Under the pieces are notes generated by a model. That model searched no databases. It was not told the origin of the DNA and was given only the letters and a program-made list of their open reading frames with translations. Both the position numbers and the translations under genes were made by a program. Below, piece by piece: positions 1-64,000 of a stretch of 64,000 nucleotides of DNA (position 1 is its first letter; each line of letters begins with the position of its first letter). The stretch is from Bolinopsis microptera (taxonomy: Eukaryota > Ctenophora > Tentaculata > Lobata > Bolinopsidae), in assembly GCF_026151205.1 (NCBI RefSeq), contig NC_087077.1, forward strand, positions 4,464,001 through 4,528,000, given 5' to 3'.

Positions 1-1223
1 TCACATCTGAACTTGATAAGTTCCACATCTGAACTTGATTAGTTCCACATCTGAACTTGATTAGTTCCACATCTGAACTTGATAAGTTTCACATCTGAAC
101 TTGATAAGTTCCACATCTGAACTTGATAAGTTCCACATCTGAACTTAATAAGTTCCACATCTGAAGCTGATAAGTTCCACATCTGAACTTGATTAGTTCC
201 ACATCTGAACTTGATAAGTTCCACATCTGAAGCTGATAAGTTCCACATCTGAACTTGATAAGTTCCACATCTGAACTTAATAAGTTTCACATCTGAACTT
301 GATAAGTTCCACATCTGAACTTGATAAGTTCCACATCTGAACTTAATAAGTTTCACATCTGAACTTGATAAGTTTCACATCTGAACTTGATAAGTTCCAC
401 ATCTGAACTTGATAAGTTCCACATCTGAACTTAATAAGTTTCACATCTGAACTTGATAAGTTTCACATCTGAACTTGATAAGTTCCACATCTGAACTTGA
501 TAAGTTCCACATCTGAAGTTGATAAGTTCCACATCTGAAGTTGATAAGTTCCACATCTGAACTTGATAAGTTCCACATCTGAACTTGATAAGTTCCACAT
601 CTGAGCTTGAATAGTTCCACATCTGAAGTTGATAAGTTCCACATCTGAACTTGATAAGTTCCACATCTGAAGTTGATAAGTTCCACATCTGAACTTGATT
701 AGTTCCACATCTGAACTTGGTAAGTTCCACATCTGAACTTGATAAGTTCCACATCTGAACTTGATAAGTTCCACATCTGAAGTTGTAAGTTCCACATCTG
801 AGTTGATAAGTTCCACATCTGAACTTGATTGCAGCAAAGTCTCGGGCGAAGAAAGTATGGTACACACTACCTTAACCGTCACTGGCTAAAAACAAATCCT
901 TCGGCTTCCTGTAATTGGCTGGTTACACTTGTGTAACAATATGGCTGTTGGAATACTCCGAAGTAAAATAAGTCTCTAGATTTTAAAAAAACATCTGAAC
1001 TTGATTAGTTCCACATCTGAACTTGATAAGTTCCACATCTGAACTTGATTAGTTCCACATCTGAACTTGATTAGTTCCACATCTGAACTTGATTAGTTCC
1101 ACATCTGAACTTGATAAGTTTCACATCTGAACTTGATTAGTTCCACATCTGAACTTGATTAGTTCCACATCTGAACTTGATTAGTTCCACATCTGAACTT
1201 GATAAGTTCCACATCTGAACTTG
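1..1223. repeat. 22-bp minisatellite (two blocks)
   Basis: Tandem copies of a 22-bp unit built around CACATCTGAACTTGATAAG fill 1-830 and 991-1223, with a unique spacer of about 160 bp between. Units differ by single-base changes (GAACTT/GAAGTT/GAGCTT, GATAAG/GATTAG/AATAAG). Because 22 is not a multiple of 3, three units make a 66-nt frame that stays open and gives long repetitive ORFs on the minus strand; these are not genes. The second block stops about 10 nt before the splice acceptor of the exon at 1234, so the array is intronic. Confidence 0.95.
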
Positions 1224-1233
1224 CTTCCTTCAG

Positions 1234-2053
1234 GTGCTAAAGAAGTACAACATCTGGCATCACATAGACGCATGTGTAAGTGGGGTAGCCTTGTTCAGCA
1301 ACAAGTACCGGTACCTCACCTCCTCCTTCAAAAACGCTAACTCAGTAACTATAGACTGTCACAAGTGTTTGAACCTTAACCAGCAGTGCAGCTTGTTACT
1401 AGTTAAAGAAGGAGGATTGCTAGGAGACGTGTCCCGTATTACAGCTCCTTATCTCTTTCACGAGGATAGTGAACATGACATTGCAAACAGGTATATAGGA
1501 CCTTTAGAGCAACTTGAGTTCATATTTTGTAATCTCTTGCATTCTGAAGACCACTGTTAAGGCTCACTAGGTGTCACTAGGTGTCACTATGTGTCACTAT
1601 GTGTCACTATGTGTCACTAGGTGTCACTAGGTGTCACTAGGTGGCTCTGTCTTCTAAAACTTAATATTAATCAGCACGTCCTACAGGTCGTTCCAATGCG
1701 GGAGAAGAGCAGACGGTTTCAAACTGTGGTTTTGTGATCAGTTAGACGACCTAGATGCTCAAGTAACGCTGATATACGACAGGAATGCACGCTTCAAGAG
1801 CATTATAGCACACGATCACAGGTTCATCAGTGTTCTGGAGTATTCCCTGACACACACCTGTTTCAAGCTGGTTACGGACAAGGAAGTGCGGATACACGAG
1901 ATAACTGCAGCACTGAGGATGGAGAGCGTGTTTATTGAGTATCACTCCGATTACTTTAGAGCTGTTGCTGTTAACGATAATATTAACGAGGATGGTTTTA
2001 AGTTTATTTTAGAGCGAATTATTGCAGTTCATAAGCAGTTAAGTGAGGAATAA
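1234..2053 (+). CDS. GAD/CSAD-like PLP-dependent decarboxylase, copy 1 (3' part only)
   Basis: C-terminal half of a group II pyridoxal-phosphate decarboxylase relative (glutamate decarboxylase / cysteine sulfinate decarboxylase family). Exon 1234-1490 follows a CTTCCTTCAG acceptor; exon 1687-2053 ends in TAA; the junction is phase 2 on both sides. The first exon has WHHIDACVSG, matching the family HVDAAWGG motif with Asp kept. It then has DCHK at 1354-1365 where GAD has NPHK, so the Schiff-base lysine (AAG 1363-1365) is kept although its neighbours differ. QCSLLLVKEGGLL, PYLFHEDS and QCGRRADGFKLWL follow as in GAD/CSAD. The last exon runs to the family's usual C-terminus. Upstream exons lie left of the window, behind the minisatellite. 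Substrate cannot be predicted, and the changed active-site context makes ordinary GAD activity uncertain. It is paralogous to the gene at 2666-4282. Confidence 0.85.
1561..1642. repeat. 10-bp tandem repeat in intron
   Basis: About eight copies of GTGTCACTAG / GTGTCACTAT inside the single visible intron of the first decarboxylase-like copy. Confidence 0.9.
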
Positions 2054-2665
2054 CAATTTTGAGAAACTAGATTACCTATCGATAAATGTTTAAATTATTG
2101 GGTTGAATAAATATTTAGGCTAATTGGATGTTTTATGTTGTAAATTAATTACTTTTATATCATGATTAATTTTGACAGTAATATTTGTCGGCTTATCGTA
2201 TTAGACTATGCCAATTACATAAGTGATTACAATTAATATGACATCATATCTCAGCGCAAATAAGAAAGTAACGGGTCAGCCGTGAACTTACCATTAACTA
2301 TATGGGGTGGCTCAAGTTATTTAGTTATAGGATTATAATTAAGTTACCTCCTGCATCCTCTCATTCCATTGACAGGGTTGCCAAGCAACCAGCCATGGTT
2401 ACCAAGTAACCAACTGCAAGTGGGAATTTGAATTGAGGGAAACAAAATTACTAAGAAACACGAGCTATAGCTTTAACACGACTAATTTTATTTGTGATGC
2501 CGAAATTCGATTTATCATACGACCTAAGTGGAGTCTATGGGTTCAAATTTATCAACGGATAAATCCAAGTTTCACTAAGTTAACGTTTACGTCGCATTTG
2601 TTCTAGCTTTGTTCAGTTGTCTACATTTTAGTTGTTTCCTTGTAGTATAGATTTTTAAATCGGAC

Positions 2666-4282
2666 ATGTCAGCTTCACTCCGGCCAAAGGTTGATGTTCT
2701 CTTGGAAGCATTCGAAGAGGAAAAAGAAAGGTGCAGTTTTGAAGAGTTTAAAGAGAAGTTATCATTCGACAGTAGCCTGGAAGAAGTGGAAAGGTTTAAA
2801 GCTGTAGTGGGAGCAGTCTGTAAATATAGCATATCGTCAGAGGAGAATGGGGAGGATAGTGACATACTAGAAATTGAAGGTAATATTTAGAGTTGAGGAA
2901 ATAGGAAACTAAGCTACATTTCCCAATTAGTGTACGAAAAACAATTGTTGAAAGCTTAATCTCCCTTAACCTTGCTGGTCAATCCTACAGTAAATGTCAA
3001 TTATTTAAATCACTAAAAACTGGGCAGGAAGCAAGGAGATGTCCCTGATAGCAGACATGATAATCTCACATCTCAACCACGGTTACCATAGCAGCCCTTT
3101 CTTGGATTATGCCGAGGAGCAAATGATACACAAAATATTAGGTAGATATCATCTATATTCTGTTGATTGCACTGTCAAAACATATTGAAGTTAATTGACC
3201 GCTTTAATAACAGGGCTATTTATAATGACTATCTGATAACAGGGCTATTTATAATGACTATCTGATAACAGGTTATGTGGGGTACGGTCCGGGAGCTAGT
3301 GGAGTGTTCCTACCTGGGGGGAGCTACTGCACTCTCATCAGTATGATTAGTGCTAGATACCAAATGTACCCTGATGTCAAGGAGACCGGACTCGACCATC
3401 CTATTCAGGTACTTCAACTAGTTTGGGGAACTACCTAATGGTTGAATACTTTTAACGATCAGGAATAAACATCGAAAATTAAGATGAAATATTTATATAT
3501 TGCCAAGGTATTATTTGCATGTTTCATCGAGTCAACCTACATTCCAGTTTGATAATTAATTTTCTTTCTTTTTTCAGGTAATCGCATCTGAACATGCGTG
3601 TAAATCAACAGACGAAGGAGCATTAATGATGGGAATAGGCACAAACAATGCGATTAAAGTAAACTTTGATATGATAACACCGAGAGAGCTGGTGGATTTG
3701 ATCGAAAAAAATAACATTTTCATGATCATCTCCACATTCGAAATCTCTGAGGATGGAACTGTGGATAATATAGACAAGTTTTCAAAGGTAAGATTAAAAA
3801 TTGTTAATCTCATTTGTTAATCTTACAGAAGTAAATCTAAAAAACAATTATAAAATACAAAGATTTCTCCACATATGAGGAGCTGACATAAAATCAACTT
3901 GATCTTAATTTCATGTTTTATTCAGATAATGAGGAAGTATAAGATATGGCATCACATAGATGCCCGGCAAGGTGGCACAGCCCTTTTCAGCAGCACGTAT
4001 CGGTACTTGACAGATGCGTTCCAGGACGCTGACTCCATAACAATCGACTTTCAAACCTGCCTGAATCTAAACCAGCAGTGCAGTTTGCTGCTAGTAAAGG
4101 ATGGTGAACAACTCACCAACTGCTCAAGTGTAACCACGCCCTTCCAGAGCGGCAGAAGAACAGATGGGTTCAAGCTGTGGCTTTGTGACCAACTTGATGA
4201 CCTGGATCTTCACGCTAGTTCAATGTTCGAGCGCTACCTTGAGCCGTATGAGGCGCTCTCAGAGGAGTCTGATGAAAGCTAA
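2666..4282 (+). CDS. GAD/CSAD-like pseudoenzyme, copy 2 (PLP lysine lost, C-terminus truncated)
   Basis: Five exons: 2666-2879, 3028-3141, 3272-3408, 3578-3787, 3926-4282, in frame throughout (343 aa). After an acidic N-terminus of about 70 residues come family segments: LPGGSYCTLISMISARYQMYP (GAD: SPGGAISN...ARY) is split here as LPGGS then ISARYQMYP; next are IASEHACKS, MGIGTNNAIKV, WHHIDARQGG and QCSLLLVKDG. The NPHK equivalent reads DFQT at 4046-4057, so Thr (about residue 269) replaces the lysine that binds PLP. The PLP-stacking His of GAD (SEQSHYS) is Cys here. A segment of about 25 residues, coded around the intron position of copy 1, is missing before GRRTDGFKLWLC. The protein then stops about 100 residues early in an acidic tail. 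Intact frames and splice sites argue for an expressed pseudoenzyme, but a young pseudogene cannot be excluded. Confidence 0.8.
3211..3271. repeat. 29-bp tandem duplication at a splice acceptor
   Basis: Two copies of a 29-bp unit beginning CAGGGCTATTTATAATG. The first bases of a third, partial unit supply the CAG acceptor of the exon at 3272 of the second decarboxylase-like gene. Confidence 0.8.
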
Positions 4283-6516
4283 TAACAGCAGTAATGATCT
4301 GTTAATTACGTTGTATCACATATTTATGTAAATGAGAATGTACACACCTATTGACCTATATAGTAAGGTTGAGGACAGAATAATACATTTCATTGGTAAA
4401 GGCTTTCTAGTAAATCATATTTTTAAGGCATTTATTATTGAAATAGAACATTGAAATTCTATGAGTCATTTTTAACAGAGCAAAGCCTATATTCGTGATA
4501 TCAACATATAATATGCTGATATACATCCGTATTTTAAAATGGCACACTTGCTAAAAAAATTTGTAATTATATAATGTATATTCAACACAGCAATGGAAAT
4601 TGTGATTTGTGACCATAGTATACCTTTTAAAAGTGATATCTTTGTTTCACTGCTTTACAACCATCAACCACATTTCATGAATCCTGCAGGTAAATTTTAA
4701 ATTATCAAGCAATCAGTTTAAATCAATTAATCAGTAGCATGATATATTGCAGTAAATAGATAAATAATAAAAATAATAAATGATGTTTAAAACATAACTG
4801 CTATATTAAATATACAGATTCAACCCTTTTTTCTAAAATTTATTGTCCAGTCAAACAAAAATGTCAGTCAAACAAAAATTTCAATTTATCTGATATAAAA
4901 TCTCTAGATGGGAATTGAGTAATGAGGTTGGTTTCCTTTCTACAATCTTAATGATAACTCATAATGCTGGTGCAGTGATGTCCAACACCTGAGTTTGAGT
5001 ATTTTAAAGACTGTTAAAGACTGTTCTGTTGCTTGAAAAGTGGTTTGCAGTGCTTTAGTTAAAAGAATGTGTGATCAAGTGCTTGGCTATCATACTCCCT
5101 TGCACATGTCAGAATCTTGTATAAATGTGTGTCCTTGTCACCGAAATTTTTGTTTATGTAGTGCGTTCAATAAATGGATGACCATGAAGATAAGTTATGA
5201 AATTCGTTCTGTATCTGTATCACTGTGGGATCTCTATAAGAATGAAAGTATAAGACGAAGTTTGTCTGCCTATTTCTTGCCTCTCCAGGTCACGTAGATC
5301 ATAGTGGTGCTCCATAGAAAGATAATAGAAGTGATTGGTCACTTTTGTGTATGTAGGTTGACATTAAACATAAAATTGTTTCAGACATTTATCAAAGTCT
5401 GGCTCCAGAAATCCAAGATTACTCCAGCCAGGAAACTGCTAATATCTTTCCTGCTTTAGTTTGTGCTGGAGTGTTTCCAAACATACTATATAGTATATAT
5501 AATAATTATAACTCGTGCAAGTCCGAAATGGGCCGTGTGCTGCTTCTAGGAAGTACATATGACAGTGCATATCAGCACACTGTTGGCTTTCTTAGAGACC
5601 TGATGAGAACCAAGCGGAAATCATGATTGCCTGGTATATATATATATATGGTATATATATATATATATATATGTGAACAATCAAAAACCAGAGCATTTGT
5701 GGGGATAGACATTTTGCATTCTTTAATCAATCATGAATCAACAGGACTTAAAATGTATTGATTTTAACGGGCAAGTAAATTACTCAAACTATAGTGACAT
5801 GAATGACTAGTAGATTGTGGTAATAAAAATAAATAAAGTCAACGTGTATACAGCAATTTATCGGTAAATGTTTGTGTCAGCTATATAATATACGAAACTA
5901 CAGAAAATGCAACTCAGATCAGAAGACTGTACATGCCCTACAAGAGATTTTTTGGAAGAAATAATGAATATTAGTTGGTTACAATATAAACAAGCCAAGT
6001 AAGTTGTATCACGAGATATGTGTCTTGTATGAAGATTGGAAGTGTGCAGGGCAGTTGGGTAGTATTTTGAATAGGTGGTTGCAAAACATGCCGTAAAAAG
6101 TGCAGTTAAATCTTCACAGTGGCGAGGATCTGGTGATAGAAATTTCAGGTATGCTAGTATCTGTAGGTTAAAAGGCAGTATACAATAGCACCGAACTTTA
6201 TCCAGATCAGTTAGGGAAAAGCACTGTAAAGTAAAGTTAAGTAAAAATTATGACATCACATCATCACACATATGGTTTACAAGGTTTACAAGGTTTACAA
6301 GGTTTACAAAAAATAGATCTATATTACAGTGAGATAATGTCAGATCAGCAAAGCTAAAGGTCAAAGTCCGAAATCCAAATAGAAAATCCGTTACCATTAA
6401 GGTGTTTGATGAGTGTAAAGAAAAAGTGAAAATGAAGGGGCTGTGGAGGAAATGTGATATCCCGTACTGAGACACTAATGTTCGTGTTTCTTCTTTATAG
6501 GGAATCGTGTTCTGCA

Positions 6517-6810
6517 CAGCTGAGCGACGAACTTGGTGAATTCCACTATGTGCTCCGGTAGAAAGAGGCTCTTCATGTCATGAAATAGTAATGACTTTGT
6601 GGGCTCCTTCATGTTAGTCCTACTGGAATGGTACCTGGGACATGTTCTAAGGAAGTGTTCTTCATCTTCTATTATCGGATCAACACAAGGAAGATTAACA
6701 AAGAGCTCCATCATGGACTTTTCGCTGCAGAATTCACAAATTCTGTGATGTTGACTTCCAGTTCTGCTCCCATATCTTCCAGTTTCTACGTTTATCCAGT
6801 CTTGTCATAC
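6517..6810 (-). mobile_element. Non-LTR retrotransposon fragment (C-terminal zinc-knuckle region of reverse transcriptase)
   Basis: Read on the minus strand, one frame gives INVETGRYG, then RICEFCSEKS, then EDEEHFLRTCPRYHSSR. This order (E.GRY, C..C, DE.HFL..CP.Y...R) is the usual tail after the polymerase domain in many LINE-type reverse transcriptases. I see no polymerase motifs upstream, so this is a short remnant. The end coordinates are the extent of visible similarity, not element boundaries. The right end is overlapped by a GC-palindrome repeat. Confidence 0.65.
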
Positions 6811-6915
6811 GTTGTATGACCCGCCGCGCACAAGTGCGCGGCTCCCCCTGGCCCCTGTATCATCGAAACTCTACTATAGTGAAGCGACCGTGGGGGTCAC
6901 CACGTGATACAATGC
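6804..6915 (+). repeat. GC-palindrome dispersed repeat, copy R1
   Basis: Starts with the near-palindrome GTCATACGTTGTATGAC, then CCGCCGCGCAC and GTGCGCGGC forming a GC hairpin, then CTCCCCC, and later GGGGGTCACCACGTGATAC. Other copies are at 8985-9122, 43693-43788 (inverted) and 44307-44416. Confidence 0.75.
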
Positions 6916-7628
6916 ATGTCTAGTAAATATCATCACACTATGTAAAAAAATGTATAATAAATATTTCCCCACAAAAATTAATCATTTATCAAATACAGTA
7001 TTATCAAAAAATTACTAAATACAATATCATATTTTAAATTCTACTAAAACTTCCTGGTGAAAAGTGTGTCAAACAGTATATTTTTTTTTTTTTTAATGTT
7101 GGGGCACCCACTTTACCTCCCTATTGGGAGGCTACGTCCGTCATTAGTGACTAACGTCTATTGGGGTTCCTCTGGTTGTAGGTGTCAGTAGGTTTGGGTC
7201 ACTTGGCATGGGCTAGTGATCCCGCCCCTCCAGAGGATAAAGCCTGGTGAGCGACGTTTCCCGTTAGGGAAACTGTCATAATGCTCGTTCACGGGAGAAC
7301 ACCACCCATGCCTAGATGTTCTCCCGGGTACTCGATAGAACAGGCTGCCCCCTGTCATTCTAGTGGGCTGACAGGAACCTACCAGGCATGCCTGAGCCTC
7401 CGATGGAATTCACCCATATCTTTGTTGTTTTTGTGTTATATATTTGTCTTTGCGCGGCTCAATAATTTCCGCGCTGTCATGTACTAAAGTGCTGATTCAC
7501 GAATTTACATGCGATATTTGAATTTTGAGTAGACCCTTTTTTGTCGCAATTTGGCAATTTCTTTGTTCACGTAATTATTGCTAATTTTAAGTTTGCTGGT
7601 AATAATCTAAGTGCTATATCTCCAATAG

Positions 7629-7732
7629 CTGGCAGTTTGTCTGATTGTTAGATCCCCTCTAACTGGTAGCGGCCCTAAGGCTGGCAGTTTGTCTGATTGT
7701 TAGATCCCCTCTAACTGGTAGCGGCCCTAAGG
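7629..7732. repeat. 52-bp tandem duplication
   Basis: Two identical 52-bp units beginning CTGGCAGTTTGTC and ending GCGGCCCTAAGG lie side by side. No function is apparent. Confidence 0.9.
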
Positions 7733-8984
7733 CGGCATGTGAGTGAATGAGTGAGTAATAAAGTGAGGTGTAGGAGAAGTGGGGAAGAAAACATGAATAT
7801 GAAAGTATGGTACACTGTTGCCAGCTGACTCACCAGCAACAATGCAAGTCCAAGAAGAAACAAGGAGAGACACTGTCCGTTATCTGGGTGTGCCACCACC
7901 GACAGTGCTCCCACTTCTGTGGGGCCGAGGGTGTTGGCTCCAAGAACCAGCCGTGAGCGAACAGCGCCTGACCCCCTCTATGGTTAACTTTAGAATGACA
8001 GGACTATGCTTTTCTCCAGGCCAATCCGTTCAGTAACCAGCTGACCCAGCACCACCTCTGATGGAAGATGTGGTTCGGATTGGACTTCGCTAGGATTTGT
8101 CAGTTTTTCTGTAGACACTAATGCTCCCTCGAGGAAAGACATGAGCCCCGGCGAAGCTGACCAAAAACGTGGCAGGGATTCTCACCCTACAAACAGTATA
8201 TATACATTCAATTAAATCAAGTGATGCAATTGGCAGAGCACAATAAAATTTTAAGTGTTGCAATTGGCAGAGCACAATTCATTGCTACCAATAATTTTTT
8301 TCAAAAGGTGGAATAAATATTTATTAACTGCCTCTTTGCCACATAAGGATGAAACCAAAGATTATCATTATTTTTCTCTTTATTACCGACATAACTGGCT
8401 CTCTCAATTCTTCCTGAAACTTCATTTTAAACATTCCAAAAATAGCAATCATATCTTTCTTAATTTCTTCAAATTTAATTTTAAAGCCTAAATCTGTCTC
8501 AGAGTTCTCGACGTCCGAAGAAATTTTGTTCCATTAAAATAAAACTCACTCCGCGGGAGAAAAGGCTTCTTGATATTTTTGATATTGGTTTAACTTTTAC
8601 TTTACTGTTGCTTGAAACAAAATTAAGACCGGATTTTCTAATTCTAAACATCCCCAATCCATAATCAGGCAAAGTTTAAACCAATGTAAATTTAAAAGCT
8701 TATATAAGGTTCCCACGTATTCGCCACTCTGGCAGCGTTGCAAAATTGACAGTTTTTGTTTTAGCGCTCGATTTTCATATATACTACGAATTAAATTTTC
8801 GAAAATATGCGCGGCGCACCTAAAATTTTGATTTCATTTAAAATTAATTGTTTGGTCAGAATTATATTTTATGTATTTGTAGTAGTCCTTATTACAAAAT
8901 ATTTATTTTTAAAATTTCAAAATATAGCACCTAAATATCAAAAATGAAAAAATCCTAAATTTTAAACACTTTTTGGATTTTTAT

Positions 8985-9122
8985 TGTCATACGTTGTATG
9001 TTGCTCTAACCAGAGCCCTCTCGCTTGCAGTAGCGTGAAACAAGCGCGTCACGCAGTACGCGTATACACCTGGCTATGTGAACGTTGTATGACCCGCCGC
9101 GCACGAGTGCGCGGCTCCCCCC
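8985..9122 (+). repeat. GC-palindrome dispersed repeat, copy R2
   Basis: Same core as R1 (ACGTTGTATGACCCGCC, hairpin CGCGCACGAGTGCGCG, CTCCCCC), with an extra segment between two copies of the CGTTGTATG start. Sequence downstream (about 9690-9810, with GATGCGTTAC and CCGAGCTGCG) recurs inverted at about 43985-44105, so the copies belong to a larger element. Confidence 0.7.
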
Positions 9123-12100
9123 CCCTTTTTTTTGAAAATTCAATTAATCGTTATATATATATATATATAAATCAAGCGTTACATTTTAGCCATGCAAAAT
9201 TACAATGACATATTTCGATATACAAATTGATAAATGAGACTGTAATGTAAGTTGCTTAATGTTTGGCTGGATGACAACTAACGAAAAAAATAAACTTGAT
9301 TAAACATAATAATTAATTCGGCTGAACCAACACATAGATAGAGCCACATTAACGTTGGAGCCGTCCTGTATCATAAAAACAACCGTGGGGGTTTATACGA
9401 CGCGATACAAGATGTTTACCCGAGAAAATCCTAAAATAAAAGCTTAATTTAAATGTCATTGCATCATTATGTGCATCATACATGTAATCATCATAAATGT
9501 AATGTGCGGTTGTGTTTAAATTATTTAAATCTTCATTGTTCATGCAAATTTTATTGACATGCCAACAAAGTTAATTTGTTCAAAATATCAAAAAACATGA
9601 GGTTTTTGGCCTATTTTTGGCAATTTTTCTCGAGGAAACTGGTCGATTTTACACATTTGCAAAGCACAGCCCTAAATGGCTTTTTTACATTGTAGCGCGA
9701 TGCGTTACTTGGCCGCGCATCCAATAATGCTTTTAGCAACCACTTTGTTAAATCGGCGCAATTCGCTTCTTATCTGGGCCTCACCGAGCTGCGAAGAATT
9801 CACAGCGTCAATTATGAACTAAAGGTGACCCACATCACACATAAACTCGACCTAATCGTGTTGCACGGTGTATTACTGGGCGGCGCTCAGGGTGTCATCT
9901 CGCCAAATCTTCATTCGGGGATGATAATGAACATAAATATAAAAGCCTTGAGCTTGGTCCCCATGGCCATACCAGGTTACACGCTGCATCGGAATAACTT
10001 GTATTATGTATTAAATATTTAATATTATTCACACTTATAATAATAAGCAACTTTTGGTACCAAATTTATCAAAATCGGAGATTGTAGTGAAATGCACCAC
10101 TGAGCCTCGCCGAGCTGTGAAGTATTGAAATCGTGAATCAAGGATCCAATATATATATATAATAGCAGATGTTGATATTTTGCCTCTGGCAATCAGGTAT
10201 AAACATAGGAGTCAGTCGATACAATGTTTTAAAATTCACCATATCCTTTTCTTAAATACAAAATACCAACACATGCTATTTAAAATTCAATTAACTGAAC
10301 AAGTTTCATTTACTGGAATAGTAATTTGAATAAAAATAGATCTGTGCCCCCTTAAAAGCCACTTTGTAAGGGGGTTATTTTGCACCTTGTAATAACTCAT
10401 TATTATTAAATCTAAAATAGCTAATAATTTAATAAATTATTAACAGGCCCCTTAACGTGGGCAATAATATACGCTTTATAAATTATATAAACAAATTGTA
10501 GTCTATTTTCCAATGTTGTTAGGTGTCTCTTTAGATCTGTTTAATGGTCTTTCGTGGGAGTTCCCACATTTATTGGTTGAGAATGCTCAACATAACATAC
10601 ATGATGCTAGACTGCTTTATTGACCCGGACAGGCACCGGGGGCAGACATCCCAACACCAGTGCGTTGGGACATAGTGTTGGTCTGCTTCAGGACGTGTTA
10701 GATCCTAGAGAAGCCGCCATCCCCTCTACTGCTTTAGCTCAGCAGCAGCCCTGGTTTCCTGCCACATTGGTACCTCTGAAAGTACAGAAAAGTGGTAGAT
10801 TTCGGGGTCCAGGATACTCCCTCTTTGTTCTTTATGGTGGTAAAATTTCTCTGAGATGTTTGCAGAGTCTTTATTTCATGATCTTTCTAGTCGGATAAAT
10901 CCTGGAGAGCATCGTTTTGTCCCCAAAGAAATTCGACTAATGAATGTTTTTTGTGTGCTGCTTTTTGTTAACACTTCATGTAATAACTCAAACACAGTAG
11001 GAGTTTTATTTATTTATCAGATGTTGGTTATATTCTCTAAGTATGACCAGATCTTGAGACAAATTGTCCAGCCTCGAGATCTAAACCTGAGGACTCACCT
11101 GAACACCTGGATTGTGATCTCGGAATCTGCTATTGGACCCTGAGATCGAAACCTTGGGACCTGTCATATCTATAAGCTATCACAGATATCAGATCACGTC
11201 AGCCTTTCACTTCCAAGTTGAGTACTCTCGACCCACTTGGTCCACATGCCTTGCAAACTTAAAGCACGGAATTTGTAAAGGTCTAAGTTTCTAATACTCG
11301 CCAAAGATGGTACTTCTCTAGTCAATCATAGGAGAAGAGAAAGCTTAACAACATTTTAGATGGCTGCATTTTGTTTTGATTTTAGTAGGTCCTAGTATTT
11401 ATCCCTATTGTTTTAAGAGAGCTCTCCTCAAGTTATTTTAATACAGTCACTCAGATAAGTTTTATACCAGGACACTTCACACAATTAATTGATGTTGTGA
11501 TCCAAGGGTTACAGTTGATTGACTCAAAAACTATGGAGTAGTTCAGCATAGCAGAGCCTCATCAATGGCACTGGTGAAACTTCAAATGTAATAGCTTTAT
11601 TGTTTGGGAAGCTCAATCAATACTCTGTGGAACCTGGGTGAACTCTGAACAATAACAAACTGTTAACAATTAATACTATTCTTTCACTTGCCCTTGTTGA
11701 ATAATTGCACATCCCAGGAGACTTGAGGAATTGAGGGACAGAATTCTTACACAAATAGTTCTTCGTGCCAGCTAATGGATTAACAATGATCTGACGAATT
11801 CCTGAAATAACAACTTTAAGAACAATAGAATTCCATTGACAATGCCCTAAATCAATCCCCTGAGCGCAAGTTAGCATTTCTTGATCAAATGTTTCGATGT
11901 TGTAAATTTTGTATAGGACAAGAGTAGAAAAATACGTTACTTTCTCTTCAAATATTTGAGGCAAATTATTTTTATGAGCTGCAAAAAACAACCAAAACGA
12001 TAGTTGCTTGTAGTTATAAAGCCATGGTGTTTGCTTTTAATACTAAATTAGCTTGTAATTTAGTGTACAATTTAGTTCATTGGGGGGGGGGGGGGTCATT

Positions 12101-12617
12101 AGAATTCATTAGAGTTTAGCTCATTTAATGTGTTAGGGAACTTATATGGAGCATCATTTCTTGCTCTTACAAATGTTGCTGGTGTACGTAAACTCAGGAC
12201 TAACATTATAATTAATAGTACAACTAGAAATGATATAATAATATAGCATTGTTCTCAAAGTTTTCCATGCTGAGGTAAATGTAAACTGAGGACTAATATA
12301 GATTACATTAGTAATGATAATAATAGACACGCCATCACAGGATTCATGTTATACGTGTAGTAATTGTACGAGACAATGTTTGAGGATTATAATATAAGAA
12401 AAGTTGTTTAGTGTTTACCATATTCAATAATAACTTTCATTGCTATATTTGTGAAGGTCATAAGGTGGTCTTGACTTGTCGGCGTGAGATGAGTCTCACG
12501 AGTCTCACTGCGACAAGTCCTGGACCCGTCATTATGCTTTTTTGTCAAAACTATTTGTTAAATTAAGCAGCTTAAGCAGCCACCATTTTAACAACTGAAA
12601 ATGTGCCAGCATCTAGA

Positions 12618-15658
<3,041 letters not shown>

Positions 15659-16979
15659 GAAGTGTGAGACTCCAGTATAAGAGTATATTATCTCCTTCCT
15701 TAGTGGCATTTTATGGAACAAACGGCAGGAGCGCTGTTTTATTATTGAGTAAACTTTCGTCATTTAGTGGCGCGAGAGCTAGTTTGGGTTCTTTTTTAGA
15801 TACACAACTTTATCATAACATTATCAGACATTTTATTTGCTTTGACCTAATGATAAGTTTTGAGCACCACTGGATAATTTTATCGTGAATTTTCATCGTT
15901 TACAGTATAAGTGTACAGATCAGTTTGTTAATGTTTATATTTCATTTATCTATTTATGTATTATTGCAGCTGAATTTGAGTTAAGAAAACAAGTAAAAGA
16001 TTTTATTTTCTCATTTTTCATTAGAACTTGCAGACAGTGGCGTAACGTTGCCTGTTGGCGCCCCCCCCCCCCCCCCCCGCCGTAAAGGCGCCCCCCTGTT
16101 GGCGCCCCCCTGTTGGCGCCCCCTCCCCTTTTGGTGCCCCTCCCTAAAATTGAACAAATTAGGTGATTTTAGAGGATGAGCCGGTAAAATCTCTAAAAAA
16201 GTGTGTATCTAGAGCAAAACGCGCAGTTTTGCTAGTACTTTAGTTAAGTTTTCGAAATTGTCCCACATTCAAACGACGATTTGGCGCCCCCCTGCACAGC
16301 GGGGTCAGCGCCCAGCGGGGCCCTTCGTTACGCCACTGCTTGCAGATCATTACAATTTGAGCTCTCCACTTCTTAACTTTCGAGGTCTACATATAATCAG
16401 TGCTGTAAGCCGCTCTCTCCAAAATTGACGAATCGTTGCGCTCAACTGTAATTTAAGCCGCGCGAAATTTCCATATTTGGAAGACGTTACTATAGTGACC
16501 AACTAGTGCACAACGGCTCGGACATTTGAATTGCATGACCACTAATGAACCTATGAAAGTTGGGACCTGAGTTTGAGGAATTTATTTTCTCATGGTGTCA
16601 ACTGTCACATGTTTGCCAAAGTGGTTCTAGGATTCAGAGACTTCACATCACCAGAGAACACTACACATTTGACACGTATGCTTTGTATCTGGGTAGTCAT
16701 TAGCCGGAAGTCGGATCAGCATTTCGTAAATAATAGCACCCCACTTCTTACATTCTTTACGTGGCAAGTTATCCCAAAAGAGGGAAGATTGTTCGCGGAG
16801 ACTGATTCGGCCGAAAGAGCGGTTATTTACACTAGGATATTCTGTCCGATCACTTACGAATTCCATCACGAACAATAGTCAAAAGCATTCCTTCTCTAGG
16901 ATAAAATAAATAACCAGATAAAATAAACAAGATAAAAACTCGTGTCATACCCCATCCTCAGCAGAACAATAAAATAAAA
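15659..16979. other. Intergenic interval between convergent calcyphosin-like gene and RIOK1
   Basis: Contains the hAT-like MITE at 16035-16338. ORFs of 66 to 101 aa here show no family resemblance or coherent splice context. The 3' ends of the plus-strand EF-hand gene and minus-strand RIOK1 face each other across it. Confidence 0.6.
16035..16338. mobile_element. hAT-like MITE, 304 bp
   Basis: Starts CAGTGGCGTAACG and ends CGTTACGCCACTG, a perfect 13-bp terminal inverted repeat. It is flanked by an exact 8-bp direct repeat CTTGCAGA (16027-16034 and 16339-16346), the target-site duplication length of the hAT superfamily. The interior is GC-rich with repeated GGCGCCCCCCTGTT units and a long C run, and has no ORF for a transposase, so it is non-autonomous. 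A lone CAGTGGCGTAACA end occurs near 19733. Confidence 0.9.
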
Positions 16980-19900
16980 CTACTTTTTACTTTTGTACTT
17001 TTTATCCCTGGCCTTTTTCAGATGTTTGGGGGTTTTGAGTGTCCGGTTTTCAGCCTTGGCTATTTTAAACTGTTTTCTCCGGTCCTTGTTTTCCTCTTTA
17101 CTGAGTTTCTTATGGCAGGTGTTGTGAAGAGTATTGTCCGCCTCTTCTTCCTCCATGTCTTTTTCATCTGGATCATCTACCTCTGAAAAGAAAGGAATTT
17201 AGTTTCGCGCTGTAAAAATTGAATATTGGTGAAATAACTACAACTTCAAAGTTAGTGGGAACTACCAGTCTACAACCAACCTGACTAATGCTGCACACTG
17301 CGGACAAGGGAGATAAGGTGGTCATTAACCCGCCGATTAGCGTCAAGACCCCACACAAAATCAAGGTGATTGTAGTCGTCGTAAAAGACATTCTTGATGA
17401 TCACTCCCGGTTTCAACTGTCCCTCCAGCCACACTACATCGCGTGGATCTGCCAGAAAGTCGTTCCCTCCCGCGAACAGAGCAGTTGGGACGGACAGAGC
17501 AGATATTTCGTATTTGGGTGGTGTGGTGGAGTTGTACTGCTTCATGTTTAGTTCCGGGGTTCCGTAGTCGTACTTCTGGAGTTGTCTGTCTCTGAGGAGT
17601 TGAGCCCAGTGTATGATGTTCCGAGAGCTGGTGCCAGCAGGACAGTGTCCCGCGTATCTGGGGACTCTAGTTGCGTTCATGTTAGAAGTGTCAAAGCCAC
17701 ACCCCAGGAAGATGATATTCTCACAGAGGGTGTGTTTAGCACGGGGACACACCATCGTCACTAACGTCTCCATTAGCCAGGTGGGAACTGCAAACTCGTT
17801 CACTCCAAAGATATCCACTAGTTTCTCTATCTCTGGGGCCACAATGCTCAGTGCTCTCATCATACCCTCCACATGTGTAATCCGCGCTACTGGGGCCAGG
17901 GCCCCGAACACATTAACTTTACTAGCTAGCTGCTGGTTTTGGGAGAACCCCAGAAATCCCATCAAAGTGCCCTGAGAGTGCCCGAAGTAGGAGAGGGTTT
18001 TAGCATTGGTGGTATTAAGAACGTAGTTTATCATGGTAGGTAGATCCACCAGGGCCATCTCGTCAAAACTAAACTTCCAGAAGGGAGCACTCCTGTGGTC
18101 GAGTGTAGTGTGGTCCTTGGAGTAGGTGTTACCCCGGATGTTCCCCATCCAGACATCAAACCCCGCGTCTGCCATCATGAAGCCCAGACTCTCCTCAGGG
18201 CTGTTAATGACCCAGGTAGCACTAGAGTCTTCGAGTCCGTGCTGCAGCAGCACCACAGGTTTAGGCACGGAGTGTTGTTTGTAGTTTATACCGTGAGGGA
18301 TTCTGTGCATTTCTAAGATGTAGCCGTCTTCAGTGGTGACCCAGTGGCTCTCAGCCGGATATCCCCAGAACTCTATAAGACCAGGAGTTGGGAGCTCCAA
18401 CTCAGGATCACCTCGACTGAGGGCTGAGCCAACCAGACAGGCTAGGATAATAACAAGCATGTTGAACAAGTAACTAAACTACCACAGACTAGCCCCTTTA
18501 TACACACCACGGTTATCAGGGGACACCACGGGTTCTTGTTGCAATCTCTGATTACATTTGCGTGATATATTACTCTGGCTAAGGCACTACTTGTTACTTT
18601 TCTGTTATCATATCATAAAGTAGCCCAGAATACGACAAACTTTATGTGACAATTTGATTCTATATCTGTACGACGTACATAAATCCCTTACTCCTTCATA
18701 AATTTAACCAAGTTTGGAATCGACAATTTCAATAACGCGAACGGCCTAAATTATGGGTTGTTAGGTACAACAACACAAAATTCTGAAACCAAGAAAAAGT
18801 TCAAACGATTGTCTACAAACCAGTTTATGAATCTCGATATTCAGAAGTAAAGTTATGACCCGTTGAAAAATATTGATTTCATTATGAAATGCAAATAAAA
18901 CTTCAAACAGGAAAATAATTCTGGCACCCTGCTGTACGTGTTATTTCAAACCGGTGTTCACGAGGTTAATATTGAGGCTTATCTGAAACAAAAATAGCAT
19001 TCAAGTTTTCTAAAACAGGCGAGAATACAATAACAATAAACATACCCATGTTCTGTTCTTCACACTCCTCCTCGGAGTCTGATTCTTCTTCATTCTCTGA
19101 ATCATTTGTCTCCAATAATCTGAAAAGTTTAAAGTTTCAACACCAGACAATTTGTCATTTTTACAACAAATTACATCGTGCCCCCACGATGATACAGGTG
19201 CGACTGTTTCGCGACCCTTCGTCTTATTATACGTATATACAGAAAGTTTGTAATCTCTAGCGAATCTGGTAACATCTGGCCCATGTTAATGTTAATGATA
19301 CACACGGTAACTCTAAAACATCATAGCTAGGCTGTTCTAACTTTAATTCATGACTTTACTAAATCTCTTGGCACTTAACAAGTTGAGACATAAGATTTCT
19401 AACGTTTTAATCATGTCTATTGATTTTGTTGTTTGATAGGACTGAAACTAAACCCATCAGCTAGCCTACAAATACAGGTGTGGGTAAACGACTACAGGCT
19501 GCAGCTTGTTCCTGTAATCTGAATTATAGAACCAGACGGTATCGTGTCCCAGCTGCGTGGAGTTGTTGGCAGTTTTAATTAGTCCTTTACCGTTTACAGT
19601 CGACTTGATTTTGTTCCTCTCACGACAAAAAATGTGAGCTCCTTTAAAGTTAACACAGATATTTGTTCTTCAAGAATACGTTAAAACTAACGACGACTGA
19701 CGAGGCCCTTATTGTTAGTCGGACAATGACCAGTGGCGTAACATTTGGCTCGCCCGATAAAATTATCAGGCACCATTGTGGCACAGTGACAGTTGTTAAT
19801 ATAAACAGTTATTAGTAGTAGCAACAGTACCTTGGCTGTGTAGATCCAGTCCTCATGTCGTTAGACATCCCTATAACCTCTCTGTACAGCACCTCCTTAC

Positions 19901-22900
19901 CCTCCCCTGACTTAATCTGCGGACAGTTGTTTAGTTGTTTAGTTGTTTAGTTGTTTAGCTGTTTAGTTGTTCAGTTGTTTAGTTGTTTAGTTGTTCAGTT
20001 GTTTAGTTGTTTAGTTGTTTAGTTGTTTAGTTGTTCAATCTTCTGTTTCTCAATGCTATCCATCAGTTGTTTTGGATATATTTTGGTGAGAACATAATTT
20101 TGCCATTATTACGTTATTGCGTAATCGGTTTAGCTCAGAAATAATGTTGAAAAGGGCTGCTGTATTTGGGAGGTAACTCCCTATGCTCTGGCTATAGTAA
20201 ATAAGTAAATACCTTGTTAAGGTACCTAGTAAAATACCTATGCTCTGGCTATAGTAAATAAGTAAATACCTTGTAAAGGTACCTAGTAATATACCTTGGA
20301 GAGATCTTGTTCAAAGTTCTTGACGTCGTCTAACACTCTTGGAATGTAGGACTTCTTGAAAACCTCTGCGTCGACAGTATCTTCCTCTTCCTCTTGACCT
20401 GTGCAATAGAAGTGGAGGTACAATACAATGTACATGGTACATATACAATGCAATAGGTACATCTCACTATGTAGGAATGTTGGTATTTTCTCCACTATTT
20501 GTGCTCCAATGAACGAATTATAAAAATAACTGCTAGTATGACTAACCCTGTAAAGCTATCTCCTCTGCAGTGTCTAGGTAATGTTCAATGTTCTCGTCAG
20601 TAATTGACTTGTCAGTAACAAAGTTAAACAACGCTTTTACTGACATAACCGGTACTCCGAACTTCTTAAAGAAATCTGAAACATCGCATATAAGGGGGGG
20701 GGGCAGGGTGGGGTGGGAGGGGGGAGGAGGGGGGCCGGGGGGCTGTAGGGAGGGGGGCCGGGGGGCTGTGAGACACTAGTAGTGTTGAGTAACTTATAAC
20801 TTTCAGATTTGCAATCATGGTAACTTTCCCTGACTTTTCTAAACTCTAATAAAAAGGAAATTACCAGTAATATTAGAACAGTCTTTCCTCAGGAACTCCA
20901 GAGCTGAGGGATGGTCGTGTTCCACTGCTTGAGACACGTCTATTATCCTCAGCTCTCCTGCAAATATACTCAGTTCAACCTTATTTGTCGTCATCATGTC
21001 GTCATCGTGTGACGTCATTATGTGAGCAACTTGTTTTATAACACTTTCTTCCGAATTATAGTTCTCTGACACTCTCAATAGAACGCTACTATAATTACAG
21101 AGAGTGTTCCCATTGTTTGGTTATAAAGAGTACACACCAAGTAGACACGCTGTTATTATATCACGTGACACAAGTCAGGACCTTCCCATGTGGGCTAGTT
21201 ACAGCTAGTACTTCCATTGTGAGCTTACTTCTTATTTATTTTATACTTAGTGTAAGGTAAAGGGGGGGGGGGGCCAATGGCATAAAATGGCATAAAATGG
21301 CATAAAATGGAGACTTTTTCTATGGAAAAAATGGAAAAACCCATGAGTAATTCTCCATTTTCTCCATTTTATGCCATGAATTTTGTCTTCGAAATTTCAT
21401 CTTTAACACCATTTAACACCTAAATTGGACATCCTACCATGTTTATTTACGCTTACTAGGGGCGTAACAAGCTTATGAAAGCTCATAGTAGGCTACTAGA
21501 TGCTTATACTAGGTTAGTAGAGGCACACTTCAGGCAAACTCATAATTACTCAAGCCTAGTGTAAAGTTATTTCTACAGGCTACAGCAGGAGTGAGTAATA
21601 GGGGAGAGTAATAGGCACTGAGAAGTGAGACCTGCATCCTCGACAGTCGAAACAAGCTCGCACTGCAAAGGGGAGGCCTGCCTTCCGAGATCGCATTACC
21701 AGGGGGAAGCCTCGAGTCCAAATTTGTGTATCGAGGGGTAGGTGCAGACTTCGATAAACCGAAAAACCAAAAAATATTTTCGGCTTATAATGAAGAGGGT
21801 AGCATGAAACGTGGAGAAAAGTGGTTTTTAGAAAAACTTTGAAAAATGTTGACTTAGAAAATGTTCGGTCCGAGTCATTTACGATACGTACCTCTCGTAT
21901 CGAGAGCTCCCGATTCCCAGCTCGTGTTGCAAAGGGTTTTTCTGAAAACCACTTTTCTCCATGTTTCATGATACTCTGTTCATTATTGGCCGAAAATATC
22001 TTTTTTTTAAATAATTTTTCTCGAAATTCTAAATTTTTCAGGTTTTCAATGGCATAAAATGGCATAAAATGGCATAAAATGGAGACTATTTCTATGGAGA
22101 AAATGGAAAAACCTATGAGTAATTCTCCATTTTCTCCATTTATGCCATTGGCCCCCCCCCCCCCCCCAAGGTAAATTTAAGAGTATTAACCTCAACTTCT
22201 TGGGTAACAAAATATTTGTTTACATATATTTTAGATTCTACTTGGTAAGTGTGGATAAGGTACTCTTATCTTATAGAGTTATATCTATCACAGCCGTGCT
22301 CTTACTAACGACTAATACAAAACCGCTAGACAATACCTCTTTAGCTGTCACGTGACTAGATAGCATGACTACTAATGACTACTAATGACTGTCTTGTTAT
22401 CACAGTAGTTTAAGTGTAGCTATAAATAAACTCACCGTCATTAAACAAGATGTTGAACTCGCTCAGATCCGCGTGTACCAGCAGCGCCTTCTGGTAGATG
22501 TCCCTCACTATTTTAATAGCAGACAGGTATAGCTCCCTGGCTTTAGACTCGTTCAGTTTCACGTCCTTGAGCAGGGGGGCCGGCCAGCCGTTACTCCCCA
22601 CAAACTCCATAACTAACACGTGGTTACGCAGGATAACTGGGTGTGGCACTGAAAATAACACGTAAAATATTAGATTTAGGCTACTTTGTTCGTTTATGCA
22701 CTGTCTGAATTTAGAAATAGTTTAATGTTCATGTTCGTACCGGTACAACTTTGTTTGGTCTCTGAGAAAAGCGGTCTCTTTGGTTAAGTTAACTGAGCCT
22801 TCAGCCCATCAGACAAGAGATGACAGATCAGCCGGTTAGTAGCCTAACTAGATCCTTAGAAGCTCAGATCCTGAGTCTGAACCCATCTTTATCAGGGGTA

Positions 22901-25900
22901 TCATGGTGTCTCCTGCCAGTGAGCCGCGAGTCACACTAATCGCAGTGGCTCGCATATTTACGTCAGCTAGAATGTTAGTACCCTTCATTTCTGAGGAGTC
23001 CCCTTGATGAAGACCCCCCCCCCCCCCCCCCCCCGGCCCCCTTAAGATAAAGGTATTGAACCTTATTGTCTGTTTAATAATTTAGATAGAAACAAACTGC
23101 TACTTATTATCCACTACATATGAGTTAACGGAGTTATCGGAAATAGCTCATCTGTTGCTTATAGATGGTTATTATAACTTTATAAGGAACCAAGTGGTCT
23201 AATCGAGTACTCTCAACATGTTTTACTTTCTACGCTTTCTGCGCCACTAATCGATTAAACACACCTCCAATACTGGATATTAAGTGAATAATTAGACCTC
23301 TAACAGGAGATATTATAACCCCACCCTCCCAACAACAACACAATATCCTTGTACCCGGAAGTTGGACAATGAGTTTAACTACTCAGTCGCATGGAGTGCT
23401 GTTTGTGATCTGACGTGTGTTTAACTGTGTTATTAATATACGATTACGGTCCATGGACACTCACCAGTGGTCATTGATCACCAGTGGTCATTGATCACCA
23501 GTGGTCATTGATCACCAGTGGTCATTGATCACCAGTGGTCATTGATCACCAGTGGTCATTGATCACCAGTCACCACGGCTTTCAAAGTTTTTATTACTTT
23601 GCAAAGTAATGCTCTGGGTTAGAAGACAGGCGTTATAAACATCACTCACAGACTCACAGACGGAGCAACCTGAAAACCCATTGTTCGATATTTCATGAGG
23701 GCAAACTTCAGAGAGCGGAGTTGAGGTGATGTAGATTGTAGAGTCTACATTGTAGACTGTAATATTAGACTGTAATTTTACAGATACTGTAATATTGTTC
23801 AGTGTTGTAAGTAGATAGGTCAGGAATCTTTCAGTTAGATCGTAAATACGTGGTTTATTGAGATATGATCAGTAATCTGAAATATGCAATGGCTCTAACT
23901 GACATTCCTAGAAAGATTTGTACAATTTTTCCGACCACAGTGAGTTCATTTTGTTCAAAATATAATAACGGTCTCATCATTCAATTTGTGGCTTATTTGA
24001 CCGCAACTGCTTTAAGATGAGCTTATATTTTTAGCTGACTGGATGCCACCAACCTAATAGTAATTGAATAGCTTATATTTCAGGTTTTGTCAGTTATTTA
24101 TATTTAGTCGTGCATATGCCATTTATATTGCGTTCTGGTCTCAGAGATTATGTTTTCTTGTTCATTCGGTTTTGTGAGTCATTTCCTAACCAAAGACTTA
24201 CATATTTAGCAAAGGTGTGATGTTGAAATGAAAGCGATGTGGGGAATACTATTAGCTCTGCTAAGCAGCGTCAGACTCAGTGAATGTTTAGTCGCTACGA
24301 CGGGTCAGACATCTGTTTGTTATTATCTTTAAACATTATCGTTTTCGACAAAATTTGACAGTACCACCCCTTGAAATAAAGACTTATCTTATTCTATATC
24401 ATTCTGTACATAATATTACTTTTCACTTTTCAATTAAAAATATCTTCAGAGTGGCAAGAAAAGTCGGATATAACCATATCTTTACCAGAGATCCCCTATA
24501 CTTTGCAAATTGAAACAGAGTGGACAGATAATGGAAACGATCTGGTTTTTATGCTGAAAGATGCTGGTAATGTCCATATTGATCAAATAGCAATAGAAGT
24601 GGTCGCACAAACTCTGACAACAACATCATGTGCTGTTATTGCACTGCCAATCAAGAACAGAGGCAGCGGGATATGGACTATAGATGTGGATACAACAAAG
24701 ATAAAGTTCTCCCTCAACGGAGAATTGATTAAATATTACCAAGATCCTTGCCTCATGAATAGTGTTCGTGACACAAGAAAGATTGAGTTCGGGAATAAAG
24801 ACGACATATCCAAACGTTTCCGATTGCGACCAGGTAACTAAGGGGGAGGGGAGTGCTGTCTCTCTTCTCTTTACAGTCAATTTTTCAATCGTCCATTACA
24901 CCATTATGAGACACCCAGGATATGTATGAAGAACAATTAATTTCAGGTCCATGCATTGCGTACCCAAGCGACTGGAACCTTGTAAAACCAATGAGCCTTG
25001 AAGAGGAAATAGACGCTGGAACTAAAGTAACGGTGGAGTGTGAAGAACCGAGAGTTAACAAAGGAAGCAGTGAGGTCACGTGTGTAACTGGGGACCAATG
25101 GCAGTTTGAAGAGAAACCTGACTGTGCACTTCGTGAGTTGGTGCTGCCACTTTTACTTTAAGTTTCAGATCCTGCATCTACCGTCTTCCTATTTTGATTT
25201 GTCTACAAAGTTGATTTAATCACTGCCGATATAAATAACCCCAAATAATCCATTATCCGTCAGAGTGTACGGGGTTTAACACAGCAGACCTCCCGAACAT
25301 GAGCATTGCCTCCCTCCCGGCATTTGAGGGCACTGTGTTAAAGGTCACGTGTTTTGGAGGAACATTCCAACTGGGAGGGAATCACGTGACATGTGTCAGT
25401 GGGGACAAGTTCAGTTCTGATAAACAACCGGACTGCAGGCAAATAGGTAATATAAATACTTGCTGATATATTAATCAGTTAGAGTTTCTGTCATCTTATA
25501 ACATCAAGTTGAGAAGCTTTTTTAAGGAGACAACATATAATCTAACTAATAATCCCAGAATGTGTGTCTGTCTGTCTGTTTGTAATTTCCGAGCAGCTTA
25601 ATCAAGAAAACGGTAAGAGTTGCGGGACTGATTTTTTCGGTAAAGTGCCGACAAAACTCTGACGAAGTTAAATGATAAAGGTTTTTTAAATCGGTCGTTG
25701 GTAGGTGGTTTAATTGATGGTTTTGTACCACAAATGTTACATAAAATGGTTTGAGCAGAACGGTAAGAGTTACGGGGCTCGCATATATCTCTCTGTCTCT
25801 CTCTCTGTTCTGGTCAACGGTTTCTGGCCTCTTACTAAAAGATGGAGGCCTTCTCACCGTGCCCACAGAATGCAACTCCTGCTAGCTGCACGCCAGGACT

Positions 25901-28900
25901 CCCAAAGTATATACGAAATCATAAAATAATAAATATCAATGCAACAGACCCCTGGAGTCTTGAAGCTGTCACTACCTGTCTCAGAGCAAACCCACTTCCG
26001 TTGTAGTACTTCTGCGGGCAGACAAGGGACTTCCGAGCAAGGTCAAAGCCTGGGAGATATGTCTCTATGCGGAGATGGGCCTAGGTTGAGTTCCTAGTAT
26101 GGGATTTAGCGAAAGTTCCTGGTGAAGAATCCTAGGAGGTTACCCAAAAGGGTTTTCCCTATCCAGTCTTGTCGACTGTTCCACAAATTTGAAGATATGA
26201 TTGAAGATTACTGTTTTTAAGGTAGAGTTTACCAATTATCCTCATTCTGAACGTCATGATCTGGATGCACTTGCAGAGGAGGTGCTGGGATGTTTCTGCT
26301 TCTCCTGAAAAGTGTTCACAATCTTGCGTCTCGAAGTTGACGTTGTTTGCCACGTTCTGAAAATAAACTAGTGGGCGGCTGTGACCTATCCTGAAAGCGA
26401 CCATGTAAGCCATCTGATGTGAGTTCCAGAAAAATTAAAGTTCCTGTATTTATATTTGTGGAGGAACATCTCAAGTGGAATGTTTCTTTGTCACTGAGTG
26501 TGGCCTAATTGGGAGGAACGGTTCTGGTCCGATGGGGATGTTGTTGGATTGATCGTCCCTTGCGAATTCGTCCGCTAGTTCTTTACCGTATACTCCTTCA
26601 TGTCCTGGAACGAAGTTCTACTCGATGAGAATACCTAGTGAGTTGAGTTGGTCTGAGATGTTCAGAACGAACCTGGAGTTAAAACTGGTGCTGTTAAGCG
26701 CTATAAATGCAGCCTGGGAATCTGAGATCCTAAGTTATCATTAGTCCAGATACTTGCCATTGTATAACGCAAATAGCGGGTACGATTTCCTCAATGAACC
26801 TGAAGAAGGAATATCTGTCCTGAAATGATACCATGTATCGTCGAGCTAAAAAATGAATCAAAAGTTAGAGTAAATCGTTAAACGCAATGATGTTTATTCC
26901 TGGTCCGGTTAGCTTTGCGTCTCAGAACTAAAGAGGTCCACTATGCTTTAGTGAGCTATACTGTCCACCAGGGTACTGTAGATCTAAGGGTTCCCCGTGT
27001 AATGGGGCAGGCTGTGAAAAAGCATCTCTGCAGGATGTCCGAGATGAACTGTTTTCGAGTGTTGAGAACTTCCGCTGTAGAACTGAATAGAACCAGTTGC
27101 AGTAGGGGTGTCAGTCAAACACTGCTGGCTACTAGATGATTGTAGACTGTAGAGCGTCCAGTCACATTTCAATGAAGAGTGTGGCAAAGTTAACCCGGTC
27201 CCCTGAAAAGTGGTTACTGGAGGAAGAAGTGCCAGGAATTCTCGCTATCAGTGTGTCCTCGTAGTCAGAGTTGACATCCCTAACACTGTCTTATCACGAG
27301 CCTGTGTCTAGCGTGTGTCAGCCCTAACGCATTAGCTGTCTTAACTGAAAAGACCTGAAAAGTGGTTACTGGAGGGAGAAGTGCCAAGACTACTCATTAT
27401 CAGTGTGTCCTTGTAGTCAGGATGAGCAAATTGGAATCCCTAGCTCTGTGGTGGGTGACTTCGATGGGACCTGAAAGCTGAAAGAGAATTTCCTGGTGAT
27501 TTAATAGCTCTTAGAGCTATGTATCTGTGTCTAACGTATCGTCGTTTGTGTGTGTACTATCTTGTAACCTGATATCTGAAAGAGAAATTTCCTGGTGCTT
27601 GGTAGCTGTTAGTGTTGACTTCCTGGTTCCTATGGGAACTTTGAGTTGGCAAGTCCCAACCTTTGTACTCAACAAGAGAGCACACCACCCGTTAGTGCCA
27701 ACCAGGCCACACCACGTGGAGGTTCGGAGAGGATTTCGTGACCCGGCTCGCATATATATATGTAGCTGCATAATTAGTGTAATTGATTTACCCGGGTAAG
27801 ATTCGCTGTCTATACTATAATCTTATTAGGGGAGGGGGCACTGTTTGGACTGCAGAGAGAGAGTTCATACTTTCAATCTTTCATACGGCAATGTTATGCG
27901 TGTTCACAAATATGATAGGCGGGTGTGGTGTTAAGGGTTAATTTCTATTGATTATTGTTTAAGATACTATTACTATTGTTTAAGATACCATTGGATACTA
28001 ACGTGAGGGCACTCCGAATAGAATTACTCACCTAATGCGGGTTCTGACTCAACGGGTAAATGCTCTTACCCTTTTTAACTGCGGCAGTGAAATCCCGGCC
28101 GAAGGCCGGGTTACACTAGTAATAATAATAAGTTGACAGTGACGAGTAATTTAAGGAGATACTCGAGATAAAGACTATTTAAGGCAAGTCTTTACCTCGG
28201 ATAAACTCTAGCTTTCGGGATAAAGAATAAATATTGTTAACGAATAATAATTTGTTAAAAGTGACAGATTCAGCTTCCAAATTTAACTAATCCCAAAGAT
28301 GTGACGGTTTTGATAGTGAGAAATTCTTACAAACTCATCAAGAACGTTAGTGGTTTAACATTTTATTTTCTGACTATTTCAAGTTGAAGGGATTACATAC
28401 TCTGGGTAAAAACTATGCAATTTCATAAAGTTCTAAATGTAGTAACTCTTTAGTGGTTATGTTAAATTGTAGATGTTTTAGTGCTGTTTCTTACTTGATC
28501 TAGTTTATTTATAATGCAACTGTAATCATTTCAGGTTCTTCCAATATATAAAGACTGACGTTTTACTTCGACTAAATGAAGATATTCAAATAGAACTTGG
28601 GACTTCGGTTCTGTATTTAAACAATATACTTTAGAACAGTAAGAAAATGCTTAACAAGCACATTGTCACAATTAAAGTGAACACAATTCCAAGATAGTTA
28701 TATTTTGTGATGTTAAATTATACTAATATTCTTGATATCATTTTTAATATTATTTTTGCTTTCATTAAAAACAATTAAAATGTGACCTTATTTAAAATAA
28801 ATTATTTTGTCAAATGCCCGGGGCCTGTCGCAGCTGATAACTAGAGAAAGTATTTGTGTAGTATTGTACTGGGAACCTAGATTGCAGCTGTTTGGAACAC

Positions 28901-31203
28901 AGTCAGTAATCAACATGTCTCTTGTAAGAAGAATATTTGTATTATCCCGTACAGATGGGAATGTCACGTACTTGCAGGAAACTACAAGAAAGTTCGTGAC
29001 TTGACGACAATTTTCTTGAAAGATGAGGCGACGAAATTACATGCGTGCCGGCGCTAGGACAGCCGCGCGTGCGGCGTGTAGTATGTACGCGCGTGTAAAT
29101 ACGTACGTGCGCGCTCCAAATGTCTACAAATATTATATTGCGCCGGCTCATAATTCCTAAAAGTAGACCCTGTGCGTGATTGGATGCACAGTAATGATCA
29201 GATTATTGGGAACCATCGAGAACCATCTATCTAGTCTTTCAAAACAAACCACGATGTAACTAAACTTATAGTATTTCTTTAGGCAGTTAAGATAATCTAG
29301 TAACGTAAAAATACGTATTTAAACAAAGAAACTGTGTTCAAACTTCAAGTGCATTTAACATCACTTTAAAAGGGTACAGCTGCCTAAGAAGGTTTAATAG
29401 TTTTACATCACATATGTGAATATTACCTGGTATTCCAGCTGTTTCTAATCTGATGAGATTCCTCATTTCCTTCTCCGCCCACATGCGGACCATCTTTCTG
29501 GGATTGTGTTTACTGTAGCCGTGTCTAAATCGGAACTCTCCCGTCACGTACCTGGACAAATGAGAGAATAAAAACTAAATTGTTATCGGAACAAATACCA
29601 TAATGAATAATTAATAAGGGATCATCGGAGGATTACGATTGCAATAATTAATTCTTAGATTGAATTAAACCAAAATATAATGAAACTCATACCTGTCTCT
29701 GTCTTTGAAGGTAAGGATCGAGGTTTTGAATATTTTAATAGCACAATCTGGCTGTCCGTTATTGCAGGTGGCGTGGTAAACGTTAGCTTCTTTACCTGCA
29801 CATTATTTACACATCATTTACACATAAATCAAAATTTAATGCGGTGCAACCTTTATTATACAGTAACACTAAATTAGTATTAGCCTGTGACTTACTACAT
29901 TATTATACTGTGCCAAAAGAGGAACGACGCGAGAATCACATAATACTATTTCTAAGTTTGTACATTTGTGTACATTTGTGTACATTTGTGTACATTTGTG
30001 TACATAAGTGTACATTAGTGTACGGCTGAAGTACAATGTATAACACTTACCTGTGCTTATACATCCGTTAATCTCTGATATAACATTCTTACTAAGGAAC
30101 TTGTAAAGAATCATTCTAGTTCTAGGATCTAACACCATCTCTACAGTTGCACGATCTGATTTATCCCTGAATGTAAAACACCATTGTATTATCTAGTGTG
30201 CAATTGATTGAAAGTACTACCATTTTATCTTTCAAGCACATTATGTTCAGATAAGAAATCAGATAAGTTGTAAATACGCTATACTGCCCAATAATTTTAA
30301 CATATTGCAACAGATAAGAGACTTTCTCTTACAGATGGTAACATATTAACAAATATCAGCAACATTAAAATATCACAGAGACAATAAGATAAGTGTACCT
30401 AGATTTAACAGTTTTAACAGACTGAGTTTTACTGTGTTCAGACAGAGCAGTAGAGATGTGACGAGGTAGGAAGGTGGGGCCATCATACTTCTCTACGTTT
30501 ATCTTAGAGGCGAACTTTCTTAGCACTTTCTCTTGAGGCTGGAAGGAGTTACTCGTGCGTTCCCTGGAACAATTATATTGAACAGCAGCAAGAGGATATT
30601 TAAGATGTAAAATCCGGATTGGAGTAAACTCCTTTCCCTAATAAGAGCATTTTTACTTGTCGCAACAACCGGGATAAAGATAATTTATAATATATATATT
30701 ATACGATATTTAAGAGTAAGAGGTAAGGATAATGATACATTATCAATATCACTAATAAATAACAATCCATCATATTAACAAACTGATAACTGTTTTTGTT
30801 AATTACTAACTTGGTGGAATTAGCGTTACCACTACTCTTCACAGGTTTAAAGTCAGCCTCATAGAACCCATCATCTGCCTCGTCGTAGTCACTGACGTCA
30901 CTATCGTATGATGACGTCACTGCTCTGTCTGAGAATTTGATCTCTATGTTGGGCTGTCTAGGTGCGCAGTCCTCTTCTGCATCAGCAAACTGAGACGTGT
31001 TTATTGGTTTAGCTGCATTAATCATTAGCGCGTGAAAGATAAACTATTCCATTCTTTAATAAAAGTGACCATTATTGATTAATAAATTGAAATTAATCTG
31101 AAAATCTGATTTAAATGCGGCAGGTGATAAGCATACACGTACATAACTTAATAAACTTAATATTTATTCTATTAAAACTTACCCTGTCGATGTCATTGGC
31201 CAT
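16980..31203 (-). CDS. RIOK1: RIO kinase 1, atypical Ser/Thr kinase of 40S ribosome maturation
   Basis: Thirteen coding exons: 31203-31183, 30989-30811, 30563-30399, 30166-30051, 29795-29693, 29551-29427, 22648-22436, 20957-20865, 20675-20547, 20398-20295, 19916-19831, 19119-19046, 17182-16980. They total 1611 nt (536 aa; human is about 568), and all phases agree. RIO-family landmarks are the P-loop [11 protein letters not shown] (about residues 158-168), AIKIFK with Lys about 180, HADLSEFN with catalytic Asp about 297, and [13 protein letters not shown] with metal-binding Asp about 314. A conserved [20 protein letters not shown] precedes the lobe linker. The acidic, then basic tail ends in lysine-rich sequence, as in human RIOK1. 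Known role: late cytoplasmic pre-40S maturation. The first two exons are short and less certain. Introns contain the lipase and sushi-domain genes. Confidence 0.93.
17285..18469 (-). CDS. Acid lipase (lysosomal/gastric lipase family), intronless and nested in RIOK1
   Basis: Single 394-aa ORF with a signal peptide ([18 protein letters not shown]). It matches the LIPA/LIPF alpha/beta-hydrolase family along its length: [31 protein letters not shown] (oxyanion region), [12 protein letters not shown], the nucleophile elbow GHSQGT (Ser about 165), and catalytic Asp about 337 in AGGNDFLAD. Catalytic His is about 368 in [11 protein letters not shown]. Length equals the family norm (about 395-400). 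It probably hydrolyses triacylglycerols or cholesteryl esters in lysosomes or after secretion. The gene lies wholly inside the RIOK1 intron 17183-19045, on the same strand. Vertebrate relatives have many introns, so absence of introns suggests a retrocopy that stayed functional, or intron loss. Confidence 0.93.
   Translation of the reverse strand: MFNMLVIILACLVGSALSRGDPELELPTPGLIEFWGYPAESHWVTTEDGYILEMHRIPHGINYKQHSVPKPVVLLQHGLEDSSATWVINSPEESLGFMMADAGFDVWMGNIRGNTYSKDHTTLDHRSAPFWKFSFDEMALVDLPTMINYVLNTTNAKTLSYFGHSQGTLMGFLGFSQNQQLASKVNVFGALAPVARITHVEGMMRALSIVAPEIEKLVDIFGVNEFAVPTWLMETLVTMVCPRAKHTLCENIIFLGCGFDTSNMNATRVPRYAGHCPAGTSSRNIIHWAQLLRDRQLQKYDYGTPELNMKQYNSTTPPKYEISALSVPTALFAGGNDFLADPRDVVWLEGQLKPGVIIKNVFYDDYNHLDFVWGLDANRRVNDHLISLVRSVQH
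19929..20035. repeat. 8-bp tandem repeat in RIOK1 intron
   Basis: About 13 copies of TTGTTTAG, some TTGTTCAG, starting just beyond the acceptor of the RIOK1 exon 19916-19831. Confidence 0.9.
20692..20768 (+). other. G-rich tract with quadruplex potential in RIOK1 intron
   Basis: Many runs of four or more G with short loops on the plus strand. On the transcribed RIOK1 pre-mRNA it reads as a C-rich tract starting about 17 nt upstream of the acceptor of the exon 20675-20547. Confidence 0.6.
21262..22167. mobile_element. hAT-like fold-back element with poly-G/poly-C ends
   Basis: Both ends are a G (left) or C (right) run followed inward by CCAATGGCATAAA in inverted orientation. Left and right flanks carry the exact 8-bp duplication AAGGTAAA (21254-21261, 22168-22175), as for hAT elements. 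TGGCATAAAA triplets near 21275 and 22050 are in direct orientation. ATTCTCCATTTTCTCCATTT blocks follow each. An inner inverted pair (GAGAAAAGTGGTTTT and AAAACCACTTTTCTC) surrounds about 21815-21960. I see no transposase. It lies in a RIOK1 intron. Confidence 0.8.
23005..23035. repeat. Poly-C tract in RIOK1 intron
   Basis: Run of about 20 C followed by GGCCCCC; similar homopolymers occur at the ends of several mobile elements in this window, and no element could be delimited here. Confidence 0.7.
23462..23570. repeat. 17-bp tandem repeat
   Basis: About six copies of ACCAGTGGTCATTGATC in the large RIOK1 intron, followed by unrelated sequence. Confidence 0.93.
24228..25466 (+). CDS. Secreted protein with sushi (CCP)-like domains, nested antisense in RIOK1
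   Basis: Exons 24228-24303 (signal peptide [20 protein letters not shown]), 24450-24833, 24947-25132 and 25264 onward; all junctions are phase 1. The second exon encodes about 128 residues with [20 protein letters not shown]; it faintly recalls FAMeT-type domains but I would not assign it. The third and fourth exons each encode one module with Cys pattern C...VECEE/VTCFGG...VTCV.G..W/F....PDC. This fits complement-control (sushi) modules, often exon-sized with phase 1 borders. If not spliced further, translation ends at TGA 25464-25466; alternatively GTAATA at 25447 is a donor to an exon I cannot find. Probably extracellular. The gene runs opposite to RIOK1 inside its 6.8-kb intron. Confidence 0.65.
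25554..28119 (+). mobile_element. Helitron-like non-autonomous element, copy 1, interrupted
   Basis: The left part (25554-25788) and right part (27758-28119) match consecutive parts of a second copy at about 51604-52279. Shared blocks include GTAATTTCCGA, CGGTAAGAGT, GTGCCGACAAAACTCTGACG, ATTGATGGTTTTGTACCACA, and near the end AACTGCGGCAGTGAAAT. The 3' end has the hairpin CCCGGCC-GAA-GGCCGGG (28094-28110), then TTACA, CTAG and T. A GC hairpin a few bases before CTRR is the Helitron 3' signature. No Rep/helicase ORF is present. The middle is occupied by an inserted retroelement remnant. Confidence 0.7.
25776..27757 (-). mobile_element. Non-LTR retroelement remnant with RNase H, inserted in the Helitron-like copy
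   Basis: Minus-strand reading gives an RNase H-like segment: [12 protein letters not shown], then [13 protein letters not shown], then [19 protein letters not shown] (about 26880-26480). Further downstream is a cysteine segment, [13 protein letters not shown] (26413-26159). Order and motifs fit the 3' end of LINE-type elements with an RNase H domain. In-frame stops, one where the family has Trp before VPGH, show it is dead. A 13-bp repeat GGCTCGCATATAT occurs at 25776-25788 and 27745-27757, a candidate target-site duplication. A degenerate duplication of roughly 165 bp lies at about 27190-27440. Confidence 0.7.
28120..29426. other. Rest of the large RIOK1 intron
   Basis: AT-rich sequence without recognisable coding or repeat family. 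A short segment near 29040-29110 is rich in CG-containing GCGCG/TACGTACG words. Confidence 0.5.
29956..30015. repeat. 10-bp tandem repeat
   Basis: Five or six copies of TGTACATTTG, the last ones degenerate, in a short RIOK1 intron. Confidence 0.9.
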
Positions 31204-31626
31204 CCTATAAAATAAACAAATGAGTTAAGTTTCTATATTTTTAAACGATAAAAATAGTAAATATTTGTGTGCATACAATTGAGTAAGGGATAACCGGCGC
31301 GGTGCCTTGTCACTCGAATAAAAGAAGCATACACAAAATAACACTAAACATATTATACTGATTTGAAATGGTCACTGTAAACATAGGTAAAACATTTCAC
31401 ACGAAGTGAAAATATAACTCTCAATATCCGTTATTAACGTTACATACTCAGTAGAAGTTTGATACATAGTATCATAATAAGTTCACATTGCTCAGATTAC
31501 CGGATTTCACCGCAGAATTTGTTCGCGTTGATCAATTTTGGTGTTCGTTCCAAATACTAGAGACTTTGGTAGTAGCGTAGCAAAACGTGACATGAGCTTC
31601 AATAAGCAGTTTTCTTTAAGAACCCA

Positions 31627-31974
31627 TCACAACCCTTCTATGAGATGTTCTTTACCATGTTTGATCAACAAGTTCCTCTTCTCCCTCTCACTCATCTCCT
31701 CCCACATGTACCTAGCCCCCTTCCTCTCAATAAAGTCGTAGAAAGTCTGTCCTCTTACTGCCACGTGTAACTGAAACAGTGCTACAAATGTGCCCCCCAC
31801 AAAACCCAGGCAGAACAACAAGCCTCCTCCCACCCTCCTGTTCAGTACTCCTGATTTAAGGAGGATCCTCCTCGTCAGACTCGCTTTGTACAGCTTCTCT
31901 ACTAGCACTTTAGATTTAACAGTCTCAGTAGGGGTATCGGGAGCTAGTTTCATGGGACGCTTACCCCCGGACAT
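31627..31974 (-). CDS. Small single-pass membrane protein, unknown function
   Basis: 115-aa ORF beginning MSGGKRPMKLAP. I chose this ATG because an acceptor-like TTGTTCAG ends one base before it; a longer in-frame start at 31983 lies within the putative intron side. Residues about 45-70 (GGGLLFCLGFVGGTFVALFQ) form one membrane segment, preceded by a Lys/Arg-rich stretch. The C-terminal third is charged and helical (ERKGARYMWEEMSEREKRN). No cysteine motif or known family is recognised; size and charge pattern suggest an organelle membrane protein, which is only a guess. It lies about 420 bp upstream of the RIOK1 start on the same strand. Confidence 0.6.
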   Translation of the reverse strand: MSGGKRPMKLAPDTPTETVKSKVLVEKLYKASLTRRILLKSGVLNRRVGGGLLFCLGFVGGTFVALFQLHVAVRGQTFYDFIERKGARYMWEEMSEREKRNLLIKHGKEHLIEGL

Positions 31975-33064
31975 CCTGAACAAGTATATTGGGAGCCAGT
32001 ACGTTTATCTAGTGAATCAAAATGCTAGATTATTCTTTATTTGTTATTTGTTAGTTGTTTGATACCATGGTCATAGTTTTCGGTACTTGTTAAAAGTCTT
32101 GAGGAATAATTATTCGAATAATTGCCAAATATTACCTATTAGTCTACTTTATTTTGTTAATTTTATCTACTATACCTTTTACAATAAGTCCATCAATACA
32201 ATTTGTATTTTCTATTAAACAATCAAACTCTCTTTTAAAAGGTATTTTATAACTAATCGTGATATAATCATGATTCTATCTTCATTCCTTCAACATTTTA
32301 TCAACACTTTAACAACTCAGTCCATACAAAGATTCCACGCTGTCAGCACACGTTAAATTATAACGTTCATCTAGCTAATTAAAAACCTTTGTATTAAAGA
32401 TTAATTTCAAACCTGAAATAACAACAAACATCTCGCCTTTAAAGGAAGATAAAAACTATCATAATCACAATGTGATAAATACGATTCAGCAAATTGGTGC
32501 CTATTAATAACATTTTAAAAAATTTAAATTTAAATTTAAGATTAGTGAAACTTCAGTTTTACATATGAATAATGGTCAACGACTTCCACTTTTTAGATCT
32601 TTAAAACCATGTTGCTGCGTACTTCAATAATTCTTTAGCTTTTGGTTTTGAGCCTGAAAAACATTTTGTTACAAGAAAAATGTCGACAGCACAATCAACA
32701 GTGCAGCTATAACTAGCAAAACTAGAGTAGCAGAGTTTAAACAACTAGGATCAACAGTTTGATATTGTTTTTAACGTAAGTAAAGATGTTTACACGCCAA
32801 ATTGCAACTTAGATTAGCCCATGATTTAGAAGTCTTCATTGACTAGCAGGAACATGATAACCGAGACTACAAGAAACAATTCCCACAAATATTGAGGTTT
32901 TATCTTCCTGCTCAGCACACCACGTGAAATAACTAACTGCACGTGTAACTTGTCGTTCTGCACGTGGAACTTGTAGTCCTGCACGTGTAACTTGAAGTCT
33001 AACATACTAGGTATTGTTTCTACACAGTCAGTATGAATATCAGTTTCCTTGTTCTCCTATAACG
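31975..33064. other. AT-rich intergenic region
   Basis: No gene or named repeat seen. At 32920-33000 are three spaced CACGTG-containing blocks (GCACGTGTAACTTG, GCACGTGGAACTTG, GCACGTGTAACTTG) about 24 bp apart, upstream of the small secreted-protein gene; they form an imperfect tandem that could be E-box-like sites. Confidence 0.5.
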
Positions 33065-33756
33065 ATGAAAGGTTATGTTGTAGTTTTGTTGGTTGCAGTA
33101 CTAGCTTGTGTTTTATGTGAAGGAAAAGCTGCCACTAAGTGTTTGAGTTCGAATCAGCTGAAGTCATTAAAGACAACCAGGGTAATATCACTAGCTCTAG
33201 TTTCCACGAACATGACACCAACATTTAAACATTTAGTTGTTGTTCTTATCTCTATTTATTATTCTTATCATTGATGGACTTATCTCTATAGGGTGCTTCA
33301 TCGCCATTTCCACCTTTTGGGAATGTTTGGAATAAAAACTTTACTTTTACTGGGAACTACTAGGCCTGTCGGGCGTGTAATGGTTCAAATATTACCAATG
33401 TGACTAAACAATGTGTGAACAAGGTCAGGTGATTTTTGACTTGCAGTTCCGGTAAGTGGCTAATCACGTGACCTTGTACACTGTACACTGTACACTGTAC
33501 ACTGTACACTGTACACTGTACACTGTTGACTGTACACCGCCCGATAATGTACAGTGTACGCCGACAGTTACCGAAATGAATGATAAATTCTCCACAGGAC
33601 AAAAAATGTCGAACGGCGAGGCTTTGTGAATACCAAAGAAGAAAAATGAGTTGGATGAACTGTAACTCTAAAATAAAGACGTGTCGGAATAAATATAAAG
33701 AGTACAAAAAGGCAGACAAAATAAGGTGTCCAGAGAGTGGCCATGGCCATTGGTAG
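33065..33756 (+). CDS. Small secreted cysteine-rich protein, unknown family
   Basis: Proposed exons 33065-33181, 33364-33423 and 33598-33756, each phase 0 and bounded by AG/GT, giving 111 aa. The first exon begins with a clear signal peptide (MKGYVVVLLVAVLACVLCEG) and ends LKSLKTTR. The second contains ACRACNGSNITNVTK with a C-x2-C pair and two N-glycosylation sequons (NGS, NVT). The third is basic with four Cys (KKCRTARLC, WMNC, KTCRN) and a last one in RCPESGHGHW before TAG. Nine cysteines follow the signal peptide. The acceptor of exon 2 is CTACTAG; an alternative exon from 33292 would hit that TAG in frame. No known family is recognised. It is probably extracellular; I assign no activity. 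Confidence 0.6.
33477..33532. repeat. 7-bp TACACTG tandem
   Basis: About seven copies of TACACTG in the second intron of the small secreted-protein gene. The word GTAC makes the array partly self-complementary. Confidence 0.9.
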
Positions 33757-34166
33757 ACACTTCCTACACTAGTTATAGTAGTGATTCTAGTGGACTACCT
33801 ATCAGTTACGCGTACGGAGATAACCTTCGTGTTTATACCACTATCTTTATAGAGTCTAATTTAGAGGTAGATCAAACCAGCTTTAGACTTTTAGATATAA
33901 TAATTTGTAACTAAGTATATGGGCTGCAATGGATGCCGTTCAAACGTCGATTATTTTAATTTAGTTTTTACCAATCAAGTGTTTTGTTTTACTTTGTCTG
34001 TTGAGAGCCGTGATGCTCCTTATTAAACATCATAGCAAAGAATGGGGAATGTCTGCTGAAACATTTTATAAAACAAGGCTTTAATGATTTTTAATTTCAG
34101 CATTACTTTGAACTTAATCTAGAAGACAGTAATAAATACAACTTCAGCAGCTGACTCACACGTTAC

Positions 34167-35762
34167 TTAGTACATAGGGAAAGAAGGGTCTATATCGCTG
34201 GTCCAGCCCAACAAGCCGCCGATAATATCTTTAAAACAATGATTCGGATACTTCTCCTTGAGATACTGGACAGCTACCTGAGAGTTAATACCGGCCCTGC
34301 ACAACAAGTACACTGGTTCTGAGGTATCTTCAGGTATGTGAGGCTCCAAGTCCGCCTTGTCTGACATCATCTCACCAAACGGGACACACACTGACTTCCC
34401 CAGAGCACATATCCCGAACTCCACGGCTGGCCGGACGTCTATTAGGTGTTTGTAAGGTGTTTCCTTCAGCTGCTTGCACGTGATCCTCTCTTGTTCAGTG
34501 CTGGCGTTACTGTACGCTTTATTCTTCCCACTACCACAGAACTGCACATAATCAACTGGTGACGTCACTGAGGGGTTGTCGCCACATACCACACAATCTT
34601 TCTGCCTGGAGCGGAGTGTTATCGCCTTCATTATACCATCCCACGGGCTGACCAGCATCATCTTACCAGCATACGCAGACTCATTGGAAGCTAATATCTT
34701 TATAGCTTCGGCGGCTTGGAGAGATCCTACTATTCCTGTAACAGGTCCCAGCACTCCTGCTTCAAAGCAGTTGAGAGTAGTGTCAGGGTTAGGAGGGTTG
34801 GGGTTAATACACCTGTAACACGGCCCCCCCTTGTAGTTGTAGGTAGACACCTGTCCCTCGAATCTCAGAGCAGCACCGGACACTAGAACCTTCTTGAGAA
34901 GCACGCAACAGTCGTTAACAAGGTAGCGAGTGGTAGCGTTATCGGTGCAGTCTAACACAAGGTCGTACTGTTCAATGATGGGTAGAGCGTTGCTAGCGTT
35001 CAGGTCCACTTTATGTGGGACCAAGGTCACGTGCTTGTTCACTGCGTGCAGTCGGGATATGGCTGAGTCCACTTTGTGTACTCCTATCTCTTTCTCGCTG
35101 TGCAGGATCTGAAGATTATTGTGTGTTGTTTTCCAGCTTATTTCTTATAAGATTTGTGCCTCAAATATTTTATATGCGAATATGAGTAGTGATGCTAAAC
35201 AATTATAACTTAATCAATTAAGAGCTACTTAAAATAATAAAGAAGAAGTTATCACCTGTCTATGAAGGTTGGAGGCGTCCACAATATCGTCATCAAGTAG
35301 TCCTAGAGTACCAACCCCAGCAGCAGCGAGGTAGTGCGCACTAGGACATCCTAGCGCTCCCAATCCAACTATCAATACCTTCACAGGACACATTGTTAGA
35401 AGATGTACAAATACAAGAGATAACTCTAACGGTTACAATAACAATGTCACCGAGAAACCTGTTCAGCTATCATAGCATTAATTGCTAAACAAACACAGAT
35501 GTCCGATAAAGATAATAAGCAGAACTTACCAAAAACTAATTTAATATTATAATACTTAATATTCACTGATAAAAGTTATTTTCAGAGCTGACAAAGCAAA
35601 CTGCAGAATTTACTAAAAACTAACCTTGCTTTTCTTAAGACCCTCCTGTCCGGGTAGGCCTATACCATCAACTATCATCTGTCTGCCATATCTCAGCACT
35701 TCTGGGTTGGTCAAGGTTGTGGGGACCACGTTCGTAGCTCCTTCTTCAACACTTTCAGCCAT
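34167..35762 (-). CDS. MOCS3: MOCS3/UBA4: adenylyltransferase and sulfurtransferase
   Basis: Exons 35762-35625, 35378-35256 and 35108-34167, all phase 0 (400 aa; human is about 460). The N-terminal E1-like domain has [10 protein letters not shown], the nucleotide loop VGLGALGCP (about 50-58), [14 protein letters not shown], and two zinc CxxC pairs (CYRC about 184-187, CVVC about 259-262). The adenylyl-transfer Cys is in [14 protein letters not shown] (about 201). The C-terminal rhodanese domain has [13 protein letters not shown], and its persulfide Cys is in [10 protein letters not shown] (about 357). Known role: adenylation and sulfur transfer to URM1 (tRNA wobble-uridine thiolation) and MOCS2A (molybdenum cofactor). 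All catalytic residues are present. An acceptor-like TTTGCAG lies 10 nt before the ATG. Confidence 0.96.
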
Positions 35763-36076
35763 TGCTAGGTCGCTGCAAACAATATTTAATATATAATTGC
35801 ACACGCGTACAGCAATTGCGTTATAATTACCATACTTGATGTTCGGTAGCTATAAAATAATAAGCTTCACTGTTGTTGTAAACGAGCTAGTATACTAAAA
35901 GTGGTCTACGTGGCGAAAAAATGGGCGTTCCTAACTTATGTCAATCTACACTCACTAGTATCAAACGATCGGGAAGTATGTCCCAAAAAACTCTTTAAAC
36001 TCTATAACGTTCTTCTAACATGCTAGAGTATCATGCTTAAGAGACCGTGCTTTAACAGTGCCTTATGATGAGAGTC

Positions 36077-37111
36077 TAGGAACCGACCGGATATCCGGCT
36101 TCAATATCCGGTTCCGGCTCCGGTTTCAACAAGAATTTCGCCGCGGTTAAACCACGCACGATCAATTTTCCCTACGATGTACTTGTACCATTAATTCTTT
36201 TGAGTGAAAAGTGTGACTGGAAAAAAGTGCACCATATTTACTTGTACTATGTTTTTATAAATGAGTGGGATTCGTGCATGGTAAAAATTGACGATTAATT
36301 TGACCAATGTAGCGCCGAGCGCATCAACAATAAATGAATCCAGAAAATTGCGGAAAATAACTTTGCGAAGGAGGAATTTCACTGTAATTAATTAACACAT
36401 GGCTAGCGTCGCGCGCAGCATAACAGACGCTTCCTATACACTTAATTATAAGGGAGTGGTCTATATTGCGAAGGAGCAGACTTTTGTCATCACCGCAGGT
36501 CCATCGGGCCACCTCATATATCCAAACCCGATTACTCATTCCCTAGGATCTTTTTGCCTTCGGCAAGAGTAGGGGAAAAAATTTGCCGGATATTTCTTTT
36601 TTTTAAATGTATTTCTAAAATCTTGAAATGCATATTTTTCACATTTTAACTCGAATCCCTAAAAATCAAAACTTTTGAGCAAGGTAGACGCTCAAGGGGT
36701 CGAGGTCTGATAGGATATGCCAATTGCATATCATTTCTGATATTGATAATAACTTGTCATATCATTTCTGATATTGATAATAACTTGTCTAATCTTGTTA
36801 CAACGACAACGTACTGCTTATTGATTTGATATTTGATGTCTACTGCAGATAGACCTAAACATTAAACACCATCGGTCTGGTCGTATAACTAACTAACTAA
36901 ATGAGGAACCTATTGTGTAATTACAAACTATTGTTTATAAGGATTAATATCATAATTGATAATGACAAAAGCCCAATACGTAAGAAGGATTAATTTAAAT
37001 TTTCCGACAAGGTCCGGCACATTCCGGAGTTCTGGCAACCTTATATTTGCCCTAGATTAATATCCGGCAAAATCCGGTCCGGCAGCAAAAAGTCCATTCC
37101 GGTCGGTTCCT
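36077..37111. mobile_element. DNA-transposon-like element with GGAACCGACCGG ends
   Basis: The left end AGGAACCGACCGGAT and right end ATTCCGGTCGGTTCCT form a terminal inverted repeat, and both subterminal regions are full of CCGG words (ATATCCGG, GGTTCCGG; AATCCGGTCCGG). Length is about 1.03 kb and no transposase is visible. I cannot see a clear target-site duplication, so exact borders are uncertain. The interior has a hairpin TTTGCC-TTC-GGCAA near 36553. Confidence 0.6.
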
Positions 37112-37198
37112 GATAGTTACTTTTCACATATTGTTAGATATACTGTGATAAACACTCCACACTTTTATTTTACCTGTTACTTGGGAGACTTGTTCGTC

Positions 37199-37270
37199 AG
37201 TACACTGGTACACTGGTAAACTGGTAAACTGGTACAGTAGTACAGTGGTACACTGGTACACTGGTACACT
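37199..37270. repeat. Short tandem repeat, CTGGTACA-type
   Basis: Degenerate 8-10-bp units (ACTGGTACACTGGTAAA) repeated about eight times. Confidence 0.85.
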
Positions 37271-38208
37271 GCAGCTGTGGTTAAATAGTGGTTAAATAAT
37301 GGTTACTCTGTGTGTCAAATTCTTACATTTGTCTGCAATGACTAGGAACTGTTTGATCTATACTAGGAACTGTTTGCTCTATACTAGCCTTGATATTTTT
37401 TGAGAATTTCAATGATTCTGAGCATTTCAATGATTCTGAGAATACAAGAAAAAAATGAATTTCATGAATCAAGATAATAAATCGAATTCGTACAGTGTGT
37501 ATTTATAATGTGAATCATAATAAAAATGTTAAATCGGAAATACTGGTACTAACCATAGTTATTCGTATTAGAATCAAAAACGTTTTGTAAAAATTGATGA
37601 ATATTAATTTCATAATAAATTAGCGATCAACGCTTTAAAATCTTGTAAAACTAGCTCAGATGAGCCAATATCAAATCTTGATTCAAGTAAAGATACATTT
37701 AAAATACAAAAATATAATACGTTGCGAGAGCCAAAAAAGATGCATCGCAAAGTACATGCGATAGAAACATTAAGTATTAAACATTTAAAACGATTAATTT
37801 TAAAACCTTGTTCATAATAATATGTAATATATCCGAATATAACAACTACTATAAATTCTAACATTTCTAACATTCACAAAATCTTCAACGAACAGAAAAT
37901 TATAAAATAAAATTTTCAAGTTTTAACACTACTACAAATGTATTAAGATCTGTTCAATGCACACATAGTAAACTATGCTCACTGTCTTTTACATGGTAGC
38001 TCAGAATTAAGTATAATTAAATATTAGTGATTAACTTATTTTCCACTTTTACAGGTGAGAATGAAGTCAGATCACCATTATGTTATAACTAATTCTGCAC
38101 ATGAAGTATAACAGTAAGTGTGCAGTGAACAGTCTCATAAAAAAGGTAATTACTCCGACCCTCAAACCATGCAGGGTAACGTTTCTTCAATGAGCTAGGC
38201 TCACAACA

Positions 38209-38257
38209 AAGGCTCGCAACAGAGGCTCGCAACAAAGGCTCGCAACAGAGGCTCGCA
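38209..38257. repeat. 13-bp tandem in glycogenin 3' UTR region
   Basis: About four copies of GGCTCGCAACAAA/GAGA-type units, immediately after the glycogenin stop codon. Confidence 0.8.
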
Positions 38258-38259
38258 AT

Positions 38260-41223
38260 CTAGTACATTGAAGACTTAGCCTTCTCCTTGTTCTTTATTT
38301 GAGCTGTGATGTGTGACAGAACACTGCTGACGTCATCAGGTACCACGTGACTGGACGGAGCAGCAGGTTTAGTAGAACCAGTAGATATCGGGGGCACGTA
38401 GGGAGCAGCTGGGAAAGAGGGTTAAACACTGGGTTAGTGGAAATAATAGCTGTTTACTTGTAACAAAACTGGAAACAGTTTCTTTGCAGTTACTGTATAT
38501 TGAGTATAATGTAAAATAAACAAGAAAGTTACCAGAAGTTGGTTGGTAGTAACTCTGTTTGACCAACTCAGCTACTTTGTTACCTGGTTACCTGGTTACC
38601 TGGTTACCTGGTTACCTAGTTACCTGGTTACCTGGTTACCTGGTTACCTGAAGTTGGTTAGTAGTAGCTCTGTTTGACCAACTCAGCTACTTTGTTACCT
38701 GGTTACCTGGTTACCTGGTTACCTGGTTACCTAGTTACCTGAAGTTGGTTGGTAGTAGCTCTGTTTGACCATCTCAGCTACTTTGTGCCAGTCCTCCAGG
38801 AACTTGCGGGTATGCTCAGTCAGGTTTTGTCCTTGTACCTAATTGTAAGATATTGGTAGCTAGTAATAGCTAGTAGTCAGTAGTCACCTTAATATGAAGA
38901 TGATATGAAGGAGAGATACTACTGTAATACCTGACTACACTGCACTATTTTCAGCAAATAGAGGCGTTGGCACAATCGCAGGAACATGTTCACTGTGCAG
39001 CTACTCAATAAACAAATTCCAGTTTTAATGGAAGATTTGGAATTTTGCGCAGCATTTGATCTAAGATCTTGCTGCTAACACAAAACATGAAATATCAAAA
39101 AAAGCTTCAATTTTGTATCCAACTCTTGTACGATTGTGAGGCAAAAACACTTTTAATTTATCGCAGCTTTAAAGTGTCAATATCTCCACACCCTCAACAT
39201 TTAAACAGCGGAAATCAGTAATCTTAAAGTTAACTAATTATTATAAGTGTTTACCTTGCCGTTAGCATACTGATAATGCCAAGGTTTAACAGCTCCCAGG
39301 AAATGTACCATCTTGACCTGATCAGCAAAGTGTTTGTAAGCAGGCAGATAGGTGTAACTAGCGTTGGGGTTCACATTGTAGGAGAAGGGGATGTGCTTGC
39401 TAATGTCACCGTGGGACCACGTGTTGAAGTGAGCGTTTAGCAGCCCCTGGTCCCCTCCGTCAAATGACCCTTCCTCGCACGCTCGCTTCATTATAGCTTT
39501 ATATGTGTCTGTGGGGGGGCAGGGTGACAATTAGGTAACAATTAGTACATGTATTATTATTAATAATAGTATGTATTAAGTATTTTATGTACAATGAACC
39601 ATTGAGTAATGGAGTACTATTCGGAAACATTTCCACTGAGCACGGTAACAATATATTAGTAACAGTAACAACATATTATGTTACTGTGATTTAGTGAGGA
39701 AGAGCATTGCTCACTCCAACAACTAACCATAAGGTGACTTTTAAAGCTACAAATCATGAATGTCCAAAAAAGGGAGCGGTGTAAATTTAAATTATTCGTT
39801 CATTATTGGCCTTATTTTTGGCTAAACCCTGGCCCAAATTAATAAAAATAAGGATGACCAATGATGCGCAGATTAGTTCATGAAAAACGCGTAATGCTCG
39901 AAATAAGTGTATGTGAGTACTGTGAGTATGTGACAATTGTATGTGACAATATTATCCTGTGAGACTAACATAGTCTTCATGAGCATCGTTTTACTAGTGA
40001 GAGGCGGTTCACTGCGTTGTTACAGTGATTTTATAACTATTACCATTATGTTCATTCTAAATAAACCTATCAGGTCTGAGGAATGTCACTAGTAGTCTCA
40101 CTGGGATTAGTGGTTAGTCACCAAACACACACACACGATGTTTAGTGTTTAAATAAACTAGAGTTAATTAGATCCTGCTAATACTAAAAACACGTACAAC
40201 AACCAGTTACAAAACTGATATGGTCCCTTGTTTTCAGGTCCTTCTACACAGGGTCCCTACCAACCACATGGCAACCGGTCAAAACTTAGGTCTAGTGTAC
40301 GTTCGCGTTCTTTACACGTTTGATTTTAAAACTGTGAGTAGTGAGTTGAGTCGTTATGAGTGGAATACATGACCAGCAAGAATGAGGCTCTGTTTCAACG
40401 GAAAATAAATATCACGATAACAATTAAGGATTGGCACATAATATGAAACTACTATTACTGCTACTACTACTAACTAGTAGTACAATTCTGAGTTCTGACA
40501 GGAATAATTATTAGAGAACACACAATGTGAGTGTTTACCTGGAGAAGGTGCTAGAACGAAGAGTCCGGTGTTGAAGCAGTCAGGCCACCCCGCATCTCTG
40601 CAGGCGGACAGCTCCTCATACTGGAACAGGTCGTCTATATTGGAGAGGGGCATGGTGTCTGCATCAACAAAAACTACCTGTTAGATTAATAGGTTTGGGT
40701 TTGTTCATATATAATAATGTAATAAGGCAGAGGTGTTACTCTAGCGTTATGAATGGGGGGAGGATTCTAAAATAGCCAAAATCTGGTGTATGTGAACGAT
40801 TCCAAAAAACGAATACTCTGGAGTTTTAATTTGGTTCAACACAGTTTACAATACAAAGATCAAACAATTTCAATGTTATTGGGAAAAAAACTTCACACGA
40901 CACAGCTGAGCACTAACTTTTTTATACTGATTGAGTTTCCACACGTTAAGCTTGGAGAAAGTAATCCCAAGTTCAGGTCTCTTCAACATAGCAAGTCTAT
41001 CACTATCCTTACTATCCAGCTGTGTGACATCCAGCACTTTATCCCAGGTCTTAGCGAGCATAGCTCTAGTGGTCTCTGGTACAGTCTCCGTAACCATGAC
41101 AACAGTAGCACGTGTAGTTCCCACGGCCCTGAGTTTGTAGCCTAGCACTGCTGCACCAAGTCCATATTCGGGGTTTGTTACCAGGGTGACAAAGGCTTCT
41201 GTTGCGTTGGGTAGACCAGGCAT
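38260..41223 (-). CDS. GYG: Glycogenin, self-glucosylating primer of glycogen synthesis
   Basis: Exons 41223-40918, 40677-40539, 39508-39255, 38838-38739 and 38408-38260, phases agreeing (315 aa; vertebrate GYG1 about 333-350). This is a GT8 glycosyltransferase. Seen are [15 protein letters not shown] near the N-terminus, [17 protein letters not shown], the Mn/UDP motif DAD at about 107-109 in [47 protein letters not shown], and SYTYLPAY holding the acceptor-Tyr region (about 200-202). [13 protein letters not shown] follows. The last exon is a short linker and a basic helical end, where glycogen synthase binds in the family. Known reaction: adds up to about ten glucoses from UDP-glucose to its own Tyr. 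Acceptor-like CTTCCAG lies 5 nt before the ATG. The last intron contains copies of the preceding exon's end. Confidence 0.95.
38533..38738 (-). repeat. GGTTACCT array with two captured exon fragments
   Basis: An array of the 8-mer GGTTACCT occupies the last glycogenin intron. It is interrupted twice by copies (38648-38694 and 38533-38580) of the last 47-48 nt of the adjacent coding exon, the part encoding [15 protein letters not shown]. In the first copy CAA has become TAA, an in-frame stop; the second stays open and is followed by a GT donor. The 8-mer itself overlaps the exon's own donor sequence (CAG-GTAACC). Confidence 0.88.
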
Positions 41224-41715
41224 AGTTACTGGAAGCTAGTACTAAGAATGAAATAATTCAGATAAATAACGTTAGGGACTAATCTTTAAATAGCATATTC
41301 CCTAAATAACATGATATTGTGTGCTTGACAATAATATGTCAATTATTTAGCTGACATATTGCAACTGTTCTTTAAAGATTAATTTTTCTATGGTGATTGG
41401 CGATAAGTTAAAAACAAAAGATCTATTTTAGAACTTATCTTCATAATTCCCTCGTATTTAACTAAATAGAAAAATATTGAAGAGAAAAACTTCAAACTAG
41501 GTTTCAGGGCAAGATAGGTAACAATTAAGATGGTATTTACAGTAGAGAAAAGTAAACACACTCTTTAAATTCATCCATTAAATAGGTATCAGAAACTAGG
41601 GTGGAAAGTTTGAAATGAGAACATCATATTATAATGACGTCATGTAACATTGTACAATATATTTAAACTTCATAGCTAAGCATCATTTCAGAATGTAGCT
41701 GTTTGAATGATAAGT

Positions 41716-42223
41716 TTATATTGGCCATTTCCATTGATTTTCAGGAGCATCTCCAACCAGGGGCTCCCATGGGGCCCAACCCGGTAGTTTTCTTATCAAC
41801 AGCAGCTCAGACTTTGCTTCTTGTATTACATTCTCGATACACCTTGTATCAAGTGCTTGTTCAAATTCCACAACTGATTTAGCTTTCTCTAAAAGCCCCA
41901 TCCTGAAATTATTGAACCCATGATTTCTTCTGCAAGTATTATATGAAAATGAAAATTGCAATCAAAATAAGATACTAAATAATAAGATACTAATTAGTCA
42001 ATCAAATTAATTTACTGAAATAAGCCAACATATTATTTAGACACCTTTCTTTGGTAAGTCTCTCTGTTTCAACTCTGTATGGGTAAATCTTTGGTAAGGT
42101 CTCAAGCTCTGTAAGAGTAGTCTGATACAGTTTGTTTAAGCTGAAATAGGGGTCTTTGACAACATCTCTGCCAACAATCCCAGTAATCAATCTTGGATTT
42201 GGCAGTCTAACCTGTCGTGACAT
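41716..42223 (-). CDS. NDUFA5: NADH dehydrogenase (complex I) alpha subcomplex subunit 5
   Basis: Exons 42223-42045 and 41902-41716, joined in phase 2 (121 aa; human 116). The N-terminal part has LITGIVGRDVV (human TGLVGLAV), then LYQTTLTELETLPK and YRVETERLTKER (human RKYTEQITNEK). The second exon has VIQEAKSELLLIRKL and ends PWEPLVGDAPENQWKWPI; the final QWKWPI is diagnostic. It is an accessory subunit on the matrix arm of mitochondrial complex I, without a cleaved presequence in the family. An acceptor TAATTGCAG lies 4 nt before the chosen ATG; an upstream in-frame ATG would read through that acceptor and is rejected. Confidence 0.95.
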
Positions 42224-42422
42224 AATCCTGCAATTACATCTAAGTTTATTTACTACGGAAAAAATTGAAGTTAAAAATTTCATAAATTTGGCATAGTATC
42301 AGAAGCCACAAATTAAACTAACATACTAACTGCACACAACGATGGCACCTCTTTTAACCCTTTTGATTTAATATCCACCCCCCCCCCCCCCCCCCGCCCC
42401 TCCCTTTCAAGTTTATCTCATG

Positions 42423-43028
42423 CAGGGACGTAGCCAGGATTTTTCTTTGAGGGGGGCTGTCGGCGAGCGAAGCGAGCCGACGTGTCCAATCAAGCTGCGC
42501 AGCGAGCGAAGCGAGCAAGCTGTGGCAGGGGTCTGGGGGCGCAGCCCCCAGCGGGGTCCAGGGGCGGAGCCCCTTGGCGGGGGCTAGGGGGGCGCAGCCC
42601 CCCGGAAATTTTTTGCGAAACAGGGTGTTTTAGACGACATTTGGCATTAAAGAAATTTGTAGGACAGCAATAAACTGGGATTGAAAAGAATCAAGTACTC
42701 ACGTAAATTTGGTAACTTCACAACAGCAATCTGCATTCTCCAATCAGAATTTACGACTTACTCAGGCCTCATCGTCTTAAGATTTTTACATTTCCTACGG
42801 TCTAGGGGACACTATTGACTATAATTATAGAAGTCTTCTAGAATGTTTGCTTGGATTTAATGACATATATTTGCTAATCCACAGTTCAAATCTTTGACTG
42901 ACTGCAGTCATAAACACAGCCCAGTTACCAGGCGACCATGGGGACTAGGGGGCTTATCTTTTTTCTGGGGTTCGATTTTTTCCGGGGGGGCTGCCGCCCC
43001 CCTAGCCCCCCCCCTGGCTACGTGCCTG
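42423..43028. mobile_element. hAT-like non-autonomous transposon, 606 bp
   Basis: Left end CAGGGACGTAGCCAGG and right end CCTGGCTACGTGCCTG are inverted repeats with one mismatch. Exact 8-bp flanking duplications ATCTCATG lie at 42415-42422 and 43029-43036, a hAT hallmark. The interior begins with AGCGAGCGAAGCGAGC words and GGGGGCGCAGCCCCC palindromes, then unique sequence, and ends in G- and C-runs. No transposase ORF. It lies about 200 bp upstream of NDUFA5. Confidence 0.93.
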
Positions 43029-43692
43029 ATCTCATGACCTAAATAAAGGTCAAGCCATTTCTGCCACCACCTTCTGTAAGTTAATACTGCCCCATACCAG
43101 CACTTCGTACCAGGCGTTCAGATATAAATAATCTGCTGACAAATCAGGCAATATTTCAATTAAAAAGTCCTCAAATTCGGAAAAGTGCCTTAGATGTTCT
43201 AGTTCCCTACTCAAAGTCAATAACCCAGTCACTGTAATCGATAAGCTAAGAAGGTACACGAAACGTGTGTGAACAATGTTGAGTTATCAAGCTATTGTCG
43301 TGAGAAGTTCCTACAGCTTTACACGTCACAAGGCACACTGTTCCTACTCAAGTATTGTATCCTACAAATCTTCTCTCCAGATACTATTTATTCAGGCAAT
43401 ACTATCGAGCATATATCTATATATTCTCTCTATTTGTAAAATCTATGTTTAACAAATAACATGAATGTCCAAAGGAACGAATGGCAAAATATTCTGCAAT
43501 AACATAACAGAACGGTCTCTTAATCAACCTAAGAAAAACAGTGAAGAAGCGAATAATTATTTTTGTAGCGCTCGATTTTCATCGTCGATTCAATTTTCAT
43601 GCGTAATACCAGTATAGTGCGCGGCGTAAAAGTGTGATTGTGACGAATGCAGTCTTAACAGTACTTCAAATTCAAAATAAGTATAAATCATT

Positions 43693-43788
43693 TTGTATCA
43701 CGTGGTGACCCCCACGGTTGCTTCACTATATCGACGATACAGGGGGAGCCGCGCACTTCGTGCGCGGCGGGTCATACAACGTATGACA
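43693..43788 (-). repeat. GC-palindrome dispersed repeat, copy R3 (inverted)
   Basis: Reverse complement of the R1/R2 core: GTATCACGTGGTGACCCCC, then GGGGGAGCCGCGCAC, then GCGCGGCGGGTCATACAACG. It faces away from R4. Confidence 0.8.
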
Positions 43789-44306
43789 AAAATCATTTAC
43801 ATCTTAGATATCAAATAATAGTTGTAATAAAACAATAATTGTAGCACGATGCAATTCTGGGTCGCACCGTGCATCAAATAATGTTTCTCGCAATCAAATA
43901 ATTATGATTTTTATTTTTGGTATACATCGGGAAAATTGAAAATGTACTAATACTCAAATAGGCCACGTGCCCGAGTTAATTGACGATGTCAATTCATCGC
44001 AGCTCGGCGTGGCACAGTAGCGAATTTCGCCGATCTAGCTGTGAGAAGCCTCATTGAGTTCGCGACGCGGCACAGTAACCAGTAACGCATCGCACTACAC
44101 GTGCCCGATCTGCAAAACATTAACGACATCGTTACGTCACGTCAATCAACGAGTTACCTGGCACGCTAGTCCCTGTGCGGGGCACTCTTTTGAAGATTCC
44201 TAAACAGTCGCTTATTACGTAAAAGGAGCAATCAATAAATTACTTGACGGATGTTACTCGTCTAAATTTCTTCGAAGTAGCGCGCCGCTTTCTTTTCGAA
44301 ATATTT

Positions 44307-44416
44307 GTCATACGTTGTCATGTATGACCCGCCGCGCACGAGTGCGCGGCTCCCCCTGTATCGTAGAAACTCTACAGGGGTAGTGAAGCGACAGTGGGGG
44401 TCACCACGTGATACAA
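44307..44416 (+). repeat. GC-palindrome dispersed repeat, copy R4
   Basis: Same core as R1 (GTCATACGTTG, CCGCCGCGCACGAGTGCGCG, GGGGGTCACCACGTGATAC). Together with R3 it makes an inverted pair about 500 bp apart. Confidence 0.8.
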
Positions 44417-44476
44417 CGAAATATGGCCCGATGGCAAGTGCTACGAAGTAGCGCGGCGCGCGCCAGGCCAGATCAT

Positions 44477-45077
44477 TTAACGGGTGATACTCGTAAAATA
44501 TCTGTTCCATATATTGGACCGTCCAACTCGGCGCGCGTCCTGGTAGGTTGTAAACCTACAACAGATCATTAACAATGGTTAATAAATTACCAGTACCAAG
44601 CTAGGTAAGGTTGCGATTGTAGGTTTACAACCTACCAGGACGCGCTCCTACTAAATCGCTCGCCCAAATTTTAAGAAAATTCTTGTGAAAAGGCCCTTTA
44701 GGCATGAAAGTGATCGGAATCGGTGTATTTTTGGACGCTGATTCCGAATCACCCCCCCATGACGTAGGGTTAAAATGCTTCCCTGGAGAGTTATGGGCAA
44801 AAAACCGTTTTGGTCACGTGACAGGCTAGTAAAATACGAATTCGATTGTTTAGGGCTCGTGTTAGGGTTAGGGTTGTTGTAAGGGTTATGGTTAACTTCG
44901 GGGTTATGGTTAGGGTTAGGGTTGGGATAAGGGTTTATGTAAAACTGTTTTGTACGGCTGCAAAACCATAAAAACCAAAGTCACGTGAAATTTTTGGGCG
45001 AGCGAATTAGTAAGAGCCACCATGCACCAGGACGCGCGCCGAGTTGGAACAGATATTTTACGAGTATCACCCGTTAA
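44477..45077. mobile_element. TTAA-flanked MITE, 601 bp, with telomere-like core
   Basis: Terminal inverted repeats start with TTAA then CGGGTGATACTCG and match perfectly for 32 bp. After a 14-bp insertion in the left arm they continue with CCAACTCGGCGCGCGTCCTGG. The TTAA at both outer edges fits the TTAA target of piggyBac-type elements. A second inner inverted pair (CGCTCGCCCAAATTT near 44657, and its complement near 44990) suggests a compound structure. The centre holds imperfect TTAGGG repeats at 44861-44935. No transposase. Confidence 0.85.
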
Positions 45078-45838
45078 GGTTGCGAGAAAGATTATTTATA
45101 GTTTATGTAGCATTGTAACAAGCTCCATAAGTTGGCACACAATTTTTTTCCTCCGATTTAATTGACAAAGTTGGTACTAATATAATTAATACCAAACTGC
45201 AGTACAACAGTTGTTTAAAAATGTGAATAAAATAATTAAATTCCACCGTAATTAATGCAGCATGGCAATTTTCGCTAAAAATGCTTCGCTTCATACTTAT
45301 ACGGCGCTTGGTTTGTGGTTGCCACGCGCGCTTTATTCGCAAAAATGGTGCAGTTTTTATAGTTTTTGGCCTACAACGTCCATATATATTATATTGCACA
45401 TTGGGCTTTTATCCTGATTCATCAAGTTTGAAAGAATTCAAATCAGTTGCAGTACAAATACAATGTGAAGTGTGCTCTCTGTTGGCGTTGAGATATTATA
45501 ATTTGCTCAGAACTCTGAAGTGAAGCAAATACGAGCCCCTGACAAGGCCGTCGACTATTGCCATGGCTATGATTGACCGATTACTTTAGAATGGTTTTAG
45601 TGGGTAGCAATTAGATCTCGCTCACTCTGTATAGTTTCATATGGCCTTTCATACACGTAAAAGTAAAAACACTTCCTATATTGTATATAACTATAAGGGG
45701 TCTTTCACATATTACATAATCAGCCGAGTTACCTGGGGACCTCAGGCTATTATGTTCATAACGAGTAACATCCGTCAATACAATGTACAAAAGCCCAATT
45801 ACCGTAAAAACCGAAATCAACGTGCGTGAAACTATACT

Positions 45839-45884
45839 GTATACAGAGTGTATACAGAGTGTATACAGAGTGTATACAGAGTGA
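45839..45884. repeat. 11-bp tandem repeat
   Basis: Four copies of GTATACAGAGT. Confidence 0.92.
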
Positions 45885-46302
45885 TCCAAATATAATTGTG
45901 GCTGTGCCCAACATAGTTCCAGATAATTTCTACTGTATCTACTAGTACTACCTACTTGAGACAATGATGTATGATTTATAATAATAAGTATAGTGTTGGT
46001 AACAAATCATACTACCAAATATTTTTGAATGAAAAATATATTTTCAGATTTTATGTATTAAGAAGTATCATAATTTCCATAGTTATCGTTCAACTTAGGG
46101 TTAAATATAATAATAAAACATAAAAATAATATTTGATATTGAAATAATAAATTAATTCAGCTCAGATGTAAAAAGTATATATAACTATTTCTATATTTTG
46201 TATAAGTATTGATCTAATGCCGAAGAAATAAACCAATATAAGTTATATAACTGCATAACCCCACTGTAATATGTATTACAGATAAATATAAAACATAACA
46301 CT

Positions 46303-49300
46303 TCATGTCCCGGAGGGCCCAGGAGGAGGGTTATTGGATAAATTAATCTTGCTCCTGTCGTATTCTGTTCCGGCGAATGGGGAACCTTCAGTGTTCCATG
46401 CCTTCTTCAATATTTCTTCTGTGTTCTGGAAATAGTTTCAGCTGAGTCGATGTTCAATAAAGATAGTAAAATTAAATTCCAGAAGGTTCGGAAGTTAAAA
46501 CATGAAGTCACATATTCTAGGTTTTATATGTATTTACAAATCCACGGTCTGCATTCGAGTTTTGTCACGGAGCCGGATGTTTTTAAGCAAGTTTGACGTT
46601 GTTAATATTTGGGTGGACGTAACTGTTTGCTCCACTTTCCGACCTTTACACATGCAAATAAACAATGAAGTATAACTAAAACAATCGTACAAGTTAAATA
46701 TTTAATGCTAACCAGCTCGTCGCTGGAGGGCTGACCCAATCTTTTCTGCTGCTGATCGAACATGAGTTTCTGAACACAGGCCCGTTCATCCTGGCCGAAT
46801 TCATGCATGTGACGGGTAGTGTCGATAGTGTCCAGTTTAATAGCGTGACCACCCTCAAACATACCCGTCCACCAATAACCATCTCGACCCTTCTCCAAAT
46901 TTATCTGAATTGTAGGTCACAATTAATAAGATGGCCTTATCAGTTATTCTAGTCATTTTTAATTTCGTTGGTTAAATTAGTGCCAAAATTTTATAAAATT
47001 GGGAACAGGTGACGGTGATTTTGAAGTTTTAAACGTTGCGATTTACATTTTTATTGAGCAGAGAACCCCAAAATTGTGAAAATTTGTAAGTACAATAATG
47101 AAACAAGGTTTTATTAGCTGAAAATTTCAAAATAGTCTAAAAATTAAAATCAATTTCTAAAAATAAATGTCATGCAATGAAATCAATCAATAATAAAATA
47201 ATTATATCATGGTAATAATCAGTAAAGAAAATTTAATAGTCAAATAAAACTGTCATTAGGACAATGTAGAATATTAAATATTAAAATATTGTATTCATGC
47301 TAGAGTCCTAAAACTAAATCAATGTTAATGAGAAGAAGTCATCGGAAAAATGGCAGGAATTCCAGTTCCGACCCAATCAGCATGCCAAATCAAAGTGTGT
47401 TTATAATCGGAATAATTTAAAAACCAAAAAAGTTGGTCCATTCCCAAAAACTGAACAATATGTAAATTGATAATATCAATAATTAGATAATTTATGTTAA
47501 GGTGTATAAAATGGCAATATTATAGAGCAATCAATCGTTAGTCAATTTCAGTCGTGGCTGAAAAGTTCGTCACATTAAAAAAGTCAAGATTAACTGTTCA
47601 CTAAACTACTGTAATCAAAGTGTGCTGTCTCAGATAAGGTGTGTCTAAGTATCTGGCTCTTATTCAATTGTCTCGGTGAAGTCTGCAGCAGCTGCCCACG
47701 TGCGCGCGTCTCAGCTGAATAATCAGCATTTAGCGACCACCTCCCCCATCACTGACTCCTCATCGTTATTAAGTGGAGCGAACTGCCACTGTAACATACT
47801 AATAGGCGCCTCGTTCTTCTGACTCTCTGGACGATGCTTGCTCAAGAACAACTTGATCTTTGAAGCAGTGGGAGGTTCCAGACCTCTTATCTCCAGGTAC
47901 TTGGAGACCAGTTTAGTGTCCGTGAAGCCGCTGTCGTACGCTTCTAAGATAGCATCCTTGACGTTGCTAGGGAGACCGCGTTTTCTGACCATTACAGCGT
48001 CGCTGGTGTGCTTGTGGGGTACTCCGTTTATCATGTAGGAGACGGTGCTTTCTTCAGCGTGGTAGAAAAGCTGCACTTTGGCGGGGCATCCTTCACTTGC
48101 TTTCTGCGTGCAGTCGTAAAACACCTGAGAGAGGACCCTATTTAGATCTATATCTACTTATGAGTACACTTCACTAGAGATTTAGCTAAGTATGGCCAGT
48201 ATGTTTTTCGTTAACTCAGGAAACAAATTCTTCAAAATTGATTAAATATTAGAAAGACTGTTACCTTTCTACCGAGGGGTGTGGCGTGACTGTATGAGAA
48301 TTTCCACAATCCCTCGTGCTCAATGAATGTTTTAGCGTCAGCAGGGCTCTGAAATATGGTTACAGGTGTCCAGTCTTCACGAGGTCGAGGTGAGAGTTGG
48401 GTGGGCTGTTTGGGGGAGGGATTGTTTGCGGAGGAGCACACGGAGGAAGCACTAGAGACGATCTTTTGTAGCAGGGCTACCTGGCTCTGAGGAGGTGACA
48501 TTGGTTATTTACAAAATTAATAATTATTTATACTTGTCAGTTATATATCCTAAATTAAATACTTAACGAAAGCCTGAACAGTGAGAAAATTAAAATAGTG
48601 AATGCAGGACTGAGTTAGTGAACCAACCTGAACATTGAGGTTGCTAATAGCAACATTAGCAGGGGGAGGGTTACTGTTGAGGATACTGTTGTACTCGATG
48701 TGGTTGTGAGGTTCTCCGTTAGTGTAGAGTAGAGCTGTGCCCACGTGATGGTAGACCACGTGACACAGAGACCCGCATCCCAATTTAGCACGCTGAGTAC
48801 ATTGGTAGTAAACCTGATGGAGGGAAATGGTTTAGAACTCACTTCACTGAACTATAAATCGATTGAGATCATAAGGTTGATAGAGCCAGAAATTAAACTC
48901 TAACAGTAGCAGATAATTACCTTCTTTCCCTCCGTAGTTTGGTGACTGTATCTAAACTTCCATTTGTTATCTCTTGTGATGAAGGCTTTAGCTTCATCGG
49001 CTGTGTTGAACAGTGTTTCTGCAGACCACTGTATAGCTGGACCTCTGACCCTCTGAGGTTTGTCTCGGGGGGAGGCTTTCTTTCTCGGTACCAACGAGGA
49101 AAACTGAAGTAAGGAAATATAATTAGTTACCTATGTGTAATTACTACTGTATCGGTTTAAATGAATGATTTAGCTAATCAGATCAAATTTAGGACTTTGT
49201 GCCCAGTCTATTTTCCTGTTTTAAAGAGGTTTAATATTCTAAAACGACCGTTAAAATTCCTCAAACCTTTTGATTCCAACGGGGTGATGACGACTGCTCT

Positions 49301-51616
49301 TCTTTTTTAATGACGGCTGCTACATTTGGCTTATTTTCTAGAGGAATAGACGTTAAGTAAAACAGAAAGCATTAGTCTTGTGATGAACGTTACAATCATA
49401 GTTGCATCTTTGACATTTGATCGATTTTGAAAACGAAATCAATAACAAAATCATTAAATATCGATCTGTAAATCAATAGTAACTGGTAGGAGCCAAAGGT
49501 GTGCAGTACGTCTGAATAAATTTGAGTTTATTTTTGGGGTTCTCTGCTTTTTAGGTTCACTGTCGCCTGTCGGTAGAGGGACTACCAACGATTTATTAAA
49601 ATCGAACATGACGAATCGAAGAATTATTAATTCGCGCGCAGCGCACGCGCGTCTTAGCGTGCTACCGGGTAACTGTGAAGACTTTCAACACAGAAAACAG
49701 GAAAATTAAAGTGAAAGTTGTGAGTACATTGGTGCGCGGCGTGCGACGTCGGGACGCTGGGATGAAGTGAACATTCTCTACATCCTATATTCTTTATAAG
49801 AAGACCTCTTCAACAGATAGCTGAAGAAGCCTTCTTCTTCAAATATTCATCAATTTTAAAAGTAATTTGAGGCATTCACATTCAAAAGCTCACTCTACAA
49901 ATTTGGTTCGAAAAGCAAACTTCAAAAAGTAAACGACAAAACAGCTTTACGTTTGGAAACACCTGATGTAGTGTAATTGTGAGATATCTTGACGAATTTC
50001 ATTAAGTTAAGTGGCTTAATGTTTGATCTAGATTAGCTGACAGAATAATAAATGGTTAAATATGGACCACGAAACAGGGAGACTAAGATAAAACATAAAA
50101 CTTACGACACACTCCAACTATTATAGCATTAACTACTACTAATCGGTACTAGTATTTCTAACTTCTAAGTAGTATACATTATAATTAACACGTAAAGACT
50201 ATAGATTAACTTGTTTTATATTGACTGACTTAATGATGAAACCACTATATATGTAATTATACACGTCCCGCACTGATCCTATTTTTCAATTCAGACTCAC
50301 AACACTGAGTAGGTGCTATCAGAATCTTATTCTTGGATAACAGCACAGTCAGGTTCTTACTTTCTATTGTAATTGAAAATTAATAGTAAATTACTATGTT
50401 TACAGTACATTAATGCTTCATCATGACTGTAACACTGTGAAACCTGATATATGGCTAAAAACTTCGAGAAAGTGCATGACTGAATAACTTCTATACACTT
50501 CTATACAATTCTATACAATTCAGCAATTGAATACAATTGTGTACATGTCGGAATATTGGACTTAGTTTAAAAGTAAGCTGCGTGATAGAGACTTGCTGTA
50601 CTATTATCATAGGTGGTGGAGCGGATGATAAAGCTGAATTAATATAACACTGGAATAACGTTTTGGTTAAATCCTTTTTCTGGGCCTCTAACATTTTTTT
50701 TCAACTCTTCTATTATATTAAAAAGGGAATAATTTAGATGATGATTATTATAGTGAAAGAGTGAAGGGGCAGCCCTACGGACTATTATTCCTGCTTTGAA
50801 AATAGAATTCCGTTTTGAGACAGTAAAATAGATTCAAACAACCCAGCCGGGGCTTGAACACTCCATTTCGCGTCCTCCATAAAGTTAATTGCGGATATAG
50901 GCTATCAGTAGATGTTTTCATCTCAGAATTATAAGCGAATGTCGCCCCAGTCCAGATGCAAAATTAGCGCAAAAGTTAGGTCAGTGCGCAAATGTTACAA
51001 TTTCGCCAGAACACCTCTAACCTGCACTCTGCAGCCTGATGAGATTTTGGAGCTGATAAAATTGTTCGGCAACCAAATATTGAACAGATAAACTTCCATA
51101 GTTCAGGCAAGGAATTTACCGACATGGATAAAATATGAGTAATTAGATTCCTGCAATACATTGTTACAGTTCGGATGAAAAATAGTGCTTGAGACCGAAT
51201 TCGAACCCGGACCTTCTACATGCGAGGCGATAATGTTGCCACTGGGGCGACATTTGCTTATAACTCTGAGAAATATACCGGGGCGACATTCTTATAATTT
51301 CGCTTACAATTTTGCTAGAACGCCTCCTCTAGGCTATAGACATAATATATAAATAGAGCGACTTCACGGTGCATTATAAGGAGTAAGATTATGTGCTTCT
51401 TAAATGGAGTACAGCCAGAGAAAATAGAATTGCAAACAGATCCAGGTTGTAAACTCTTCATAAAGCTAATATAACAGTTAAGATTAGGATTTACGTGGAT
51501 GGTAAAACCTGGAATATCTTAATCTTTGCACCATTTTGTTGAATTCAAAGAATTACTTGTGAAATGCTTATTTGAAGTGTGTATATAATAATAAGTGTCT
51601 TAATAATACCAAGAAA

Positions 51617-51693
<77 letters not shown>

Positions 51694-53948
51694 TTGAAAT
51701 TTCCGAACGGTTATACAAAAAAAACGGTAAGAGTTACGGGACTGGTTTTTTCGGTATAGTGCCGACAAAACTCTGACGAAGCCAATAAGCAAATTTTATA
51801 AAAATCGGCCGGTGGTAAATGGTTTAATTGATGGTTTTGTACCACAAAATATGTTACATAAAATGGCTTGAGAAGAACGGCAAGAGTTACGGGGCTAGCT
51901 CTCTCTCTCTCTCTCTGCATAATATTATGTAGCGTATATATTACATGGCGTATATATTACATGGTCATATAATACTATAAACTTATTAGGGGAGGGAGTG
52001 CTCAAACGGTCTGTTTGGACTGTAGAGAGAGTTCATACTTTCATACGACAATGTAATGCATGTTCACAAATATGATAGGCTGGTGTGGTGCATGGTGTTA
52101 AGGGTTAATTTCTATTGATTATTGATTAAGAATTACTATCTTTTAAGCATACTATTGGATACGTGAGGGCACTCCGAATAGAATTGCTCGCCTAATCCGG
52201 GTTTTGACTCAGCGGGTAATTACTCCTACCCTTTTTAACTGCGGCAGTGAAATCCCGGCCGAAGGCCGGGTTACACTAGTAAGTGTATATTATGGTTATT
52301 AATTGATAGTTAATTTGTTATTACTTATTATTATAGTGTATATAATAATAACAAATTAACTGTGTTAATTCTATACTTTACTTTGTCAGCCTGTAGAAAC
52401 ACATGTCATGTCATGTGGGTATGGGTGTTATATTGATTACTTTACAATACCACGAGAGACAGAAAGTGCATTAAAGAACTCGCCACAAGCACGACACACA
52501 CATAAATCCCGTCTGGTTCACGTCCTTTTAGTTCTAGATCAGGACGTATCAGGTTTCCTAAATATTGTGCTCATGTTTTTAAATAAAGGGGCAAATATTC
52601 AGACCAGATTCATAAGATTAGTTAAAGGTTTCATTATTGTCTCGTGTAACAGACAACAAGTTCATTACTGCCCATTCAGCACGATAATGTAAAGAGAATT
52701 GAATGTATTGAATGAATTTTCCAAAATTGCAGCGCAACATATCGAAAACAGTCGCCTGATTCGAGAATGCTGACTTATAATGATAACAAAATCCAAACGC
52801 CGAATAGCATACATTTTGCAACACAGAACACATAGCGATTTGGCGACACAAGACACGCAAAAGCACGAAATTTAGTGACACGTCACGTGACCTTACATTG
52901 GGTCACATGTGACCTAACATTGGGTCACGTGACACACCACGTGGTACACCACGGGTAGCTGATAACACTGCACACTCCGGCTCCTACCTGCAGACATTCA
53001 CCTTTGTGCAAACTCCACATACTCTCTTCCGGCTTCACCAAACTGTTTAGCTTCTCTTCTAAGAGTGTCTGGAGGTCACTCTGTTGCTTCAACTGAACCT
53101 GGCGAATATCGGAATGTCAGGCTCAAAAAAAATCGGCCCTTCTGAGAACAAGACAATAGCCACATAGTTAGTACAAAGGACAAAACTACAGTAACACTCC
53201 AAGACAGCCCTTCATATTTAGACGTGATCAAAGACTTACCTTCAGATTATAAGGTTTGATATCTATCTTGAGATCAGACGCTTTAATATTGGGGTTAGGC
53301 AGTACCAGCTTCAGGTCAACATCCGTTGCGGTTTGACTCCAGGCGTAGTGCTCGGTCACCCCTCCGTTGTGATGGTCCCAGCTGGAAGTACTCCAGTCGC
53401 CCTGTATCTGCTCCATCGCCTCCTGCTTCAGCTCCGGCTTGGGAAGTAGTTCTCCAGCAGTAACGTTGGGAGTAACAGTAGGTCTGGGGGTGATGGAGGG
53501 GAGTCCAGGTGTAGCAGGAGGGGTGGGAGGGTGGTTGTTAGAAGGGGGTGAGCGGGGGACTGTGGCTGGGGACCCCATGCACTCGTACTTCTTATACACC
53601 TGACCAAACATAGCAATATTAGCAAGGTAAAACTACTGAATAGTACTATAACCATCAACATAATAAGCCATATTAATTCTTTGTTTAGATTGTTGAATTA
53701 AACATGAAGATAGCGAAGGCTTAAAAAATAGTCTAATTATGTAAATAAAACGTTAAATAAGTATTACGAACCTTGAGAAGCTTTTCCCTGGCCACACCCG
53801 GCGGGAATCCCATACTCTGATCTGAAGAAAGTGGCCTGAAGAAGTCTGTTTTGCGGTAGAGAAAGCCCAGGACTACCTCCAGAAAAGGCTCCAGTTCTCC
53901 ACAATTCTGTAAAATGCCAAGTAGAGGCGCGTCGAATTTATCATCCAT
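46303..53948 (-). CDS. NUDCD3: NudC domain-containing protein 3 (CS-domain co-chaperone)
   Basis: Exons 53948-53772, 53599-53240, 53098-52988, 46904-46713 and 46425-46303, all phase 0 (320 aa; human 361). The N-terminal exon (LLGILQNCGELEPFLEVVLG, then FLYRKTDFF and MGFPPG) matches the NUDCD3 N-terminus (FLRVLFGFLYRKTDFY...MGFPPG). A Pro/Thr-rich linker follows. The CS/p23 domain has HYAWSQTATDVDLKLVLP and continues in exon 3 (PEESMWSLHKGECLQ) and exon 4 (GRDGYWWTGMFEGG, human VGEYWWNAILEGE). The last exon gives EILKKAWNTEGSPF (human MLKKGWDAEGSPF). Known role: HSP90-linked co-chaperone stabilising dynein intermediate chain. The third intron, about 6 kb, contains a complete second gene and a Helitron-like element. 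An acceptor TTCTCCCAG lies 3 nt before the ATG. Confidence 0.94.
47723..49609 (-). CDS. Tandem WRKY-GCM1/FLYWCH-like zinc-cluster protein nested in NUDCD3
   Basis: Coding exons 49337-49267, 49103-48921, 48813-48628, 48486-48265 and 48124-47723 are in frame, about 353 residues. A candidate first exon begins MFDFNKSLVVPLP at 49609, but its donor is uncertain. Two modules repeat: FNTADEAKAFI...NKWKFRYSHQTTEGKK|VYYQC and FQSPADAKTFI...GLWKFSYSHATPLGRK|VFYDC, each split by an intron after the Lys. Each then has C-x7-C-x22/23-H-x-H (ending EPHNH and VPHKH). This zinc-ligand spacing belongs to the WRKY-GCM1 superfamily (WRKY, FLYWCH, FAR1/Mutator DNA-binding domains). A sequon-like VIKKEE SUMO site lies near the N-terminus. 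Likely a nuclear DNA-binding protein, perhaps a domesticated transposase domain. The whole gene lies in one NUDCD3 intron, same strand. Confidence 0.75.
50922..51270 (-). mobile_element. Inverted-repeat element with tRNA-like promoter box
   Basis: Ends CTCAGAATTATAAGCGAATG... and ...CATTTGCTTATAACTCTGAG are inverted repeats over 30 bp with two mismatches, both containing GTCGCCCCAGT. On the minus strand near 51245-51183 the sequence reads CGCCTCGCATGTAG followed by GTCCGGGTTCGAATTCGG. That resembles a tRNA anticodon arm and a good RNA polymerase III B box, as in tRNA-derived SINEs. I cannot fold a full cloverleaf with paired acceptor stem, so it is not called a tRNA. Confidence 0.5.
51604..52279 (+). 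mobile_element. Helitron-like non-autonomous element, copy 2 (uninterrupted)
   Basis: Starts with or just before the TG microsatellite. It carries GTGCCGACAAAACTCTGACG and ATTGATGGTTTTGTACCACA in the same order as copy 1, and ends with hairpin CCCGGCC-GAA-GGCCGGG (52254-52270), TTACA and CTAG before T. It shows what copy 1 looked like before its insertion. The 5' terminus cannot be fixed because a TC start is not evident. Confidence 0.7.
51619..51690. repeat. TG dinucleotide microsatellite
   Basis: About 35 uninterrupted TG units. Copy 1 of the same element has TGTC units at the equivalent place, so the array expanded from the element's own short repeat. Confidence 0.98.
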
Positions 53949-56900
53949 GTCCTGGGAGAAGAGGAGTTTAATTAACTGAATACAATTCTCCGGTAAAATA
54001 AAACTTTACAGTATTTTGATTGCAACGGAAATAAAGGTGAGCTAATACAGATAGATTTATTTTCTGACGACACCGGTACAATATAACGTCGGACCATGTT
54101 ATAAAACGTCGGATCATGTGACATGTTAGCAGGTGTGATTAGCTAGTGTCTCAGATAAATTGTAAGTCAACGAAAAAAGCAATTTGTAACCACTGGACAA
54201 CCCAACTGAATGACACAGTGTCACGCCTAACCTTACGACAACGACCGGAAACTAAGTAGGAATTAGGTAGCGCTGAGTAACCCCAGAGTAACCACGAATC
54301 GATATGCTGCTAATATTCAACTAAACTTCGACGATGGATACATAAACCAATTCACAGTCAGGAGTTCGAGCACCAAGACCGGCTTTCTCAGCGTTGACAG
54401 ACTGCTTATCCTTTACTTGTAAAATCAGCAATAAAATAAACCAGTAAAATCAGTACCAGGCCAAATGTCTGGGCTTGATGTTCTATAAGGAAAGTTCTAG
54501 CCTAGTTAAAATGTGGTGGCAGCAGCAACGACACTGAGGCGGCGAGACAATGTACAGGATCAGGTGGGAGCCTTGTATTACGATATCCCGCCAACCCTTG
54601 CTTTTCGCTAACTCCCAAGCTTACAAACCGACTCAGGCTAATTGAATTTCGAGAACAATTAAAAATTTCAACACGTAGCGAATGTTGGTTAAATGAGCGG
54701 ATTAGGTTAGGGCCACGAGAAGCTGGCGAAAAGTTTACTGGTATTGAATGGCAAAGCAAAATTAGAAAATTATTAAGAGTCCCCTGTAAATTGAGGATCT
54801 TTATCAATAGAATTTGGCAAACCTTCCTCCTGGTCGTCGGCGGCGCTAGGTGTACAAATTAAATCAGGTCAAAGCAAAGATTACGAAGTAGCGTTATATA
54901 ACCTGTTAAATAGAGGGCGCATCAACCGGGGCAACGTCGGTCATGTCTCACAGGTATAATTTAAATTTAACGGTTATAATATTCCGACAAAACGTTATTA
55001 CCACAAGTCAGCTGCCCATAAGCAATACTTGGAACCATCCAGAAATGGTGACCTTTATCTAGACGAACATTAAACTTGCAGATATATATTATTATATACC
55101 CCCTCCTGATTTACCTGTAAGATAACTCTCCCATGCCATAGGGGAAAGGAACAATTAAGTGATAACCGATACAGAAAAGTCAGGACTCAGGAGAGAGGAG
55201 GAATTCTTAGTTCAAAGCTTTCAACATCAAATCAAAAGTCGGTAAGTTCAGTGTAACACCATGTCTCCCTCATAACTAGTTCACTATACCCCCGGTATTC
55301 CTGCTCAATAGAGCATGAAATTGAGTGCTAAAGTTTGGTGAGTAACACAAAGCAGGGACAATAATGCAAGATAGATAGCTTTATCTTACTCTATTAATTG
55401 AAATAATTTAAACTAAATTAACTCTCCTGTATGTACGAACAACAGAAAGCAAAGAAGCAAATAATGAGATTATAAGTTGTGAGTTGTGAGTTGTGGGTTA
55501 AGTGCTGGAGTCGAGTAGCAGACACCAAGGGTTAGGATAACTGGTTAGTAACGCCTAGTAACCCAGTCTGGTAACCCTGGTAACGCTAGGTACGGCTCAG
55601 CAACGCCACGGCTTGAGATTTCAGACAAGTGCAGTAAGCGTGCTAACAGTGCTCACAAAGCAACAAAGAGTGGAGTATTGCTGACCAACCAAGCAGTGCG
55701 GTGTGACTAACTAACTGATCAGGTTACACGCTCCTCCCCTGCTAGCTCTAAATTACTGGCTGTCAAGTTGGTCACGTGATGTAGGGTCACGTGACTCACT
55801 CTCCAAGCAGTGCGGGCTCCGAGCACTACTGCCCGATACACCCCGCTGACAGGCCCTGTGTACAAGCTCCAGCAGTTAGCCGGCTTGCTGCCAAGCAGGG
55901 TGAGGTTACAGGCACTCCCACCCGGCCAGTCACAGGTCAGGGATAGCGAGGAGGACCAATCACAGCCCGGCAATCTGTCACGTGACATGGCAATCATTTG
56001 GGAGGGAGAGATAAGAGAATTAGATTAGGGGATTAGTTTTCATCATCATGAGCGCAGATGCAACATCACCTAGTGGTGCTATTTCTTGTCAGACACGATT
56101 ACACGGTACAAATCCCTCGCGTCCCCCTGGAATTTTGCGTCCCCCTGGAATTTCACGGCCTGTGTTTCTACAGACCGTGGCTTGATGTGCCTGGGTGTTT
56201 TTTGGCTTTCGACATGTGACCTCTTCGGCTGATCATGTGATCCCTGGCTGTTTTACTTGGCTTCCCTACCAGCACTTGCCTTACTTCAAATTGTCTGGTT
56301 TTAGTTGAGTCGGCAGTTTTGTCATGGTAGCGTTGTCATGGTAGCGAATTACGTTATTGACGAAAACGAAGCGCACTACTTCCGTATCGGCAGATGACTG
56401 ACAGCAAGACAGGCTTCTTGTTAAACAGGCAAGTAGGGACTAGGGACACAAGCGTGAACAGGTAAACGCATCCCGTCACAAGCAAGGAATTAGAAGAGAA
56501 CTCGGCAATGTTAAATGTTAGATGCGTCCTAACTCCTAACGCTGTTAAATACCAAGGAGAGAAGGAGATTTAACGGCTGAGTACTGTTAAAGTATCGTAT
56601 ATAGGAATTATACAGGTAGTACAGATAAGTATTGGCTAAGTATTATCAAATGTTAATTGTTAAGCCTAACTTTCGTTATCGCTGTAATATGAGGCACAAT
56701 CTGGAAGTTTAAAAACAAGGCAATTTCCGCGGACACAAGGCGAACAAAGCCGATCCAACGTGAAATCAGGCAAACAACCCTCATTGAATTCGAGCTGGAA
56801 TCATGTTATGTGCATTACGTGTAATTACATAATATTAGCTTATTAACTTTTAACTTGCGATTATCTTTCATCAACGGAACTGATCTTAAAATCAATTGAC

Positions 56901-59427
56901 CTAGTTTTAACACAGCTGAATTGATCCTTATCAAATAACGGTAAACGGTAAAATTTAATAATATTTCTAGCGGCTAAAAATATATAAGTCACATACAGAC
57001 GCGACCGGGGGAACAATCTAACAGCGACTGAAGTCACGACACTGTAGGACAGTGTGATGTTTCTAAATTGTGTTTAGGACACTGGATACCCCACCAATCA
57101 AAACTTAACACCAGGTCCAAGACAGATAGCCAATAATAAAGCCAGATTAGATAGCTCACTCTGTGTGACAAGCAAAATTAGTGAAACAGTTTATACCCCT
57201 ATAATATCAACCTGATACAAAGACCTGAGTTATCTTGCACTATATTTTGAGATTTAATTGAAATTTAAGGGACAGAAAGACTGCATGAGCTAAGCTAATT
57301 ATCAGCAAATGAGGCTACTTCTATATAACCGCCAGTTCAAGCAGTGATTATCTTTGTTCAGCAACAAAGCGTCCTAAACAGGACTAAGATAACTTTAAAA
57401 GCTTTGCTTTCAGGACCCGGGACTAGTGCAATAACTACTGCTGCCCCAGGGAGGATGGTGGATCGGCTTCTTAACAATGGGGAGGCAGGACAAAAGTAGC
57501 ATTATTTTAGCCAGTAGTTGACAGAGATTAAGCAAGCTATAGTTGCGGTGTAAGAACAAATCTCACGGTGCAGAGACTTATTATACTAATTAATCTATAT
57601 TCTATATAGCTTGTAGGTTCAAACTAGATGTTGTGAAACACTGAAGCTATTATATTCCTTCTGTAGAACGAAATACGCGTACGGAATATACGAGTGGAGC
57701 TGAGGAGACAATGGAAATTGTAGAGCTTACAAACAGCTAGCAGGTGACGAGCAAAATAAGCAGTGCGCAGTATTGAGAGAGACTTGACCAGGTTTAGTAG
57801 ATTCAAGGACTGGCAAAGACCGGTGAGGGTGGGTCGGAGCAAGCTCCATTGTGGGGAGGCAGTGCGCTGTAGCAGGGAAATAACGCACTACAACACAAAG
57901 AAGGCGGTCAAGCAAGAGACGCTCGCCTCGAGTAATTAGCTGCCCCCTGGCCCGGCTGTAGAAAGAGAGGAGCACTACAACACAGGACCCACTATGTGCG
58001 TATCAGGTTACCTGCTTGCTCCTGGCAAGGGACCTCGCACAATCTCTGTCTATCTACCCACCACTCCCCCTCCTCACAACTCAGGCACTTCCACGGGTTC
58101 TGTTACAACATCCCCCACTGTTTTACGGCTTTTCACCGCTCCAGAGCGGAGGGAGGGAGGAGGAAACCCCCACCGGACCCGCCGGAGACGCGGACATCAC
58201 CTACCAGCTCCTTAGTTAGTCCCGGTAATTAGCCTAAGTCAGGTGTTACTTGCTTTGAGATAGCTTATTGAGTTAGACACCTGCTACCATCAACCAGATC
58301 ATCCTCCCCGGATCCTCCAATGAGAGGACAGCAAACCAACTGCTGACCAATCAGAAGCCAGGACTGTTGTCAGGGGGTGTCCTCAAGCAGGGTCCTACAG
58401 CGGCTCGAGACCTATTTCGTTAATAGAGCCTCCCTTCCAACTGTTGGAGTTCTATTACTCGTAAGTCTAAACGATCGCTTAAATCTGCCGAGAGCGAGAT
58501 AGAGGACAGCAGATCTCGAGAATAAGAGACAGGTAAGCAGCAGGGATATAAAGCAAGGCCAAGGTGATATTTGATAATCTAGAATTGGCATTAAAAGTGA
58601 ATTAACCGTGATGTAGGGTGGCAAACTAATGAAATGTGCACTTTGCCCTGGCTTATATTACAACCGACCGGGACCGAACCAAGCATGAGAGCAGACAGAT
58701 TTAAGGCACCTTATTAACCAATGATGGAAACTGATCTTGTTATATTGCTGGTTAGCAGAAAGGGTACGGGACGTTCTTAACTATCAGGCACTTCAAGCGT
58801 GTCTAGTCAGTAAAGAGAAGCCACCAACCCCGGACCAGCCGAATCACGTCATCTCCAGTTGCCATTATTTTATCAGATTTCCCGACAACTTAATTTGATA
58901 TATTTCTCTGTGTTCCAGAGCTTTGGATTAATTTCGAGACACCTGCTTTTAAGATTATAGCAGTTCAATATAGTTCAATGAGACAAGGTCTATACTTTGC
59001 AGGACTCTGAATAGAGACAGTAAAAGTTGGGGTAGACTCAGGACCAGGCACAGGGCTGATTTTACAACTTCAAAAGAAAGGTTGGTACCAAGGTCTATCA
59101 AAAGAGACTTAACTTAAAATGCATTATAAAACGTATAAAATTTAAATGGTGACAAAAGAGAAAATGTCAACGGCACCGCCTTGGCGAAACGGCAGTCCTT
59201 GCAATGTAAGTGTAAAAACGTTACAGATCTTGCATTGTCTTACAAGTCCTTACACCGCATCGAATTAGTTTAACTAATTCAATCACTAATACATTTAATA
59301 AATTTGCTTGAATGAGCTATTATGGCTTGTTGCATTGAGGCAGTCTTCGTAACATAACTCCATGAGGCTATAACTGAGTGTACAAATACTGCACAATCAA
59401 GAACGTCACGCGCAGTATCTCAGAATG

Positions 59428-59895
59428 AGTTCCAGTTACCATGGCAACTCAAGCTACCAGGGTAAACTCAAGCTACCAGGGTAAACTCAAGCTACCAGGG
59501 TAGTCTCAAACTACCAGGGTAAACTCAAGCTACCAGGGTATACTCATTACTCAAGCTACCAGGGTAAACTCAAGCTACCAGGGTAAACTCAAGCTACCAG
59601 GGTAGTCTCAAACTACCAGGGTAAACTCAAGCTACCAGGGTATACTCAAGCTACCAGGGTAGCTTCGAGCTACCAGGGTAAACCCAAGCTACCAGTAACC
59701 AGGGTAAACTAAAGCTACTGGAGGGTTGCCTCAAGCTACCAGGGTAGTTTCGAACTACCAGGGTAGCTTCGAGCTACCAGCCACCAGGGTAAACTCAAGC
59801 TACCAAGGTAAATTGAATTTAAAATTCAAGCTACCAGGGTAAAGTCAAGCTTCGAGGGCAAACTCAAGCTAACAGGGCAGACTCCGAGGTGCCAG
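59428..59895. repeat. 17-19-bp minisatellite
   Basis: Roughly 25 degenerate copies of AGCTACCAGGGTAAACTCA, with variants GTAGTCTCAAACT and GTAGCTTCGAGCT showing higher-order repeats. Confidence 0.95.
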
Positions 59896-62800
59896 GGCAA
59901 ACTATGAATGAGTTATTATGCTTGTTGCACTGAGGCAACGTAACTCCATGAGGCTATATTATGGTTGAGTGTATAAATACCACACAAGGACTTCACGTGC
60001 AAACTCATGGTACCGGAGTGAATTTAGGTGGCGATGATGGTTCTATAATATTAATAAAAGCTGTGTGTTGTGACGGTCAGTTCGGTTTTACTGATCGGCA
60101 AACGGGAATAGTGAAAAAAGGCTCTGATAAAAACAAACCCTAACCCTAGGCAAAGTTGGAATCGTTTTTCAAAACACGGATCGAGTAAGAAATTTGATGC
60201 TCGATAAATCTAAAACTTAATTCACCTTAAAAAAACTAAATAATGCTTTAATAAAGCTAAGCATTCTGATTTATGGTGAGCAAAATTAAGATTAAGGATG
60301 AATACAAATTTGTCAGCAAATTTTCACATCGATTGACTTTTGATCTACGAATGTGAAGAATAACCACATCACAAAGAACAGAAAGGACGCTTCTAAATCG
60401 TCAATATAGGGAATATACAAACGAAACAAAGTATAATTTTAAAAGCAGCAAAACAAGCACAACATGAAGCGTATAACGGCACGATACAATAAAGACAATA
60501 AAATCCCATAAAGAACAAATTCGTCACAAGATTACCCAATTTCTAGTCGTATGAGTAGGTCGGCTTGTTTTTCGTTATGTTGACTGCAGGGCTTGCTTGA
60601 CCGCAACAAAGCAAATGCGTGCTGTTACAGCAATTAGAGGGCACGCAAGCTGAATGATGCGTTCACAAAATCTGAGAAATTACAATATCACATTACTGCA
60701 TCCCAGACTAAGAAGTGGGGCCGGATACAGGCATAATTACTGCATAATTAATTACAATCAATCACATTGATCAATTGGCCACGGTTCCTACCCAGCTTTA
60801 CGTTTTACAGACTACGAATGTTGTCCTGTTTTAAACTCCCGATTTACAAAACGTCTGAAACTCAACACAACTTCTCCAGCTAAAATGCCGCCATTGATAA
60901 ATAATTTTAGAAAGCAAAAATCGAGAAATTTCTCTAGAAAGATTAGCGACCAAATATATTGATAGTGGTCAAGTGGTACCTTAATTACATTGACTGGTTT
61001 ATCTCATGTTAAAAACCTGGCTAGACATTACGTCGGGGAAATTATGCCGGGGAAATTATGTCGGGGAAACCATAATCTATTATTAGAAAACAAGTGGCTA
61101 GATTGGCTGGAGCTCGCTCTAGTACTTGAAATGCCCCCCCCCCCCCCACTCGGATGGTCAGCAGCTATCATTCAAATTATTACAACCAGACGTAAATATA
61201 AAGGGCGTGAAAAGAGTAAAACGTGTTGTGTTTGAAAAAAGTGAAACGTGTTGTGTTTGAAAGCCGCACGGGATGTCTTATTAAATTGTTTCACTGATAA
61301 TTGACTGAAAAGTTTACGTAGTAAACGTCGAGCAAGATTTATAAATAGATATTAACCAGAATAATATGTGGAATTGCATCGCTTTACAACTTTATAAGTT
61401 AACAAAAACGAATGATAAGTAAGTTTCTACGTGCCACATGGGGCATTAAGAAACAATACCAAACCAGTGTAAAAACACCACTTCTTATGAAGGTGTCGGA
61501 GCAGGGCGTCTGAGCAGGGTGCTCACTAAAACAAAGCCGGAGACAGTTTACTAGAGTTGATGATCGGAGACTTAACTAACGGAGAGAGGCGAAACACAAA
61601 GAATGAAGAACATCTTGTAATATAACAGAACATTGAACTCACTCAAAAAGTGCTCTCTAAACTACTATTTGTCTCTCCATCCACTCAAAAAGGTGGGTAT
61701 TCACGTGACCCCTCCTGTATTAAAACGATGGTGAATAATCGGCAAGATCTACTCATAGCGTGGCTTGGTAATGAAACACCAAACAAGTCACTTGGGTCGA
61801 ATCAACATTGCTTTGTCTCCTAATCATATACAAGATCGGGTTACACCACGTGACTCACCGTTGCTAGGTCACGAGGGCCCACGTGATTGCCGGGGAAACC
61901 AACGGGAGCCCCTGGTGGGACTTGTTAAAATAACGGCAAGATTGTCTCACACTGTTCACTGCGATGATTAGGGCGCCAAGATAACTTCAAAATATGCGAC
62001 AACTCCGCTACTTTTGATGATCACACTGGGAGGAAATACATTCCACAGATACTTTCAAACCGTCCCGGGGCAGCACTCAGCAGGGTAAATACTGGGTTTA
62101 TTTGAGCAGATTACAACTACTACACTTCACGTGGTTCAAGAGTATTGTCGGAAAAATAGAATTGGGTTGTGCGGTGATTTGATTGGAAGGTAAAATGTTG
62201 TATCGGATGACAGAGCAGAAATAAAGAGCAGAAATAAGGCAACCTCTCAGAGAGGTCCTCTCTCTTGCTGATTACATTAGACAATCAGTATCCCGGTCAG
62301 GTATGTGGCATTACCCAGGCCACATGGTATTGCCTGACTCACTCATCACATCAATTAGAGCCCAATTAAACCAATTAGAACGCATTATCACCGGACCTTT
62401 GAACGTCATGAAACCAAGCAACGGAAGGTTTAAAAAGCTAGAGACAGAGAGCTGGAGAGCTTGTGCCTAGTGTCCTGCTCGGCTTGACTGGAATGACAGA
62501 TTGGAGATACACACTTCCTAATCAGTACGACTAATTTACAGAAGTTTCTGGAAACTTGCTGATATGGATCACTGCTAAGCAAACTAAAGCTGTCCCGGAT
62601 CAATGACAACATTCACAGCTACCTTTATTTTCTTATGGCTACACTTCATTAGGATAAACAAACGCAGCTTTACGGTGAAAATCTCGGAACCAGTTTAACA
62701 TTTTGTGTAAATTAAAGTTATAAGTTATTTTAAGTTGAATTTAAGTTGGTTTTGATATTGAATGTTCATGTTGGAATTAGGTCTGCTAATTATAGATATC

Positions 62801-63023
62801 AAACGTAAATGAAGCTGAGCTGGCTACTAATCGTCACCAATAATCCCAAACAATACAATATGTATGAGACAATAGAACCGCCATCTTAGGACGAGAGTTT
62901 GGAACCATATCCAGATAATAGTTTCACATAACATTTCGGGGAACTGTGGAATGTGGATTGTGGAAACTGATTCGTTTTATTTATAGAATAATCTAGAACC
63001 AACTAAGACATTACACAACCATG

Positions 63024-63420
63024 AACTGAGTAGCGTATTACAGCAACCAAGTAGCGTATTACACCATCAAGTAGCGTATTACACCACCGAGTAGCGTATT
63101 ACACCACCGAGTAGCGTATTATACCACCAAGTAGCGTATTACATCACCGAGTAGCGTATTACACCACCAAGTAGCGTATTACACCACCAAGTAGCGTATT
63201 ACACCACCAAGTAGCGTATTACACCATCAAGTAGCGTATTACACCACCGAGTAGCGTATTACACCACCAAGTAGCGTATTATACCACCAAGTAGCGTATT
63301 ACATCACCGAGTAGCGTATTAAACCACCAAGTAGCGTATTACACCACCAAGTAGCGTATTGCTCAACCAAGTAGCGTATTGCTCAACAAAGTAGTGTATT
63401 GCTCAACCAAGCAGCGTATT
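63024..63420. repeat. 20-bp minisatellite
   Basis: About 20 head-to-tail copies of AAGTAGCGTATTACACCACC, with the last few changed to GCTCAACC. No spacers lie between units. Confidence 0.96.
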
Positions 63421-64000
63421 GATCAACGTTGCCACTGACAAATTTACAAAAGCATCCCACAACTAAACGTAACGATAAAAATAATTTCAAGCGAGGTTTA
63501 TTTGAAGATACACTTGTTGCAATGCTATGAGGTTCAAGAATAGCAACATATAGTGACAAGGTGTAACAACTAGCTGCCAATTTCGACATTAAACCAACCT
63601 TCATTAAAGTGGTCGCTTTATTAAATTCCAAAAGCAAAAGTTATATCTACAGGTTTTAAGTTAAACGCACATCAAAATAAGAACACAATGTTAAATAGTT
63701 CTAACGAATAGAGATAAGCACGATGGCCGATAATAGTAGTAATGAACGAATTGGTCTATAATCTATACAAAATAGAAATCCAATTATTAGGTCACATGAG
63801 TTGCCGTTATGGTTTCTAATTTCAATTCCAATATTTTGAGTTTTGTAATTTTACCAACTCAAATAGCTACTCATAGATTAAAAAGGCGCACTTACGTTGG
63901 TACCGAGAGAGAAAGAGTCCAGCTATACCGTGATCTGCAGAATCATCAGCTAGCAACTAGTCACAGTGTCACCACGCAGCAGTGTTCACTGCAATGTGAT

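Follow-up and report, generated by a model that had tools for sequence, protein, structure and literature searches.

Splice acceptors beside start codons and tandem spliced-leader RNA genes point to trans-splicing in the ctenophore Bolinopsis microptera

Results

The window analyzed here, a 64,000-nt stretch of the Bolinopsis microptera genome (NC_087077.1, positions 4,464,001 to 4,528,000), carries minus-strand genes for NUDCD3, NDUFA5, glycogenin, MOCS3, a 115-aa small membrane protein, and RIOK1. The N-terminus of NUDCD3 matches Pfam Nudc_N (1.5e-20), with the domain beginning at residue 4 of the predicted protein, and NDUFA5 matches PF04716 (4.8e-8). A match of glycogenin to PDB glycogenin-1 (7.6e-21) begins at residue 5, which supports the assigned start codon. 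MOCS3 contains ThiF and rhodanese domains, RIOK1 matches PDB RIO1 on a downstream exon (2.5e-14), and a Pfam search with the 115-aa protein returned no match. NDUFA5 and glycogenin lie near each other in the same orientation, as do the small protein and RIOK1, and operons were considered for both pairs.

By direct reading, all six genes have a YAG acceptor shortly upstream of the ATG (Table 1), reproducing every distance in the original prediction, which had placed acceptors 1–10 nt before the start codon in six genes. MOCS3 has a further AG closer to its ATG, at 2 nt, and glycogenin has a second acceptor, TTCATTCTTAG, 18 nt upstream of its ATG. Neither a leader nor a spliced-leader (SL) gene was seen within the window, where the best BLAST matches, with E values of 0.2 or higher, were no better than chance and Rfam at gathering thresholds found nothing.

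Table 1. Acceptors preceding the start codons of six genes in the window
Gene	Acceptor	Position	Strand	ATG	Distance to ATG	Minus-strand junction
RIOK1	TTTATTTTATAG, pyrimidine-rich (AG 31206-31205)	31205..31216	-	31203	1 nt	ATTTTATAG+G+ATG
115-aa small membrane protein	ACTTGTTCAG	31976..31985	-	31974	1 nt	TTGTTCAG+G+ATG
MOCS3	TATTGTTTGCAG	35773..35784	-	35762	10 nt	TTTGCAG+10 nt+ATG
Glycogenin	CTTCCAG at end	41229..41240	-	41223	5 nt	CTTCCAG+TAACT+ATG
NDUFA5	ATGTAATTGCAG	42228..42239	-	42223	4 nt	TAATTGCAG+GATT+ATG
NUDCD3	TCCTCTTCTCCCAG	53952..53965	-	53948	3 nt	TTCTCCCAG+GAC+ATG

We scored as an acceptor any YAG with at least 4 pyrimidines in the 8 bases before it, lying 0–10 nt upstream of an ATG. 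Since chance alone supplies such a site at 425 of 1,994 control ATGs in the window (21.3%) in this T-rich genome, a single acceptor near an ATG is weak evidence, and the AGs could in principle be chance matches chosen by eye in front of unspliced 5' UTRs. Against this, six of six genes pass the rule (P about 9e-5), a value that counts as post hoc because the genes were picked by the original prediction. Requiring 5/8 pyrimidines keeps five of the six genes versus 12.0% of controls, and requiring 6/8 keeps four versus 5.2%. A small scoring matrix built from 17 internal acceptors ranks the sites like ordinary acceptors, with 6/6 over threshold (P 0.0012); taken singly, however, they reach only the top 2–25% of control ATGs within 20 nt, as the chance explanation would have it.

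A set of 28 Ras-family starts, chosen mechanically and independently of the six window genes, argues the other way. Seventeen have an acceptor 0–10 nt upstream (Fisher 8.6e-6 against the control ATGs) and 20 have one within 20 nt (8.9e-5), while successive windows farther upstream contain acceptors in 7, 7 and 4 of the 28. Leaving out eight starts from one gene cluster gives 12/20 (Fisher 2.1e-4), and the matrix score yields a weaker enrichment (19/32 vs 33%, P 0.0017). For eight of the 28 starts, no acceptor of this kind lies within 20 nt, indicating that trans-splicing is not universal or that some of the starts are wrong. We consider it extremely improbable that the six acceptors are chance matches.

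The published Hormiphora californensis leader (PMC8527503) served as the entry point to the genome (264.65 Mb searched) and led to G000:C13, where a head-to-tail array gave 45 BLAST matches, 41 of them near full length, within the 40 kb read. The genome encodes a 43-nt leader, AGTTTTAATACTTTCAACACTACTATATAACAAATAATTTGAG, with AATAATTTGAG as its 3' end. On C13, C5 and C3 this leader is part of SL RNA genes, arranged in tandem, that also have a GTAAG donor, an Sm-like site and hairpins. The genome thus holds what the original prediction had proposed looking for, an SL RNA gene present in many copies and bearing a GT donor and an Sm site. A pattern covering the SL intron and Sm site matched 94 times genome-wide, always in clusters on C13, C3 and C5 (reversed control, 0), and in four cleaner stretches 9/9 copies located via the Sm region share an identical leader and GTAAG donor. 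The concern that noisy C13 copies had yielded a wrong leader was dismissed, as the cleaner arrays give the same one; copepod prey DNA was likewise rejected as a source, given the chromosome-scale contigs and the likeness to a published ctenophore leader.

Interleaved 5S rRNA genes accompany the SL genes in the C13 and C5 stretches, and none was found in the C3 stretch read. The SL RNA is predicted to fold into two hairpins, one on each side of the Sm-like site (energy z -2.6). This site, ATCTTTTGG, differs by one base from the common form of Sm sites and is partly base-paired with upstream sequence in the predicted fold. A stem holding the donor in its loop appears in the minimum-energy fold and is absent from the centroid. 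If SL RNA genes were transcribed in the manner of snRNA genes, they might share an upstream element with U2 genes at a matching distance. In three of the four array stretches CAAGGAAA, a motif picked post hoc, precedes AGTTTT by exactly 52 nt, with 7/8 bases matching in C3, and the SL genes hold a second copy of this motif farther upstream. Near U2, the same post hoc motif matches at 7–8 of 8 bases 51–52 nt upstream in five of eight genes and at 6/8 bases 54 nt upstream in a sixth, with none near in the remaining two.

Compared with the Hormiphora leader as given in PMC8527503, the leader is identical at 39 of 41 aligned ungapped positions, the alignment containing two mismatches and four internal gaps of one base each, and both leaders terminate in AATTTGAG. 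The Mnemiopsis leidyi leader (Derelle et al. 2010, via PMC8527503) has the same terminal TGAG / AATTTGAG motif, a likeness that covers the terminal motif only. Clustering of SL RNA with 5S rRNA genes is shared with the copepod arrays presented in PMC4664967, and the leader is long in both (44–47 nt in copepods, 43 nt here, compared by length only); unlike those arrays, the SL genes here lie on the host's chromosome-scale contigs.

Beyond the arrays, the leader is widely dispersed. A 31-nt leader pattern matched 1,721 times genome-wide, SL genes included, with none for the reversed control, while a pattern using ATTAATTTGAG had found only 15 places because this species' leader has one T fewer. 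The first pattern, derived from Hormiphora, had given 14 dispersed near-matches, of which only one, L022, proved to be a leader-tagged copy, the earliest to be found; the other 13 bear no relation to the leader. We read 40 loci outside the arrays, comprising 42 exact leaders, and found GTAAG next to none of them (0/42) and an Sm-like site at none (0/42); nine further loci with variant leaders likewise revealed no Sm-like site. The 42 leaders join 26 different downstream sequences at the same base, and an ATG follows within 10 nt in 18/26 of these sequences versus 250/1,506 control GAGs. Judged from such genomic copies, one and the same leader appears to have begun transcripts that are otherwise unrelated.

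Our searches yielded a single set of a parent gene and its retrocopies. The parent gene on C3 (L117) has introns and an acceptor reading ...tgttctag/ctaa...ATG, and in the retrocopies L115 and L116 both introns are gone and the junction reads ...TTTGAG/ctaa...ATG. This comparison shows the leader joined exactly at the parent's acceptor AG, in place of the outron. When the genome was searched for a copy of NDUFA5 exon 1 bearing the leader, the gene itself was the sole match.

The dispersed copies could instead be mobile elements that contain the leader by chance, in which case joining to host mRNAs would not be required. Eight of the 26 downstream sequences recur (2–6 times each), several leader-tagged sequences encode ORF1-like proteins, one family has 18 matches with the leader intact in 5/6 fetched copies, and neither host-gene retrocopy showed a clear target-site duplication or poly(A). 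However, only the leader and the junction are common to the 26 sequence groups, the parent/retrocopy junction falls on the parent's own AG with both introns removed, and the SL RNA genes have separate evidence of their own, leaving chance inclusion in mobile elements quite unlikely.

Trans and cis acceptors are indistinguishable from sequence alone, and the six window acceptors might simply close ordinary 5'-UTR introns, with a non-coding exon upstream in the locus spliced in cis. Yet the genome holds SL RNA genes and leader-tagged retrocopies, and acceptors in the Ras-family starts cluster within 10 nt of the ATG rather than farther upstream (17/28), mirroring the leader-tagged copies with their ATG within 10 nt in 18/26. 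Cis-splicing at these sites is in our estimation very improbable.

Discussion

Ctenophores were already known to use SL trans-splicing. We conclude that it very probably operates at the six window acceptors, with the leader supplied by SL RNA gene arrays elsewhere in the genome. In the mechanism we propose, tandem SL RNA genes on other chromosomes, accompanied by 5S rRNA genes in most stretches read, would give rise to a short RNA, predicted to measure roughly 125–140 nt and to start at or near AGTTTT. Its first 43 nt (AGTTTTAATACTTTCAACACTACTATATAACAAATAATTTGAG) would run up to the GTAAG donor, and its remainder would present the Sm-like site between two hairpins. Just upstream of many start codons, the spliceosome would attach the leader at an unpaired 3' splice site (YAG), and the outron would be discarded. 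Mature mRNAs of the six genes would then consist of leader, 1–10 nt and ATG, with AGTTTTAATACTTTCAACACTACTATATAACAAATAATTTGAG directly before GATGGCCAATGAC in RIOK1, GATGTCCGGGGG in the small protein, GACATGGATGAT in NUDCD3, GATTATGTCACG in NDUFA5, TAACTATGCCTGG in glycogenin and CGACCTAGCAATGGC in MOCS3. According to PMC10232365, Iso-Seq or 5' RACE reads have been produced for Bolinopsis.

What the DNA demonstrates is the leader, the SL RNA genes that encode it, one exact acceptor and copies of transcripts that bore the leader. Together, the SL RNA genes and leader-tagged retrocopies support the original suggestion of possible SL trans-splicing, and we infer from them that each of the six mRNAs uses the leader. 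A trimethylguanosine cap is present on the leader in several SL systems; the exact 5' end of the leader described here, its cap and the fraction of genes subject to trans-splicing are matters of inference too.

This work provides a candidate SL RNA gene and the layout of its arrays, and offers a way of reading trans-splice junctions with DNA as the only source. Two cautions for annotation come with it: the first exon in such genomes need not adjoin the promoter, and the intron and Sm site should be checked before genomic leader copies are counted as SL genes. In Hormiphora, the leader is on 56% of Iso-Seq reads and 718 leader sequences were counted in the genome (PMC8527503), and Mnemiopsis has 491 genomic copies (Derelle et al. 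2010, via PMC8527503). Many genomic leader copies are likewise found here, as with Hormiphora's hundreds, and in the present analysis SL genes are told apart from exon-only copies; the leader section of PMC8527503 contains no description of SL RNA genes, of an Sm site or of a link to 5S.

We give even chances to the idea that most genomic leader copies are not SL genes but retroposed 5' ends, from non-LTR retrotransposons whose mobile RNA begins with the host SL. DinoSL-tagged retrogenes of dinoflagellates, as described in PMC6050394, similarly arise from SL-bearing mRNAs reverse-transcribed into the genome with the leader as their mark; here the host is an animal, and several tagged copies resemble retrotransposon transcripts. 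If the retrotransposon reading holds, the T-rich, AG-ending 3' end of the leader could itself act as an acceptor when trans-splicing next takes place, so that the tag would renew itself. Non-LTR use of the SL would then stamp the leader on well over a thousand insertions, and the leader copies counted in Hormiphora and Mnemiopsis would be mostly relics of retroposition.

SL RNA genes lie in tandem arrays

The genome searched comprised 232 contigs totalling 264.65 Mb, with 258.07 Mb (97.5%) in contigs C1–C13; the report of the Bolinopsis microptera assembly gives 97.23% of bases in 13 chromosome-scale scaffolds, a k-mer size of ~254 Mbp, and gap closing by TGS-Gapcloser (PMC10232365). A first search pattern, derived from the Hormiphora leader (PMC8527503), gave four exact matches, all on one strand of C13 within 83 kb. 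The 40 kb read there hold 45 BLAST matches to spliced leader (SL) RNA genes, arranged head-to-tail with 855–941 bp between neighbouring units, and 5S rRNA accounts for all ten Rfam matches in one 10-kb stretch (L008). The SL/5S copies in four such stretches (L007–L010) differ by many small indels. These suggest gaps filled with unpolished long reads and might cause annotation to miss SL genes; a stretch of the same array but farther along (L121) is clean.

The SL intron pattern around an Sm-like site matched 94 places in the genome (reversed control, 0), and all nine copies located by their Sm region in four cleaner stretches carry an identical 43-nt leader followed by GTAAG. The multicopy SL RNA gene with a GT donor and Sm site that the original prediction had called for is therefore present. 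5S genes lie alongside the SL genes in three fetched stretches (L118, L120 and L121), but the C3 stretch (L119) yielded no 5S gene. In the predicted SL RNA fold (energy z −2.6 versus shuffles), the Sm-like site is flanked by one hairpin on each side, and part of it is paired with upstream bases, a pairing that would need to be undone before Sm proteins could bind. A third predicted stem, whose loop contains the donor, occurs in the minimum-energy fold and is absent from the centroid. By eye, hairpin stems are kept from array to array and loops differ. Upstream, CAAGGAAA, a motif chosen after the fact, stands exactly 52 nt before AGTTTT in three of the four array stretches; the C3 stretch has it with a single base altered. 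Of eight U2 genes, five carry a 7–8/8 match to this post hoc motif 51–52 nt before U2 and one carries a 6/8 match at 54 nt; the other two have none nearby.

Coordinates of SL clusters, leader copies and neighbouring genes
Feature	Location	Strand	Basis or remark
SL intron-pattern cluster	C13 12.78–12.95 Mb		pattern match
SL intron-pattern cluster	C13 15.24 Mb		pattern match
SL intron-pattern cluster	C3 13.51–13.55 Mb		pattern match, spacing mostly 591 bp
SL intron-pattern cluster	C5 21.34–21.35 Mb		pattern match, spacing mostly ~858 bp
SL/5S copies, L007–L010	G000:C13:12793001-12900000		four 10-kb stretches
Ras/Rho-like GTPase gene cluster	G000:C1:12425000-12482000		dense; many are whole-domain matches in one open frame
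Leader copy (L137)	C1:12451983		inside the GTPase cluster
Head-to-head leader pair (example)	C1:15606568 / 15606630	−/+	
NUDCD3-like and FLYWCH-like genes	window 46306–53948	−	same strand
NUDCD3-like C-terminal exons (presumed)	window ~46.9 and ~46.4 kb	−	beyond the FLYWCH-like gene
FLYWCH-like gene	window ~47.7–49.1 kb	−	named by eye
NDUFA5/glycogenin	window 41223–42223	−	co-oriented, ~490 bp apart
Small protein/RIOK1	window 31203–31974	−	co-oriented, ~425 bp apart

Leader copies outside the arrays record the junction

With up to three mismatches, TTCAACACTACTATATAACAAATAATTTGAG occurs at 1,721 places, SL genes included: 821 on one strand and 900 on the other, against 0 for the reversed control. 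We read 49 leader loci outside the arrays, nine with a variant leader and 40 with the exact one; the 40 are not a random sample, since all were drawn from the first 100 listed places, on C1 and C2. They hold 42 exact leaders for which 110 nt or more of downstream sequence was available; none is directly followed by GTAAG and none has an Sm-like site within those 110 nt; nor was such a site found in the nine variant-leader loci. At the 5' end, 29 of the 42 reach at least TTTTAATACTTT and 14 reach AGTTTTAATACTTT. Their downstream sequences form 26 groups, eight of them recurring, and an ATG lies within 10 nt of the junction in 18 groups versus 250 of 1,506 window GAG triplets (P = 3.7e-9, on the assumption that the groups are independent, though a small number of them seem related).

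ORF1-like proteins are encoded by several of the leader-tagged sequences. Their PHD-finger matches are weak, all of them below the Pfam cut-off, and one protein has a zinc knuckle match at the cut-off. ORF1-like proteins with a PHD finger or zinc knuckle are known from non-LTR retrotransposons. One such family has 18 matches. Of six copies fetched, five begin with an intact leader and have surroundings that differ from copy to copy; the remaining one begins with a decayed leader. The first 100 listed places include six head-to-head leader pairs, 45–62 bp start to start. By eye, inverted repeats flank the leader at two loci (L049 and L053). It looks as though the 5' end of the cDNA had folded back on itself while it was being inserted. 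Locus L046 has two tandem leaders separated by ~10 nt, of which the second lacks its final bases; template switching or a repeated leader addition might account for this.

Direct proof of the junction comes from one gene and its copies. Downstream of a leader copy (L037) is a short secreted-type protein starting MKLFILLALFGML, and this sequence has three genome matches: L115 (the L037 copy itself), L116, and an intron-containing parent on C3, L117. In the parent, exon 1 ends ...GAAGCAG and is followed by GTTAGA, exon 2 begins after ...gcggcag and exon 3 after ...ttttcag; upstream of exon 1 the sequence runs ...caatcttgttctag and then, past the boundary, ctaaattctctacctcgacATG. L115 and L116 are without both introns and read ...AATAATTTGAG joined to ctaagttctctacc...gacATG. 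Hence the leader replaced all sequence upstream of the parental AG in RNA, and this leader-joined RNA was later copied into DNA. SL trans-splicing predicts such a junction; a cis-splicing model leaves it unexplained.

Acceptors adjoin start codons

The six minus-strand acceptor/ATG pairs of the original prediction are all present exactly as described. Matches name NDUFA5, glycogenin and MOCS3, the N-terminal domain names NUDCD3 and a downstream exon RIOK1, so that five of six are nameable; a Pfam search with the 115-aa protein gave no match. The putative RIOK1 start, within a poorly conserved stretch, was placed by sequence inspection. An acceptor rule (YAG, at least four pyrimidines among the preceding 8 nt, 0–10 nt upstream of ATG) holds for 6/6 genes versus 425 of 1,994 window ATGs on both strands (21.3%); with five pyrimidines it holds for 5/6 versus 12.0%, and with six for 4/6 versus 5.2%.

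Because these six genes were the prediction's own pick, we took an independent small-GTPase set, in which 61 fetched loci yielded 37 starts with an in-frame Met 9–17 residues before the P-loop, and 28 once near-identical upstream sequences were removed. An acceptor lies 0–10 nt upstream in 17 of the 28 (Fisher P = 8.6e-6 versus window ATGs; 12 and 7 under the five- and six-pyrimidine rules) and within 20 nt in 20 (versus 34.6% of controls, P = 8.9e-5). Farther upstream the counts are 7 (21–41 nt), 7 (42–62) and 4 (63–83). Eight of the 28 come from a single GTPase cluster on C1; their exclusion leaves 12/20 within 10 nt (Fisher P = 2.1e-4). A matrix built from 17 internal acceptors scores 19/32 small-GTPase starts versus 32.7% of controls (P = 0.0017), weaker than the rule and concordant with it, and all six window genes (P = 0.0012), whose acceptors resemble others of the genome by this score.

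Acceptor-to-ATG distances in the six genes equal those of the leader-tagged copies. BLAST found neither leader nor SL gene in the window, as expected for a leader supplied in trans. The distance argument, weak when alone, holds when combined with the other evidence, and any given one of the six genes probably uses SL trans-splicing.

Past a FLYWCH-like gene come two exons of the same strand that we take to be NUDCD3-like C-terminal exons, which suggests that an intron of one gene contains the other gene; Pfam searches gave no support for these exons and no match for the last FLYWCH-like exon. The NDUFA5/glycogenin and small protein/RIOK1 pairs are candidate operons resolved by trans-splicing.

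Trans-splicing in Bolinopsis

Taken together, SL trans-splicing almost certainly operates in this genome. For ctenophores it has already been published (PMC8527503), reportedly also by Derelle et al. 2010, whom that paper cites. In the open-licence PMC literature, we found no paper joining trans-splicing and Bolinopsis and four joining spliced leader and Mnemiopsis, and for 5S-linked tandem SL genes we found copepod and dinoflagellate papers and none on ctenophores. Systems of this kind are known, but in ctenophores both the SL RNA gene, with arrays linked to 5S, and the retroelements tagged with the leader may be new.
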